This document shows positions 1 through 64,000 of a stretch of DNA of 64,000 nucleotides, piece after piece. A model generated the notes under the pieces. The model had not been told where the DNA came from. It did no database searches and worked only from the letters and a program-made list of their open reading frames with translations. Each line of letters begins with the position of its first letter. Position 1 is the first letter of the stretch. Origin of the DNA: Buxus sempervirens (Eukaryota; Streptophyta; Magnoliopsida; Buxales; Buxaceae); NCBI GenBank assembly GCA_947561395.2, contig OX387187.1, forward strand, positions 19,511,829-19,575,828, written 5' to 3'. A program made the translations under genes and the position numbers.

Positions 1-1
1 A

Positions 2-2194
2 GGACGACCTCTGATCATGTACTTATCAGTCACAAAAACAGCGGTTGGATGTGTCCTGGGGCAACATAATGATACAGGAAGGAAGGAGCAAGCAATTTAT
101 TATCTGAGCAAGAAATTCACTAATTGTGAAGTAAGATACACGTTGCTCGAGAAGACTTGTGGCGCATTGGTATGGGCAGCTCAGAAGCTCCGGCACTATC
201 TGCTCAGCCATACTGTCTATCTGATTTCAGATACAGATCCTTTGAAGTACATTTTTGAAAAGCCGATCTCCACTGGAAGGATAGCCAAGTGGCAGGTTAT
301 CTTATCTTAGTATGACATTGTTTACACCACGAGAAAGGCAATAAAGGGACAGGTAGTAGCAGATCACCTGGCAGAACACCCTGTGCCCGACTATCAGCCT
401 CTTTTCACCGGATTGCCGGATGATGAAATAATGTATGCCGAGTCAGCAAAAGAGGAAACTGGATGGCAAATGTTCTTTGATGGGGCCGTCAACATTAATG
501 GAAAAGGGATGGGAGCAGTAATCATTTCCCCAGAAGGAATCCATCATCCAATAGCGGCAAAACTCTTGTTTGATTGCACCAACAACATGGCAGAGTACGA
601 AGCATGTGTATTAGGCTTGCAAGCCGCAATTGAAATGAATATACAAGAGTTGAAAGTATATGGTGATTCTTGTCTAATCATCTACCAAGTAATGGGGGAT
701 TGGCGGACTAGAGATGAAAAATTGGTGCCATATCAAGAACTGATCAAGGAATTGGAAGGACAGTTCAAAAGTGTGACATTTAATTATATGCCACGAGACA
801 GGAATCAGTTTGCAGATGCCCTGGCAACACTAGCATCTATGGCAACCATCACTAATGATACTTGGGTACAGCCATTGGAGATAGAAGTGCGGCGTTCTCC
901 TGTCTACTGCTATTGTATTGAGAAAAGCAGGCCAAGAAGGGAACCCTGGTATGCAGACATAATGAGATACCTGAAAGACAGGATTTTACCAGAAAATGCT
1001 ACGGCAGCTGAGAAGCGCACAATCCAGAAATTGGCAGGACAGTTCTTCCTCAGTGGAGGCAAGTTATACAAGAAGTCCTACAATGATTCACTACTGCTAT
1101 GTGTAACAGAAGAAGAGGCACATCAATTGATTGATGAAGTCCATGGGGGACAATGTGGCGCACATATGAATGGGCACATGCTAGCCAGGAAAATCTTGAG
1201 AATGGGTTATTACTGGTTGACTATGGAACATGACTGCCACATCCATGTCAGAAAGTGCCGGTTATGTCAAATTTATGCTGATAACATTCATGCACCGCCC
1301 AATACTTTGTACTCAATGACTTCTCCTTGGCCTTTCGCCATCTGGGGAATTGACATGATTGGAGAAATCCATCTGAAGGCATCAAATGGACATCGATTCA
1401 TCCTGATTGCAATAGACTATTTCACCAAATGGGTGGAGGCCATGTCCTTTGCAGATGTCAAGGGATCAAATGTACTAAAATTTATCAGGAACAATATTGT
1501 CTGTCGTTACGGTGTACCGGAAGCACTTATTACGGACAATGCCAAGAATCTGAATAACAAGGACATGGACAAGATGTGCGAAGATTTGAAAATTAGGCAT
1601 TTGAATTCCACAGCTTATAGGCCCAAGATGAATGGAGCGGTAGAAGCTGCCAACAAAAACCTGAAAAAGATACTTGAGAAGATGGTAGTCACCTACCGAG
1701 ATTGGCATGAGAAGCTGCCTTATGCCTTGCATGCATATCGGACCTCAATCCGAACTTCCACCGGAGCAACCCTTTTTTCTCTTGTATACGGAATGGAGGC
1801 GGTTCTTCCTGTGGAAGTGCAGATCCCCTCGCTCAGAATTCTGAAAGAAGCAGAAGTTGATGATATTGAATGGGAAGAATCAAGGTTTGACCAGTTGCAG
1901 TTGCTTGATGAAAAAAGAATTAAGGCTTTATGCCACGGGCAACTCTATCAGCAGAGAACAGCTCGGACTTATAACAAGAAAGTAATACCACGACACTTCA
2001 AGGTGGGCAACATTGTTATGAAGAAGATATTCCCCCACCAAGAAGACAATAGAGGGAAATTCAAGCCAAACTATGAAGGACCATTCATAGTACACAAAGT
2101 TCTGTCCAGAGGAGCACTGATCCTACAAGAGATGGATGGAACTATTTTTTCTGAGCCAATAAATGCAGATGCCGTCAAACTATATTACCCTTGA
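2..2194 (+). pseudogene. pol: Element A pol, C-terminal part (RNase H, second RNase H, integrase)
   Basis: One reading frame runs from base 2 to the stop at 2194 and is broken only by a TAG at 308-310, near the end of the RT-linked RNase H. Domains in order: RT-linked RNase H (to ~380), plant-type second RNase H (~464-850, opening with WQMFFDGA), integrase HHCC zinc finger (~1110-1285), integrase core with Asp at 1352, Asp at 1535 and Glu at 1643 (a DD35E spacing), and a C-terminal chromatin/DNA-binding region with the GPF-type motif. The protein would copy RNA to DNA and insert it into the genome. With one stop in 2.2 kb it is much less decayed than element B's pol, so A is probably younger. 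A read-through or a single recent mutation cannot be told apart here. Confidence 0.92.
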
Positions 2195-3945
2195 GATCAT
2201 TCCAATTGGGAAATGAAGAGAGGCCATCTTTGACTCTCCCCTAAACCTGTAAATCCTCTCAAAGCACCCTAAAAGGTTCCCCTAGTTAAACACCTTTGGA
2301 CCTGAAGATTTCTTTTCAAAACCTAGTGCAAGTGTTCCTTCACATCAAAATGGGCATTCCTGGCCCTGAAAAAAAAAAAATAAGAAGAGCAATTACGAAG
2401 AAAATAAAAAGGAAAAGTTGTGAAAAGCAAGAGCAAAATAAAATAGGGGAAATGTGAACCCCACACCAAAAAAAATAAGCCAGGATGTAAGCCCCAACAA
2501 TAAAAAGGAACACTGTACAAACCCATAAAATTATAGCCTTTGTTGAGCCACTTACCTTTCTTTTAAACCCCAGCCTAGCCTACATTTCGTCCTATCTTGA
2601 AGACCTCTCGGATCCCAAGGTGAATGATTTTGAACAAAACAGTCAAATCTGCGTTTCCTGGTAATGATGGAATTTGATTCTCCCTGAAATGACCGGACAT
2701 GGTGAAAACCCAAAAAGGGCGCTATGGGCAAAAAGGGTCAGTCGCGGTTCAAAAAAAAAAAAAAAAACTGGTCATACCTTGATTAGAAAGGGGAATGCAA
2801 AGCAGAAGCAGGTCGGACACAGTGTACTGAATGAGGAAGGCCACATGATCTGAAGGGCCTAGACTGGCAAACTATGTTTGAGTCAATGCTTTAAGGTCTA
2901 TGATGACAAGGCTGAAAATAATAAGCACACTAATCTGTGTCCAACCTAGGGATTGACTTTTGTGATAACTGCGGACACAAACACACACTATCACGTCTGT
3001 GTTCTTCCGTAATTATTCTGCTTAACTATTCTTGAAACTTCCCCAATAATGCTGCTAGCCATGGAAGAAAAGTTCATTACCTTGATAGCCATTTTTGATT
3101 GTGATGAGAAAAAGGCTTAAATATCCCCAATGGAGCAAACACTGATATTTTTGTTTTTTGTACAGATTCAAAGAAAAAAGAACAAGATGCAAAGATAAAC
3201 CTAAGGAGGATACTTTGATCCTTCATTCCCCAAGCAGAGGCTTCTTCCCTTTCATCCCCAGCAGAGCTCAGAAGGAAAAGATTGTCAAGACCTTCGGACC
3301 ATCCAACAAAACTTCAAGAGCACAGAGAGACATCACAATAATCCCCAGGGAATCGTCTAGACAAATCATATTCCCGCCAAATCCCCAGTGGATACTCATA
3401 AGTGGGAAGAGAAGCTTTAAATGCCTCGACAAAGAAAGAACCTGACAAGGAGAAGCAACAAGGAAAAGCAATAACAGGCCAATTTGCCCCTCTTGTAAAT
3501 TTTGATTCCCACTTTTGTAAATAGCATAGGCTAGAATAGATGTGTGTGGTCTCCGAGATGATGGACAACAGCGCGAAAGCTTCCTCCCGTCCTCCCACCT
3601 GCACTCCCAAACCCATACCTTGGCCTATGCCCAAAAAAAAAAAAAAAACTGAAGTCACTAAAAGCTTTAACGAAACAAACAAGAAGAAAAGAACGTTATT
3701 AAGTGCCTTGAGCTCAGATTTAATCCTACCTTCCTTTTCAAAAACAAAGAACTAAGGAACAGCCCTATTCAAATCCGAAAGAGGGTATAGGAATTCCACA
3801 GTCAGGAAGTGATACCAGACATCTGACACTTCCACTTCAAAAACGATTCAATGATTGAGCTCGTCGACAATATCGGCAGGAATGCAAGGTGCAAAAATAA
3901 AGTTTTTTTTCTTCTTTGCCGTTCATCCCCCAAGGTGACTCCGGC
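2195..3945 (+). other. 3' untranslated region of element A
   Basis: No convincing coding sequence. The segment shares scattered blocks with the region after pol in element B (22972-23660): an early block resembling GAGGCCATCTTT, a later TTTCGTCCTAT block, and a block around GGCGCTA before an A-rich tract. This marks it as the Tat 3' untranslated region. It holds several poly(A) runs (for example 2746-2767 and 3632-3648). The small open frames here have no family features. Unlike element B, I find no PMD gene on the opposite strand. Confidence 0.7.
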
Positions 3946-3958
3946 AAAGAGGGGCAGC
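3946..3958 (+). promoter_or_regulatory. Polypurine tract of element A
   Basis: AAAGAGGGGCAGC lies directly before the TG of the 3' LTR. It is the plus-strand primer site and is nearly identical to the one in element B (28313-28326). Confidence 0.9.
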
Positions 3959-6331
3959 TGTTAGCACCTAATTTTTGCACCCCCAAAATGAAGGAAAATG
4001 AAAAGTCAAAACCCTAAGGGGGTCAAAAAATTGACTTTCCCAATTAAGGAAATTTGGCCATCAAACTTTATATCATTGAAAAGAGCACTTCGATACGATT
4101 CTAACGCAACTGAGTTTGCTGGAATCGGAGTCCAGGTGAGAAATATATGGCCCGGTCAAATTTCCAGAGAGCAAAAAGTTGACTTTTTGCTCGGCCCCAG
4201 TCCAACTGCCGAAATTGATCTCAATATATAGCTGGTTCCGAGCTGATTCCAAAGACATTAAGTTTGCTCAAATCGGACACCAGACGAAGAAATTATGAGC
4301 AGTTGAAATCTCAAGAAAACAGCCCGTGTGGCAAAAACAGCAGAATAAAGCAAAATAAATGAACAAATAAATAAAATAATCATATATTAATGTTTTAGTA
4401 ATATAGTTTTAGATATTTTTAATATTTTAATAATATAGCTATAAAGAATCTCGAATTTTATAATAAAATAATAATAAAATCAAATAAAATCTTGATTAAA
4501 AATCAGATTTCATAAACTGTTTGAAATCCGGCATTTAATAAACGTGCGAAACCGCACTTGAAGTACGGTTTGGTCTAAACCGTACTTCAGATACGGTTTG
4601 ATCTTCTAGAAGGTGGACGCGTGTCCTGTACGGCAACAGCTGGCAGATTTGCGCAGATTTGCACGTGTTGAATGCCAACCGCGCTTAAAGCACGGTTTTT
4701 GATTTTTTGGTGTAATCTTGTCACAACCGCACTTTAAGTACGGTTGTGACCAAACCGCACTTAAAGTACGGTTCCGTCCAATTTTTGCCTATAAAAGGGG
4801 GACCACCCCCCCCCCCCCCCCCCACTTGGAGTAAGCTGGCCCCCCTTGTTCCCCACACCCTCTCCCTGTTCCTTGCTCATCCGAAACTCTGTCCAAATGC
4901 TGTAGCACCCAATCCCAAACATTAGAATGCCCAAAATACCCTTATTAGTCTAAACTTTGCTTAAACCTTCTTCTTTCACCCATTTGACAAAAAAACCCAG
5001 CCAAATCCTGTTCAAATCATCTTGAGAAATCTATAAAGACGTGGAAGCGCTACCAAAATTGCTTGGAAGAACCACAACCTATCAAGACTAACAAGCATTC
5101 TTACTGTAAGTATTTTTTTTTTTAATATAATGAGATTATCTTCCCTTCTCTTTAAGTTTTTATGCATTTTGTTCTAACCCTCTTATTAGTTGTTTAAAGC
5201 CACAATGATCTCAAGTCAGGTTGACGGTTCCATGAAAAGAAGAGAAGAATGTGTCTTAAAGAAAAAAGACACCTTTTACCAACAATTAAGTTTATTTGAC
5301 TAACCAATCTTATGAACATATTTTACCCCTGTAAATTCCCTTCTTGGAAGTTGACTGTGGGTGACTAAGAGACAATCTCACCTCTCTAAAGTGCAAAAGA
5401 GAAGAAGAAGATGGCTTTACAAGCCAAATAAAGAAAACGGAGAATCCTGGAGATGATGGAACTACGACTGGAGTCACCGGAGACCCCTGGAAGCTTGCCA
5501 GAATGATCCCAATTGAAATCGAAGCAAACAAGTGAAACTGAGCAGCAACCGCACACACAGAACGGTTCTGACCAAACCGCACAATAAGTGCGGTCAGATT
5601 AGAAAAATGACTCAAAAATTAATTTATTTGGCCCGGTGGAACATGATCCGACCTGAACCGGCCTGAACCAGTCTTTTATACATTTTGGGCTATTTTTAGC
5701 CCATTTGAGGACTTTGGGCCTATATGGGCCCAACAAGACCACCACGGGCCCACTTGTGGGGCCCATTTTAGACCGGTCCAAACCAGGCCCGTTTTCCTTC
5801 AAACGGGCCCAAGGCCACTTGACCCAGCTAATGGGCCCATTCCAAGCCCAAATTGAATTTTAAATAAATAAAACTTAATAAAATAACCAAATGGGTTACC
5901 AATAACCCGATTGGGCCCAAGGCCCAACCATGGCAGCCCACGGGTCTTTCAACGGGACCCGGGTCCGACCCACTTCATCTAAATGAATAAGAAAGATAAA
6001 ATCAAAATAAAAGGGACCCACACCTTTAGAGGGCCCCGCCAGACCTAATAAGGAGGCATGCTGGTATAGGAAGGGTGAGATTGACTCAAAAACCAGGGAG
6101 ACCCGAGGGACCCGTCAGACCGACGGGGCGGACCGGGGTGTCTTTAAGACTTCCCCGAACCGTAACCGAGGGCTTAGCTAGATCTCTAAAAAGCCGCAGA
6201 CCAGACTTAAACCCGGTTAGGGCAAAACCGTGTTTGCCTGCACTCTCAAGCAGTGGCGACTCCGAATGTCCCGTGGCACGCACGAAAAGTGCGCCCGGTG
6301 TGCGATCTAGGCTAGGTTTTAGGTGCGCACA
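3959..6331 (+). repeat. 3' LTR of element A (2373 bp)
   Basis: Starts TGTTAGCACC right after the polypurine tract and ends GCGCACA. Full-length similarity to 13305-15691, which has its own target duplication, sets both ends. It carries a TATA box at 4790-4796 (TATAAAA), a C-run just after it, a palindrome cluster before the TATA box (4535-4775) and a second cluster at 5547-5600. Near the 3' end it holds TGGCGACTCCG (around 6253), a partial copy of the tRNA-Arg primer site inside the LTR. The same feature is seen in the B, E and F LTRs. Confidence 0.93.
4535..4796 (+). promoter_or_regulatory. Element A LTR promoter: ACCGCACTT palindrome cluster and TATA box
   Basis: About four paired inverted motifs of the form ACCGCACTT...AAGTACGGT crowd the ~250 bp before TATAAAA (4790-4796). 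The same motif returns at 5547-5600. The placement just before the TATA box suggests binding sites or hairpins in the LTR promoter; function is inferred. Confidence 0.6.
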
Positions 6332-8075
6332 CCTCCGCAGGTTGATGATCACCAGATGGCACCTGAAATATATTCATGTAGGTCACACAATCTTTACATC
6401 GACAATTTTGCTCTTCGATCTACTATAGTAAAGTTCTACATGAATGGTTGACATGCAATTAGACATCCAATTATATACTACTTACCGTTTGCGTTGGCCT
6501 CTCGGCATCGAGCGATTTCTTACTCCTTATAGCCCCCCTCTTCTTTTTCTCCTCGGTGATAGTTGTAAAATGACTCCTTTTTGCCTTGCCGGGCACCTTC
6601 ATTCGTTTCAATCTCGGACCTTCAATGGGAAATGGAACGATTGACCCTTGATATTCTCCAGGTGTTGGATCCGAGATACATTTCGCCATAGGTTCAATAT
6701 CTTCCATCGTCAACACTGGGCAAGGGCCCTCCAGTGCAGAAGCAACATTCACTGGAACCTCAAATGGTTCCCGTGGAGACTTAGGGGGAGAGTAGCTCTG
6801 GTAGTCGCGAGCATATCCAAGAAGCTCCAAAACCATCTCTCTTAATTCAGCTTGCCCTGCTTCAAGATTGCTTATCATTAACTTCAATTTCTCCGATTAA
6901 ACAAATCAAGCCACAAACATTTGCATTTCTATAAGATCTGGAACTTATGATGAATAATGACAAAAACTGAATTCCATTACCTCCTTCTCCAAAGCCTTAA
7001 ATCTCGGGGATTCAACTACCTCACACTGAAGGGCAGCAACTACCTCCGTTAGCTTCTTTATTGTTGCCCTCAATTTATCCTGCTAAAACACACAATCAAG
7101 TAAAATTTATGTCCATGTACGTATAATGAATATTGAGTACCCCCTTTGCGAAAATATTACAATATAATATAATATACCTTCTTCCTCCCCTTTGATTTAT
7201 CGGACTCTGGAACATTTTCATATTCAATATGTTCCGGAATTTTCATGTCCTTTTCCTTCTCTTCTTTCTCCCACTCCAACGCATCACCATCATTCCACAT
7301 GGTGATCAGAGGTGCTTTTGCAACCGAGTCTATCCAGGTCCCATCCATGCGTAAACAGTCATAGTAGAACATCTGCGATTGAATAAACATTTCTTCCATT
7401 ACAATTTAAGTATACCAAATATATGAAATGTGTGTTTAACAATAATTTACCTTTAGAAAAACCAAACAACCACCGACATATTTTTGGTGGTTCTCCTTGT
7501 ATCTACGGATTGCGGCAATGAGCCAATCAAGAACCAACTTCGACCAATTAAGGCTATGGAGTTTCTCCATATCTATTACGGGATTTAAGAACTTTGTGCT
7601 TGCCTCCAGATTAGCTTGAGGGCATAAAAATGAGCCCAATGCAAGCAATACAAAAGGCCTCTTAAGATCTTCATCCGTCGTCTCCTTCTCTTTCAGTCTT
7701 CTCTCCAGCTCTCCTAAAGGTATCTTACCCTTCTCATCACAATACATTGTCCTTAATTTTGTGAGGTCGTTTTCCACCTCATCGATTTCTATAGTCTCTC
7801 CGGCAGAGGCCACCCCCAATATCCGCTCAACATTAGGAAGTGATATATCAAATGTCCTTCCACTTACTTCAAGGCAACATTTATCGGAATCAAATGAAAC
7901 CAATAAGGACACAATGTTGCCCTTATAACAGTGTCTAATCATGATATCAAGAAGGCTTCCCAGCCCAATTTCTCTAACAGCTAGCCTCTGGGACTCGTTC
8001 AACCATTCGATAATTTTTTGTAGTCATTGAGGCATACATCTACTGCGAACTCCTTCCCCGCTTGGTGCCATTTAT
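6332..8075 (-). pseudogene. Five-exon gene with a DUF1985/PMD-like N-terminal region, broken by element A
   Basis: Reading the minus strand, exons join in phase 0 with GT-AG introns: 8075-7451 (ATG at 8071), 7372-7178, 7079-6981, 6890-6486, and 6362-6332, where exon 5 is cut by the end of element A's LTR. The first exon has the hydrophobic, conserved look of proteins found with Ulp1-type (C48) protease and MULE-associated genes, including an LGSFLCP-like block and an LNWSKLVLDWL-like helix. Exons 3-4 encode a coiled coil; exon 4 ends in a basic, low-complexity tail. One TGA at 8026-8024 interrupts codon 16. The remaining exons, perhaps a protease domain, would lie left of element A. The family assignment is from memory of such proteins and is tentative; the exon structure is read directly. 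Confidence 0.7.
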
Positions 8076-8174
8076 CTACAAATAAATACACAAATTGATA
8101 AAAAAAAAAAACTTTGCAATGTGACTATTTACATGTGCCATCTATAAAATCAAAATGTAAATTGAAATACGCCT

Positions 8175-8470
8175 TACGTATCCCACAAATATGCATTTTG
8201 TACCCCACAAATAAGAATTGGGTACCCACAAATAGGCCCCCTAAATTAGCTTACCTACACCTAGAAATTGGCTTACCAACACCCAATTAAGCCTTAGGTA
8301 CCCCCACCAAAATAAGGCTTTCGTACCCCACAAATAAGCCTTGGGTATCCCCAGATATCCCCCCCCCCCCCCCCCCCAAAATGTTCTAGGTACACCCCAT
8401 AAATGCCTTAGGTATAAACAAGTGAGCCTTAGGTACCATCCCCATAAGCCTTGGGTAACCCACCAATTAT
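8175..8470 (-). repeat. Minisatellite array, C-rich orientation
   Basis: Degenerate ~20-30-bp units around GGTACC with AATAAGCCT, C-rich on the plus strand, including a poly-C run near 8358-8378. It is the reverse-complement orientation of the array at 8690-9116, so the two form a long, imperfect inverted repeat around a ~220-bp spacer. Confidence 0.75.
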
Positions 8471-8689
8471 GAATTAATTGGGGAGAGGAGCGGAATCTAA
8501 GCCTTAATTCACGAGATTTTCATCACAATTAAGTACAGGATTAATCGTGACCTGATGATTAGGTGTCGTGATTAATGAGATGACTAATCACGGATTTGCG
8601 ATTAACTATAAGAAGTGAAACATTGTCTCTGTTTCATTGCATTAGGTCTCAGGACAAATCGCCGAACCACGATTTCGGGAAGTACCTTA
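8471..8689. other. Spacer between inverted minisatellite arrays
   Basis: No gene. It holds a cluster of inverted motifs of the type ATTAATCGTGA/GTGATTAAT (about 8500-8610). A similar cluster lies at 54505-54600 in another degenerate repeat region that also carries this minisatellite. Confidence 0.5.
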
Positions 8690-9116
8690 GCCTTATATTG
8701 GGGATACCTTGGGCTTATATTGGGGGTACCGTAGGCTTAGAAGAGGGTACCTTAGGCTAATTTTGGTGAGTGTATATGGCTTACCATGGGGGTACCTTAG
8801 GCTTATATGTAGTACCTTGGGCTTAGAGTGGGGTACCTTAATCTTATTTGTGGGGGGTATGTATGGGTTATTTGACTGGGGTACCTACGCTTTATTTGGG
8901 GTGGGTGGGGGGTACGTATGGGTTATTTGACTGGGGTACCTACGCTTTATTTGGGGTGGGTGGGGGGTACGTATGGTTTATTTGACTGGGGTACCTACGC
9001 TTTATTTGGGGGTGCCTGAGAATTAAATGGGGATGTAGCTAATGCTTATTTGGATGGTACCATAGGTTTATTTGGGGACTATGAAATTGTTTTTCGGGGA
9101 GCTCTTCAGGTGTACC
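8690..9116 (+). repeat. Minisatellite array, G-rich orientation, split by element B
   Basis: Repeated units of roughly GGTACCTTAGGCTTA plus a G-rich tail. Three longer near-identical copies of ~70 bp lie at about 8855-9010. The array resumes after element B at 30119-30200. The target duplication of B (GTACC) is the core of the unit. Confidence 0.8.
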
Positions 9117-9209
9117 TGTAGACACCCCAAATTGCACTACAGAATGAGAAAGTAATAAAAACATGTAATTAGAGCTTAAAACAGGTCAAAAATGCATAAA
9201 AATTGCCCG

Positions 9210-9517
9210 TATTTCATTCACGGGCCGGTCGCGCCCGAAATGTCTCTACGGTTATGCGCGCCCGTATTGGAAATACGGGCACCATTAGACCGTAAATCAT
9301 TTACGGTCACTAAAGACTCGTGCGAGTTTTATACTTCTCTCGATTTCCGAGCTTTATCTTTAGTCCAATATCCCTTTAAATGAGCGAATTATGTCTTTTA
9401 TTTGCTGAAGCCACTTTGGTTGGCTATGGTTGGGCATTATCTCTGCTTTTCACTCTATCCTGAGGATCAGGATATATCCTTCTGGACCAGCCTTGCCCCT
9501 GTGCTTGCCTATAAATA
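9210..9517 (+). promoter_or_regulatory. Element B LTR promoter: CCCGTATT and ACCGTAAAT palindromes, TATA box
   Basis: 9260-9280 is a palindrome with arm GCCCGTATT. 9288-9308 is a perfect one: arm GACCGTAAAT, one spacer base, then its exact inverse. Further half-sites lie at 9216-9250. TATAAATA is at 9510-9517. The same motif family recurs at 12155-12300, 25667-25750 and 27887-27980 within this element. Confidence 0.65.
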
Positions 9518-9613
9518 GAGGTGCGATTCTTAAGCAAAGGGCCACGAAATTTTGAAGACTCAAGAGCTCCAAGAGAAGAAAGGAATCCCTGCTGCTCTGC
9601 TTGCTCAATCCAG

Positions 9614-9619
9614 GTAAGT
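9614..9619 (+). promoter_or_regulatory. Splice donor in the LTR leader of element B
   Basis: CCAG|GTAAGT lies ~100 bp after the TATA box. The likely partner acceptor is the TTTTTGCCAG tract just before the original gag leader (13303 before the solo LTR arrived). Splicing would remove the rest of the LTR, the primer site and the tandem repeat from the gag message. The 3' LTR has the same donor at 28828. Inferred from sequence only. Confidence 0.55.
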
Positions 9620-10913
9620 CCCTTTTCCCTTTTATTTTATGTCTTCAATTCTAGAAGTAATAGGATCTTCTCTATTGCTGTAGAATAAGGCCATATTTTA
9701 TCTGGTATTCCTAAACTTGTCTCTAAGTACCTCAAGAGTCTCTCTAGCCGTAAAACGTGAAGAGAGAGCTAGGGGAAAGGGGAACAGGTGGATCCCTAGG
9801 ATAGGACCCCATATCTGTTTTTCTCTTTTTTTTTTTTATAGAATAAGGCCTTTGATTGTGTTTGTGTACCCAAACCTATCTCCAAGTACCTCAAGAGTCT
9901 CTCTAGCTGTAAAACGTGAACAGAGAGCTAAGGGAAAAGAGGACAGGTGAATCCGTAGGGTAGGCCCCCATGTGCTCTAATTTGTGAGATATGCCTGTTT
10001 TAATATCCTGATTATGTTCTAATGATTTTATTTTGAATCTGGATTAATCTTATGACTTCATGGTGATTATAGCATGAGATCCCCGTTTTTTTCCAAAATT
10101 TGGATTTTTCACACTTTGCACCTACAGCATTGTTTTTGTAATTTTTGTGATATTAGGCTAAGATTCTGGATCTATCATCATCTATGTGATAGATCTGGAT
10201 TCAGAAGCCTGAAAGGAAATTCTAGGGTTTCATGATGTGGTTTTTGAATCGTTTTTCACTTTTGAGAGAAGACCCTACGGTCTAAGTTCTCCCATTTTGG
10301 TGTTCTTTATCAATGTAAGTCTTTTTGGTTTTTATTTTCTGATTTAACGTGAAATTTGGGCTTTATCTATGTCCTGGACTGTTCAAGTTCAATTTTGAAA
10401 TATTTCATAAAAATCATATTTTTCTAGATTTCTAGAATTTGACTTGAAGCCAGATTTTTGGATGTTTCACTTTAGATTGGTTTTATATGATTTTATCTCA
10501 ATTTTGTTTTAATCATGAAACCCTAGGAATGGTATGATCATATTTGAAAGTTCTGGATCAATCAGACTATTCGTATGAAAAAACCATACATGTTTGTCTT
10601 TTTTGTGATTTTTTGTGATTTTCATAGCAAGCCTTTTTCCTTTATTTTAACATGAACAATACCTGGCAACCACCTTGTGTGGATGAATAGGGGTGCCTAA
10701 CACCTTCCCCTGTTCATAACTTAATCCCCTTACCCATCTCTGGTTGTTTTTTTAGGAGGGTTATTTTTACCCTAAATTTGCCTTTTTGTGCTTATTTGAT
10801 ATTTTGGTGTCCATTCACACCTAGATTGAATGGTGGCGACTCTTTATTTTTTAATGAATCCCACGTGATGATCAGGGAAGTCATTAAATTGATTTTTTCC
10901 CATGTCTCACAAC

Positions 10914-10931
10914 TGGCGACTCTGCTGGGGA
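10914..10931 (+). promoter_or_regulatory. Primer binding site (tRNA-Arg)
   Basis: TGGCGACTCTGCTGGGGA starts two bases after the 5' LTR. It is complementary to the 3' end of a plant tRNA-Arg, the primer used by Ogre-type Tat elements. Confidence 0.9.
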
Positions 10932-12430
10932 CTTGTGGATTTCAGCCTTTTGGTGTTTAGTTCATGTTTTGATATTTTTGGATTTGCTTGCTATTTTGTG
11001 TTTTTAGCATGTTATTGTTTTGCTTGCTGTTTGGTGTTCTTAAGCATGTGGGATATGTTTTAAATCTGATTTATTGCTTAAGAATTCATGGGGGTAGAAA
11101 CATGCTTAATTCTGATTTATAGGATTGTTTCTAGAAATATGCGTAGGGGAGGTTCGTTTTGCTAAACCATGCTGATTCATTGCTGTATTTTTTATATAAT
11201 AGCATGTTTTAATTTTCAGCATGATCTCCATGATGTATTTTGGCTATATATCGTGATCCTATGATTGCATGATTTGGACGATTTTTGTGAGCATGTTTAG
11301 GTGCTATAGGGTTGCTTGTTTACTTATGTTTACTTACTTTAATATACTCCCTATATGCCTTAGTTTGTTTATGCATGGCTGCGAAAAGAGTGGCAAGGGT
11401 TGGGACGTTGTGAATGCACCCTATTTTTACAATGCACTGTGCACATTTTATTTTTTTACACAGCCTACCTATAACCTATGGGAAGTTGAACCCGAATGCG
11501 TGTAACTTGGCGCACCAAGGTCGTTACTTCGGAAAGCGAAAGTGAAAACATTCACCTTAGAACTTTGGGCCAATGATGTGATGATAATGTGGATCTGGGA
11601 TTCTAGTCATCATTAGGCTTGAGTTCTAAGTTGCCATTAAGCCAAACCCAAAACCCCTACGCTTGAAGGTGGAGATACACGTTTTTGGCTAAAATACACA
11701 ATTACGTGGGGATATGGGTTTGTAATTGAGGGAAGGCCGTTTGCATGGCTTACAAACCAGGGCATAATGTGGATGCCATATTGAAGGTAAACAAGGTAAC
11801 CTTAATTTTTGCATTATTTTCATCTCATAGGGGTGTCATGGTGCCCATTGGTTTGGGGACAAAATTGGTCCCAAATATGCCTGGTTCTTAAGCATGGTGT
11901 AGCCCATTAGAAGAGTCTCTAACTCTGTTTAGGATCAATCCTACCCAATGTTTGTACAAGAGGCAACAAAAGGGTACCAAAGTATGAGTATGGTGTCAAT
12001 TTGGAGGGAACATGTGCCCTCCTAAGCATGTATTTTTGCAAATATGTCAAAGTCCACTTTGGGACAGCTTAGAGGCCTAGAGTGGGTGAACCGTATGTTT
12101 GGATGAGCAATCAAAGTGATCAAACCATGAAAAAACTGAAGAAACATAAAGCAGCTCCGTAAAACTGTAGTTTTAATACGGGCTGGGCTCGCCCGTAGTA
12201 ACTATACGGTCTAGGCTCGCCCGTATTAATCATACGGTCACGTCTTGCTCATAATTTAAATACGAGCACAGCCGGACCGTACTGTGTATACGGTCTTAGC
12301 GGATAATTCAATTTTAATCAGTTTTTCTCAACTAAATCCTGTTCCTATAAACTTTAAATGATGAAAGGGAGATGAGTTTGAATAAAATGCTTCAAAAAAA
12401 ATGTAAATAAATAAATAAATAGAAAATCTT
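10932..12430 (+). other. 5' untranslated/leader intron region of element B
   Basis: About 1.5 kb without a supportable gene. It includes a cluster of B-type CCCGTA/ACGGT motifs at 12155-12300. Confidence 0.7.
12155..12300 (+). promoter_or_regulatory. Internal palindrome cluster of element B (leader)
   Basis: Repeated ATACGGG, CGCCCGTA and ATACGGT half-sites in both orientations. They match the LTR cluster of the same element but lie ~1.3 kb downstream of the LTR, so they are not explained by LTR duplication. Confidence 0.6.
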
Positions 12431-13140
12431 TGGGCCTTTGAAAGCCTTTGAATTTCAGATCTTTTTCAAAAACACCCCTGGGCCTCTGAAAGCCTTTGAA
12501 TTTCAGACTTTTTCCAAAACAATCCTGGGGCCTCTAAAAGCCTTTGAATTTCAGATCTTAACCTTTTGGGCCTCTGAAAGCCTTTGAAATTCAGACTTTT
12601 TCTAGAAAAATCCTTGGGCCTCTGAAAGCCTTTGAATTTCAGATTTTAACCTTTTGGGCCTCTGAAAGCCTTTGAATTTTAGACTTTTTCCTCTTGGGGT
12701 CTCTGAAAGCCTTTGAATTTCAGATTTTAACCTTTTGGGCCTCTGAAAGCCTTTGAATTTCAGACTTTTTCCCAAAAAAATCCTTGGGCCTCTGAAAGCC
12801 TTTGAATTTCAGATTTTAACCTTTTGGGGCCTCTGAAAGCCTTTGAATTTTAGATTTTAACCTTTTGGGCCTCTGAAAGCCTTTGAATTTCAGACTTTAA
12901 CCTTTTGGGCCTCTGAAAGCCTTTGAATTTCAGACTTTTTCTAAAAACATCTCTGGGCCTCTGAATGCCTTTGAATTTCAGATCTTTTTTAAAAATATCC
13001 TTGGGCCTCTGAAAGCCTTTGAATTTCAGACCTTTTGCAAAATACCCCTAGGCCTCTGAAAGCCTTTGAATTTCAGACTTTTTCCAAAAATACTCCTAGG
13101 CCTCTGAAAGCCTTTGAATTTCAGATCTTTTTCTCTTATG
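12431..13140 (+). repeat. 16-copy hairpin tandem repeat in element B
   Basis: Sixteen units, each carrying the core GGCCTCTGAAAGCCTTTGAA followed by TTTCAGA. Unit length alternates between ~40 and ~48 bp, depending on a short (TTTTAACC) or longer A-rich linker. Each core can fold: CTGAAA and TTTCAG pair around a 9-nt loop. Tat elements such as Retand are known for tandem repeats in untranslated regions. Confidence 0.95.
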
Positions 13141-13304
13141 GGACCTGTTGGAAGCCCTAGAATATTCCAACAATTCTAAAAAAAAAAAGAAGCAAATAAA
13201 AAAAACAAATCCAAACTCGTGTTCACCCAGCTTGCACATAGGCATTCTTAGGTAGGTGAAGGAGATTAAACGGGCATTGATATATTCTTTTTATTTTTGC
13301 CAGG
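13141..13304 (+). promoter_or_regulatory. Leader end with pyrimidine tract and splice acceptor, split by a solo LTR
   Basis: The stretch ends in a pyrimidine-rich run followed by TTTTTGCCAG|G, a good 3' splice site. The nested solo LTR duplicated CCAGG here, so the copy next to gag (15692-15696) now lacks its pyrimidine tract. Confidence 0.5.
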
Positions 13305-15691
13305 TGTTAGCACCTGATTTTTGCACCCTTAAAAATGACAAAAATCAAAAGTCAACTAAAAGTCAAACTTTGAAGGGGTCAAAAATTGACTTTTCCAATT
13401 AAGGAAATTTGCCCATCAAACTTTATATCATTGAAAAGAGAACTTTGACATGGTTCTAACGCAACTGAGTTTGCTGGAATCGGAGTCCAGGTGAGAAAGA
13501 TATGGCCCGGTCAAACCTCCATAAAGCAAAAAGTTGACTTTTTGCTTGGCCCCAATCCAACTGCCAAGCTTGATCTCAATAGATAGCTGGTTCCGAGCTG
13601 ATTCCAATGACACTAAGTTTGCTCAAATCGGACACCAAACGAAGAAGTTATGAGCAGTTGAAGATTCAAGAAAACAGCCCGTATGGCAAAAAAAGCAGAA
13701 TAAAGCAAAATAAATGAACAAATAAATAAAATAATCATATATTAATGTTTTAATAATATAATTTTAGATACTTTGAATATTTTAATAATATAATTATAAA
13801 GAATCTCGGATTTTATAATAAAATAATAATAAAATCGAATAAAACTTTATTAAAAATCAAATTTCATAAGCTGTTTGAAATCCGGCATTTAAAAAACGTG
13901 CGAAACCGCACTTGAAGTACGGTTTAGTCTGAACGCACTTCAAATACGGTTTTGATCTTCTAGAAAGTGGACGCGTGTCCTGTACGGCGACAGCTGGCAG
14001 ATTCGCGCAGATTTGCACATGTTGAATGCCAACCGCACTTAAAGTGCGGTTTTTGTCTTTTTAGTGCAATTTTGTCACAACCGCACTTCAAGTACGGCTG
14101 TGACCAAACCGCACTTAAAGTGCGGTTCCGGCCAATTTTTGCCTATAAAAAGGGGGCCACCCCCCATTTGGAGCAAGCTGGCCCCCCTTTCGTCCCCACT
14201 CTCTCCCCCTGTCTTCAACTTGTCCGAAGCCTTGTCTAAGCTCTGTCCCTCTCAAAACCCAATATCTGAATCCCCAAAATACCCCTACCTTGCTTAAATC
14301 TTGCCTAAACCCTCTCCTTCCACCATTTTGACAAAGGAACCCATCAAACCCCTGCCAAAACCAACTCAAGATATCTGTAGAGACGCGGAAGCGCTGCCAA
14401 ATTTGCTTGGAAGGACCACAACCTATCAAGACTAACAAGTAGTCTTACTGCAAGTATTTTTTTTTTACAATGAGATTGTCTTCAATTCTCTTTAAGTTTT
14501 TATGCATTTTGCTCTAACCATCTTATTAGTGTTTAAAGCTACAAGGATCTCAATTCAGGATGATGATTCCATAAAAATAAGAGAAGAATGTGTCTTAAAG
14601 AAAAAAGACACATTTACCAACAATCAAGCTTATTTGACTAACCAATTTTAATGAGCCTATTTTACCCCTGTAATTTCCCTTCCTTCCCTTCTTGGAAGTT
14701 GGCTGTGGGTGACTAAGAGACAATCTCACCTCTCTAAAGTGTAAAAGAGAAGAAGAAGATGGCTTTACAAGCCAAATGAAGAAAATGGAGAACCCCGGAG
14801 ACGATGGAACTACGATTGGAGTCACTGGAGACCCCTAGAAGCTTGCCAGAATGATCCAGACAAAAATCGGCATGAAAATGATAATTTGGGCAAAAAACCG
14901 CATACACAGAGCGGTTTGGCCAGAACCGCAGTACATCTGCGGTTCTGACCAAACCGCACTGTGGGTGCGGTCAGATTAGAAAAGTAACTTAAAAATTAAT
15001 TTATTTGGCCCGGTTGAACCTGATTCGACCTGAACCAGTCCCTTAAACAATTTGGGCTATCTTAAGCCCATCTTTGGACCGTGAGCCCAGATGGGCCCAC
15101 CAAGATTCCCCGGGGCCCACCTTAGACCGGCCCATACCCGGCCCGTTTTTTAACAAAACAAGCCCCAAGGCCACTTGACCCGGCTAATGGGCCCATTCCA
15201 ATCCCATTAAACCCAAATTGAATTGTAAATAAATAAAACTTAATAACCAAATGGGTTACCCAATAACCCAATTGGGCCCAAGGCCCAACCATGGCAACCC
15301 ACGGGTCTTCCAACGGGACCCGGGTCCGACCCACTTTATCTAAATAAATTAGAAAGATAAAATCAAAATAAAAGGGACCCACACCTTCAGAGGGCCCCGC
15401 CAAACCTAATAAGGAAGCATGCTGGTCTAGGAAGGGTGAGATTGACTCAAAAACCAGGGAGACTCGAGGGACCCGTCAGACCGACGGGGTGGACCGGGGT
15501 GTCTTTAGGACTTCCCCGAATTGTAACCGAGGACTTAGCTAGATCTCTAATAAGCCGCAGACCAGACTTAGACCCGATTAGGGCAAAACCGTGTCTGCCT
15601 GCACTCTCAGGCAGTGGTGACTCTGTAAGTCCCGTGGCACGCACAAAAAGTGCGCCCGGTGTGCGATCTAGGCCAGGTTTAGATGCGCACA
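13305..15691 (+). mobile_element. Solo LTR of the element A family nested in element B (2387 bp)
   Basis: Runs from TGTTAGCACC to GCGCACA, flanked by CCAGG on both sides (13300-13304 and 15692-15696). It aligns with the element A 3' LTR over its full length. There is no primer site, coding region or second LTR, so it is a recombination product. TATA box at 14144-14151; palindrome clusters at 13895-14135 and 14895-14975, using the ACCGCACTT motif of the A family. Confidence 0.95.
13895..14151 (+). promoter_or_regulatory. Solo LTR promoter: ACCGCACTT palindromes and TATA box
   Basis: Same arrangement as in element A's LTR: inverted ACCGCACTT/AAGTGCGGT pairs run up to the TATA box. A second cluster with ACCGCA and GCGGT motifs lies at 14895-14975. 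Confidence 0.6.
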
Positions 15692-15748
15692 CCAGGTACC
15701 AATACACTTGCAATCATAGCTCCTCTAACCAAATCAAGAGCTCGCGCC

Positions 15749-18700
15749 ATGAATCCCATTGAGAACGAAGCTGATGCTCCTCATCCAAATGTTGCCCTGC
15801 TCCAAGAGCAAGTAGCAGGACTAGCCCGAATGCTAGAGAACATACTGTCCGTGCAGGCGCAACAAGTGCAACCCCAACAAGTGCAGGCCCAAAATCAAGC
15901 ATCCACTTCCAACTCTGCACCTCCTCCCAAAATCAATATTCCACCTCCAGTTCAACCAATTCCTGAACCCGTCTATGAACCCACCCCTGAACCTATACTG
16001 ATCAGGGATGAGACAGTTGAGTCAGACAAAGCTAAGGAAAAGGAAAGGATGAAGGAAGAAGTTGAAAGGAAGTTCCTGCACAAACTAGAAATGATCCAAG
16101 ATGAACTTAGAGAAGTAAAAGGGGTAAGCAACTTCGGGGGCACCAATTTTGAGGACTTATGCCTATACCCCAATGTTAACCTGCCAGCTAAATTCAAATG
16201 CCCAGACCTAGACAAGTATGATGGCACAGGATGCCCCATGAGCCACCTGAAGTTGTACTGTGGTGCCCTATGCCAGTTCGGGCGAGATGAAGGTGTTTTG
16301 ATTCAACTCTTCCAAAGGAGCCTGACTGGAACCGCTTTAAGGTGGTTCGCCACTTTGGACCATGGAAAGATTAGAAGATGGAAGGACCTAGCAGATGCCT
16401 TCCTGGCTCAATACCGGTTCAATTCAGAGATCGTGTCAGACAGGTACGACGTAATGAAAATGAGCAAAGGAAGGGATGAGACTGTAAGGCAGTATGCCAA
16501 GAGATGGAGGGAGACAGCCTCTCAAGTTAGGCCACCTATGCTAGAGCAGGAGATGATTTCCACCTTCATCAGCACTTTGGGTCAACCATTCTACAGCCAT
16601 TTGGTGGGTCAGACCACCACTAATTTTGCTGCCTTAGTCCAAGTGGCTGACCGAATTGAAGACAGGATCAGGTCAGGTAAGATAATTGACCACTCTGCCA
16701 TGGTTAGTCAGCAGGACCCTAATCTGAAGAAAGGAAGCGGGCTGAAGAAGAATGGGAACAAGAAAGAAGGGGAGGTGAACATGGTACAGCCACCATTTGG
16801 TCCTAACAGGCCCATACAAATCAACATACTTGGTCATTTTCCTACTTCATCTGTTCCATCTACCCAGGTCCCTATGAGGGTTAATGTTCTAGCAGCACCC
16901 TCAGACCCAAAAAGGATTTTTACTAAGGAGGAAAAGGATGCCTACTTCGCAGCAAGGAGAAATAGGGTTTTCACCCCTATTCCAATGACTCCTTCTCAGT
17001 TGCTACCCACTTTATTGCAGGCAGGGTATATCACCTTAAAAGAGCCCAATCCGAATGCATCTAAGGGGAGAAATTATGACCCCTTCACCACTTGTGATTT
17101 CCATATGGGTGCACATGGGCACCCTACTGACAAGTGTTGGCCTTTGAAACATACTATTCAGGATTTATTAGACCAGAATACCCTGTCTTTCAATACAGAG
17201 GCTCCCAATCCTCCAAGAACTGATATTGGACAAAACCCGCTGCCCCAGCATCATGGGGTAGGCCCCTCTAATGTCATAGGGGTCATCTCCTCTGATAAAA
17301 TAACCTTTGACCCATATCAATTAATTGCTCCTATAGGGACAACGGTCAAAGTGTATTTTGACAGAAGAAATGAAGACCAAGAAGTAAATGTAATTTCAAA
17401 AGGGAATGATAGTGCTGCAAAGAACATTAGCTCTTCTCTGGACCGAGTCTCGTCTCTCATGGCCCAAATGAACATTGCAAAACCCCCTTTGGTCATCAAT
17501 TGCAGTCCATCCACCTTTACTTCACCCATTTAGTCCAAACCACCATTGTTTATAAACTGTGACCCTCTTAGTGCATCAGTCACTTCTGCAACCCCCCAAC
17601 CAAAACAACTTCCACCATTGGTTGTTAATGTTCCCCTTACTCAGACTTCCACAGCCAAGTCTAAACTTCCTCCATTAGTGATAAATGTCCCTAAGCCTTC
17701 CTACTCTGAATCGGCTGTACCATGGAATTACAGTGAAGCATTTACCACTACATTCCCTGCAGCTGAAAGCATAGAAGAAGTAAACCTCATGACAAGGTCA
17801 GGAAAAGGTATAGGGGAGGAAGAAAAACAGAAAGAAGTGAGAAAAGAAAAGAAGAAAGAGGAGAAAAATAAAGGAAATGCCAAGGTAGGGGAAGATGCCC
17901 CTCAGGTAGTTGACAGTGAGGCTACTGAACTCATTAAGATCATAAAAAAGAGTGAGTTCAATGTTGTTGAGCAGTTAAACAAGGTCCCTGCCCAGATCTC
18001 AATACTGGGTTTATTGTTGAATTCTGAAAAACATAGGGAATCTCTGTTGAAGGTACTTCAGGGGGCCCATGTGCCTAAAAATATTGAACCAGACCAACTA
18101 GGCCGGATGGTTGGGCAGATATTATCCCATAATGTTATAACCTTTTCTGAGACTGAAATCAGCCCATTAGGGTACCATCATGTTGATCCTTTACACATAG
18201 CTGTGCTCAATAAGGGTTGCATGATAGCCCGGGTCTTGATTGATAATGGGTCGGCTCTGAATGTCTGCCCATTGATAACCTTTGTTAGGCTCGATCTGGA
18301 GAAAAATAAAATCAAATAAAATGGAAGAATCATAAGAGCCTTTGATAGCTCTAAAACACACTCCCTAGGGGAGGTTGAACTGCCGGTCACAATTGGACCG
18401 TATATTTATAACATCACATTTGAGGTGATGGATATACCTGCAACCTTCAACCTACTCCTAGGAAGGCCGTGGATTCATACAGCTAGGGCTATACCATCTA
18501 CCCTCCACCAGAGAGTTAAATATATTAGAGGGCAAAAGGTGATTACTGTCCTAGCTGAGAATTTGGTTCCTCCCATGTGGTCCCCTGATGTACCCTTTAT
18601 AAACATGGAAATGACTGCAGACAAGTTGACATTTCACTCTTTTCAATTTGAAACTGTCAATTTTATACCTGGGGGGTATCAGGAAAAAGAAGGAAAGTTG

Positions 18701-19348
18701 ACCTGTGTTGAGAAAATGGTCAAGAATATGCTGGGAACATACAATTTCCACCCTGGAAAAGGTCTAGGGGTTAACCAGCAAGGAAGAATAGAACCGGTAG
18801 AAGCCAAGAAGCTGGTTCACAGAGCGGGATTGGGGTCCAAATCAAGAGTTTGGAAAGGACAGAAGCAGGAAGAAGGCATGAAATTCCCTCACATTAGGGA
18901 AACTTTTCCAAAGCTTTCTCATATGATTCAGCTGTCTCCTCCTCAGGATCAGTCCAAACCACCATACTATATTGTCAACCCTTTTCAAAAGCCTTATGTC
19001 CCTACCTTGCAACCATATGTTCCACCTCCACCTACCCAAGCATTGGTTGAGCCTGAACCACAGGCAGAGCAGGAGCAAGACTTTTTTTAGGACATTAGAG
19101 CCTTTTTTGCCATGACTGAAGGCAACAAAGAAGGAGCAGAGGAGCTACCTTTTATTGATTGGGCTGCAATAAAAGTTCCATCTGGGACCAGCCCTACAGA
19201 AGAAGCAGGCGAGGTAACTCACCCAGTACTGGTGATTTCAGATGCGGATTCTGAGCTTGAGGAGCAGGCTTGTATCCCTACCCCAGATTCTTTTATTCTG
19301 AATAATTGGGAGGAAACTCCCCTTACTTTTGAAGCCGCGTTTGTTTGA
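15749..19348 (+). pseudogene. gag-pro: Element B gag-protease, broken
   Basis: The likely start is ATG 15749; the in-frame ATG at 15683 lies in the solo LTR. An N-terminal coiled-coil and Gln/Pro-rich region leads to the retrotransposon gag domain (~16140-16680). A cysteine/histidine cluster of the Tat gag type follows (CDFHMGAHGH, ~17091-17165). After a charged linker comes an aspartic protease with IDNGSALNV (~18235-18265) and LLGRPWIH (~18450). Gag forms the particle; the protease cuts the polyprotein. The frame carries TAG at 17531, TAA at 18317 and TAG at 19088, then ends at TGA 19346; the pol part continues in another frame. Translation between the stops stays in family-like sequence, so these are mutations. 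The 17531, 19088 and 19771 TAGs fit CAG-to-TAG decay. Confidence 0.9.
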
Positions 19349-22300
19349 CAAACAGACATGGCTTCCCAAAAAAAACTCCATTAGTGGAAGGCCCTTTTCC
19401 TGAAGGTTTTAATGAGCCTTCGTCTTTAGGAAAAGATTTTTTAGAAGGCTCTCAAAAAATACAAAAAGATTTTTCAATTTTTTATAGAAAAGATAAAGTT
19501 TTCAAAAAGGTCCAAACCATTTATGAACCATATAAGCAAACGGAATTGGATCGGGTTGAGTATGACTTCGACCTCGAGCTCAACTTTGACCAAATGGGGG
19601 TTGAAGAAGAGACCGAGGATGAAGAAGACGACCCTCCAAAAGAAATCACATATCAATTAGAGCGTCATGAAAAGGGGGTCCAACCCAATATTGAAGAGAC
19701 CATACCTGTAAACCTAGGGACCGAAGAGGACGCACAAACAGTGAAGATTGGGGTATGCCTATCGGAGGTATAGCGGGATGAAATGATACGGTTCTTAGCT
19801 GATTATAAAGATGTGTTCGCTTGGTCTTATCGAGACATGCCTGGATTAGACACAGACATGGTTGTACATAGGCTACCAATTCTGCCATATGTTAAGCCAG
19901 TTAAGCAAAAATTGAGGAGGTTGAAACCTGAATGGACATTGAAGGTCAAAGATGAAGTGGTTAAGCAATTTCAAGCCGGATTCTTGGCGGTCTCCACATA
20001 CCCTGAATGGCTTGCGAATATAGTACCAGTACCAAAGAAGGATGGAAAGGTCAGGATGTGTGTAGACTACAGAGACTTGAATAAAGCAAGCCCAAAGGAT
20101 GATTTTCCACTTCCACACATAAACATATTAGTAGATAACACTGCAGTACATAGCATGTTCTCATTCATGGACAGCTTCTCAGGGTACAATCAGATTAAGA
20201 TGGCTAAGGAAGATCAAGAGAAGATAGCCTTCATTACAACTTGGGGTACCTTCCACTACACTGTCATGCCATTTGGGCTTAAGAATGCAGGGGCAACCTA
20301 CCAGCGGGCCATGACAACATTATTCTATGATATGATCCATAAGGAGATGGAGGTCTATGTGGATGATATGATAGCCAAATCATGTAAAGAAGAAGACCAT
20401 TTGATCAACTTGAAGAAGGTATTTGACAGACTCAGGAAATAAAGTCTAAGGATTAACCCTGCAAAATGTGTCTTTGGGGCTACATCAGGAAAATTGTTGG
20501 GATTTATTGTAAGCAGAAAGGGAATTGAGATTGACCCAGCCAAAGCTAAAGCAATCATTGAAATGCCATCACCTAGAAGGGAAAAGGAAGTTCGTGGTTT
20601 TCTTGGAAGGATTCAATACATAAGCCGATTCATAGCACAGCTTACTGCTATCTGTGAACCAATTTTCAAAATCCTAAGAAAGAATAACCCGACGGTCTGG
20701 AATGATGATTGCCAAGAAGCCTTTGACACAATAAAGGAGTATCTATTGAACCCACCTGTGCTAGTGCCACCAACCCCAAGAAGATCACTAATCCTATACT
20801 TATCAGTTTTGGAGACGTCAATGGGATGTGTTTTAGGGCAGCATGATGAGACAGGTAGAAAGGAAATGGCGATTTACTACCTAAGCAAAAAGTTCACAGA
20901 ATATGAAGCAAATTATTCCCCTTTGGAAAAGACTTGTTGTGCTTTAGTATGGGCAACTCAAAGACTGAGACACTATTTCCTTAGTCATTCCACCTTATTG
21001 ATATCCCGAATGGATCCTTTGAAGTACTTGTTTGAAAAACCAGCTTTAACTGGCAGAACAGCAAAGTGGCAGTTGTTACTATCTGAATTTGACCTCACCT
21101 ATATCACACAGAAAGCCATTAAGGGTCAAGCCATTGCTGATCACTTAGCTGCACATCCTCTACCAGAATACCAACCTTTGAAGACCAATTTTCCTGATGA
21201 AGAAATACTGTTCATAGAAGAAGAAGAAAATGAAAGCTCATGGCAAATGTTCTTCGATGGGGCCGCCAATATGAATGGAAATGGAATAGGGGCTGTTTTG
21301 GTCAAGCCAGATGGGTCGCATATCCCAATCGCAGTAAAATTGAGATTCCAGTGTACAAACAATTTAGCAGAATATGAAGCATGTATAATTGGGTTACAAG
21401 CAGCCTTAGATCATGAAGTAGAGAAACTTGACGTATATGGAGATTCGAGTCTTATCATCTTCCAAACAACTGGTGAATGGAAGACTAAGGATCACAAGTT
21501 GATCCCCTATCACCAGTATTTGGAAGAAATAAGCACCAAGTTCACTCGAATTTCTTTTAATTATATGCCAAGAGCCAAGAACCAATTTGCAGATTCTTTA
21601 GCAACATTGGCTTGAATGGTTAGTATGCCAGAAGGTGTTGATATTAAACCACTAGAAATTGAAATTAGGGATGAACCTGCTTATTGCCTTGTTCTAGAAG
21701 GGGCATCAGAGGAAGAAGTACCATGGTTCCAAAACATTAAGAATTTCCTAAATGATCGAAGTTTGCCTAAAAATGTCACTTCTACAGAGAAAAGGACAAT
21801 ACAGAGGTTGGCAGGTCAGTTCCTACTAAATGGTGGGCAGTTGTACAAGAGATCACACAATGATATCCTACTTAGATGTGTTGCCAAGAATGAATCAGAA
21901 AGGCTAATTGATATGGTACATGGAGAAGTTTGTGGACCCCATATGAACGGGCACATGCTTGCTAAGAAGATTCTGCGATTGGGATATTACTGGTCGACTA
22001 TGGAACACGATTGCTATATACATGTCAAAAGGTGTCATTTATGCCAAGTATATGCTGATAATAAGAATGCACCTCCAAGTGCATTGCATAATATGACATC
22101 TCCATGGCCCTTCTCTATGTGGGGCGTAGACATCATTGGAATGATCTCTCCAAAGGCATCAAATGGACACAGATTTATACTGGTAGCAATCGATTATTTT
22201 ACCAAGTGGGTAGAAGCAGCTTCGTATGCAAACATCACAAGTAGTCACGTTCTTAAGTTTGTAAAGCACAACATCATTTGTCGCTATGGTTTGTCAAGTG

Positions 22301-22971
22301 CCATAATATCAGACAATGCTTCGAACCTTAAGAACAAGGATATGAGGAAAATGTGTGAACAGTTTCAGATTACCCATCATAAGTCAGCTCCTTATAGACC
22401 AAAAATGAATGGGGCAGTGGAAGCAACAAATAAGAACATAAAGAAGATCATTCAAAAGATGGTAGTGAGTTTCAAGGATTGGCATGAAATGCTGCCACTT
22501 GCCCTACATGCCTACAGAACCTCAATTCTGACTTCTACAGGGGCAACCCCATATTCCCTAGTCTATGGAATGGAAGCAGTGTTACTAGTGGAAGTGGAAA
22601 TACCTTCACTAAGAGTGCTGATGGAAGCTGAATTAGAAGAAGCTTAATGGATACAGTCAAGACATGATCAACTCAATTTAATAGAAGAAAAGCGTTTGAA
22701 GGCGCTTTCTCATGGCCAATTGTATCAGAAGAGGATGGCTAGGGCTTACAATAAGAAGGTGAAGCCCAGAACTTTCCAAGAAGGAAATTTGGTATTAAAG
22801 AAGATCTTACCCTTTTTGGAAGACCCACGTGGAAAATTCAAACCAAATTGGGAAGGGCCTTATGTTGTCAAGAAGGTCCTATCAGGAGGTGCTCTCATCT
22901 TAATAGAAATGGATGGGAAGGATTTTCCTGAGCCAATTAACTCTGATACAGTAAAGAGATATTTTCCATGA
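19349..22971 (+). pseudogene. pol: Element B pol (reverse transcriptase, two RNases H, integrase), broken
   Basis: Frame 1 relative to base 1, shifted from gag-protease at ~19346. Domains: an acidic linker, reverse transcriptase (~19880-20450) with the active-site YVDD at 20356-20367, RT-linked RNase H (~20750-21130), plant-type second RNase H (~21238-21615), integrase zinc finger (~21890-22060), integrase core (Asp 22129, Asp 22312, Glu 22420; DD35E) and a GPY-type C-terminal region. In-frame stops: TAG 19771, TAA 20440, TGA 21613, TAA 22645. All catalytic residues I checked remain, so loss of function comes from stops and the frameshift. In Ogre relatives an intron lies between protease and RT; the shift at 19346 might mark its remains, but I see no clear splice pair. 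Confidence 0.92.
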
Positions 22972-23887
22972 ATGAATATTACTAGGAAATGATCTGAGGC
23001 CATCTTTCCTTATTTCCCAAAATTTTTATCCCTAGTCAAGCCAATTTGAGCATGTTCGTCTTCTTTGATAAACCTAAGCTGGACTTACAGTTTTATACTG
23101 GGGCAAAGCCAATAGGGGCAAAGCCAATAGGGGCAAAAGGAGAAAAAAAATAAAGAAAAGAAAAATAATGGCAAATGAAAGCCAAATACAAGGAAAAAAG
23201 GGAAATGGGATTAAAATCATCATGACTGTAAGTCCGGTTGACCTATTTTCACACTTAGAAAATTTTGAGCCTTTAATACCTTTTATTTCATAAACCGAGT
23301 TTAGCCTTTGTTTCGTCCTATTCTTAAGCCCTCTTTGATTTTAGTATATTCATTCAAATATCAGAGTAATATTGGTGATGACGGAATACAGAAACCAGCC
23401 CTAGTGAAAACTATAATTGGCGCTAGGGGCAATAGGGGCGTGCAAAAAAAAATCAAAGGATTGAGTTGATCGTGTGGTCCAAGTTGAAGACAGCATGAGC
23501 ATAAGCAATTGAGCAGATTAGCAGGGTTAGTCATGGAGGAAAAACCATTAGCGGATGATTCTAAAGGTTGTAGGATAAACAGATTTGGTCTCTCCCTATT
23601 GATTGGGCCACCCTTTTCATTATGCAACCTGATTTTAATTCCTTTGATTATATGTGATTAAGTGCTTTGGATTAGTTTTAAAAAAAAAAACTATACTTTT
23701 GGCCAGTGATGAGAAATCAAGTACTTTTCATAAAACTTTTGTTTTTACAAGCATCTGAGAATTCTGAGGCCAATAATATAAAACCTACTTTTGTATTAAA
23801 TCCTTTGTCTTTCCACTATTGGAGTTTACTTTTGTACAAAGGTATGAAAAAAGAAAAAAGAAAAAAAATGATGAATAATAAAAGAAT
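22972..23887 (+). other. 3' untranslated region between pol and the antisense genes
   Basis: No gene seen. Blocks shared with element A's 3' region (TTTCGTCCTAT, GGCGCTA) are present. The 3' end of the antisense PMD gene meets it at 23888. Confidence 0.7.
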
Positions 23888-25542
23888 CTAATCCCTATGC
23901 TTTAGCTGCTCCTCAAGCTCACGAATCCGAGCTGCCTGTGTTGCAATGATTCCTGAAGCTCCTTGTGCACCTGGATTGCCCAGAAAGGAGATGACCTCAT
24001 CTGGAAGTGACAGCTTGAGCTTTAAAGTCCTAAGGTCAGTCAATACCCTTTATCCTGAGTTCCTGGGCTTCTCGTACCCATATTTTTTGAAGCCGTTTGT
24101 GGGTTGCCCTTTCAGACTCCAGGATATCTTCATAGGTAGGAGGAAGAACTGCAGGAGGATCCTCGGGTACTAGGGCATGCCTCTGCACCTGCTCTTTGAT
24201 CCAAAAAAGATAATCCTTTACATGAGACTCAGAAAAGACTGGGCCCCACAGAAAACGGACATAGGACTGCTCATTCATTAATCGAGCATTCAGCCCCATG
24301 GTGGCTGTTGTAAGTGGTCCAAGGAAGTCCTCATATCCAGATGGGATCGTAATCCCCTGTGTTGCTCCAAACTGTCGAAGAACTCTCAAAGGAAGGTAAA
24401 GAACAGCAGATTTCAAGCCTGCTAGGGCCAGAAAATTTCTATCTCTGAAGCTGATCACTGTCTCTGGATTAGGCTGATAAGTGCCACGCCATCTCACCTG
24501 ATCATCCTGAAGAGTACCTAAGAAAGTGAACCAACCTTGCTTACCACCATGGATGTTAGGACAGCCCCTGTTGCTCATCAAAACAGGAACTTTCAATCTT
24601 GGAAAGAAGTGGTGAGTTATTTCTTCAACCTGACTCAAGTGGTCCAATAACCAAAGCTGCAGAAAAAGGGATGTATCTTGATTCAGTTCAAAAAAAAAAA
24701 AGAAAAAGAAGAAAAAGAAAAAAAAAGAAAAGAAAAAAAGAAGAGAAAAAAAGAAAGAAAAAGAAAAGAAGAGAAGAAAGAGAAAAAGAAAAGAAGAAAA
24801 GAAAAAAAAAAGAGAGAAAAATTTTCTATGCTATTTTTCTTATCTGTAGGATAGGGGCACATGCAAGGAAACGCTTCTTCTTCCTAAAATAACAGCCAGT
24901 TAGAGCTTGATATCTCTCTGCCAAAATCATAGGAGCCAATCTCTCACCTTCCCTAACCTGGCAGATAACTGAAATAAGAGCTAAGTCAACCTGGTCATCA
25001 CCCCGTGGAAAAAACAGCTGATTGACCACTATCAGGGTCAATGCATTGAACCTGGCATCCTTGTCCTCACCCCTTAGAAGTTTTTCAGTCAAAAAAATTT
25101 TAGACAAGGTCAGAAGAGTGTCAGAATCCCCTAGGTCTTTTTTCCCTATACCTAAGAAGGTGGAAGCTTCCTTTTTGTAGCTAGGCTTTAGGGGTGGGTT
25201 TACAACTTTTTCAGAAAATCTTAAGCCAAGGATGGTTTCAATCTCTTCTATGGTGGGAGTCAACTCTTTATCATCAAAACGGAAGAGATTGAGTTCAGGT
25301 ACCCAGTGCCCAATAAGAGCTTCAATGATTTCCCACTTGAAGGGAATTTTAGGGATGTGTAGGATATGGCCTAAGCGGATGGAATCCCAGCGACTTTCCT
25401 CGGCAAGAGTCATGGAGTTAACCCATCTGTCATAGAAAGAATCTACCACGTTATACCTAATGAGATTAGGAGGTTTAGATCTAACATGTTGTCTTGCAAG
25501 AGGAGATTCAACGGCAGAAGAGAACGGTGCAAGGGAAGCCAT
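23888..25542 (-). pseudogene. Antisense plant mobile domain (PMD) gene in element B
   Basis: Minus strand. Exon 1 is 25542-24844 (233 codons) from ATG 25542; exon 2 is 24656-23888. Exon 1 holds the PMD core: an N-terminal helix set, then HWVPELNLFRFDDKELTPT and a following ETILGL block, matching the W...TF...E.T.TL.D...LLGL pattern of the family. The domain continues across the intron in phase 0 (…CAPILQ then LWLLDHL) and ends in a short coiled coil with RIRELEEQL. Two defects: the intron (24843-24657) has donor ATAAGA where GTAAGA is expected, and an extra base near 24038 shifts the frame before the last ~50 codons. PMD proteins are found both in transposons and as domesticated silencing factors (MAIL1/MAIN). 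The role in this element is unknown. Confidence 0.85.
24690..24822 (-). repeat. Long purine/pyrimidine tract in the PMD intron
   Basis: About 130 bases that are almost purely A/G on the plus strand, so pyrimidines on the coding strand. They lie before the CTGCAG acceptor at 24657-24662. It may act as an oversized polypyrimidine tract. The lysine-rich plus-strand reading frame here is an artefact of it. Confidence 0.8.
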
Positions 25543-25599
25543 GGAAGCGCCAAATAAGCCGAGGAAAGCGAGAAACGATGTGCTCAAGGAGTTTTCAAA

Positions 25600-25750
25600 C
25601 TATTAAAAGTGTCACAATGACGTTCCCCATGAGTTTATATAGAAAAAATTGTTAAGGCAGTAAAATCCGTAATTATAATACGAGCATGGCGCGCCCGTAT
25701 TAACACTACGGGCACGGGTTACTCGAAGTCTAAGTACGGTTCTTTCGGAA
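25600..25750 (-). promoter_or_regulatory. Promoter of the antisense PMD gene with B-type palindromes
   Basis: On the minus strand CTATATAAAC (25633-25642) lies ~95 bp before the ATG. Just upstream, 25667-25750 carries CCCGTATT, ACTACGGGCACGGG and AGTACGGTT-type half-sites, the same motif family as the element's LTR promoter. Confidence 0.6.
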
Positions 25751-25958
25751 AAATGCAAAAAAATGGGAAATTTTAATTTCTTTGTTTCCCTAAGCTTCAC
25801 CTGTCCCTGCTTTATCATTCATCATACAATAAAAGCTGAAATAAAAGAAGAAAAGAGCAGAAATAAATAAAAATCAAACTTCTTTTATATATATATATGA
25901 ATGTGTACATCACTTTTGTCAAAAATACAAAGTACATAAAGGAATCCTAATCTACTGA
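25751..25958. other. Spacer between the two antisense genes
   Basis: About 210 bp with no gene; it contains a short AT repeat (25886-25898). Confidence 0.6.
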
Positions 25959-26573
25959 CTATGCAGGTCCACCCCTACGGCCACGGCCTCGTCCTCTGCC
26001 TCGACCACGGCCTGAAGATCGCCTGAGCTCAAAGACATGCCGCACAATATTGCGGGCTGTGCTATGGGTCATCCTGCTCAAAATAGACTGAATATCATGC
26101 CACATATATAAAGGCACAAGGCCAGCAGTGGGATGATCAGGAGGAACGTACCCTGAAGTATCTACATATCCTATAGACTCAGTATCAGAATCAGTACGGG
26201 AAGAATCCGCCGCAGGATCAGCAGCAGCAGGCGTCTCCTCTACGGCCCTCATCATGGCCTCCATCTCTGCTTCCACCTCGGCGCCTGCTACGGCTCCTGT
26301 CCTAGCCTGAAGCCTCAGCTGCCGGCTAAAGGAATAATTGAAAGAAGGAAGGAATCAAGGGGATGTTTTTTGTGAAAGAATATTGAATCCAAAAGAGTTA
26401 GAATATACCTCTGAGGTCGCCTCACGCGAATCCCTAGAAGGAAGATCTGGGATATCTGAATCCAAATCCCTCTCGGCTTTCGAAGACGAGGCCACATCAG
26501 AATGATCCTGCCTAACCCTCGAGGAGGAAGGCTCATCAGCAGGATCCCTGGAAGCTGATCGAAGACGGGCCAT
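25959..26573 (-). CDS. Antisense gene 2 of element B: acidic protein with a GR-repeat tail
   Basis: Minus strand, two coding exons: 26573-26409 (55 codons) and 26318-25959, joined in phase 0 by a 90-bp GT-AG intron. The product is 174 residues with no stops. Exon 1 is Ser/Asp/Arg-rich with acidic patches. Exon 2 has an acidic, Ala-rich stretch (~residues 65-100), a short hydrophobic region with LVPLYMWHDI, and a Gly-Arg tail (GRGRGRGRG) before the stop, as in RNA- or nucleic-acid-binding proteins. ATG 26573 follows an AG splice acceptor directly, in line with an upstream leader intron. I do not recognise the family. Its coding frame is intact although the neighbouring gag-pol is heavily broken. 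Confidence 0.6.
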
Positions 26574-27512
26574 CTATGGTTCAAATCAGGGAGATGGTTA
26601 ATTATTCATTTAAAAATTTTTAGTTGCTTGATTTTCATTCTAACCATGTTTCATTAATTTGCAGGAAAAAGAAAGGCGGAAAATAGAATAAAATGTTTCA
26701 GAAACTCCTAATCAAATCAGAAGTCAACTAAAGGAGTTTAATTTTCTGTTTGGAGAAATTTAGTTGTGATATTTAATTATCTTTATCTCAATCAGGAAAA
26801 TATATAAAAATTATATATAGGAAGTTTAGGCTTCTTGTATATTCTCTTTATATAAAAAGAAAAAAATGTGAATGAAGGTGTTAAGGATTGATTTTAATTT
26901 TCTCTTTTGTATTTTGATTTCAGGACGTAAATTCAAGCCTATTTGAGTTGGGATTGTGGTAACAGAAATACTCATTAAGTTTAGGCTTATTCAATTAGAG
27001 ATTCAGAAATCTATCATGGTTGTCAGTTGGATTAAGGATCGGCTTGGTGGAGTCAAAATCATTGGCCTAGCAGCCCCTACAGTATAGATCCAAGCAAGTC
27101 AAAATATATTTTCTAAAAATGCATGGGTGGGCAATTATCTAGCAGCCCATGATCAAAGCAAAGTTTCAAGCAATAGCCCGGAAGCTGGAATTGAGCATAC
27201 AAAAGTCTACTAGTATGCAAAATATCAATAAAAACATGATTGCTCCAAATCAGCATTTCATAGCAAGGCAGCACAATAGTCCAAAAACTGAAGAATGCAG
27301 AAAATTGAGCATGAATTGAGCATTCATATTTGCAGAGGACAAATCAGAAAAAATACTGGTTGAATGGATACAAGAAGCATGTATATTTTCCAATAATGAA
27401 CATGGAGATTGGAGATTCTTTTCATTCAAGGACAATGAAGAAAATTCGTGCATAAATCAAACTTGTTCAATCGTATGGATGCTCTCAAAAGGAGTAATGT
27501 TCGGCTACTTAC
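26574..27512 (-). other. Leader intron of antisense gene 2
   Basis: Bounded on the minus strand by donor CGAGACAG|GTAAGT (27513/27512) and acceptor ACCATAG|ATG (26574). About 939 bp without an obvious gene. Confidence 0.5.
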
Positions 27513-27860
27513 CTGTCTCGATTGAAATGGGAAGTTTTGCAAGCAAAAACCTTAGTTCACCAAAGCTTCAAGGATGATTCACGGTCGTTTGGGGATGATT
27601 CGAAGTATACCCAGAAGCTTGATCACAGCAATAGAAGAAGAAGCAAAGAATCGCTGGAGGAATCGGTCGTCGTCGAATTCAATGGAGAAAATAAAGGCCG
27701 CCGGAATGAACAATGGTTGCCAGAGCTTGCTGTCGTCGGAGAAGATAAAGTGGTCGTCGGAGACTGGAAGAAGAAGAAGAAGACTGTAGGAGAAGATACG
27801 GTCACAAGAGAAATAGGGCAGAAATGCGAGCATATGGGAAGAAGTTGCGGTCGCAATATT
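27513..27860 (-). other. Probable leader exon of antisense gene 2
   Basis: On the minus strand a pyrimidine-rich, TTC-repeat sequence typical of plant 5' leaders runs into a strong donor. Open frames here on both strands are low complexity. The 5' limit is a guess. B-type palindromes lie just upstream at 27887-27980. Confidence 0.45.
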
Positions 27861-27886
27861 AAGAAGAGAGTAAAATCGGTAAAATC

Positions 27887-27980
27887 AGTACGGGCTTCAG
27901 GTGACCGTGAAGGTAATACGATCCGGCACGCCCGTGATCAAAATACGGGCTAACTTGTCCGTAAAAGAAATACGGGCGAA
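27887..27980 (-). promoter_or_regulatory. B-type palindrome cluster upstream of the antisense leader
   Basis: AGTACGGGC, CACGCCCGTG, AAATACGGGC, CCGTAAAAG and AATACGGGCG lie within ~95 bp, directly before the inferred antisense start. This is the fourth non-LTR-duplicated or LTR site of this motif within element B. Confidence 0.55.
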
Positions 27981-28312
27981 GCAAAAAATTACATATTTTA
28001 TTATTTTCTCCACACTTTTCAAAAGATCAATGTCTATATTAGTTGTAAGTTGCAAGGATTGCCACCATACTCACTTTTGTTTAAAAATTTTGACTCAAAT
28101 CTCACTTCATAGCCACGAGTGCTAAGTGAGAGGAGAGAGGAGGATTTGCCCCTTAAGCTGAAGGACTTTTCAGCAGATCTTTCACAATAAATTCTTTTTA
28201 TAAAAATCATCCATTTAATCCTTGCAAAGTGCAATTGATTAGACAAAAATCTTAGAAAGTGCAATTGGTGGGTCTTTTTCTTCTCTGCTTGTAATTGGTT
28301 CCAATTACCAGC
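27981..28312 (+). other. End of the element B internal region
   Basis: No gene seen; AT-rich sequence leading to the polypurine tract. Confidence 0.6.
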
Positions 28313-28326
28313 AAAGAGGGGGCAGC
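28313..28326 (+). promoter_or_regulatory. Polypurine tract of element B
   Basis: AAAGAGGGGGCAGC directly before TGTAGACACC. Confidence 0.9.
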
Positions 28327-30113
28327 TGTAGACACCCCAAATTGCACTACAGAATGAGAAAGTAATAAAAACATGTAATTAGAGTCAAAAATGCATAAAA
28401 ATTGACTAAGCAGGCTTTGCCCATATTTCATTCATGGGCCGGTCGTGCCCGAAATGTCTCTATGGTTAGGCGCGTCCGTATAGGAAATATGGGCACCATT
28501 GGACCGTAAATCATTTACGGTCACTAAAGACTCGTGTGAGTTTTATTCTTCTCTCGATTTCCGAGCTTTATCTTTAGTCCAATATCCCTTTAAATGAGCG
28601 AATTATGTCTTTTATTCGCTGAAGCCACCTAGGTTGGCTATGGATGGGCATTATCTCTGTTTTTCACTCTATCCTGAGGATCAGGATATATCCTTCTGGA
28701 CCAGCCTTGCCCCTGTGCTTGCCTATAAATAGAGGTGCGATTCTTAAGCAAAGGGCCACGAAATTTTGAAGACTCAAGAGCTCCAAGAGAAGAAAGGAAT
28801 CCCTGCTGCTCTGCTTTCTCAATCCAGGTAAGTCCCTTTTCCCTTTTATTTTATGTCTTCAATTCTAGAAGTAATAGGATCTTCTCTATTGCTGTAGAAT
28901 AAGGCCATATTTTATCTGGTATTCCTAAACTTGTCTTTAAGTACCTCAAGAGTCTTTCTAGCCGTAAAACGTGAAGAGAGAGCTAGGGGAAAGGGGAACA
29001 GGTGGATCCCTAGGATAGGATCCCATATCTGTTTTTCTCCTTTTTTTTTATAGAATAAGGCCTTTGATTGTGTTTGCGTACCCAAACCTATCTCCAAGTA
29101 CCTCAAGAGTCTCTCTAGCCGTAAAACGTGAAGAGAGAGCTAAGGGAAAAGAGAACAGGTGGATCCGTAGGGTAGGCTCCCATGTGCTCTAATTTGTGAG
29201 ATATGCCTGTTTTAATATCCTGATTATGTTCTAATGATTTTATTTTGAATCTGGATTAATCTTATGAGTTCATGGTGATTATAGCATGAGATCCCCGTTT
29301 TTTTCCAAAATTTGGATTTTTCACACTTTTGCACTTACAGCACTGTTTTTGTAATTTTTGTGATATTAGGCTAAGATTTTGGATCTATCATCATCTATGT
29401 GATAGATCTGGATTCAGAAGCCTGAAAGTAAATTCTAGGGTTTCATGATGTGGTTTTTAAATCGTTTTTCACTTTTGAGAGAAGACCCTACGGTCTAAGT
29501 TCTCCCCTTTTGGTGTTCTTTATCAATGTAAGTCTTTTTGGTTTTTATTTTCTGATTTAACGTGAAATTTGGGTTTTATCTATGTCCTGGACTGTTCAAG
29601 TTCAATTTTGAAATATTTCATAAAAATCATATTTTTTTAGATTTCTAGAATTTGACTTGAAGCCAGATTTTTTGATTTTTCACTTTAGATTGGTTTTATT
29701 TGATTTGATCTCAATTTTGTTTTAATCATGAAACCCTAGGAATGGTATGATCATATTTGAAAGTTCTGGATCAATCAGACTATTCGTATGAAAAAACCAT
29801 ACATGTTTGTCTTTTTTGTGATTTTCATAGCAAGCCTTTTTCCTTTATTTTAACATGAACAATACCTGGCAGCCACCTTGTATGGATGAATAGGGGTGCT
29901 TAACACCTTCCCCTGTTCATAACTTAATCCCCTTACCCATCTCTGGTTGTTTTTTTAGGAGGGTTATTTTTACCCTAAATTTGCCTTTTGTGCTTATTTG
30001 ATATTTTGGTGTCCATTCACACTTAGATTGAATGGTGGCGACTCTTTATTTTTTAATGAATCCCGCGTGATGATCAAGGAAGTCATTAAATTGATTTTTT
30101 CCCATGTCTCACA
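28327..30113 (+). repeat. 3' LTR of element B
   Basis: Matches 9117-10911 along its length, with TATA box at 28724-28731 and splice donor at 28828. Several CpG sites of the palindromes have become TpG or CpA (28431-28500), while the perfect ACCGTAAAT palindrome at ~28503-28523 is kept. Confidence 0.95.
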
Positions 30114-30118
30114 GTACC

Positions 30119-30600
30119 TAAAGCTTAACTCGATTGGTACCCATCGTTATTTGGAGCGGTACCTTTGTCTTATTTCAGCTAGTGCCCATGGCTCTTTATG
30201 TATACATTTGGTCATTATATTATAACATTAAATAAGAGCTTACAGTCGTCTTTCCTGAGGTTGGTGGTTGTTGTAGTGGTCCCTCGCTTACGAAGTTCTT
30301 GTGATGGTGGTGGTCCCTTTCTTTCATCAAGTGGGCGCGCGCGTTTGTAAGAAAGAGAAACCTCTGTGAAGCAAATGAAGTATGATCCTGTCCTTTTCGT
30401 ATGCGATGAGGATGACGAAGACGAAGAAGGTCTAGAAATGTCGTGTAAAGTGCGGACATGGAAAGGATCGTAAGTTAAATAATATGTTTCACATGTTTTC
30501 ATTAAGACGAGGAGATTGCTGAGGAGAGAGCCGAGTAGAATTTTAATACTTTTTTAAGTATTGCGCTCAAAATTACTATTATAGCCTTCGCTTATTTTGG
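30119..30600. other. Minisatellite remainder and sequence without a clear gene
   Basis: 30119-30200 continues the GGTACC minisatellite interrupted by element B. 30230-30530 holds overlapping minus-strand frames rich in Ser, Thr and Arg that look like codon noise; no gene is supported. Confidence 0.5.
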
Positions 30601-30680
30601 TCCATTGGATTGCGCTTCACAGATGATGTTTTTGCTTCACAGAGAATGCGCTTCACAGAGGATCCAAGCGCGACACACTT
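30601..30680 (+). repeat. Short direct repeats (GCTTCACAGA)
   Basis: Three copies of a GCGCTTCACAGA-like unit within ~70 bp. Confidence 0.5.
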
Positions 30681-30799
30681 TTTTAAAAGTTTTGATGATG
30701 CAAAAAGGTCAATACATGCGGCCAAAGACGATATCTAATGTTAATCGCATGGGGTCCGACGAGTTGAAATCATCTTCTATGCTTTCCAGAATTGTTCCT

Positions 30800-30950
30800 T
30801 GATGTGATTGCAAGATGCTACCATGTGAAGCATTTCACGGTCACTGTTTTTTTATGTAGGGCCCACTTGATACATTTATAGCAACCAAACACTAGTGGCT
30901 GGTGAGATGTTTCACATGGCAGCATCTCACGGCCATTGCAGGTGCCAATT
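30800..30950. mobile_element. Palindromic MITE, diverged copy
   Basis: Arms of ~40 bp (GATGCTACCATGTGAAGCAT against the inverse of GATGTTTCACATGGCAGCAT) surround a short AT-rich centre. It resembles the MITE at 46986-47156. Confidence 0.55.
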
Positions 30951-32459
30951 CAGGCAAGCATGGCAGAAGATTTCATTCTAGGTCCGACATGATAGGTCCA
31001 CTTTGCCTTGAAAGACAACGGTAGAAGGGTATTATATTTTATAGAGTGGAAAAGTTTTCTTGTCCTTGTTTTTTTATTTTTATCTTTGGATTTTAGCTAT
31101 GTTCTTTCACACAAACAAACAAAAAACGAGAGGGAGAGAGAAAGAGAGAAAAAGGATCTAGTTGTTAAAAAACCAAGGGATGTTTGTTGGGGATTCTGAA
31201 TTCTGATTATAATTTTGGATTTTAGAATTTTTTTTATGTCAATTAGAATCTATAATCTCATTCGGTTGATCTTGGTTATTGAGATAGATTTTATAGTTTT
31301 TATATTAATATTTATATTATAAAATAATAAAATATATAATAACATATAATTGTATAAAAATATATATGACATTAAATATAATACATAATATTTACGATTA
31401 TTAGTATTTTTAGGGTATAATATAGGATCATTAAACATTATTATATTTTAATATTTTCTAATATTACATATTCTTCTAAATTATTATATAAATTTTATTC
31501 ATTATATTTATTAATTTTTTCCTTAAAATATAATATTTTATTATGATATTATAAGTTTTTGTACCATGTGATATTATTATGTTAGCTAGGATCATTAAAT
31601 CTCAATTTTGAGATTTTAATGTAAGATGCCCAAAATCTAGGTAAGACTCTCATAATCTAACTCTAAAATGGATTCTATTGGGTGGATCATAGAATGAGAT
31701 AGAGTGATGGAATATGACACAAGCTGCTATCAGTTGAGTGGATATCCATGTTGCTCACAAAGGCCACAAAATCTTTAGGGACGTAATAGAACACAATACA
31801 AATTCATGCCTTGGATAATGGCTTATGTGGCGCACAAAAGCATCAGACAAAAATGTGGAAAGGTGGACAAACAATTTAACTCTTCTCATGGATCGCTAAC
31901 TGTTCTTAGAAACGTGAACAAACAATAGTCTTGTGATCCATACAAAACTTGTGAGTGGTTCCATGAGTTGGAAAACCCATTAAAAAGAGATATCTCAAGT
32001 TTAATATATGGAATGAAAACAGAGTACTAGTCAAAGAAACCTTGTAGACACATTGAAATAGGAGTATATCACCAAAAGATGACAAAGCCTTAATCCTGCA
32101 GGCGAAGAAGAATACGGTCTTTGGGTTGAACGCCACCGAAGAAGAAACTTGTTGCAGATGATGAAGATGCTGGTCTTCGGGATGAACGCAGCCACACTCG
32201 AGCAAAAAAAATGCTATGTGGTTGAGCGATGGGTTCCTATCAAGGAAGCTGTCAGAGAAAAAGAAGACCACGGGCTGTTATTGAGGGATTTGGAAGCAAT
32301 AAAACAATTTTATTGTTAAACAGACCAATTTTATTGTTAAACTATCATTAGTGGCAATTCACACATTACGTTTTCCTCCGAGAAGTAGAACTACCGACCT
32401 GATTGTTGTCCATCAAGCTTTCGTTTGCAGAAGACCATCTGAAGCGGAAACGCTACCAA
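30951..32459. other. AT-rich intergenic sequence
   Basis: No gene supported. 31250-31560 is very AT-rich. The minus-strand frame at 31906-32271 shows no family features. Confidence 0.5.
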
Positions 32460-33297
32460 GGATTGCTTCTGGGTGAAGTGTGAGGCTCCGGCAGGCTTGG
32501 GTTTACGTACCTGCCGCAAAGTAATTTAGATTCAGTGGTTTATTTTTTTTGCGTTCGGTTTTTTAAAATAATTTAGATCCAGTCATTTAATTTCTATAAT
32601 TCCAAATCAGGTATAACCTTTTACAAAGACAGTAAGAGAGTTTTGCAATAGCTTCTCTCTCTCTCTCTCTCTCTCTAGAGGAACTGACATTTTTGTTTTG
32701 GCTTTCTCCTTGATCAGTAGGGCAAGCTATGAGAATGTCCTCAAGAAGGTACTTGCTGTAACACTCATGTGTTTTCTTCTATAAAAACTGAACCATTCTT
32801 CGCTTTCAAAATAAAGCCCACATTGTTTTTTGATTTGCATTTTATTCAATTATTGAAATTTTCTACAAATAATTTTGGCTTTTGTCTGTATAAACTTCAA
32901 ACAACTTATAAAATTCCCTTTTTTTTTTGGAAAATAAAAAAAAATACTATACAAATGTCAATGTTAATAATTGTTTTTCTTATAGTTCTTAATATTTATA
33001 AATTTTTTTCTCAAGCTATCATTTGTGTTAAAAACAAGACGATAGAATCCATAAATGACTGAATCTAAGTTACTTTCAAAACTTGACTTGGAATTATAAA
33101 AATTAAATGACTGAATCTAAATTATTTTCAAAAACTGAACGAATTAACACCATCGAGAGTTGCGATTTTTGTCGTTTTATAAAAAGTTATAATTGATTTA
33201 TAATTACAAAAAAATAAACCACTGAATCTAAATTACTTTGCGGCAGGTACGTTACCCCAAACCTGCCCGAGCCTGACACTTCCGCCCAAAGCAATCC
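32460..33297. mobile_element. Non-autonomous DNA transposon with ~95-bp terminal inverted repeats
   Basis: The left end (32460-32550) and the inverse of the right end (33205-33297) match along ~90 bp, including CGTACCTGCCGCAAAG and TTTAGATTCAGTGGTTTATT. The interior is AT-rich, carries a CT microsatellite (32653-32680) and has no coding sequence. Repeats this long suggest a Mutator-like derivative, but I could not see a 9-bp target duplication. Confidence 0.75.
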
Positions 33298-33409
33298 GAG
33301 GTTGACAAGTCAATGCCACCCCTGCTTCGCTTTCAATTAGGTCACGTTTCTCCCCATACCTCCTTATTCTCATTCAACATATATCTTTTAAGTTACTTGA
33401 ATTTCTAAA

Positions 33410-33650
33410 TCTATACTATTAATAAAGAGAAGAGGGGGGAATATACCCTTCAGATTCTGGTCCCCTTTTCTTTTTCCAAACATTGCTCTTCCCAAACAAA
33501 ATAATCCCCCATTATTTTAAACATGTTGTAACTGCCTCGGGCTGTTTATCTAATGGGGTCCACATTTTCTTTGGGCATAGCGCTTGTAGCTCCCTGGTAA
33601 CATAAAGTTATAACTTCTAAAATTGCACGTGCATGTCGCGTGCCTTCCCC
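33410..33650 (+). mobile_element. Short Helitron-like element
   Basis: Begins TCTATACTATTAATAAAG, a typical plant Helitron start. Near the other end it has a GC-rich hairpin (GCACGTGCATGTCGCGTGC, 33625-33643). The expected CTRR end is not clean, so this is tentative. Confidence 0.35.
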
Positions 33651-33944
33651 GGTCAGAGGGGTGACTGGTGAGCTTTTAGCGGTCTTGAGCATGCGGGGAC
33701 AACTTTGTTTGATTGGCCCGACCTACTGCAGGGAACGGCTTGAGTATAAGAAAGATAAACATCATCCCTTATGCGTCTAGGTCCACAATTCGATTTAAAT
33801 TGGTTTTAAGTGATATCTTTTTAAACAGTTAACGTCATACTTTTCTAAAATATTTGATTTAAAATAATTGAAAATCGGTATCACTTTCCTGTTCATCATA
33901 AACAGCCAAATGACATTGGTCTGCATTCTTCTTCTTTTTTTTTG

Positions 33945-34400
33945 GGTGGAAACACTGGTCTGCAATCTGCATTCAAAGTCACCAAGAATTGTACGATTGA
34001 ATAAATATTCTTCTCTTTCTTCTTTTTTTTTTTTTTTTGGTGAAAACACTGGTCTGTGATCTGCATTCAAAGTCACCAAGAATTATACGATTGAATAAAT
34101 ATTCTTCTCTTTCTTCTTTTTTTTTTTTTTTTTTTTTGGTGAAAACACTGGTCTGTAATCTGCATTCAAAGTCACCAAGAATTGTACGATTGAATAAAAA
34201 ACACTGGTCTCTCGTCTACATTCACCGTCACCAAGAATTGTCACTGGTCTGGTTTGCATTTACCGTCACCTATAATTGTACGAATAATTGTACGATTGAA
34301 TAAATGACATTGGTTTGCATTCACCTCACCGTCACCAACAATTGTATTCCACACAAAAAAAAAAAGTCACCAATAATTGTACGATTGAATCTGAATTATT
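33945..34400 (+). repeat. Tandem repeat with ~95-bp units and T-runs
   Basis: CACTGGTCTG followed by CATTCAAAGTCACCAAGAAT begins at 33953, 34047 and 34146; shorter, degenerate copies follow to ~34400. Length varies mainly in the poly-T linker. Confidence 0.8.
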
Positions 34401-34513
34401 TAAAACAAGCATCAATTAAAACCAATTTCAAAAGACGAAAGCGAAGCCTGCGCTGGGCCGAGGTCTGCTATTAGTTATGACGTGGGTTCACTCCGTCCAT
34501 CATGTCAATAAGA

Positions 34514-35148
34514 TGGTGATGAGCACATGACAAAGTCGTGTTGATAGCTGCGATGCTTCTATGTTTCTTTTGGTCCTTTGAAAAATAAGAGATTCGCAAA
34601 AGACGTGTGAGTTTTGAATCCGAAAATCCTATAAAAGACACACAAACCTCCGGCTCAAGGGCGTATCAATTCTCCCTAAAAAAGAAACAGGAAACAATTC
34701 TAAATGACTCCCATAGCATTCTAGTACTTTCTGTGACGTATAGAAGGAAAGGTATGGTGAATAACCTAGACAAATGAATCGTATGGCAATGTGGCAGGGT
34801 TAAATGGGTAACCCGGCCGCTCATTGCACCTAATAGTTAGGGTTTGGTATTGCCAAACTCAGGATCGGATTTAGGCCAAGCTGCCCTGAACCAGACCTTA
34901 ATCTATTAAAATATTATGTTTATATGCTTAAAATATTATACGAAATATATATATATTCTATTGAAAAAACACATTTTAAAAAATACATGTTATATAATTT
35001 ATGCATCTTTTATATAATGTTATATAATTTATGCATCTTTTATATATATATATATATGGCATTCCATGCTATAACCAGGTCACCTTGACTGCCCATTACT
35101 AGCACGATAGGGGCAAATTAGAGGTTACAGTTTGGTATTGGCTAAGCC
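34514..35148 (+). repeat. Tandem duplication, copy 1, left part
   Basis: Matches 46563-46845: a start block (GATGAGCACATGACAAAGTC) and a later block with TATGCTATAACCAGGTCA-like sequence and an AT microsatellite. Copy 1 holds ~285 bp here that copy 2 lacks. It resumes at 45746 after the nested insertions. Confidence 0.85.
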
Positions 35149-35448
35149 TTTGTACATGTGGGTTCAAGTTTCTCAAAACCCATCACCAAACCACCCCGTT
35201 GCCATCCTTACACAGTGAAAAGAAACTCATTAGAGAACTGGTTTCTTGGTGGACGGTTCGTCTAAAACAATGAAATATATATAGCTAGAATGGATAAAAT
35301 CATCTTTGTGAGTTGTATGACATGCGTAGAGACATTATTCCGCCATTAGTATTAAAAAACTATACTCGTCTTGTTGATTCGGAAAATAAATAAATAAATA
35401 AAAGGTAAAAGTCATTTAGGTTTAAAAGTATAGAGAGGGTGTCACCTC
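35149..35448. other. Unassigned sequence between the duplication block and the solo LTR
   Basis: No gene. It is absent from the corresponding place in copy 2 (near 46845), so it is either an old insertion here or a loss there. Confidence 0.4.
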
Positions 35449-37788
35449 TGTAAAACCCCGAATTTTCCTTAAATAATAAATTAAATTAGTAATTAATATT
35501 ACTAAGAGTGATGATTGATGGAAATGTTTTATTATTGTAGAGGGTGATCAATTTAGCGGAGATCCAGAATTAGATGCAGATCTGACCGTCCGATCATGAG
35601 ATATTGAGGTATGCATTCTAATTGGGCAGAGTGTATAGGAGAGTTTGCATGGGAGATACATGGGATCAGGGAGTATATATACATGTATTAAATAACCTAA
35701 CTCGTATGTCGCTCGTATTGAATAGCCGCAAACAACGCTCCATGTTTTGAACGACCGAGAAGGAGAAAAAGGGAGGAATACCAGGAGTTACTTTGATCTG
35801 AGTGTTGCTCTGCAACTGTAGAGGGATTGGAGGGTTGCTGTTCAGAAGAGAAGAAGAGGAACGCATGAACAAGAGGTAGGTGATATCGTTTTGTATTCAG
35901 AAATTGGATTTTCCTTCGTTTAATCGCAAACGCATGTTTCTATTATATGTATAGGTGTATTTAGCTAGATAAGCATGTTATAAATACATTAGAATGAGTT
36001 TAGACGAGAAAAATCATGATTTAGAACTGTTTCTGCACGATTTTGCATGACCGCCGACCTCGACTGTGCTCGGCGACCATCGGCGCTCGTTATAAAAATG
36101 TAGGACGCTGAAGACCGCGAGACGACGGACCGCAGGCGCTCGAATTTGCACTACCGCTGACCTGGGACCGCCAGGGCGATCCTGAGCGATCCTAGGCGCT
36201 CTAAGCAGAAAATCCAGATTTTCATAATTTCGAACCTAATTCAATTCTAAACTATTTTTAGACAATTTTAATGATTAATTAAGGTATTTTAAGACCAAAA
36301 TAAACTACCTAATTCTCTGTTTTACAGAAAAATAAATTAGGGAGATATTTAGGACATTAGTTGCCAAGTTTCAAAGGTAATTGAGAATTGTGATTTTGGA
36401 AAAGCCTAACTACCCTTTGATTATCAAATTACCTCTAAATGGCATTATAAATCAGGATACATTATGAAAAGAATTCAGAATTCAGATGAGTAAATATTGA
36501 AGTAAATGTACAGATATAACCATTATATTGCCGCTAGGCACCAACCCTTATAGAAATATGATACTTTAGGGAATTTTGGAGTCTAGTGGGCATAGCTGGT
36601 TATGGATCCATAGTCGTGGCTAGATAGCTGAGGGATATGTCATTTGGGTTGAGTTACTCCTATATGCAATGCGCTTCCTTTGTAAGTTAGTTTGTCTGGG
36701 AAGGTCCTATGTCTGGAAGGACACCCCGGTGAGCCGCTGGTGATTCCCTGTACATGTGGATAAGCGACCATCTCCATGTATTGATTCTGGTGCTGCATGC
36801 TGGTGGTACATGCCAACTCTGATGGGTACGTGTGCAATAAGTCACTGACTACGGCTCTTGTCTAAGCTGCGCTGCATGGGACTTGAGTATCATTAGTAGC
36901 ATTGCTCCTAAGTCGCACGGTGGTATAGCAATTGGTTGAGAATCATCTCAAAAGGTTTATCTATCTTTGTGAGTCCTACAATGACCTTGAAATCATAACA
37001 CTTGGTATTATTATTGTATACATGCGGGAGGCATGTGATTGAGATATTGATCGGATGTGACTGTTTAGTACATCCTGGCAATGTATGAATTATGTTATTG
37101 ATTTGGCTATCGGATTCTTATATTAGAACTTACTGAAATTCATTCCTAGAACTGTTTATCAACCTGTTTTGTGTTCACGAATGATACAAATGATTATGCG
37201 AGCCTGATTAGTCGATGTTGCTTACTCGTGCATGAACTGTTACTTTACTTATATTAACTGTTTAATCATGCATGTGTTACCTACTGGGATATTCGTATCT
37301 CACCCTACTTTTATTCCATTTTTTTCAGCTGATATGCGAGAGGGGGATCTCTTAGACTTCCAGGGAGAGATAGCTGAGTATTCTCCAGAGGATTACTATT
37401 ATCCAGATCTTATCTGAGGTGGATTGATGCTATAGACTTAGTACATTTGATTGAACTATTATTATTCATTGAGTTGATGTATTGAGAGATGAGAGAGATA
37501 GTACCCAGTTATTTTGCCAGACTTTGATATTGCTGACTGATGGTCAAGCTTTATGTTTAGTTGAGGAATTTGAACTACACTTCCGCACATACTTATTTCC
37601 GCAACTCTGATAGTATTATAAGAGAATGGATTTTAAATTCTTTAGTCTGGTATGTTATTGATGTTGTATTTGTTATGGGCCAGTAACACCTCGGATTTGG
37701 TTGTTGAACTAAATTGGGGTTATTACAGTAGTGATCCGGGTTCGGGTTGGGTGCCGGTTTTGCACTGACCCGGGTTCGGGGCGTTACA
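35449..37788 (+). mobile_element. Solo LTR, probably of a chromovirus-type (Del/Tekay-like) Ty3/gypsy element
   Basis: From TGTAAAACCCCGAATTTTCC to GGGGCGTTACA, 2340 bp, flanked by ACCTC on both sides (35444-35448 and 37789-37793). No coding region or second LTR. The subfamily is inferred from the terminal sequences only. Related, older pieces lie at 52412-59180. Confidence 0.85.
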
Positions 37789-39239
37789 ACCTCGGCTTAG
37801 GGGTGCTTATTGGGCTAGGCCGGCATGAGCATGGCACGACCCAGCACACTTAAAGCGTGCCCATGCTCGGTCTGGCATGACACGGCCCGTGCCTGGGGCC
37901 GGGCACACGGCTTGCTAGGCACTGTGGCCCAGCGGGCCCAGGCCCAAGCAAGCCGTGCCAGTGTGCCTATCGTTGGGCCCAGCATGCCGACACACGTGGC
38001 CCGCCAAACGCTCCCCAAAAAAAGTATTTTTACCTTCCCCCTCCCAAAACAAGTATTTTTACCTTTTTTTACAATTTTACCCTCCAACAACTACATAATA
38101 GTCATATTAGGGGGATATACTTATAATTGATTGTAAATGACAATTTCTACTCTTCCAATAGCCAAATAAACAGCCCATATTTGAGGGTAGAGGTGGTAAA
38201 AAGCCACTTTTGATTTCTATAAATAGGCCTAACCCTTCCCACTCTAAACCACACCTCTTCTACAATCTCTCTTACTCTCTTCATCTCTGTAGCTGTCAAG
38301 TAATAGTTTTTTTTTTTTTTTTTTAAATTATTCATGCATCAATGGTGGGAAGTAGACTTTGGAAGTTGAAGGCTTCAACTGCAAAGTTCAAGCTTCATTC
38401 TCAAGAGGTATTTTTCTATTTAATTTTTCGATTTTAAATTCATTACAAATATTATATATATAAGCAAGTCTTCTTCTAAATTTCTTATTATTTGAAAGTC
38501 TAGGAGTGGGTAACATATTGTGTAACTAAGTGCATCTCTAGGAAAGTTTTGTCACAAAAGACGAGATAATTGCCTAAGGAAACTGGGTTTTAAGCGGGAC
38601 CGTTTGTGACCCCTCCAGATACCTGGGAATTTTCCTGGTGCATTTTTGCGTATATTAGTCCTCACTTTACTATAAGCAGTGTATCACCAAAAAATTATTA
38701 TGATATTTTTTATTAAGCAAATTTTTTTTTTTTACGAATTTTAAAATGGACCCTAAGCACATTCATTACTTTAACACCAAGGAAAGGGATTTTTTTGGAA
38801 CCCTTTTGACCTAGGTTTTCCTAAAGATTTTTTAATGAGATCCAACCCCCATATAGTGACCCTCCCATCCAAGATCATGACCCTGAGTGCCCTCCCTTCT
38901 AAGATCCCACAAAAATGGGATCATCTTCCATACCACTTAGGAGCAGCAAGAGGACTAGAACCTCTGGTGTCTGGCAAAATTTTGCAATTCAAATTATAGA
39001 GAGGGCAGTTTGTAATCACTGCAAAAAAAAAATTTAGCTGCAAAAGTTCAGGTGGTACAGGCCACTTGTAGCGGCATTTGCAAAATGCTTTCCAAAACAT
39101 GGCCAACTAGACCCTAGGCAAGCCCAACTTTCCACCGGTAGCTGCAATTTGGGCAACTTTGTTTTTAACTAAGAAAAGAATAGGCAAGAAATTGTCAAGT
39201 GGATAATACAAGAAGAATTACCTTTAAACTAATAGAAAG

Positions 39240-40780
39240 TAAAATATTTAACCGTCTAATGACCAAATATCTAGCACCAGGATATAAACCCTTCTCACGC
39301 CACATTCTAAGAAGTGATTCTATAAAATTATATAAAAGAATGAAAAAAAATTAATAGAAACATTTTCAAACTATAGTTTTAAGGTGGCTTTAACCTCAGA
39401 TATCTGGACAAATAAACAAAACATAAGTTATTTAGCTATAACTGCACATTATATAGATGAGAATTGGAGTATAGAAAAGAGAATAATAACTTTTGCATCA
39501 CTAGATGCTAGACATTTTATAGCACATAATATACGACAGTATAAATTACAACATAAAATAATGGCTATAGAACTTGATAATGCAAGTGCCAATAATATTG
39601 CAATAGACATACTAAGACAACACTTAAACATAAATCTAGATAGATGTTTATTTCATGTTCAATGTGTTTGTCACATCCTAAATTTAGTTGTGAATGATGG
39701 ATTAAAAATTGTGTAACATCATTTAACAAATATTAGAGATGCAGTAAAACTTAAAACAATCTAGCATAACTGGTAGAGGTTTTAAAAATTATCGTGCAAG
39801 TTTGGGAAAGCAACATAAAAAAGTTATCCTGGATGTTGACCATAGAGGGAATTCAACATATTTAATGGTAGATGCTGCACTAGAATTTAAACAAGAACTT
39901 TCACTATTTTATAAAACAAAAGTGCCTGAAAGTCAACTAAAAGAACTTGACTAGCAAATAGCAGAAATTTTAGGAGATTTTTTAAAAGTTTTTTTTATGC
40001 AACAACATTCTTATTGGGGGTTTATTACCCAACATCCCCGAAATATACTATTTTAAATAAGTAGTTGCTTTAAAAAATTTAGAACGTCGCTCGTTGCTAA
40101 GAATATTTTCTTAGCAATGGAATCTAAAATTTTAAAATATTGGCAAAAAATGGCCCCTTTATATTGTTTAGCTACTACAATGGACCCTAAGATTAAATTA
40201 TGAGTAGAAGATTTAATAGATGGAATAGGCAATCTTCTTTTCAAATAGATATAAATAAAATAAAAAACCTTTTAGAAAGACTTTTTTCCGAATATGATAC
40301 TAGCAATAGTAGATAGGGTCTAACTTAGACCTAAGAAACACTACCCAATAGTTCCCCTTGGAATTTTTTAAGTAGTAGAAGAAGGGGGAAAAAGCAAGCA
40401 TCTGGTAGTGGGGGATCATTTGAGTTAAGGATATATTTAGAAAGCCCCATACTATAGTTAATACTTTAGATGAGTATAGTTATTTTAGTATTTTGGCATG
40501 GTGGAAGTAAAATCAGGTTAGTTATCTTGTGTTTTCCTCCATGGCACATGATCTACTAACGGTTCTGGTGTCCACAGTCGCATCAGAATCAGCTTTTAGT
40601 GCAGGTGGATGAACAGTGGATGATTACAGGAGCAGATTAACGCTGGAGATAGTGCAAGTATGTGTCTGTCTGGCGGATTGGCTAAGGGCAGAACTGATAG
40701 ATCAAGAATATGATGATGATCAACTTACTGGAGACTTCGATGATTTGAATATTGACAAATTTAGTCTTTCAGATTAGTCT
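39240..40780 (+). pseudogene. hAT transposase remnant
   Basis: Translation in several frames gives Ac/RICESLEEPER-type transposase pieces. The longest piece is 39384-39716, with ALTSDIWT and a CHILNLVVNDG block. Preceding sequence from ~39240 reads like the region before it. Downstream, ~40090-40200 gives another block, and ~40480-40700 gives the C-terminal dimerisation domain (ASESAFSAGG and DDYRSRL). Stops and frameshifts are many, so it is dead. A transposase of this family would cut and paste the surrounding element. Confidence 0.85.
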
Positions 40781-43628
40781 AGTTTTATTATATTTTTTGT
40801 AATCAATGTAAAAGTTTCTGTTTAGAAACTTTCATTTTTCTCTCTCTTTTTTTTTTTTGAAACTGCTAATGAAAGATAGATGAATGGATGCCAATCTAGT
40901 TGAGATGTGCTCATACTATAATGATGTAGTATTATTTGTGCAAGTGTATTATGTATAAGTATTGTTGCATTTGCAAAGTTGTGTACTTGTAAGAAATAAT
41001 TTTGAAAAAATTCTATATGCGTACAAAATTTTTGTGAATAATAAATATATTTTTTTCAGAATTCTCTATGTTTTTTTTTTTAACTTTTTTTCCTTTTTTT
41101 CTTTTTTCTATATTTTTTGCATAAAAAATACCCCAGGCCTGCGGGTGGCCCGTTAGGCCCGGTACGGCATGACATGGCCTAGCTTAAGCCATGCCACGGT
41201 CCCTGGGGTATTGTGTGATGGGCTAAGCATAGCACTGTAGACACCCCAAATTGCACTGCAAGATGAGAAAATAAAGGAAAATATTTAATTGAGATTTAAA
41301 AATGCAAAAAAAGTTTAAAAAAAATTGGTCAAACCTGTGCTGCCCACATTTGGTATGCGGATGTGCCTTGACCTTATTTAATTTGCAGTCATAGCTTGAC
41401 CGCATGACCACATAGAATATGTGGTCACGGGCAATTTTGAGCGAATTTGCAAATATCCAATTTTTGAGCCTTATTTACACTCATACCTCTCTCTGGGAGA
41501 TGCGATCTCCCTTTTTTACCCTCCGTTGGTTTTCAAATTTACCCCAACTCAAGTTTTAAAACTAAGTTGGAACATTCTAGAACCCTATTTTGGCATACCC
41601 TTGTGACCAACCATGCCCCTGGGTTTGTCTATAAATAGAGGATCTCACCTCAAGCAAATGGCCAGAAACTGGAGATTGAAGAGCTTTAACTAAAGAAGGG
41701 AACCCCTGCTTCTCTGCTTTCAGAAATCCAGGTAAGCCTCTTGTGAGACATGGGAAAAAATCACCCGGAGATGATCATCCCTCCGTCAACACGCGGGGCT
41801 CGATGTAAAGAGTGGGAGTCGCCACCATCCATTTGTTTAGGGTGTGAATGGACACCAAAAGAATTAAAAACAAGCAAAAAGAAATAAAAAGTGCTAAAAG
41901 GCAAATTCTAGAGTAAAAATAACCCTACTTGAAAATCAAATCCAGAGATGGGTAAGGGGATTAGATTATGAACGGGGGAAGGTGTTAGGCACCCCCATTC
42001 ACCCACACAAGGTGGTTGCCAAGTGTTTATTCAAGAAAATAGAAAGCTTGCTAAAAAATCATGAAAACCTTAAAAAAGGACAAATATATGATATCTTCAC
42101 ATGAAAATCCAAATGAATTCCAGATCTTCTTTTATGTTAATATCACCTCTGGAATATCATAAAAAAGATGGAAATCACAGCAAAAGTTGCACAAAACCAA
42201 GTTGAGGCAAATCCGGGAAGTTTGGTAAAAAGTAAGGCAATTTCTCTTGAAATTAATCAAATCCAATTTTAAATTAAATCAAACCAAATCCATTTGAAAG
42301 ATTAGGGTAAAAAATAGTCATGCAAAATTTCAATTAATTCCGGTTGAAATCCCAAGAGTTATGGCTCTTTTAGGGTTTCTGCCGGAGAAAATCAAAAGTA
42401 GCAAGTAGGCAACTTTGTAAAATCACCTAGAAAAATCTACTTCATAGAAATCCATGAAATTTGGTGTCAATGAAGTCTGTATGGCCATCTTTCAGCAGAA
42501 ACTAGCCTCATACAAAAACTCATTCGGATGTTCCTTGGGTGACTTCCCGAACAGGCCCCGAGGATCACAGATTGACCCAGAAAAGTGCTGTTGAGCAGTT
42601 CTGAGTAAATATGCTCTCCACGACACAATTTAAATCAAAAAATTATGAAATCAATTGGATTTAAAAATAGACTCATAAAGGAGTGCCCAGAAACAAAAAT
42701 CACTCAAATCGGATTTAAAACGAACACATGGCACTCCGTCGAAGTGACAAGTTCTGTATTTAAACCTGAACTGACCAATCAACTTCGATAGAGAGGTGTC
42801 AAAAATCTGCTTGGTAGAAATTAATGATTTTTGGTACACATAAACTAGACAGCCTCACATTTCCCATAGTTCTGGAATCACTCCAAAATTCATCCGGATG
42901 ATGAAGTTATTAGTGTCCGAAGTTAAGGTACAGTTGCTGTCCAGTAAACCCTATTTTGAGTAAAACCAATGCAAAAACGTGACAAAGTGTGTGCAATTCG
43001 TGCAAGATGAACAAAAAACCTAGACATTCCAGAATTGATTAAGGCCATTTATTTGAGATTTATCACAATGAACGTAATAAATCCCCAAATATGAGCTTAT
43101 CCCGCCAAAATAGTGCTATGTATGTGCAAGTGTGAAAAACTATACAAGATCAATACAACAACATAGCATGCACATATATTCATTAAAACAAGGTTCTAAA
43201 ACAGCCTAGAGTTTCGTTCCATTATCGTTTCCCTTTGTTCTCTCTCCCCGTTAAACACGGTTCTTCAAGATAATCAAGGGTACTTTGAATATGAAACGGT
43301 TTACAATCAATAAAAAGGCTTATGCATATATGGGTTCTAGTACTAGGGTCAATCCCCAGTCTTGTTTCTCCTAGATCCCGCCTCCACGTTTTACGGCTAG
43401 GGGGAGTCTCGAGATACTTTGAGCCGGGGAAGGATTTCCACACACAAAGAAGGCTTTATTCTACAGAAAGGTTGAAGAAGAGATCTAGATCTAGGAATGT
43501 AAATACAGAAAATAAGAAGAGGTTGAGGCTTACCTGGGGTTCTGGAAGCAATCCGACAGCGGTTCCCTTCTTCACTCGGAGCTCTTGGATCTCCAACTTC
43601 TTGGCCATTTGCTTGAGGAGGGGCCTCC

Positions 43629-43950
43629 TATTTATAGGCAAAGGCTAGGGTTGATGGTAGACACAACTTAATGTCTAGAGCCCACCAACCTTAACCCTAA
43701 GGCCATTTCCGAGATTTCCCCTCATTTAATGAGGGACATGATGGTAAGAAGTGATTTCTCTCGGAAAACCCTAATTTTTTAGCAAAACTAATGTATCCGG
43801 CATATCAGGCCGGATACACAAGAGCCTTAATGTCCTCGTATCCGGCATTTTCCACCGGATACATTAGTTTTTGAGCAAAACTAATGTATCCGGCATTTTC
43901 CACCGGATACAAAGAAAGGTACTTGTATCCGGCCTGAGTTGCCGGATACA
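43629..43950 (-). promoter_or_regulatory. Solo LTR F promoter: TATCCGGC palindromes and TATA box
   Basis: Four TATCCGGC...GCCGGATA pairs lie at 43793-43950, upstream of the minus-strand TATA box. The motif is unlike those of the A, B or D LTRs. Confidence 0.6.
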
Positions 43951-43990
43951 AGGAAAAAAGCCTTTTTTCCAAATTTTAACACAGGCAATA

Positions 43991-44072
43991 CTTATTTACA
44001 TGTAATATCGTTTAAGTAAATGTCCTCGTATTTTTTAATCTCCATTTACTTAAGATATTACATGTAAATAAG
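43991..44072. repeat. Inverted repeat in solo LTR F
   Basis: Arms of ~30 bp (CTTATTTACATGTAATATCG... against its inverse) around a ~20-base loop, followed by a poly-C run (44077-44093). Confidence 0.85.
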
Positions 44073-45745
44073 CAAACACCCCCCCCCCCCCCATTTGAAT
44101 CCATTAAAAATAGTTCCAGACCCAAATTCCAAGTGAACAAAAAGTCAACTTTCCAATTCTAGGCAAAATTCCGATTTTTCAGGTCTGGAAAAAAGGTTCA
44201 ATATGTTAAAACCAAGGTATTCGTCAAGATTTAAAATCTCAAAAAATTCTTTTATGCAATAACATAGCTAAAAACCTGATTACCGGGAAAAATTATCTTG
44301 AAATCTAGCTTTAAAAAATATTTCATTTTCTGGGGTCAAAAGTCAACAAAATTCAATCGGAAAAAGTTTGACTTTGCACAAAAGATTGAATTCGGGCCTT
44401 TTCCTTTTCCGTTTTGGATTCAAATGGGTTAAGTATCTCAAACCCAATGCAAAGAATTGAAAATTCCAATAAAATATTTCTCTCCTTCAAGATTTATCAA
44501 AAATCGTGCAATTTTGGGGGTGTCTACACCTCTCTCCCCTTTTCTTTTCTGTTTTTAAATTTTAGGGTTAGTCTTTTCTTCTTCCTTTCTTTAGATTAAA
44601 GGCCTGATTGTGATTGAAACCCCAAACCTATTTCCAAGTACCTCAAGTCTCTCTCTAACCATAAAACGTGAAGAGAGCGCTAGGGGAAAAGAGATAAGGA
44701 ATGGATCCCTAGGATAGACCCCTATGTGTTGTAATCCTTGATATGTGTCTTTTAATACTTTGTTTGTATTATGTGATTGTTTATTTCCAAAATATGGAGG
44801 AATACCATGGATCTATGCTGTTCATAGCATTAGATCTCATTTTCCTCATAAAGTTTTGATTTTTCACACAACTACACCCACCGCATGGTTTTCTTTCTTT
44901 TGGTTATTATTAGGCTAGGATTTTGGATCTACCATGATCAATATGGTAGATTTGAAATCAGAAGCCTTAAAGTAACCTCTAGGGTTTCATGAGGTGATTT
45001 TCAAGTTATTTTAATCTTTGAGAGAGGATCCTATGGTCTAAACTATCCCTTTTTGATGTTTTTCATCAACATGGGTGTATCTGGTTTAGATCTCTCAACT
45101 AATGAGAGATCTGGACCAGATTTGTACCCTAGATGGTTCAGGTTTAATTCCTCAATATTTTGTTAAAAGATTTTTAACTTTTATTATGTAGTTCCAAGAT
45201 TTCAAAGATTTAACTTAAAGCTAGTTTTTCTTTAGGCTTGTTTTCTTTATCTTGATTTTACTCAATCATGAAACCCTAGAAATGGTGTATTCATTGGAAG
45301 GATCCAGAATTAATTGGATCATTCATATGGAAAAACCATACATCCTTTTTTGTTCTTTTTCATACTTTTGATTTGATTTTTATTAGTAAGCCTTTTTCAA
45401 AACATGACCAATACTTGGCAACCACCTTGTGTTGATGAATAGGGGTGCCTAACACCTTCCTTTATTCATAACCTAATCTCCTTACCTATTTCTGGATTTT
45501 ATTTTTAAAGTGGAGTTACTTTTAACTCTAATTTTGCCTTTTTTTCATTTTATTTGATTATTTTGGTGTCCATTCACACCTTAAATTGAATGATGGCGAC
45601 TCCTCTTTTTTATGGATCCCGTGTGATGATTAGGAAGTCATTGAATTGATTTTCCATGTCTCACAGGCACAGCTTGACAGGCATGGGCTAAACGTGCCCA
45701 TGCCATGCCAAACTGGCCTGATAAGCACTCCTATATACCTGGGCT

Positions 45746-46215
45746 AGTGGCAAAGTGTTGTATTAGTTATAACCAAGACTTGAATTCGACTAGCCCTCGC
45801 AAAGGGAAGTAACGCTTGATAGCCCCACCTTCAATTGAGATATAGGTAGTCGTTTGAGATGCTGTCGCTATTTATAGACAATATGTTCTCTTTGATGCCG
45901 CACTTCTCAACAGAGGTAAGTGATTAATGGGTACATTTGTAGTTATCGACCATATGCCGGGCATATGATGTACCAAAATTTGAAAGTACTATGGGTCAAC
46001 AGTAATTTCACCGGAGGAAAAAAAAACTCCATATAGAAGTATCTCGAAATCATTAATTATGGTTTTGTCCTTTTCTTCATGAAATTATATGTTCTAACTC
46101 CTTTACCTCTCTCTAAAGTTAAAACATTGAAATGAATATACTACACAAAAAATGTTGATATCAGTTACATTTAGTTAATGACGTTTAGAAGAATTGCATA
46201 GGTAGATTATTTCGA
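45746..46215 (+). repeat. Tandem duplication, copy 1, right part
   Basis: Matches 46850-47428, for example GTAGTCGTTTGAGATGCTGT and TGATGTACCAAAATTTGAAA. It lacks the MITE found in copy 2. Confidence 0.85.
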
Positions 46216-46562
46216 TGCTGTTCACATGGGCTCCTTCCTAGTATATAATTGAGAACTAAAATAACCTTTTTGACCAACAAGTTGCAAGAAAAAAAAAACG
46301 TTGCATCTCTATTGGACAGTTTGGCTTATGTTTACTCCCCGTGTATACAACGACATTATTGACTAGGTTTATTTGCCCATATCGTAGAAGCAAGGCTTAC
46401 GAAATAATATAATTCCACTGCTTAATTCCCGCGAAGTCAAGAAGAGAGAATATAATTACCAAGTCAAGAAGAAATAATATAATTTCATGTCGAGGATATA
46501 TTAATGATAATATTTAAAACCAAGAGTTAGTCCTACCAATAACAGGTTTGTTTACATGCTAA
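46216..46562. other. Spacer between duplication copies
   Basis: No gene seen. Confidence 0.5.
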
Positions 46563-46711
46563 ATGGTGATGAGCACATGACAAAGTCGTGTTGATAGCTG
46601 CGATGCTTCTATGTTTCTTCTGGTTTAAAAAATGGGTTGGATTTAGGCCGACCTACCCCGAACGTGACCTTAACCTGTTAAAATATTATGTTTATATGCT
46701 TAAAATATTAT

Positions 46712-46747
<36 letters not shown>

Positions 46748-47430
46748 TTGCATCCCATGCTATAACCAGGTCAACCCTGACTAGCCCTTTACTAGCACGA
46801 TAGGGCTGAGTTAGAGGGTAGGGTTTGGGATTGGCTAAGCCACTGGTGGCAAAGTGTTGACCTAGTCATAGCAAAGACCTGGATTCCACCCCAATCCTCT
46901 CAAAGGGAAGTAATGCTTGATAGCCCCACCTTGAATAAACATAGGTAGTCGTTTGAGATGCTGTCGCTACTTATAGCTAATATGGGGGATGATATCAGCA
47001 TCATGGGATGTTGCCATGTGTAGCATCCCACGGATGCTGCATTTTTTACATTAAAAAAGTGAAATGTCATTTCAAATGACATTTCACATTTTTTTATTTG
47101 ATTTTCATAGCATACGTGGGATGCTACACATTGCAGCATCCCACGGATGCTGCACCGTTTGCCGCAGGAACACTCCGTCAGACAACAAAGGTAAGTGAAT
47201 GAGTGCAGTTCTAGTGACCTACTATATGCCAGGCATATGATGTACCAAAATTTGAAAGTATTGATCAACAGTAATTTCACCCAAAAAAAAAAAAAACCTC
47301 CATAAGTATCTCCAATTCATTAATTATGGTTTTGTCCTTTTCTTTCTAACTTCTTTACCTCTCTCTAAACTTAAAACATTGAAATAAATGTTGTCAGTGG
47401 ACGTTTAGAAGAATTTCATAGATTATTTCG
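46563..47430 (+). repeat. Tandem duplication, copy 2
   Basis: Uninterrupted by LTRs or hAT, so it shows the earlier arrangement of copy 1. It contains a TA microsatellite (46715-46744) and a MITE that copy 1 lacks. Confidence 0.85.
46986..47156. mobile_element. Palindromic MITE
   Basis: Nearly the whole segment is one long palindrome (arms ~85 bp; for example GTGTAGCATCCCACGGATGC and GAAATGTCATTT...AAATGACATTTC at the centre). Copy 1 of the duplication has no such sequence at the matching place (~45880), so it arrived after the duplication. Confidence 0.8.
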
Positions 47431-48056
47431 ATGGGTAAATTAGTCTTGAATCTCCTTTCGCGTGGCAGTATTTTTTCAAACAACAATATAATGAAAATTT
47501 CTGCTAATGCTAACGTTATATTTATACTAGGAATTTTTGCTTTACTTAGATTATTATCAATGCCACTACCAAAAGTAAACGAAAAAATAAATAAATAAAT
47601 ACATTAACGGAACGCTGAAATAATTCTCTAAATGGGTTTCATTTCACTGTGTTTTAATTTTCATGATGAAATGGTTACAATTGATCTTCTTAAAGGAAGA
47701 ATTTGAAACCATATTTTTGTTTTTTTTAAAACCATTTCCTGTGTAATGGGAAACAGGTTAGGGTTCGTTTGGATCGTATGGATTTAAATATCTGTGAGAA
47801 TTTGAATACGCGTGAATTTGAAATCAAATGAATTTGAATTTAAACAGCTTAGGGTTCATTTGGATCGCATGAATTTAACAGAGACCATTGAGAATATCAA
47901 ATGTATCAAGTTCCCAGTGTCCAAACCCTTGACTTGTGATCCTACAGGTATTTAGATATGGTGCCTTTGATTCATTAATGCAGTAAGAAAGCACTCTTCT
48001 TTTCTCCTATTGAGTTGCTCTCTGGTTTAATTGTTGACTTCTCCCCTCAACCAAGC
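47431..48056 (+). other. Upstream region of the CNL gene
   Basis: Contains a direct repeat of TTAGGGTTCGTTTGGATCG-like sequence (~47758 and ~47850), which resembles the end of a small DNA transposon. I see no certain TATA box for the gene. Confidence 0.45.
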
Positions 48057-51000
48057 ATGGCTCATCTGATTGTCCCCATTGTCGAAAACCATGTGATCCC
48101 CCAGGTCCAAGAAGAGCTGAAACTGATTGGCAAGGTTGATAAAGAGATCGAAAATCTCAGTTCATCATTCAAAGAAATCCAGAAGGTGCTCAAGATTGCC
48201 GAGGAACGCCAACAAAAAGATGTCGAGGATTGGTTGGCAAAGCTGAAAAGTGTTTCCTACAAAGTGGACGATGTGCTTGATGAGTGGAGAACGGAGAACC
48301 TTCGACGAAAGGATCAGGATCACAAGGTTCGTTTCTATTCTTTTATTCAGGGCATTATATGCAACTCCTGCACCAGTGCTATATGCCTTGTCATTGAAAA
48401 TAATATTCTGGGCAAGATGTTCCTCTCCTTCCCTTGGGAGAACTGTTGGATTCGCTATGATATTGGTCATCAGATCGTGGACATCAAGAAGGAGCTAGAT
48501 GAAGTTCTTCAAAAGAAGGAAGAACTTAAACTTGAACAATCAAGCGTCGAGAAACCAGAGAGCACGGAAAGCTGTAATCCATTCAGCAAAAATCGTGATC
48601 CGGAGGGTTTCATTGGTCGGGAAGGAGATAAACAGGACATAATAACCAAGTTGATGAACATGAATAAGCGGAGTATCATCTCTATCACTGGGAAGGATGG
48701 AGTCGGAAAGACAAACCTTGCCGGACATGTCTGCAATGATGAGCAAGTGCAGAAACATTTCCAGACAATAATTTGGATGAACGTGCCTACGCCTTTCGAT
48801 CAACAAAAGCTCGCCCAGAAGACATTCGTTATAAAGCGAAGCCCAACTATATATCGCCGGACAACGTCATCTCCGGTGAACTCGTTCGACGAATTGACCC
48901 AACTTTTTGGCAAAAAGCTAGTGCTTCTTGTGCTAGATGATGCTAGGGAGGACTATAACGACAAGTCGTGGTCATCCTTGAAGCGCCTATTCGAGAAATC
49001 CGCTGAAGGAAGTAAGGTTCTGGTGACCTCATACAGAAAAGCATTCGCGCACAAGATGCAATGGGGCTGCGTTGATGCACATCAGCTGCATGAATTACGC
49101 AAAGAAGACTCCCAGGAGTTATTTGACAGCATAGCATTTCGTTTCAAGGATGAAAAGCTGGCCAAAGAGGTACAAGATATCCGCCATGAAATTGTGGACA
49201 AGTGCGAAGGCTTGCCTCAGGCTGTAAAGGCTGTTGCAGGACTCTTGTACTCGTGTAACACAAGACATGAGTGGGAGATGGTCTTACAAAGTAATATATG
49301 GAAATCAGAAGGGTTTATGAAGGAGGTCTTTCCAGCACTAAGATTGGGCTATTCTGAGCTACCACCTCATCTGAAAGGGGGCTTTGCATATTGTGCTATC
49401 TTCCAAGAAGATGACAGAATCTACAAGGATGAATTGGTGAAGCTGTGGATGGCACAGGGCCTTGTTCCGTATTCTTCAGACAACCCCGAGACAGAAGCCA
49501 CGGGTGAGCTGTATGTATCGAAGTTAGAGAAGCGCTCCTTCTTCCAAGATCTGGAGAGAGGCGAAGATGGAGAGCCAATAAGCTTCAGGATACACAAGAC
49601 AACCCACGAATTTGTCCGACATATCACAAATAAAGAATTCGCTATTTTGAAGATGGAAGATTTCAAATCTAATACCCATGATGATCATCATCTCCTCCGT
49701 CACCTAACTTTGCCGTGCGGTGATGACGAAGCTACGGTTATTCCTTCATCTTTCAAGGCAGAAGGACTACGAACTCTCAGAGTCCAACCCATTGGATGCA
49801 GATCAAAACTCAACATAGACCTTTCTCAGCTATTCTCTCTCTTGAAACGGCTTAGGGCATTGGATCTCAGCAAATCTGACATTGAACAACTCCCGGTCGA
49901 AGTAGAGAAACTGATACATCTTCGCTATCTCAACTTGTCCGAGACAAGATTGAAGAAACTGCCAGAAACGGTATGTACTCTTTACAACTTGCAGACTCTG
50001 CGCCTCAATAAGTGCGACGATCTTGTTGAACTACCTCAAGGGATTGGTCAAATGAAGAATCTGAGACATCTGGAAATTTCAGAAACCAAAAAACTCAAAT
50101 GCCTACCTCAAGGAATTGGGAGACTAACCTCACTACGGACACTAACTAGGTTCATTGTAAGTGGTGACGACAGAGGCAGATGCAACATTGGAGAACTTAG
50201 AGCGCTCAAATCCATACACGGGTGCCTAGAGATACATGTTATCGAGAAAGTGCAGGCGAAACTGGATGAGAATGTGGCAAAAAAGGCCAAAATGGAGAAC
50301 AAGAGCCAACTCCGTGAGCTGAAGTTAGAGTTCGAAGCCAATGTACTGAAAACTGATGAAAAAGAGGAGAAGAGGCTGAAGGGGTTCATTAAAGGTCTTC
50401 TTCAACTACCACAGAAACTGGAGAAACTGCAGATTCTGGCATACCCCGGTACCAGTTTCCCAAAATTTGTTAGGACGGATGCTGCTGCTGTAAAAGTGCT
50501 GAGACTACATAATTTTAGAATATGCACACAATTGTCTCCCATGGGACAACTAAAGCACCTCAGAGAACTGGAAATCGTGGGAATGGAGGAGTTAATAAAC
50601 ATAGATCTTGAATTTTTTGGGGACATGGAGGGTGACCAAGAACTAATGCCGGATCTCCGTTATCTAAAGCTTCAAGACTGCCCTAAGTTAAAGGGTCCAC
50701 TATGCCTCCTCCACCGTCTAAAACTGACAAAGCTGGACATAAATAATTGTCCTCAGTTGGAATGGCCAACATCATCGCCTCTGCAACTTCCAGAGCTCGA
50801 GTATTTGTACTTATTTGGCAATGCCGGTGTTTTAACGGAGTCCCTCTCAGCAGCCCAAATACACCTTCCCAAGCTCAAATACTTGCTGATTAATGGCTCT
50901 CCACAGTCTTCACTTCCTCAAGGCCTGGGACAATTCAATGAGCTTCAAACTTTGGAGATTATGTGCTGCTCTGAAATACATTCCTTGCCCCATGAATTAA

Positions 51001-51272
51001 AGGATCTGCGCAACCTTCAAGAAATGAGGATAAATACTTGTCCAAAACTGAGTTCACGTTGCCAAAAGGAGGACTGGGATAAGATATCTGGCGGTACCAA
51101 TATCATTATTGATTCCAAGAAGATCAATCGAGATAGAAATCTAAGAGCAAAGGATGTGCCAACGCAGATCAAGTCAAATTCCCGGAGCAAAATCCCGCAG
51201 TGGGGCAAAATCCACCCACAACAGAGCAAAATCCCGCAGTGGAGCCGTTTGGGACAGCCTAATCGACTTTAA
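48057..51272 (+). CDS. CNL-type NB-ARC LRR immune receptor
   Basis: A single 1071-codon frame from the first ATG (48057). It would act as an intracellular immune receptor. N-terminal coiled coil (Rx-type) with a VDDVLDEW motif at residues 70-77; P-loop GKDGVGKT (212-219); kinase 2 LVLLVLDDA (288-296); RNBS-B GSKVLVTSY (318-326); GLPQA (385-389, usually GLPLA); RNBS-D around 444-468; at the MHD position it has IHK (512-514). About 15 leucine-rich repeats follow (~570-1010). The tail is unusual: SKIPQW occurs twice, from an 18-bp direct repeat (51186 and 51225). The Trp after kinase-2 DD is missing and MHD is replaced, which in relatives alters nucleotide control. No stop or frameshift, in contrast to the decayed repeats around it. 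It may be an active receptor, a helper or a recent pseudogene. Confidence 0.93.
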   Translation: MAHLIVPIVENHVIPQVQEELKLIGKVDKEIENLSSSFKEIQKVLKIAEERQQKDVEDWLAKLKSVSYKVDDVLDEWRTENLRRKDQDHKVRFYSFIQGIICNSCTSAICLVIENNILGKMFLSFPWENCWIRYDIGHQIVDIKKELDEVLQKKEELKLEQSSVEKPESTESCNPFSKNRDPEGFIGREGDKQDIITKLMNMNKRSIISITGKDGVGKTNLAGHVCNDEQVQKHFQTIIWMNVPTPFDQQKLAQKTFVIKRSPTIYRRTTSSPVNSFDELTQLFGKKLVLLVLDDAREDYNDKSWSSLKRLFEKSAEGSKVLVTSYRKAFAHKMQWGCVDAHQLHELRKEDSQELFDSIAFRFKDEKLAKEVQDIRHEIVDKCEGLPQAVKAVAGLLYSCNTRHEWEMVLQSNIWKSEGFMKEVFPALRLGYSELPPHLKGGFAYCAIFQEDDRIYKDELVKLWMAQGLVPYSSDNPETEATGELYVSKLEKRSFFQDLERGEDGEPISFRIHKTTHEFVRHITNKEFAILKMEDFKSNTHDDHHLLRHLTLPCGDDEATVIPSSFKAEGLRTLRVQPIGCRSKLNIDLSQLFSLLKRLRALDLSKSDIEQLPVEVEKLIHLRYLNLSETRLKKLPETVCTLYNLQTLRLNKCDDLVELPQGIGQMKNLRHLEISETKKLKCLPQGIGRLTSLRTLTRFIVSGDDRGRCNIGELRALKSIHGCLEIHVIEKVQAKLDENVAKKAKMENKSQLRELKLEFEANVLKTDEKEEKRLKGFIKGLLQLPQKLEKLQILAYPGTSFPKFVRTDAAAVKVLRLHNFRICTQLSPMGQLKHLRELEIVGMEELINIDLEFFGDMEGDQELMPDLRYLKLQDCPKLKGPLCLLHRLKLTKLDINNCPQLEWPTSSPLQLPELEYLYLFGNAGVLTESLSAAQIHLPKLKYLLINGSPQSSLPQGLGQFNELQTLEIMCCSEIHSLPHELKDLRNLQEMRINTCPKLSSRCQKEDWDKISGGTNIIIDSKKINRDRNLRAKDVPTQIKSNSRSKIPQWGKIHPQQSKIPQWSRLGQPNRL

Positions 51273-52411
51273 GGACAAAGGTTTCTTTACAGTGCCTTCC
51301 ATCAACCGGTAAGATACTCTTGAGTCGTTATATTTATTTGGGTTCTGCTATTGTATGTTTTCATTACTTGCATATCAGTAACCAATTTGATAATTATTCA
51401 GAGTACAGACACACTTATTTGCTTGGCAAGGAGCATTTTGCCCGAGTTCAAATTTAAAACAGGTATGATTATATTAGTTATAAACTTAACATTGCAGTGA
51501 GACGCAGTATTGTAACTTCACATCCATTCTTATCAAATTACAATACTAGTATCAAATAACCAGGCAACCTAGCTTATGTTCAATATTTGTATCAAGAAGA
51601 AGATAATTGGTACTTGGCCTTTTCCTTTTTGGTTTTTTTGGTTTTGTTTCATGAAGCATTATTACAGCAATTTTTCCATCTGGATGAAATTATCAAACTA
51701 AGAAAAGGAAAAATCAGAAAAACTAAAATATTTCACCGTCTGCAGGTCATCCAGTTCTTCCCTTCTCGCTAGTAGCTGACATCGGCATAAGGATGTGTTC
51801 CAGGCCAGATTAACAGCCAGGATCTCAAGCTTTGGTTTGAAAATGAAGGTTTAAATTTTACTCGTCTTACTATGACTGTTTGGTTATAGGTCAGGAATTA
51901 TGTGCGGCACTTGGTGATGGAATTATGCATGGAATTTGAAAAGCATGTAAACATGGTGGTTCCGACTGTTTGTTTTTTTTTTTTTCTTCCCCTTGTTTGT
52001 GTGGTGTTAGTTTGTTCCCTTGTTTGTTCGATATTACCCTTTCACTGTTCTAGTTATTGTAAACCCTTGAGTTTTAAATCCGTTTATGTTCTTCAACAAC
52101 GGCATCTTAAGAGTCCCCTGTCAGATATTTTGATCCTTCATAAAAATAGGTTTAAAATAAATAAAAAACTAGGCATTTTGGTCAAAATTCTGAAAATCTG
52201 GGAAATCATGCTCAAGCCAGGGTCAAGCGTTAGTCGAGCGTGCAGAGTAAAATTGAATCTGAGAAGCTACGCATGCTATCGCGTTCTAGCGAGTAGTTGC
52301 ACTGAGGACAATCTGGGTATTAGGCTTTGGGCGTCGGTGTGGCACTCGAGCTTGATATCAAGCATGAAGGAGAAAAGGGAAGACCACTCAAGCGAGTCTC
52401 GTCGGACCTCG
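51273..52411 (+). other. Region downstream of the CNL gene
   Basis: Possible 3' untranslated introns: donor ACCG|GTAAGA at ~51309 and acceptor CTGCAG at ~51746. From ~52200 repeat-like motifs (CTCGAGC, GCGTT) resemble clusters inside LTRs. The 181-codon frame at 51902-52447 has no family features and is not called. Confidence 0.4.
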
Positions 52412-53299
52412 TGTAATACCATGGATTTTTCCAGATTATTTAATTAAATGTAATCTGATTATTTTGGAGTGATATTACTAATCCATCACTTGATTTAAAT
52501 ATGAGATCATGTAGAGACTAGAAATCCAGAATTTGATGTAAATCCGACGGTTGGATCTTAGGATATGAGGTAAGAAAATTTTTAGTGATAAATCTTTGAT
52601 CTTATTGGTTTGGTGCATGAGTCTTCATGTTGTGGCATGCATGAGATCATTAAAATGTTTATTAAAGGGATGCTTGGTCGTGTACATTTATGAGAGAATT
52701 TCCTTTGAAGAGTTTTATTGTTTTGAGAAACTTCCAATAGAGTGTTGTGGGCTTATGATTGCTTGGGGAACTTTGGGAGAAGTTTCTAAAAGTTTAATTA
52801 ACCCTAGTGTTTGGTTTGGACAGTTGAAGGAGAAGGAAGATGTAAATTGGGCTTATTAGACTAATTAGGAACTTGTGCTATGAAGGTGAGGTGGAAGTGG
52901 ATCATGCCTGAGAATTGGGGAAGCAAATTGAAGTCTGTGAAGGTTTTACTAAGGTAAGCTTAATCAAAGTTATTTCTAAATTCCAAGTAGTTCTAGTGAA
53001 ATAGGAATCAAATTATAAAATTTGGAGTTAAGTGAAAAAAAAAATAAGCCTTATTGTGCAAACTTTGAATCTTGCGTTCATCATGCATCGAGCAAATGCT
53101 CGAACAAAATCCTTGTCGCACGCAGATAATGCATACGATTTAATATAATTCTGCAGAACCTACCTGATAAAAGTTCAATGCTGGAACGTCAAAACCTTAA
53201 CGTTCTCGCGTTCAGTATAAAATTTCCAGATTTACTACTTTATACCCAAATTTGAATTACAATACTCATAGATTTTTTAAACCCTCATTAACATGAATT

Positions 53300-53485
53300 T
53301 ACTACACCTAGGGCACACCCCCAAGTAAAGCTAATGTACACTCTAAGTATAACTAAAGTACCCCCCCCCCCCCCCCCCCCCCCCCCCCTCTCTGTATACG
53401 TACCCCCAAGTATAAGTAAAGTAGCCCCAAGTATAACTAAGGTACCCTCTTTGTGCATGTAAGGTAACACACCCCCCACCCCCCC

Positions 53486-53519
<34 letters not shown>

Positions 53520-53830
53520 TCCCTAAATACCTAAGGTATCCCCTAAGTATAACTAAGGAACCCCCCAAGTATACCTAAGGTACCTCCCATGTATAACTAA
53601 GGTACCCTCAAGTATAACTAAGGTATCCCCCTCCCAAATATAAGTACCCTTGTATTACCTAAGGTAACCCCCTTGTATTATGTAGGGTACCCTCTTGTAT
53701 ACCTAAGGTGCCCACCTTGTATTTCCTAAGGTACACCCCTTGAATAACTAAGGTCCACCCTCAAGAAAATACCAAGGTACCCCCAAATAATGCTAAGGTA
53801 CCCCCCCTAATATGCCTTAGGTACACCCCA
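53300..53830. repeat. C-rich minisatellite and poly-C runs
   Basis: Units like CCCCAAGTATAACTAAGGTA, the inverse orientation of the array at 8690-9116, with C-runs at 53361-53388 and 53466-53518. Confidence 0.85.
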
Positions 53831-55678
53831 AGGGTTTAGTTGGAATAGAGGCTTTGTTGAGTGGCAAGTTTGAAAAATAAAAGAAGGGCATATAAAACCA
53901 TGCATTAGCTGAATTTGTTTAATATGGGAACAATCTTTATTGGACATGTAGAGCAAGGAGAAGGAGTGATGTTTGCTGAAGGCTAGAAGAAGAAGAAGAA
54001 GGGAGATTGAAAGGGGATTTCATCTTGAGGATTGAGTTTCTCCACTAATCTGTAAATAGCAACTCTTCAAACCAAAATGAGCTTACTAAATTTTTTATTT
54101 ATCTCTCCTAGGGTTTGGTTGAGTTGAGAATTCACTTGCATGTTGATTTTAGCTTCGAGATTTCCTAGGGTTTTGTTTGTATAACATTTGTTGCTAGTTT
54201 TGCTAATGATTTAACAAGGATTTTGACCTACATTGTTTACATTTTAGATTTGAGTTTGAGTTTGGTATGTTGAACAAGGTTTCATATATTCGGATTTGTG
54301 TTTACATGTATTTGAGATGTATTTCTATTTTGGAGGATGTTTTAAGCATGTTTGAATAGTTTATGATCATTCTAATTGGTTTTGAAAAGATAGAAATGGT
54401 ATAGGTCAATTTGATGTTGAAAATATGCAGAACCTGAGCCAGCGATTAATCCTGAAATTTGGCATTAATTTTAAGCCCAAACCCAGAAAACATACTCCCT
54501 GTAAATTCTAATCGTGACTCAAGATTAGGTCTCAGGATTAATCACCGATTGGATTGGCTATTAATTACGAATTGAACCTAATTGTGGACCTAATCGCTAG
54601 TATAATTTTTGGATAGTCTTTCACCATGTTTCCCAAACAACCTGTACTCCATATACAACACCCTTATTTATAGCACCCTATACAGCACCCTTATTTACCT
54701 CATAATTATTTTTCAGCACCCTTATTTACCTCATAATTATTTTTACGTTTCCATTTACTTAAGTCTTTACATATAAACAAGATTTTACCCCCCATTTGGA
54801 ACCACTACAAATACTCCCAAGACCTAATTCCTTACCAATAAAAAATCAACTTTTTGATTTGTGCCTAAAATTCCAGTTTTGCTCGATTTTGAGGAAAAAC
54901 CACTTCTTGCGTTTGATGCCCAAATGGATGAGTTGAAAGCCCATAAAATTACAGAAAAATAGTCAACCTTTCATTAGAATACGATTAAAATCTGGGATTG
55001 AAACTCCTAGTATATTTGACTAGAAAAATCATATACTGAAAAAGTCAATGTTTTTAACCATACTAAGAATATTTTACATGGTTGAAAACTTTTTGTCTCG
55101 GAATCCGTTGATTTTTGGTACAGTGACTTTGTTTTGAATTCTAAGACTATTCCACTCATAATATTAGTGATTTGTATATTTTGGACATTTGTTTTGCTTT
55201 GATTTATGAGTTTGAATAAAGTTTTGAAAGCCAGACGGAATTTGTACATATGATTGAGATTTGTTTGGACTTGTGAAAGGAGATACGAAATTATGTGATT
55301 TGGATAATGAAGTTGAGGCTTCTTGTGGATTTGAAAAGGGGCTAGGAGCCCATGTTATCCTGAAAGGCAGTGAGGCATAGGGATTTAAAGTGAAAATGAG
55401 GTTCACTCGGAATGGTTTTGTACTTTGGGCAAATAGTGCCCTTATGAGATTTGTTTTTAGTGAAATGTTTTGAAGGGTTGTTATGAGTTTGTATTTAGTC
55501 TAGTGGGATTAGAGATGGTTATGGATCCATGGTCAACCTAGTCAGTGTATTAGTCATGGCTTGTCGAGTTAACACAGGGGCCGCATCCGCGTTCCACCAT
55601 GTAGGATCGATAAGGCCTTCTTGTGAGATAGTTGAGCTACGGCAACCCGTTCCTCCGTGTGGGATTGGTAAGCTGTCC

Positions 55679-55706
55679 TTGTGTGTGTGTGTGTGTGTGT
55701 GTGTAT
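55679..55706 (+). repeat. (GT)n microsatellite
   Basis: About 13 GT units. Confidence 0.9.
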
Positions 55707-56539
55707 GTTATAGTTGTATGGTTGGATGGTCGTAGTTGACTGGGTTGTCTCTTGCCAACCCATGCTTGGGTGCTCCACTTGGGGTGATAACCGAGTTCCG
55801 GTTTCTACCTGCAAGTCGTGAGGTGGCAAATTGGTTGAAGGTGGTTATGTCGATTTACAGACACACTAATCCACGAGTCGTGCACAAACACTTTATATTG
55901 AGATTTGTATTGTGATATTGAATTGCGATCCTTATATGGTTTTGATATGGTCTTGAAGCATAGTATGTAAGCATGTATCTTTTATTATTAAAAGTTGCAT
56001 AAACTGATTTGTACCATGTATGTTGCTACTTTTTGGAATGTTAGTCTCACACGTGTTTTGTTTTCAGATCCTCCATGCGAGCACAATATCAAAGCAGAGA
56101 CAGAGGATGACCTTGAGTACAGGCCCGAGGATTATTACCACCCATTGTAGGATTCACCTTATGATATTGTATTTGGTTTGGGGGAGAAATATTTTGGTCA
56201 AGTAATGATACTTTTTGGATAATAGACTTAAGAGTTACTTTTGTATATGATTGTACATATTTGAGAGAGTATGTGTGAACACTTTAGTTACCCTTTTTGT
56301 ATTCACCCCATGTATCACATCCTTGAGGTTATCTATACATGTGATTTTTTGGATTGGATGATTTATATCATGCACACAACCACCATTCCTTGTGTAGTGC
56401 ACTCTGATAAATTGTCATATACTATCATGATTATGTTAATCAGGTTATTGTGGGCCCATAAGTAAGGCTCGGGGACAGGTTTGTGCCCCCTATGGGCAGA
56501 CCCGGTTCCAGGGCACAAACCCAATTCCGAGTCGCTATA

Positions 56540-57058
56540 GTAGAGAACCCAACAAACAGCACTTTGAGAACGATTTTCAGGGATTTAATTGATGTGACTA
56601 GAGTTGTTTTGTAGTTTTGATCTGGCGTTACAGAGAAGAAGAGAATCAAGTGTTGCAGATCAGTTTGTGTTTTGGACAAACAAGAGGTAAGTAGCAGCCC
56701 TTCCTTTGGATAACTTGCATGGTTTCACATTTAGTCGAGAAATAATAGTGTTTGTGACTTTATCAAATTGTTTTGGAGTTGGGTTATGATTTCTTGTTGA
56801 CTCTAGCTTTAAAGCATCTGAAACAAGGTTTATGCAAACTTGATTTAGTTCATGAAAGAGATGTGTATTTGATCTATTTATTGTGATTTGATGTAGATTA
56901 TAATACGCAAGTGTTTAGAACTATTTGGCATGCTTTAGGAATGATATTAGAGGCTTTAAAGTTGATTTGGATTGATGGAATCATGCTCTAAACTTTTAAA
57001 TTGAAAAATCAGAAAGTTAAAAAAAGTAACATTTTTCGCGATTTTGCCTTAATGCAAT
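56540..57058 (+). repeat. LTR fragment of the 35-kb solo LTR family
   Basis: Block AACAAGAGGTAAGTAG near 56678 and flanking sequence resemble 35830-36060. No ends identified. Confidence 0.45.
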
Positions 57059-59180
57059 ATGTAGAATCCTAGATTTTCCTAAAATAAAATTAATTAATTA
57101 ATTAATTGGAAGTATAGATGAATTTAAAAAAGGAAAAAGGAAACTAAGTATAGGAATTTAAATTAATATCATAAATATGAATTTGGAGAGACAATATTGG
57201 CAATTTTAAATTAGGAAGAGAAATAATGGGGGGATTAGAATCTGGAAACTTTTGGAGAAAATTCAACGATTAAATTATGAGTTAAGTGAAGAAAGGGGCA
57301 TTTTAGTCATTTCCTAATAGGCAAATTATCAAATTAATTAATTAAGTAATTAATATATTGGGAGAAATTTAATTAGACCTAAATTGGTTTAAGTTTGAAT
57401 TTAAATAGTAAATTTATGGCTTAAAAGAAGGAAAAATGGCATATTGATAATTATGTTTAACTAGGGGCCTTAATTTGAGAAATATGGAAGATAATAAGGT
57501 GTTTAGGTAATATTTTAAAAAAGGGATGATAAATAGCACGAAAATTTATTAAGGCTCCGTTTATTTTGATGTAAAATCTAATGAGGAGAATGATTTTGGT
57601 GTAAAATAGGAGTTTTTAAGTGTTTGTTTCAATGTAAAATATAAGATTGTGTAAAACGGTTTTCCTAAAAGATAGGCATTTTCTGGAAAACGACATACCA
57701 TCCAATATCTTGTATGCCGTTTTTCAAAGAATGAAATCACGCTCAATATCGAGTGTATCTTATCTATTACCTGAAAAAACGAAAGCCCAATAGCTATCGG
57801 TTTTCTCTCGTCCTCCATCTTAAGAGAATATGGTCATGCTTTGATTCTCCAATGAATTACTTCCAACATTTCAAGAGTTCTCCTGGTAGTCAGTTGTCTC
57901 CTCAATCTCGAGTTCTCCAATGATTCAAGAATTCTCCCAATAATCAGTTGTCTTCACAATCTCAAGAGCTCTCCCAGTAATCAGTTGTCTTCACAGGCTT
58001 GTTGTGAAGATATCATATTTGACACACAGATAGACAAGCAGCAACATTCCAAAAAGTCAGCAGAAAAGGAAGTCAGAAAACGTGGAAAGTGAAGGCGTTC
58101 TTCTAAAGGCATGGAAGAAAAAGTTGAAGTAATGGCAATGCAATTGGAAAAGTTGCTACAACAATTACTAAGCTATCTGGCAATCATATTAAAAGTGTGT
58201 TATATGAAGAAATAATGAAGATTGAAGGCTTGAGGATAGATTTCTTGCGTCAACTTTTGATTACCTCGTGCAGCATAGAAATATTGCACAAGCATTCCTA
58301 GCTAAGAATGATAAGCTTCATAAATATTGGTTGCAGAATTTTGAACCAAATAAAATAATATAAATGAAGTACTATTTGTTAGATTTTCTTTAATACTTAC
58401 GATTCTTGGTTAATACTTTAGATTATAATAATGGTGCAAACATTTGAAATTGTTATTTATTAATAATTGTGACTGCGTTTTTATTTTAGTTGACTATGAA
58501 TAGTGTAAATTATTATTTAGAATTTTAGTTTTTATGTTTTTAAAATTATTTATCTAGATTCTTTTAATAGTTCTTTAATTGGTCCAAATTTTTTGAGCCA
58601 ATAGGTTGTAATAAGTTTCAGGTCATTTTCCTTGATTATTTTCATTTGTTTCAAACATAAGAAAATGAAAAATTTCCACTTTCAAGTCTATTTTCCAATT
58701 CCCATCTAAACAGTTAAAAAACTTTGATTTTCCTGAAAACATTTTTCGATGTAAAATGTTTCCAATGAAAAACATTTTATATCAAAACAAACAGAGCCTA
58801 AATTAGGAGTTTCTTTTGTAGGGGATTTAAGAGATAAGATTTTAAAAATGAGAATTAAGGTAAGATACAAAGAATTTTTGCAGAAATCCCTTACCAACAA
58901 CCATCAAATTGCGATCTGAAGATGATCCATCATTGGATCAGCCTTAAATTTGGAGTTTATGTTCATAACCAGTGGTGCTTCAATCTGAACAGTGGAGCTT
59001 GTGTTTGGAGATCCTAGAGTGGTGTGAAAATTTCAAAAACTTGGCTGTACTTTCAGGTTTAATGGAAAGAAGGATTTCGCATATTGAGGCAAGTAGCAAA
59101 CACTTTGAAAACTAAAGGAATTACATGATTTTTGTATGATTTAGATGTTTTATATTGGTTTGTTTAAAATTAGATCTTGG
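57059..59180 (+). repeat. Second LTR fragment of the same family, split by a DNA transposon
   Basis: TGTAGAATCCTAGATTTTCC (57060) resembles the start of the LTR at 35449. It continues past the insertion at 57553-58798; the right limit is uncertain. Confidence 0.45.
57553..58798. mobile_element. PIF/Harbinger-type element with an ORF1 (Myb/SANT-like) remnant
   Basis: Inverted ends GGCTCCGTTTATTTTGATG and the inverse of CATCAAAACAAACAGAGCC-like sequence, flanked by TAA (57550-57552 and 58799-58801), the usual 3-bp Harbinger duplication. Sequence at ~58130-58350 translates, with frameshifts, to the C-terminal end of the Myb/SANT-like accessory protein of these elements (…YEEIMKIEGL, then KYWLQNF). 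No transposase is seen, so it cannot move alone. Confidence 0.78.
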
Positions 59181-61539
59181 TGTAAGCACCCAAATTTTGA
59201 TCAAACCAAAGAAATCTGCTAAAAGACAGCAAAACAGCTCAAACCCTAAGGAATAAAAATTGTCCTTTTGATCGAGTGCTAATTGTCCACCATACTTTTT
59301 CCCAATGATTAGGAAATTTCGACATGATTCTAATGCAACTGAGTTTGCTCAGATCGGGGTCTGAATGAAGAAGATATGAGCCGGTCAAACTTGAGGGGAG
59401 CAAAAATTGACTTTCTGTTAAACCCCAGGTCAGTTACTTAACCCTATCCTAATGGATAGAGGACTCCAATACGGTTCTAATGCAACTGAGTTTGCCAAAA
59501 TCGAAGTCTTGATGAAGAAGATATTAGCAGTTGAAGTTTTCGGGCAGCAATGCCGGAAACTGCACACGTGGCACAAGAACTGCACACGTGGCAGGAAACG
59601 CAGGAAAATATCTCGAGGGTCAATTTGTAAATACCCAAAATCTGCAAAATATCTCAGGGATTAAACCAAAATTGCACATGGGGCAATCTGCAGTTATCTC
59701 AAGTGTCAAATCGGTCAAATCCAGGGGCAATCTATAAATATCAAAAATATTGGAAGAATAACCGGAATTAATTTTCGGTTATACACAAAATGTGTATAAC
59801 CGGAATCCAATTTCGGTTCATAAAGTGAAAATCCGAATCTTCTGACAGATTTCCCGACAAAATCTTGGATTTTTCATGATTGAATGTCGGAAAAGGGTGT
59901 AACCGGAATTAAATTTCGGTTACACATAAATATAGTGTAATAATTTCGGTTATACTAGTTTTGCTTCATAACCGAAATATAATTTCGGTTACATATTTTT
60001 TGTCTATAAAAGCTGCTCAGCAGCTCATTTGCAAGGGGTTAGCCATTTTTGCTGTTGGAGCTCCCCCTACCTTGCTCAGCCACTCCTTCTCTACCCCCTC
60101 AAGCCTTCTCTAACACCCCAAACCCCTTGCTAACCACTCAAAACCCCTTCTCACTCTCTTTTTCTTCACTTTTGAGACTTGGAAGGAGCTTTTGAGCACT
60201 TGGTGCTTGGTGGAGAGGAGCTCAAGCTGCTGTGGAGGCTTCAAGTGGATTCCATCACCATCCTAGGAGATTTTTGACCCTAAGGTAAGACTCCCCATTG
60301 TGTTTTATTATACATATATGAAAATGGGAGTGATTTGAGTGTATTGTTCTATTTTCCTTGTGTTTCCCGCTGATCCTCCTTTTTGAGCATGTTTTCTCTT
60401 CATCCCCCACTTCTTCTCTCTCTTTTTCTTCACGAGAATATGATCCCATGGTAAGGGGAAGGGCCGAATTTCGAAAAGAAGGGAGGAGAGTCCATGGAAG
60501 CATTCTTTAAGTCCACACTTAAGTGTTCTACGAATGGATGGCCTCACATGATTATTTGAAAGGGGAGCAGGTTCCCCTCTTCCCCTTAAATCCAATGTAT
60601 CCCCTTAAAACCCTCGTTATGCTTTCTTTATTTGCATATTAACTTAGGTCATGATGGTTTTGTTTTACATGCCTGCTATACCATGAATCATGCATGCCTA
60701 GGATTAGAAATCTCACATGTATGCTTTTGTGTGGCATGATCCCTTTCCCCTTCATTCCCAAAAATCCCAAAGGGAATTAGCCAAACGGGGCTCCCCCCTT
60801 TTGCCTGAACTTTCGTGGGCCCACCTAGTGGCCCACACAGCTTTCCAGCATCCCTAGGGGTCCCAGGGATCAATCCCCCCTCAAAAAACCCAGAAAAAAG
60901 TGTTTTCTGTGTTTGCCCGAAAACACAGTTCGGGCAAACAGTGTTCTGTGCATAACCGAAATTGAATTTTGGTTATGCAGTGAATACAATATGACCGAAA
61001 TTAAATTTCGGTCATACTGTATTCTTGGTATAACCAAAATTTAATTTCGATTATACCCTGTAAACCCTAATTTTGGGGTTTTCAACCCTTTAGCCACTTT
61101 CCAATCATTGTTTGAACAAACCAATTAGCCCAATAGGGTTTCGGGTCAACCCGAGACCCAGCATGGGTCTTGGACCCAACGGGTCCAACTTGAGAACCGT
61201 GGGCCTTCCAACGGGGCCCACCCAGTCCGACTCATTCACTTGAATTTAAGAAAGATAATTAAATAAATCAAGTGGGCCACACCATTTGAGACCCACCAGA
61301 AAGCCCAATTTGAAGCATGTCGGCTAGGTTAGGTGGTTTAGCTATGACCATGGGCTCGGGCCTATCGGGCCCAGCTCTCTCCAAGGGAATCCCATAAACC
61401 AAAGGACAGGGTCCAAAGCCCTAATCCACTATTGCCTTGGGCTTTCAAGCCCAGACCTAGGTAATGGGCCCCAAGCCCATGCCTAGCTCGCTTTGGCTCA
61501 AATAAATCAAGATAAATCAGGATCATTTGGCAACCATGT
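59181..61539 (+). repeat. LTR D of a Tat-type element, truncated on the right
   Basis: TGTAAGCACCC start. The backbone shares blocks with the A LTR (ATTCTAATGCAACTGAGTTT, and GGGCCCACCC before a GATAA run). TATA box at 60005-60011, splice donor after CCCTAAG (~60284). AACCGAAATT palindromes occur at 59760-59995 and again at 60945-61065. The right end meets a reverse LTR at 61540. Confidence 0.75.
59760..60011 (+). promoter_or_regulatory. LTR D promoter: AACCGAAATT palindromes and TATA box
   Basis: Pairs of the type AACCGGAATT...AATTTCGGTT crowd the 245 bp before TATAAAA. The same motif returns at 60945-61065. Confidence 0.6.
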
Positions 61540-64000
61540 TGTTACCCACCCTGTGCGGGCGTGGAAAACGTGGCACGGGGTAATTCAGAGTCGCCACCGC
61601 CTGATGGGGTACAGGCGGACACCTGGGTGCCTAATTTTGTCTATTTATGGCTTTTGGTCTGCGGTTTGAGATTCTAAGTTTGTTTCTCGGTTGCGGTCTA
61701 GGGAAGTCCGTAGACACCCTAGTCCACCCCGTCGGATGACGGGTCCCGTGGTTCCCTGATTTGAGTCAGCTTTCTCACTTGATTCTCACCCGATTCCTAA
61801 TCCAGCAGGTATTTAAGTTAGATCTTGGCGGGACCACCTGAGTGGTGTGGGTCCCTTTTAGTTGATTTTATCTTTGCTTAACTTAAATTGTCTGAGTCTG
61901 ATTGGGTGGGCCCCTTTGGAAGGCCCACAGTGTCCTTGGCGGGCTTGGTTTAGCCCATGTACCCTTGGTGGGCTTCTGTCTAACCTAGGAGGCCCTGTGG
62001 GCTTAGGTTAGATGAATTGGTTTTATATTAAGGTTCAGGTTTGGAGGTTAAGTGCTTTCCATGCAAAGGTGGGCCGGATTGGTTTGTGGGCCCCTTGGGT
62101 GGGCCCACATGGTGGCCAAGTAATTTTATTTTATCTTTTTAATTTGCCACAATGGGCTAGTCACTGGGCTTGGGGCCCGTGATCCAGGTTTTGGGCTTGA
62201 AAGCCCAGTTCCTTGAAGTCTAGGGCTTGCACCCTAACTTGGTTCGGTTAGCGGGCTTTGGCAGGCCCGACAGGCCCTAACCCTTGGTCTCGGCCAAACC
62301 AGGCAACTCATACATCCATCCACACATCCAAATTCGGACGGGCCACATTGGGCTTGGCCCGTCTGGTTCAATTAATTCGCTTTACTTAACTTGTTTAATT
62401 GCATGCTCTAGGGTTCATTGGGCTTGGTGGGCCCCATTGGAAGGCCCACAGGTGTTCCGAGTTGGACCGGTGGTCTAGGTCCCAAATTGGGTTTCCGGGC
62501 CACCCGGAAACCCTATTGGTTCAATTGGTTTGGTTTAGATTATCACAAAATTCAGCAAAACATCAAAAAAACACATTTCTGTGTGTATCCGGCAACTCAG
62601 GCCGGACAGACATGGTCTGCAAGTGATCCAGCCTGAGTGGCCGGATACACAGGGACTGTAGGTGATCCGGCCTGAGTGGCCGGATACACCTAGGCCACAG
62701 GTGATCCGGCCTGAGTTGTCGGATCACCTTAAAATGGGCTTTTTTCGGGGTTTGGCCATTTGGGATGGTTTTCTGGGCTTCCTAGGAGGCTTTCTAAGGT
62801 TGTGTGGGCCCCTGGATGGGCCCACGCTGGTTCAGGTGTGGGGGAGAAGCCTCATTGGGCTTCTCTTTAGGACTTTTTGGCACAAGCCAAGGGGAAAGGG
62901 GAGTGGGCAGTTGTTCCCTTCCCTTTTGAGCCATCCACAGCAATCAAACAGGGACCATGCATCCCTGTTTAGGTCTTATGATTCCACGCAAAACAAGCAA
63001 ACAGGGGTACGTGTCCAATATAATGTAGCAACTAAGCCCCTCATGCATGCACTAATCAAGAGATAAAAGCTGGCTGTGGGTGAGGGTGCAGCATCCTACC
63101 AAGGGAGGGGTTAGACATGCAACGGGGTATCAGGGGACAACAAACCACATGGAGGGGGTGAGCATGCACCCAAGGGTGGCCGGGCTAGGTCTGGCCTTGG
63201 ACTTAAGGCTACTGGGATAGCAACAAACAGGGGAGGTCTTGGTAAAGGGGACATGGTAATGCTTCACCTCATGCTATATATGTAAAACAATCAAGGAATG
63301 ACGATGATCTTTCATTATTCCAGAAAGTAAAAGAACTCATGCTTGATCACGTGGAGCCGCAAGTTAAAGGGGGGTGGGATCATGGAGCATGCTATGACCT
63401 TAACCAAAACAACAAGTAATACACAAAAAACTACAGCCAGCAATAACAAGAAGACCCATACCCAGAAGAAATACGAGAGAAAGTGAGAGAACAAAAATAA
63501 AAAAGGAATCAAGAAGGGAATTCGGGGGTTATTTAAGGGGTACATGAGATTATATCAAAAAGGAACATGCTCCTTCTTAAAACTACTTGATACAGACCCA
63601 TGGACAGTAGCTAAAGAGACTAAAAAGGGGTGTGAAAATAGGCCCCTATGCCTCTCTAATGACCCTACGTGGGCCTTTTGCCGATGGTGGTTCTCATGAC
63701 AAAAAATAGGACACATGCATGCTAAGAACACCCTGGTAGTGAGCTCATGCAAAAGAGGAGGAAGGAACATGAAAAGACAGTAGAAAAATTCAGTTTTAAT
63801 ATATGTTGAATACAATGGGATAGGGAGCCTCACCTGGCTGTTCTTGCACTCCAAAGCCAAGTGGAAACCCTCCTTGGATGATAGACAGCAGCTGGAATCA
63901 CCTTCTCTTGACAGCAGCAGCAAGGTTTCTTCCTAGTGTTATGGTAGGGAGGAAGAGGAAGGAGACAAGAAGTGGGTGGGAGCAACTTAGAGGTGGTGTG
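61540..64000 (-). repeat. LTR E of a Tat-type element, reverse orientation, running off the window
   Basis: On the minus strand it ends GGGTAACA (61540). The last kilobase aligns in blocks with the end of the A LTR, including GGCGGTGGCGACTCTGAATT. A palindrome cluster with GTATCCGGCC/GGCCGGATAC lies at 62584-62730, in the place of the second cluster of the A LTR. A splice donor CAGCCAG|GTGAGG is at 63834/63833. The start of this LTR and its TATA box lie right of the window. Confidence 0.75.

Follow-up and report, generated by a model that had tools for sequence, protein, structure and literature searches.

The Tat LTR retrotransposons of the window, by which we mean the whole stretch of 64,000 nucleotides analysed here, carry arrays of short palindromes whose geometry is constant while their letters change from family to family, and in these giant elements the sites occur at two promoters, that of the LTR and that of an accessory gene carried by the element. 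In every family of the window the palindromes have a common 21-bp frame, nnCCG-N11-CGGnn, in which the CCG/CGG core is constant and the remaining letters of the half-sites vary by family. The pattern is suggestive of a protein, encoded by each family, that recognises the family's own DNA. Judging from the sequence, we see about an even chance that the palindromes are operators for a dimeric DNA-binding protein, most likely the plant mobile domain (PMD/DUF7745) product of the element itself, acting on the LTR and on its own promoter.

The base rate of palindromes was taken from shuffles and from the remainder of the window. We counted 41 occurrences of CCG-N11-CGG, whereas other spacings gave a median of 3, and it is the strongest inverted pair among 64 trinucleotides at 61 spacings. 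Shuffled sequence reached no comparable density (mean 2.0, maximum 6, n = 40), and the spacing scan and shuffles together rule out chance or composition as the source. The palindrome clusters reported in the initial annotation are thus real, and more orderly than described there. All but three sites (38 of 41) lie inside arrays, the others being weak strays at 6118, 8660 and 15479. The repeat period is often 28 bp (38–41 bp in D and F), with 33 of the 59 neighbour spacings of up to 80 bp measuring 27–28 bp. The 21-bp frame, the 28-bp period, the arrays within element B and those upstream of PMD genes (Table 1) are absent from the initial annotation.

Table 1. Elements, palindrome arrays and associated genes in the window
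Feature	Position	Strand	Remarks
A 3′ LTR	3959–6331	+	end by homology to solo LTR; repeat pair with 13305–15691
A array 1	4550–4773	+	five strict palindromes AACCG[C/T]ACTT; ends 16 bp before TATA box at 4790
A array 2	5547–5595	+	two strict palindromes, AACCGCA class
Element B	9117–30113	+	target duplication GTACC; LTRs 9117–10911, 28327–30113
B 5′ LTR array	9205–9308	+	GNCCGTA class, 27–28 bp period
B 5′ interior array	12177–12295	+	GNCCGTA class; TATA-like sequence ~50 bp downstream
A solo LTR nested in B	13305–15691	+	duplication CCAGG; arrays 13904–14127, 14896–14972
B PMD/DUF7745 gene, antisense	24036–25599	−	open pieces 25599–24826 and 24830–24036; ATG at 25541
TATA box of B antisense PMD gene	25641	−	
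Array upstream of B PMD gene	25666–25744	−	B class; one strict site (25693–25713) and degenerate ones
Second antisense gene of B	25958–26572	−	exons by eye
Array upstream of B second antisense gene	27884–27977	−	B class; two strict sites and degenerate ones
B 3′ LTR array	28419–28522	+	partly decayed
C solo LTR	41236–45665	+	parts 41236–41741, 44534–45665; split by E
C array, decayed	near 41340–41426	+	GNCC[G/A]CAT class
E solo LTR	41742–44528	−	duplication CCTCT
E array	43795–43947	−	ATCCGGC class, four strict sites
D LTR	59181–61500	+	cut by F; right limit approximate
D arrays	59760–59990, 60915–61052	+	AACCGRAATT class
F array	62587–62724	−	ATCCGGC class, 39-bp period; LTR runs off window

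Exact searches placed ACCGCACTT in A (4551–4754) and its solo LTR (13905–14108), CCCGTATT and ACCGTAAAT in B (9206–9299 and elsewhere in B), AACCGAAATT in D (59809–60954), and TATCCGGC in E (43794–43941) and F (62586–62679), in agreement with the family-by-family placement of the initial annotation. Its report of two clusters of one motif class within a single LTR was confirmed for both A and D, and the difference between within-family and between-family motifs, scored on a loose site list, was reached in none of 300 label shuffles. All 30 copies of the A LTR taken from the genome have the A motif; strict sites in these copies carry AACCG in 100 of 100 cases in cluster 1 and in 52 of 54 in cluster 2, where the two exceptions lie in nested foreign LTRs.

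Other parts of the original description required revision. The LTRs had been thought to share one backbone, a premise ruled out by exact search for ACTGAGTTTGCT, which is confined to A, its solo LTR and D; the LTRs of B, C and E start with TGTAGACACC, and two backbones are present. The motifs had also been regarded as private to families, but the A class recurs nearly identically in family G, which rules out strict privacy, and E and F have a common motif across two different backbones. Six classes fall under the one CCG-N11-CGG frame, and since A and G, F and E, and H and B pair up in motif class across the two backbones, the term "family-private" needs softening; operator–protein modules may have been exchanged between families, or families may have converged on a few codes.

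The elements are identified by gag, RT, RNase H and integrase together with LTRs. In B, RT_RNaseH is followed by RVT_3 in one frame and rve in the next, that is, a second RNase H (aRH) lies between RH and integrase, the feature given for the Tat clade (Ty3/gypsy, Ogre/Retand type) in the available text of PMC6317226. A further Tat feature, an extra ORF outside gag-pol, is also present: domain searches found PMD/DUF7745 proteins encoded in both A and B, differing in place and orientation, namely sense between the 5′ LTR and gag in A and antisense near the 3′ LTR in B, as in C and G. The first open piece of the B gene matches DUF7745 (7.6e-20) and PMD (2e-9), and the second matches PMD (9.8e-4). 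No homologs of the B PMD piece were found in a large protein database at 1e-3, no solved structure matched the A protein up to E = 1, and a four-sequence PMD alignment retrieved no relatives from viral contigs; a single-sequence fold of that B piece was set aside (mean pLDDT 32). Arrays in B occupy four settings, namely the LTRs, the 5′ interior, and the regions upstream of each of two antisense genes. For E and F no PMD gene is known, and none was found in 4.4 kb of one D copy. A candidate D-type locus (L038) was rejected, because it has a PMD ORF but neither an LTR start nor palindromes in 3.9 kb upstream.

An array stands just upstream of the PMD gene in all 15 antisense-type loci examined. 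Eight of these had been chosen before their sequence was seen; they hold 23 sites, none of them beyond the first 500 bases, against a shuffle maximum of 2. Near the gene in sense-type loci, at least two sites were found in none of the 23 scored and one site in 10, and the sense-type locus L083 has no palindrome site near the gene. The motif of the LTR matches that of the PMD gene in three families (B, C and G), with a mean mismatch of 2.81 against 3.49–4.38 for the five other assignments, although only three families are compared and gene and promoter are linked, so that co-variation is expected by descent anyway. Motif and PMD phylogeny are discordant: the G and B proteins are 71–80% identical and their motifs differ, whereas the G and A proteins are only 34–39% identical, yet their motifs are nearly alike.

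The putative operator would consist of two half-sites of 10 bp, each with CCG at its core, and be arrayed beside promoters. Its dimeric binder would most likely be the PMD/DUF7745 product of the same element, acting on the LTR promoter and on that of its own gene, either as an activator or, in the manner of VANC, as an anti-silencing factor; activation, repression and removal of methylation are the conceivable outcomes of such binding. Plants can methylate CCG in two contexts, and a PMD system with this half-site core may therefore sense or block silencing. Were PMD specificity to shift, the sites of the family would shift along with it, and families would thereby cease to activate one another. 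Against this reading stand the discordance of motif and PMD phylogeny, the palindrome-free PMD locus L038, the D copy in which 4.4 kb yielded no PMD gene, the scarcity of sites near sense-type genes, and the array windows of A copies, which show no more conservation than the beginning of the LTR. The fuller proposal, a self-encoded operator system of Tat LTR retrotransposons in which a dimeric PMD/DUF7745 protein reads the CCG-N11-CGG frame, the other letters form a changeable family code, and both the LTR and the gene itself are controlled, is offered tentatively, as possible rather than probable.

Alternatively, host transcription factors might bind the palindromes, each family having come to rely on its own host factor or stress, much as in the U3 subfamilies of Tnt1. 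The location of arrays upstream of TATA boxes fits this explanation, as does the half-site AACCG/CGGTT, which is found in A, D and G and resembles a plant MYB site. However, some of the six classes on the one frame are unlike MYB sites, and a common host factor does not require the LTR and gene-promoter motifs of an element to match; we consider host factors an unlikely explanation. The binder could also be another protein of the element, such as the integrase or the protein specified by B's second antisense gene, which likewise has an array upstream. Against this, three array-bearing A elements gave no convincing tblastn match to that gene (best E = 0.5), and the family C region containing it (L078) is free of arrays; we judge such a binder improbable.

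The two arms of the palindromes vary largely independently in A, B and G: most positions show nearly the same arm identity as when arms are re-paired, with a small excess at positions 8 and 10 in A and at position 7 in B. Such independence fits two DNA half-sites, as in the operator of a dimer, better than an RNA hairpin, which is disfavoured because compensatory arm changes are missing at most positions. In some of the 30 A copies CCG has decayed to CCA or CTG, a decay at CpG after insertion, and conservation of the array windows does not exceed that of the LTR start, which leaves strong post-insertion selection on the sites unsupported. Least probable is a reading with no protein partner, in which the palindromes arose as a by-product of local duplication or serve as RNA hairpins or as a source of siRNA: the slight arm-identity excess, the decay and conservation in A copies, and the calling of some arrays as 28- or 39-bp tandem repeats agree with it, but the arms are mostly not compensatory, the same frame occurs upstream of genes on either strand, and neighbouring copies in D and E are unequally spaced with different flanks, so that simple duplication cannot account for all.

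Among known systems, Tnt1 resembles the present elements in that the promoter region (U3) of its LTR diverges among subfamilies while the rest stays alike; it differs in being a Ty1/copia element and, to our knowledge, has no element-encoded partner. Our best reading of the sequence is that an LTR retrotransposon here encodes a VANC-like regulator and carries the operators to which, as we infer, this regulator binds. According to the available text of PMC5735166 and PMC10398659, VANC proteins of Arabidopsis VANDAL (Mutator-type) transposons are tied to arrays of a family-specific 9-base motif in their own non-coding DNA, the VANC21 motif being short and in the same orientation (PMC5735166). 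Both systems combine an element-encoded protein with family-specific motif arrays in the non-coding DNA of the same element (here A and G share a class), and in both the motifs change together across the different sites of an element. The analogy, already drawn in the initial annotation, holds for the encoded PMD/DUF7745 protein, the arrays upstream of all 15 antisense-type genes, the LTR/gene match in three families and the single class per LTR in A and D. It does not extend to the 21-bp palindrome with its fixed frame, the two backbones or the recurrence of classes across them; moreover, VANDALs are MULEs, the A and B proteins show DUF7745 and PMD but no DUF1985 match at E up to 1, and own-motif binding with demethylation is a property of VANC that is putative here.

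PMD extra ORFs occur in many Ogre elements (PMC6317226), and antisense TRP28 ORFs of Retand elements have been proposed to be regulatory (PMC11963269). These too belong to Tat and have an accessory reading frame apart from gag-pol, in many cases in antisense orientation between pol and the 3′ LTR, but the available text of both accounts reports neither operator arrays nor an LTR-to-gene motif match. The PMD proteins MAIN and MAIL1, tied to transposon silencing and the DOWN promoter motif in the available text of PMC7156037, are alike in linking PMD to a promoter motif and silencing, but they are host genes, whereas the PMD genes described here are encoded by the elements.

If the proposed system is real, sequence-specific self-recognition, known from Mutator-type VANDALs, would extend to plant LTR retrotransposons, and PMD accessory ORFs would gain a role. 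Since the operator code is legible in the sequence itself, protein–DNA co-change becomes testable across many natural copies. Such a code may help to explain how large elements amplify without waking each other, and would provide a route to what the host proteins MAIN and MAIL1 recognise.

Palindromes of the Tat LTR families in the window (A−F) share a 21-bp frame, nnCCG-N11-CGGnn, with symmetry extending a few bases further in D, E and F. CCG-N11-CGG is the strongest inverted pair among 64 trinucleotides at 61 spacings (score 21.9; next 8.5), occurring 41 times in the window versus a median of 3 at other spacings. The excess over shuffled sequence implied by the initial annotation was borne out, 40 dinucleotide shuffles giving a mean of 2.0 and a maximum of 6. 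The 41 include three weak strays (6118, 8660, 15479) that lie apart from the arrays, as groups of such palindromes are called here. Neighbouring sites at most 80 bp apart (n = 59; window and 16 loci) are spaced mainly by 27−28 bp (33) or 38−41 bp (11), periods of 28 and 39 bp that would differ by about one helical turn.

The window (C9:19511829−19575828; genome 676.5 Mb) contains nested Tat-type Ty3/gypsy elements. A single backbone had been proposed for all their LTRs, but two are seen. In the first, LTRs start with TGTTAGCACC or TGTAAGCACC (A, D), and F aligns by its end part; in the second, B, C and E start with TGTAGACACC. Likewise, the ACTGAGTTTGCT block, described as a shared feature, is exact in A, the A solo LTR and D, and nowhere else. 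Element B also contains a tandem repeat of 40−48 bp units (12427−13133), which follows the palindromes of its 5′ interior and precedes the nested A solo LTR. At 6350−9100, a minus-strand ORF (7436−8023) with weak matches to the plant mobile domain (PMD; 5.4e−4) and DUF1985 (6.4e−3) is flanked by arrays of GGTACC-containing units (8178−8353 and 8683−9011), an arrangement that looks VANDAL-like by analogy. A second GTACC-containing array, with 21−23 bp units akin to those at 8178−9011, lies at 53400−53829, and a CC-NB-LRR resistance-type gene with a long open frame (1097 codons without stop) at 47979−51272.

Tat-type elements, LTRs and palindrome arrays in the window, placed from sequence
Feature	Position	Strand	Remarks
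A 3′ LTR	3959−6331		
B, whole element	9117−30113		target duplication GTACC
B 5′ interior array	12177−12295		precedes TATA-like sequence
A solo LTR, nested in B	13305−15691		duplication CCAGG
B-motif array upstream of antisense PMD gene	25666−25744		directly before TATA box; ATG at 25541
C solo LTR	41236−45665		imperfect duplication AGCAC/GGCAC; split by E solo LTR
E solo LTR, splits C	41742−44528	minus	duplication CCTCT
D LTR	begins 59181		
F LTR		minus	extends past window edge

Half-sites read AACCG[C/T]ACTT in A, GNCCGTA in B, GNCCGCATTT in C, AACCGRAATT in D and ATCCGGC in E and F. As anticipated, they differ less within families than between them (3.78 versus 4.85 of 7 non-core positions, in a loose list including degenerate sites; 0/300 label shuffles matched). 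Clustered AACCG sites recur in every one of 30 A LTR copies from the genome; AACCG is present in 100/100 strict sites of cluster 1 and 52/54 of cluster 2, the two others lying within nested LTRs of E (L005) and of H (L010), a family met elsewhere in the genome. Ten more strict sites lie off the clusters, five of them with AACCG. At L005 the E-type LTR interrupts an A palindrome of array 2 (LTR position ~1566); the corresponding place in another copy, L030, has an ordinary array and nothing more. Thus, the idea of family-private motifs holds for the near-constancy of AACCG in A, but not for exclusiveness: E and F use one motif despite different backbones, the motif of G, another family outside the window, nearly equals that of A, and H has a B-class motif, yet the end part of its LTR aligns with A and F. 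This recurrence may reflect either module exchange or a few recurring codes. Array windows in A copies are no better conserved than the LTR start, which fits post-insertion decay and gives no sign of single-copy selection.

At most non-core positions, arms re-paired at random within families were about as identical as the observed pairs (A, 53 unique sites, pre-filtered for AACCG half-sites; B, 26; G, 23), with a small excess of observed identity at positions 8 and 10 in A and 7 in B, and identity below chance at 9 and 10 in G. Symmetry therefore stems in the main from a half-site being present twice, as with a dimeric protein; the palindromes look like DNA sites more than RNA hairpins.

Arrays also precede genes. 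Between pol and the 3′ LTR, element B has a minus-strand gene matching DUF7745 (7.6e−20) and PMD (2e−9), and a further B-motif array lies upstream of its second antisense gene. The homologous ORF of A (39% identity over 193 aa) is sense-oriented and lies after the 5′ LTR, ahead of gag, and in the three A elements read the arrays are located in the LTR. A genome search for DUF7745 gave 118 scored matches among those listed, of 5751 candidates. Eight, selected non-randomly by profile range and frame length with sequence unseen, all have upstream arrays, their 23 strict sites falling without exception within the first 500 bases (mean in 300 shuffles 0.33, maximum 2). Among three loci picked likewise, L081 and L082 have arrays, and no array was seen in ~0.6 kb at L083, where the gene is diverged and of the sense type. 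Together with four more from the matches listed and the window's B gene, 15/15 antisense-type genes have one strict site or more in the 520 bp preceding a conserved codon stretch; L073 and the B gene have a single one each, plus degenerate sites. Among sense-type loci (23 scored of 25 in the matches listed), none has two or more sites within 1.5 kb and 10 have one. L038, with a PMD ORF, shows neither LTR start nor palindromes in 3.9 kb upstream, and 4.4 kb of one D copy yielded no PMD gene. In three G loci (L040, L048, L055) an extra three-palindrome array lies ~2.2 kb past the PMD-upstream one (L055, 3234−3320, element strand), with no promoter recognised beside it.

In three families (B, C and G) the LTR motif matches the gene-promoter motif. 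The G LTR near L071 (L079) has five sites such as AACCGCACTGTGTATGCGGTT, and the gene promoter ~2.9 kb away carries AACCGTTCTGTGTATGCGGTT; the C LTR near L073 (L080), 77% identical to the window's, shares its motif, GNCCGCATTT, with the L073 gene promoter. Mean LTR−gene mismatch is 2.81 when matched versus 3.49−4.38 in five other assignments, the C LTR set containing degenerate sites; 0/1000 site-label shuffles were as low, which counts as three events rather than 33 because sites of one element are not independent. Promoter and gene, being linked, co-vary by descent anyway, so the argument depends on equal letters at separate places within an element. Motif class does not track PMD phylogeny: proteins 71−80% identical (G and B) go with different motifs, and proteins 34−39% identical (G and A) with nearly the same one.

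In VANDAL transposons, VANC proteins bind short motifs that are specific to the family and lie in the transposon's own DNA, and the two co-evolve (PMC5735166, PMC10398659). Among Ogre elements, 57% were found to have PMD (PMC6317226), for the antisense TRP28 ORFs of Retand elements predicted DNA binding led to a proposed regulatory role (PMC11963269), and host MAIN and MAIL1 have been tied to a promoter motif (PMC7156037). No title or abstract opening found describes these palindromes or PMD-protein operators, within a search scope that leaves out most subscription journals. As in VANC/VANDAL, family-specific motifs lie in the element's own DNA and the candidate binder is encoded by the same element. 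We propose that an element-encoded dimeric protein would bind arrays both at the promoter of the LTR and at that of its own gene, where it may activate, repress or counter methylation. Judging from sequence, PMD/DUF7745 is the best candidate, because A, B, C and G all have this accessory gene; it is preferred over B's second antisense gene, for which no match in three A elements was convincing. In plants, the CCG core is methylatable in both CG and CHG contexts, and a link between the palindrome arrays and silencing is therefore a plausible candidate.
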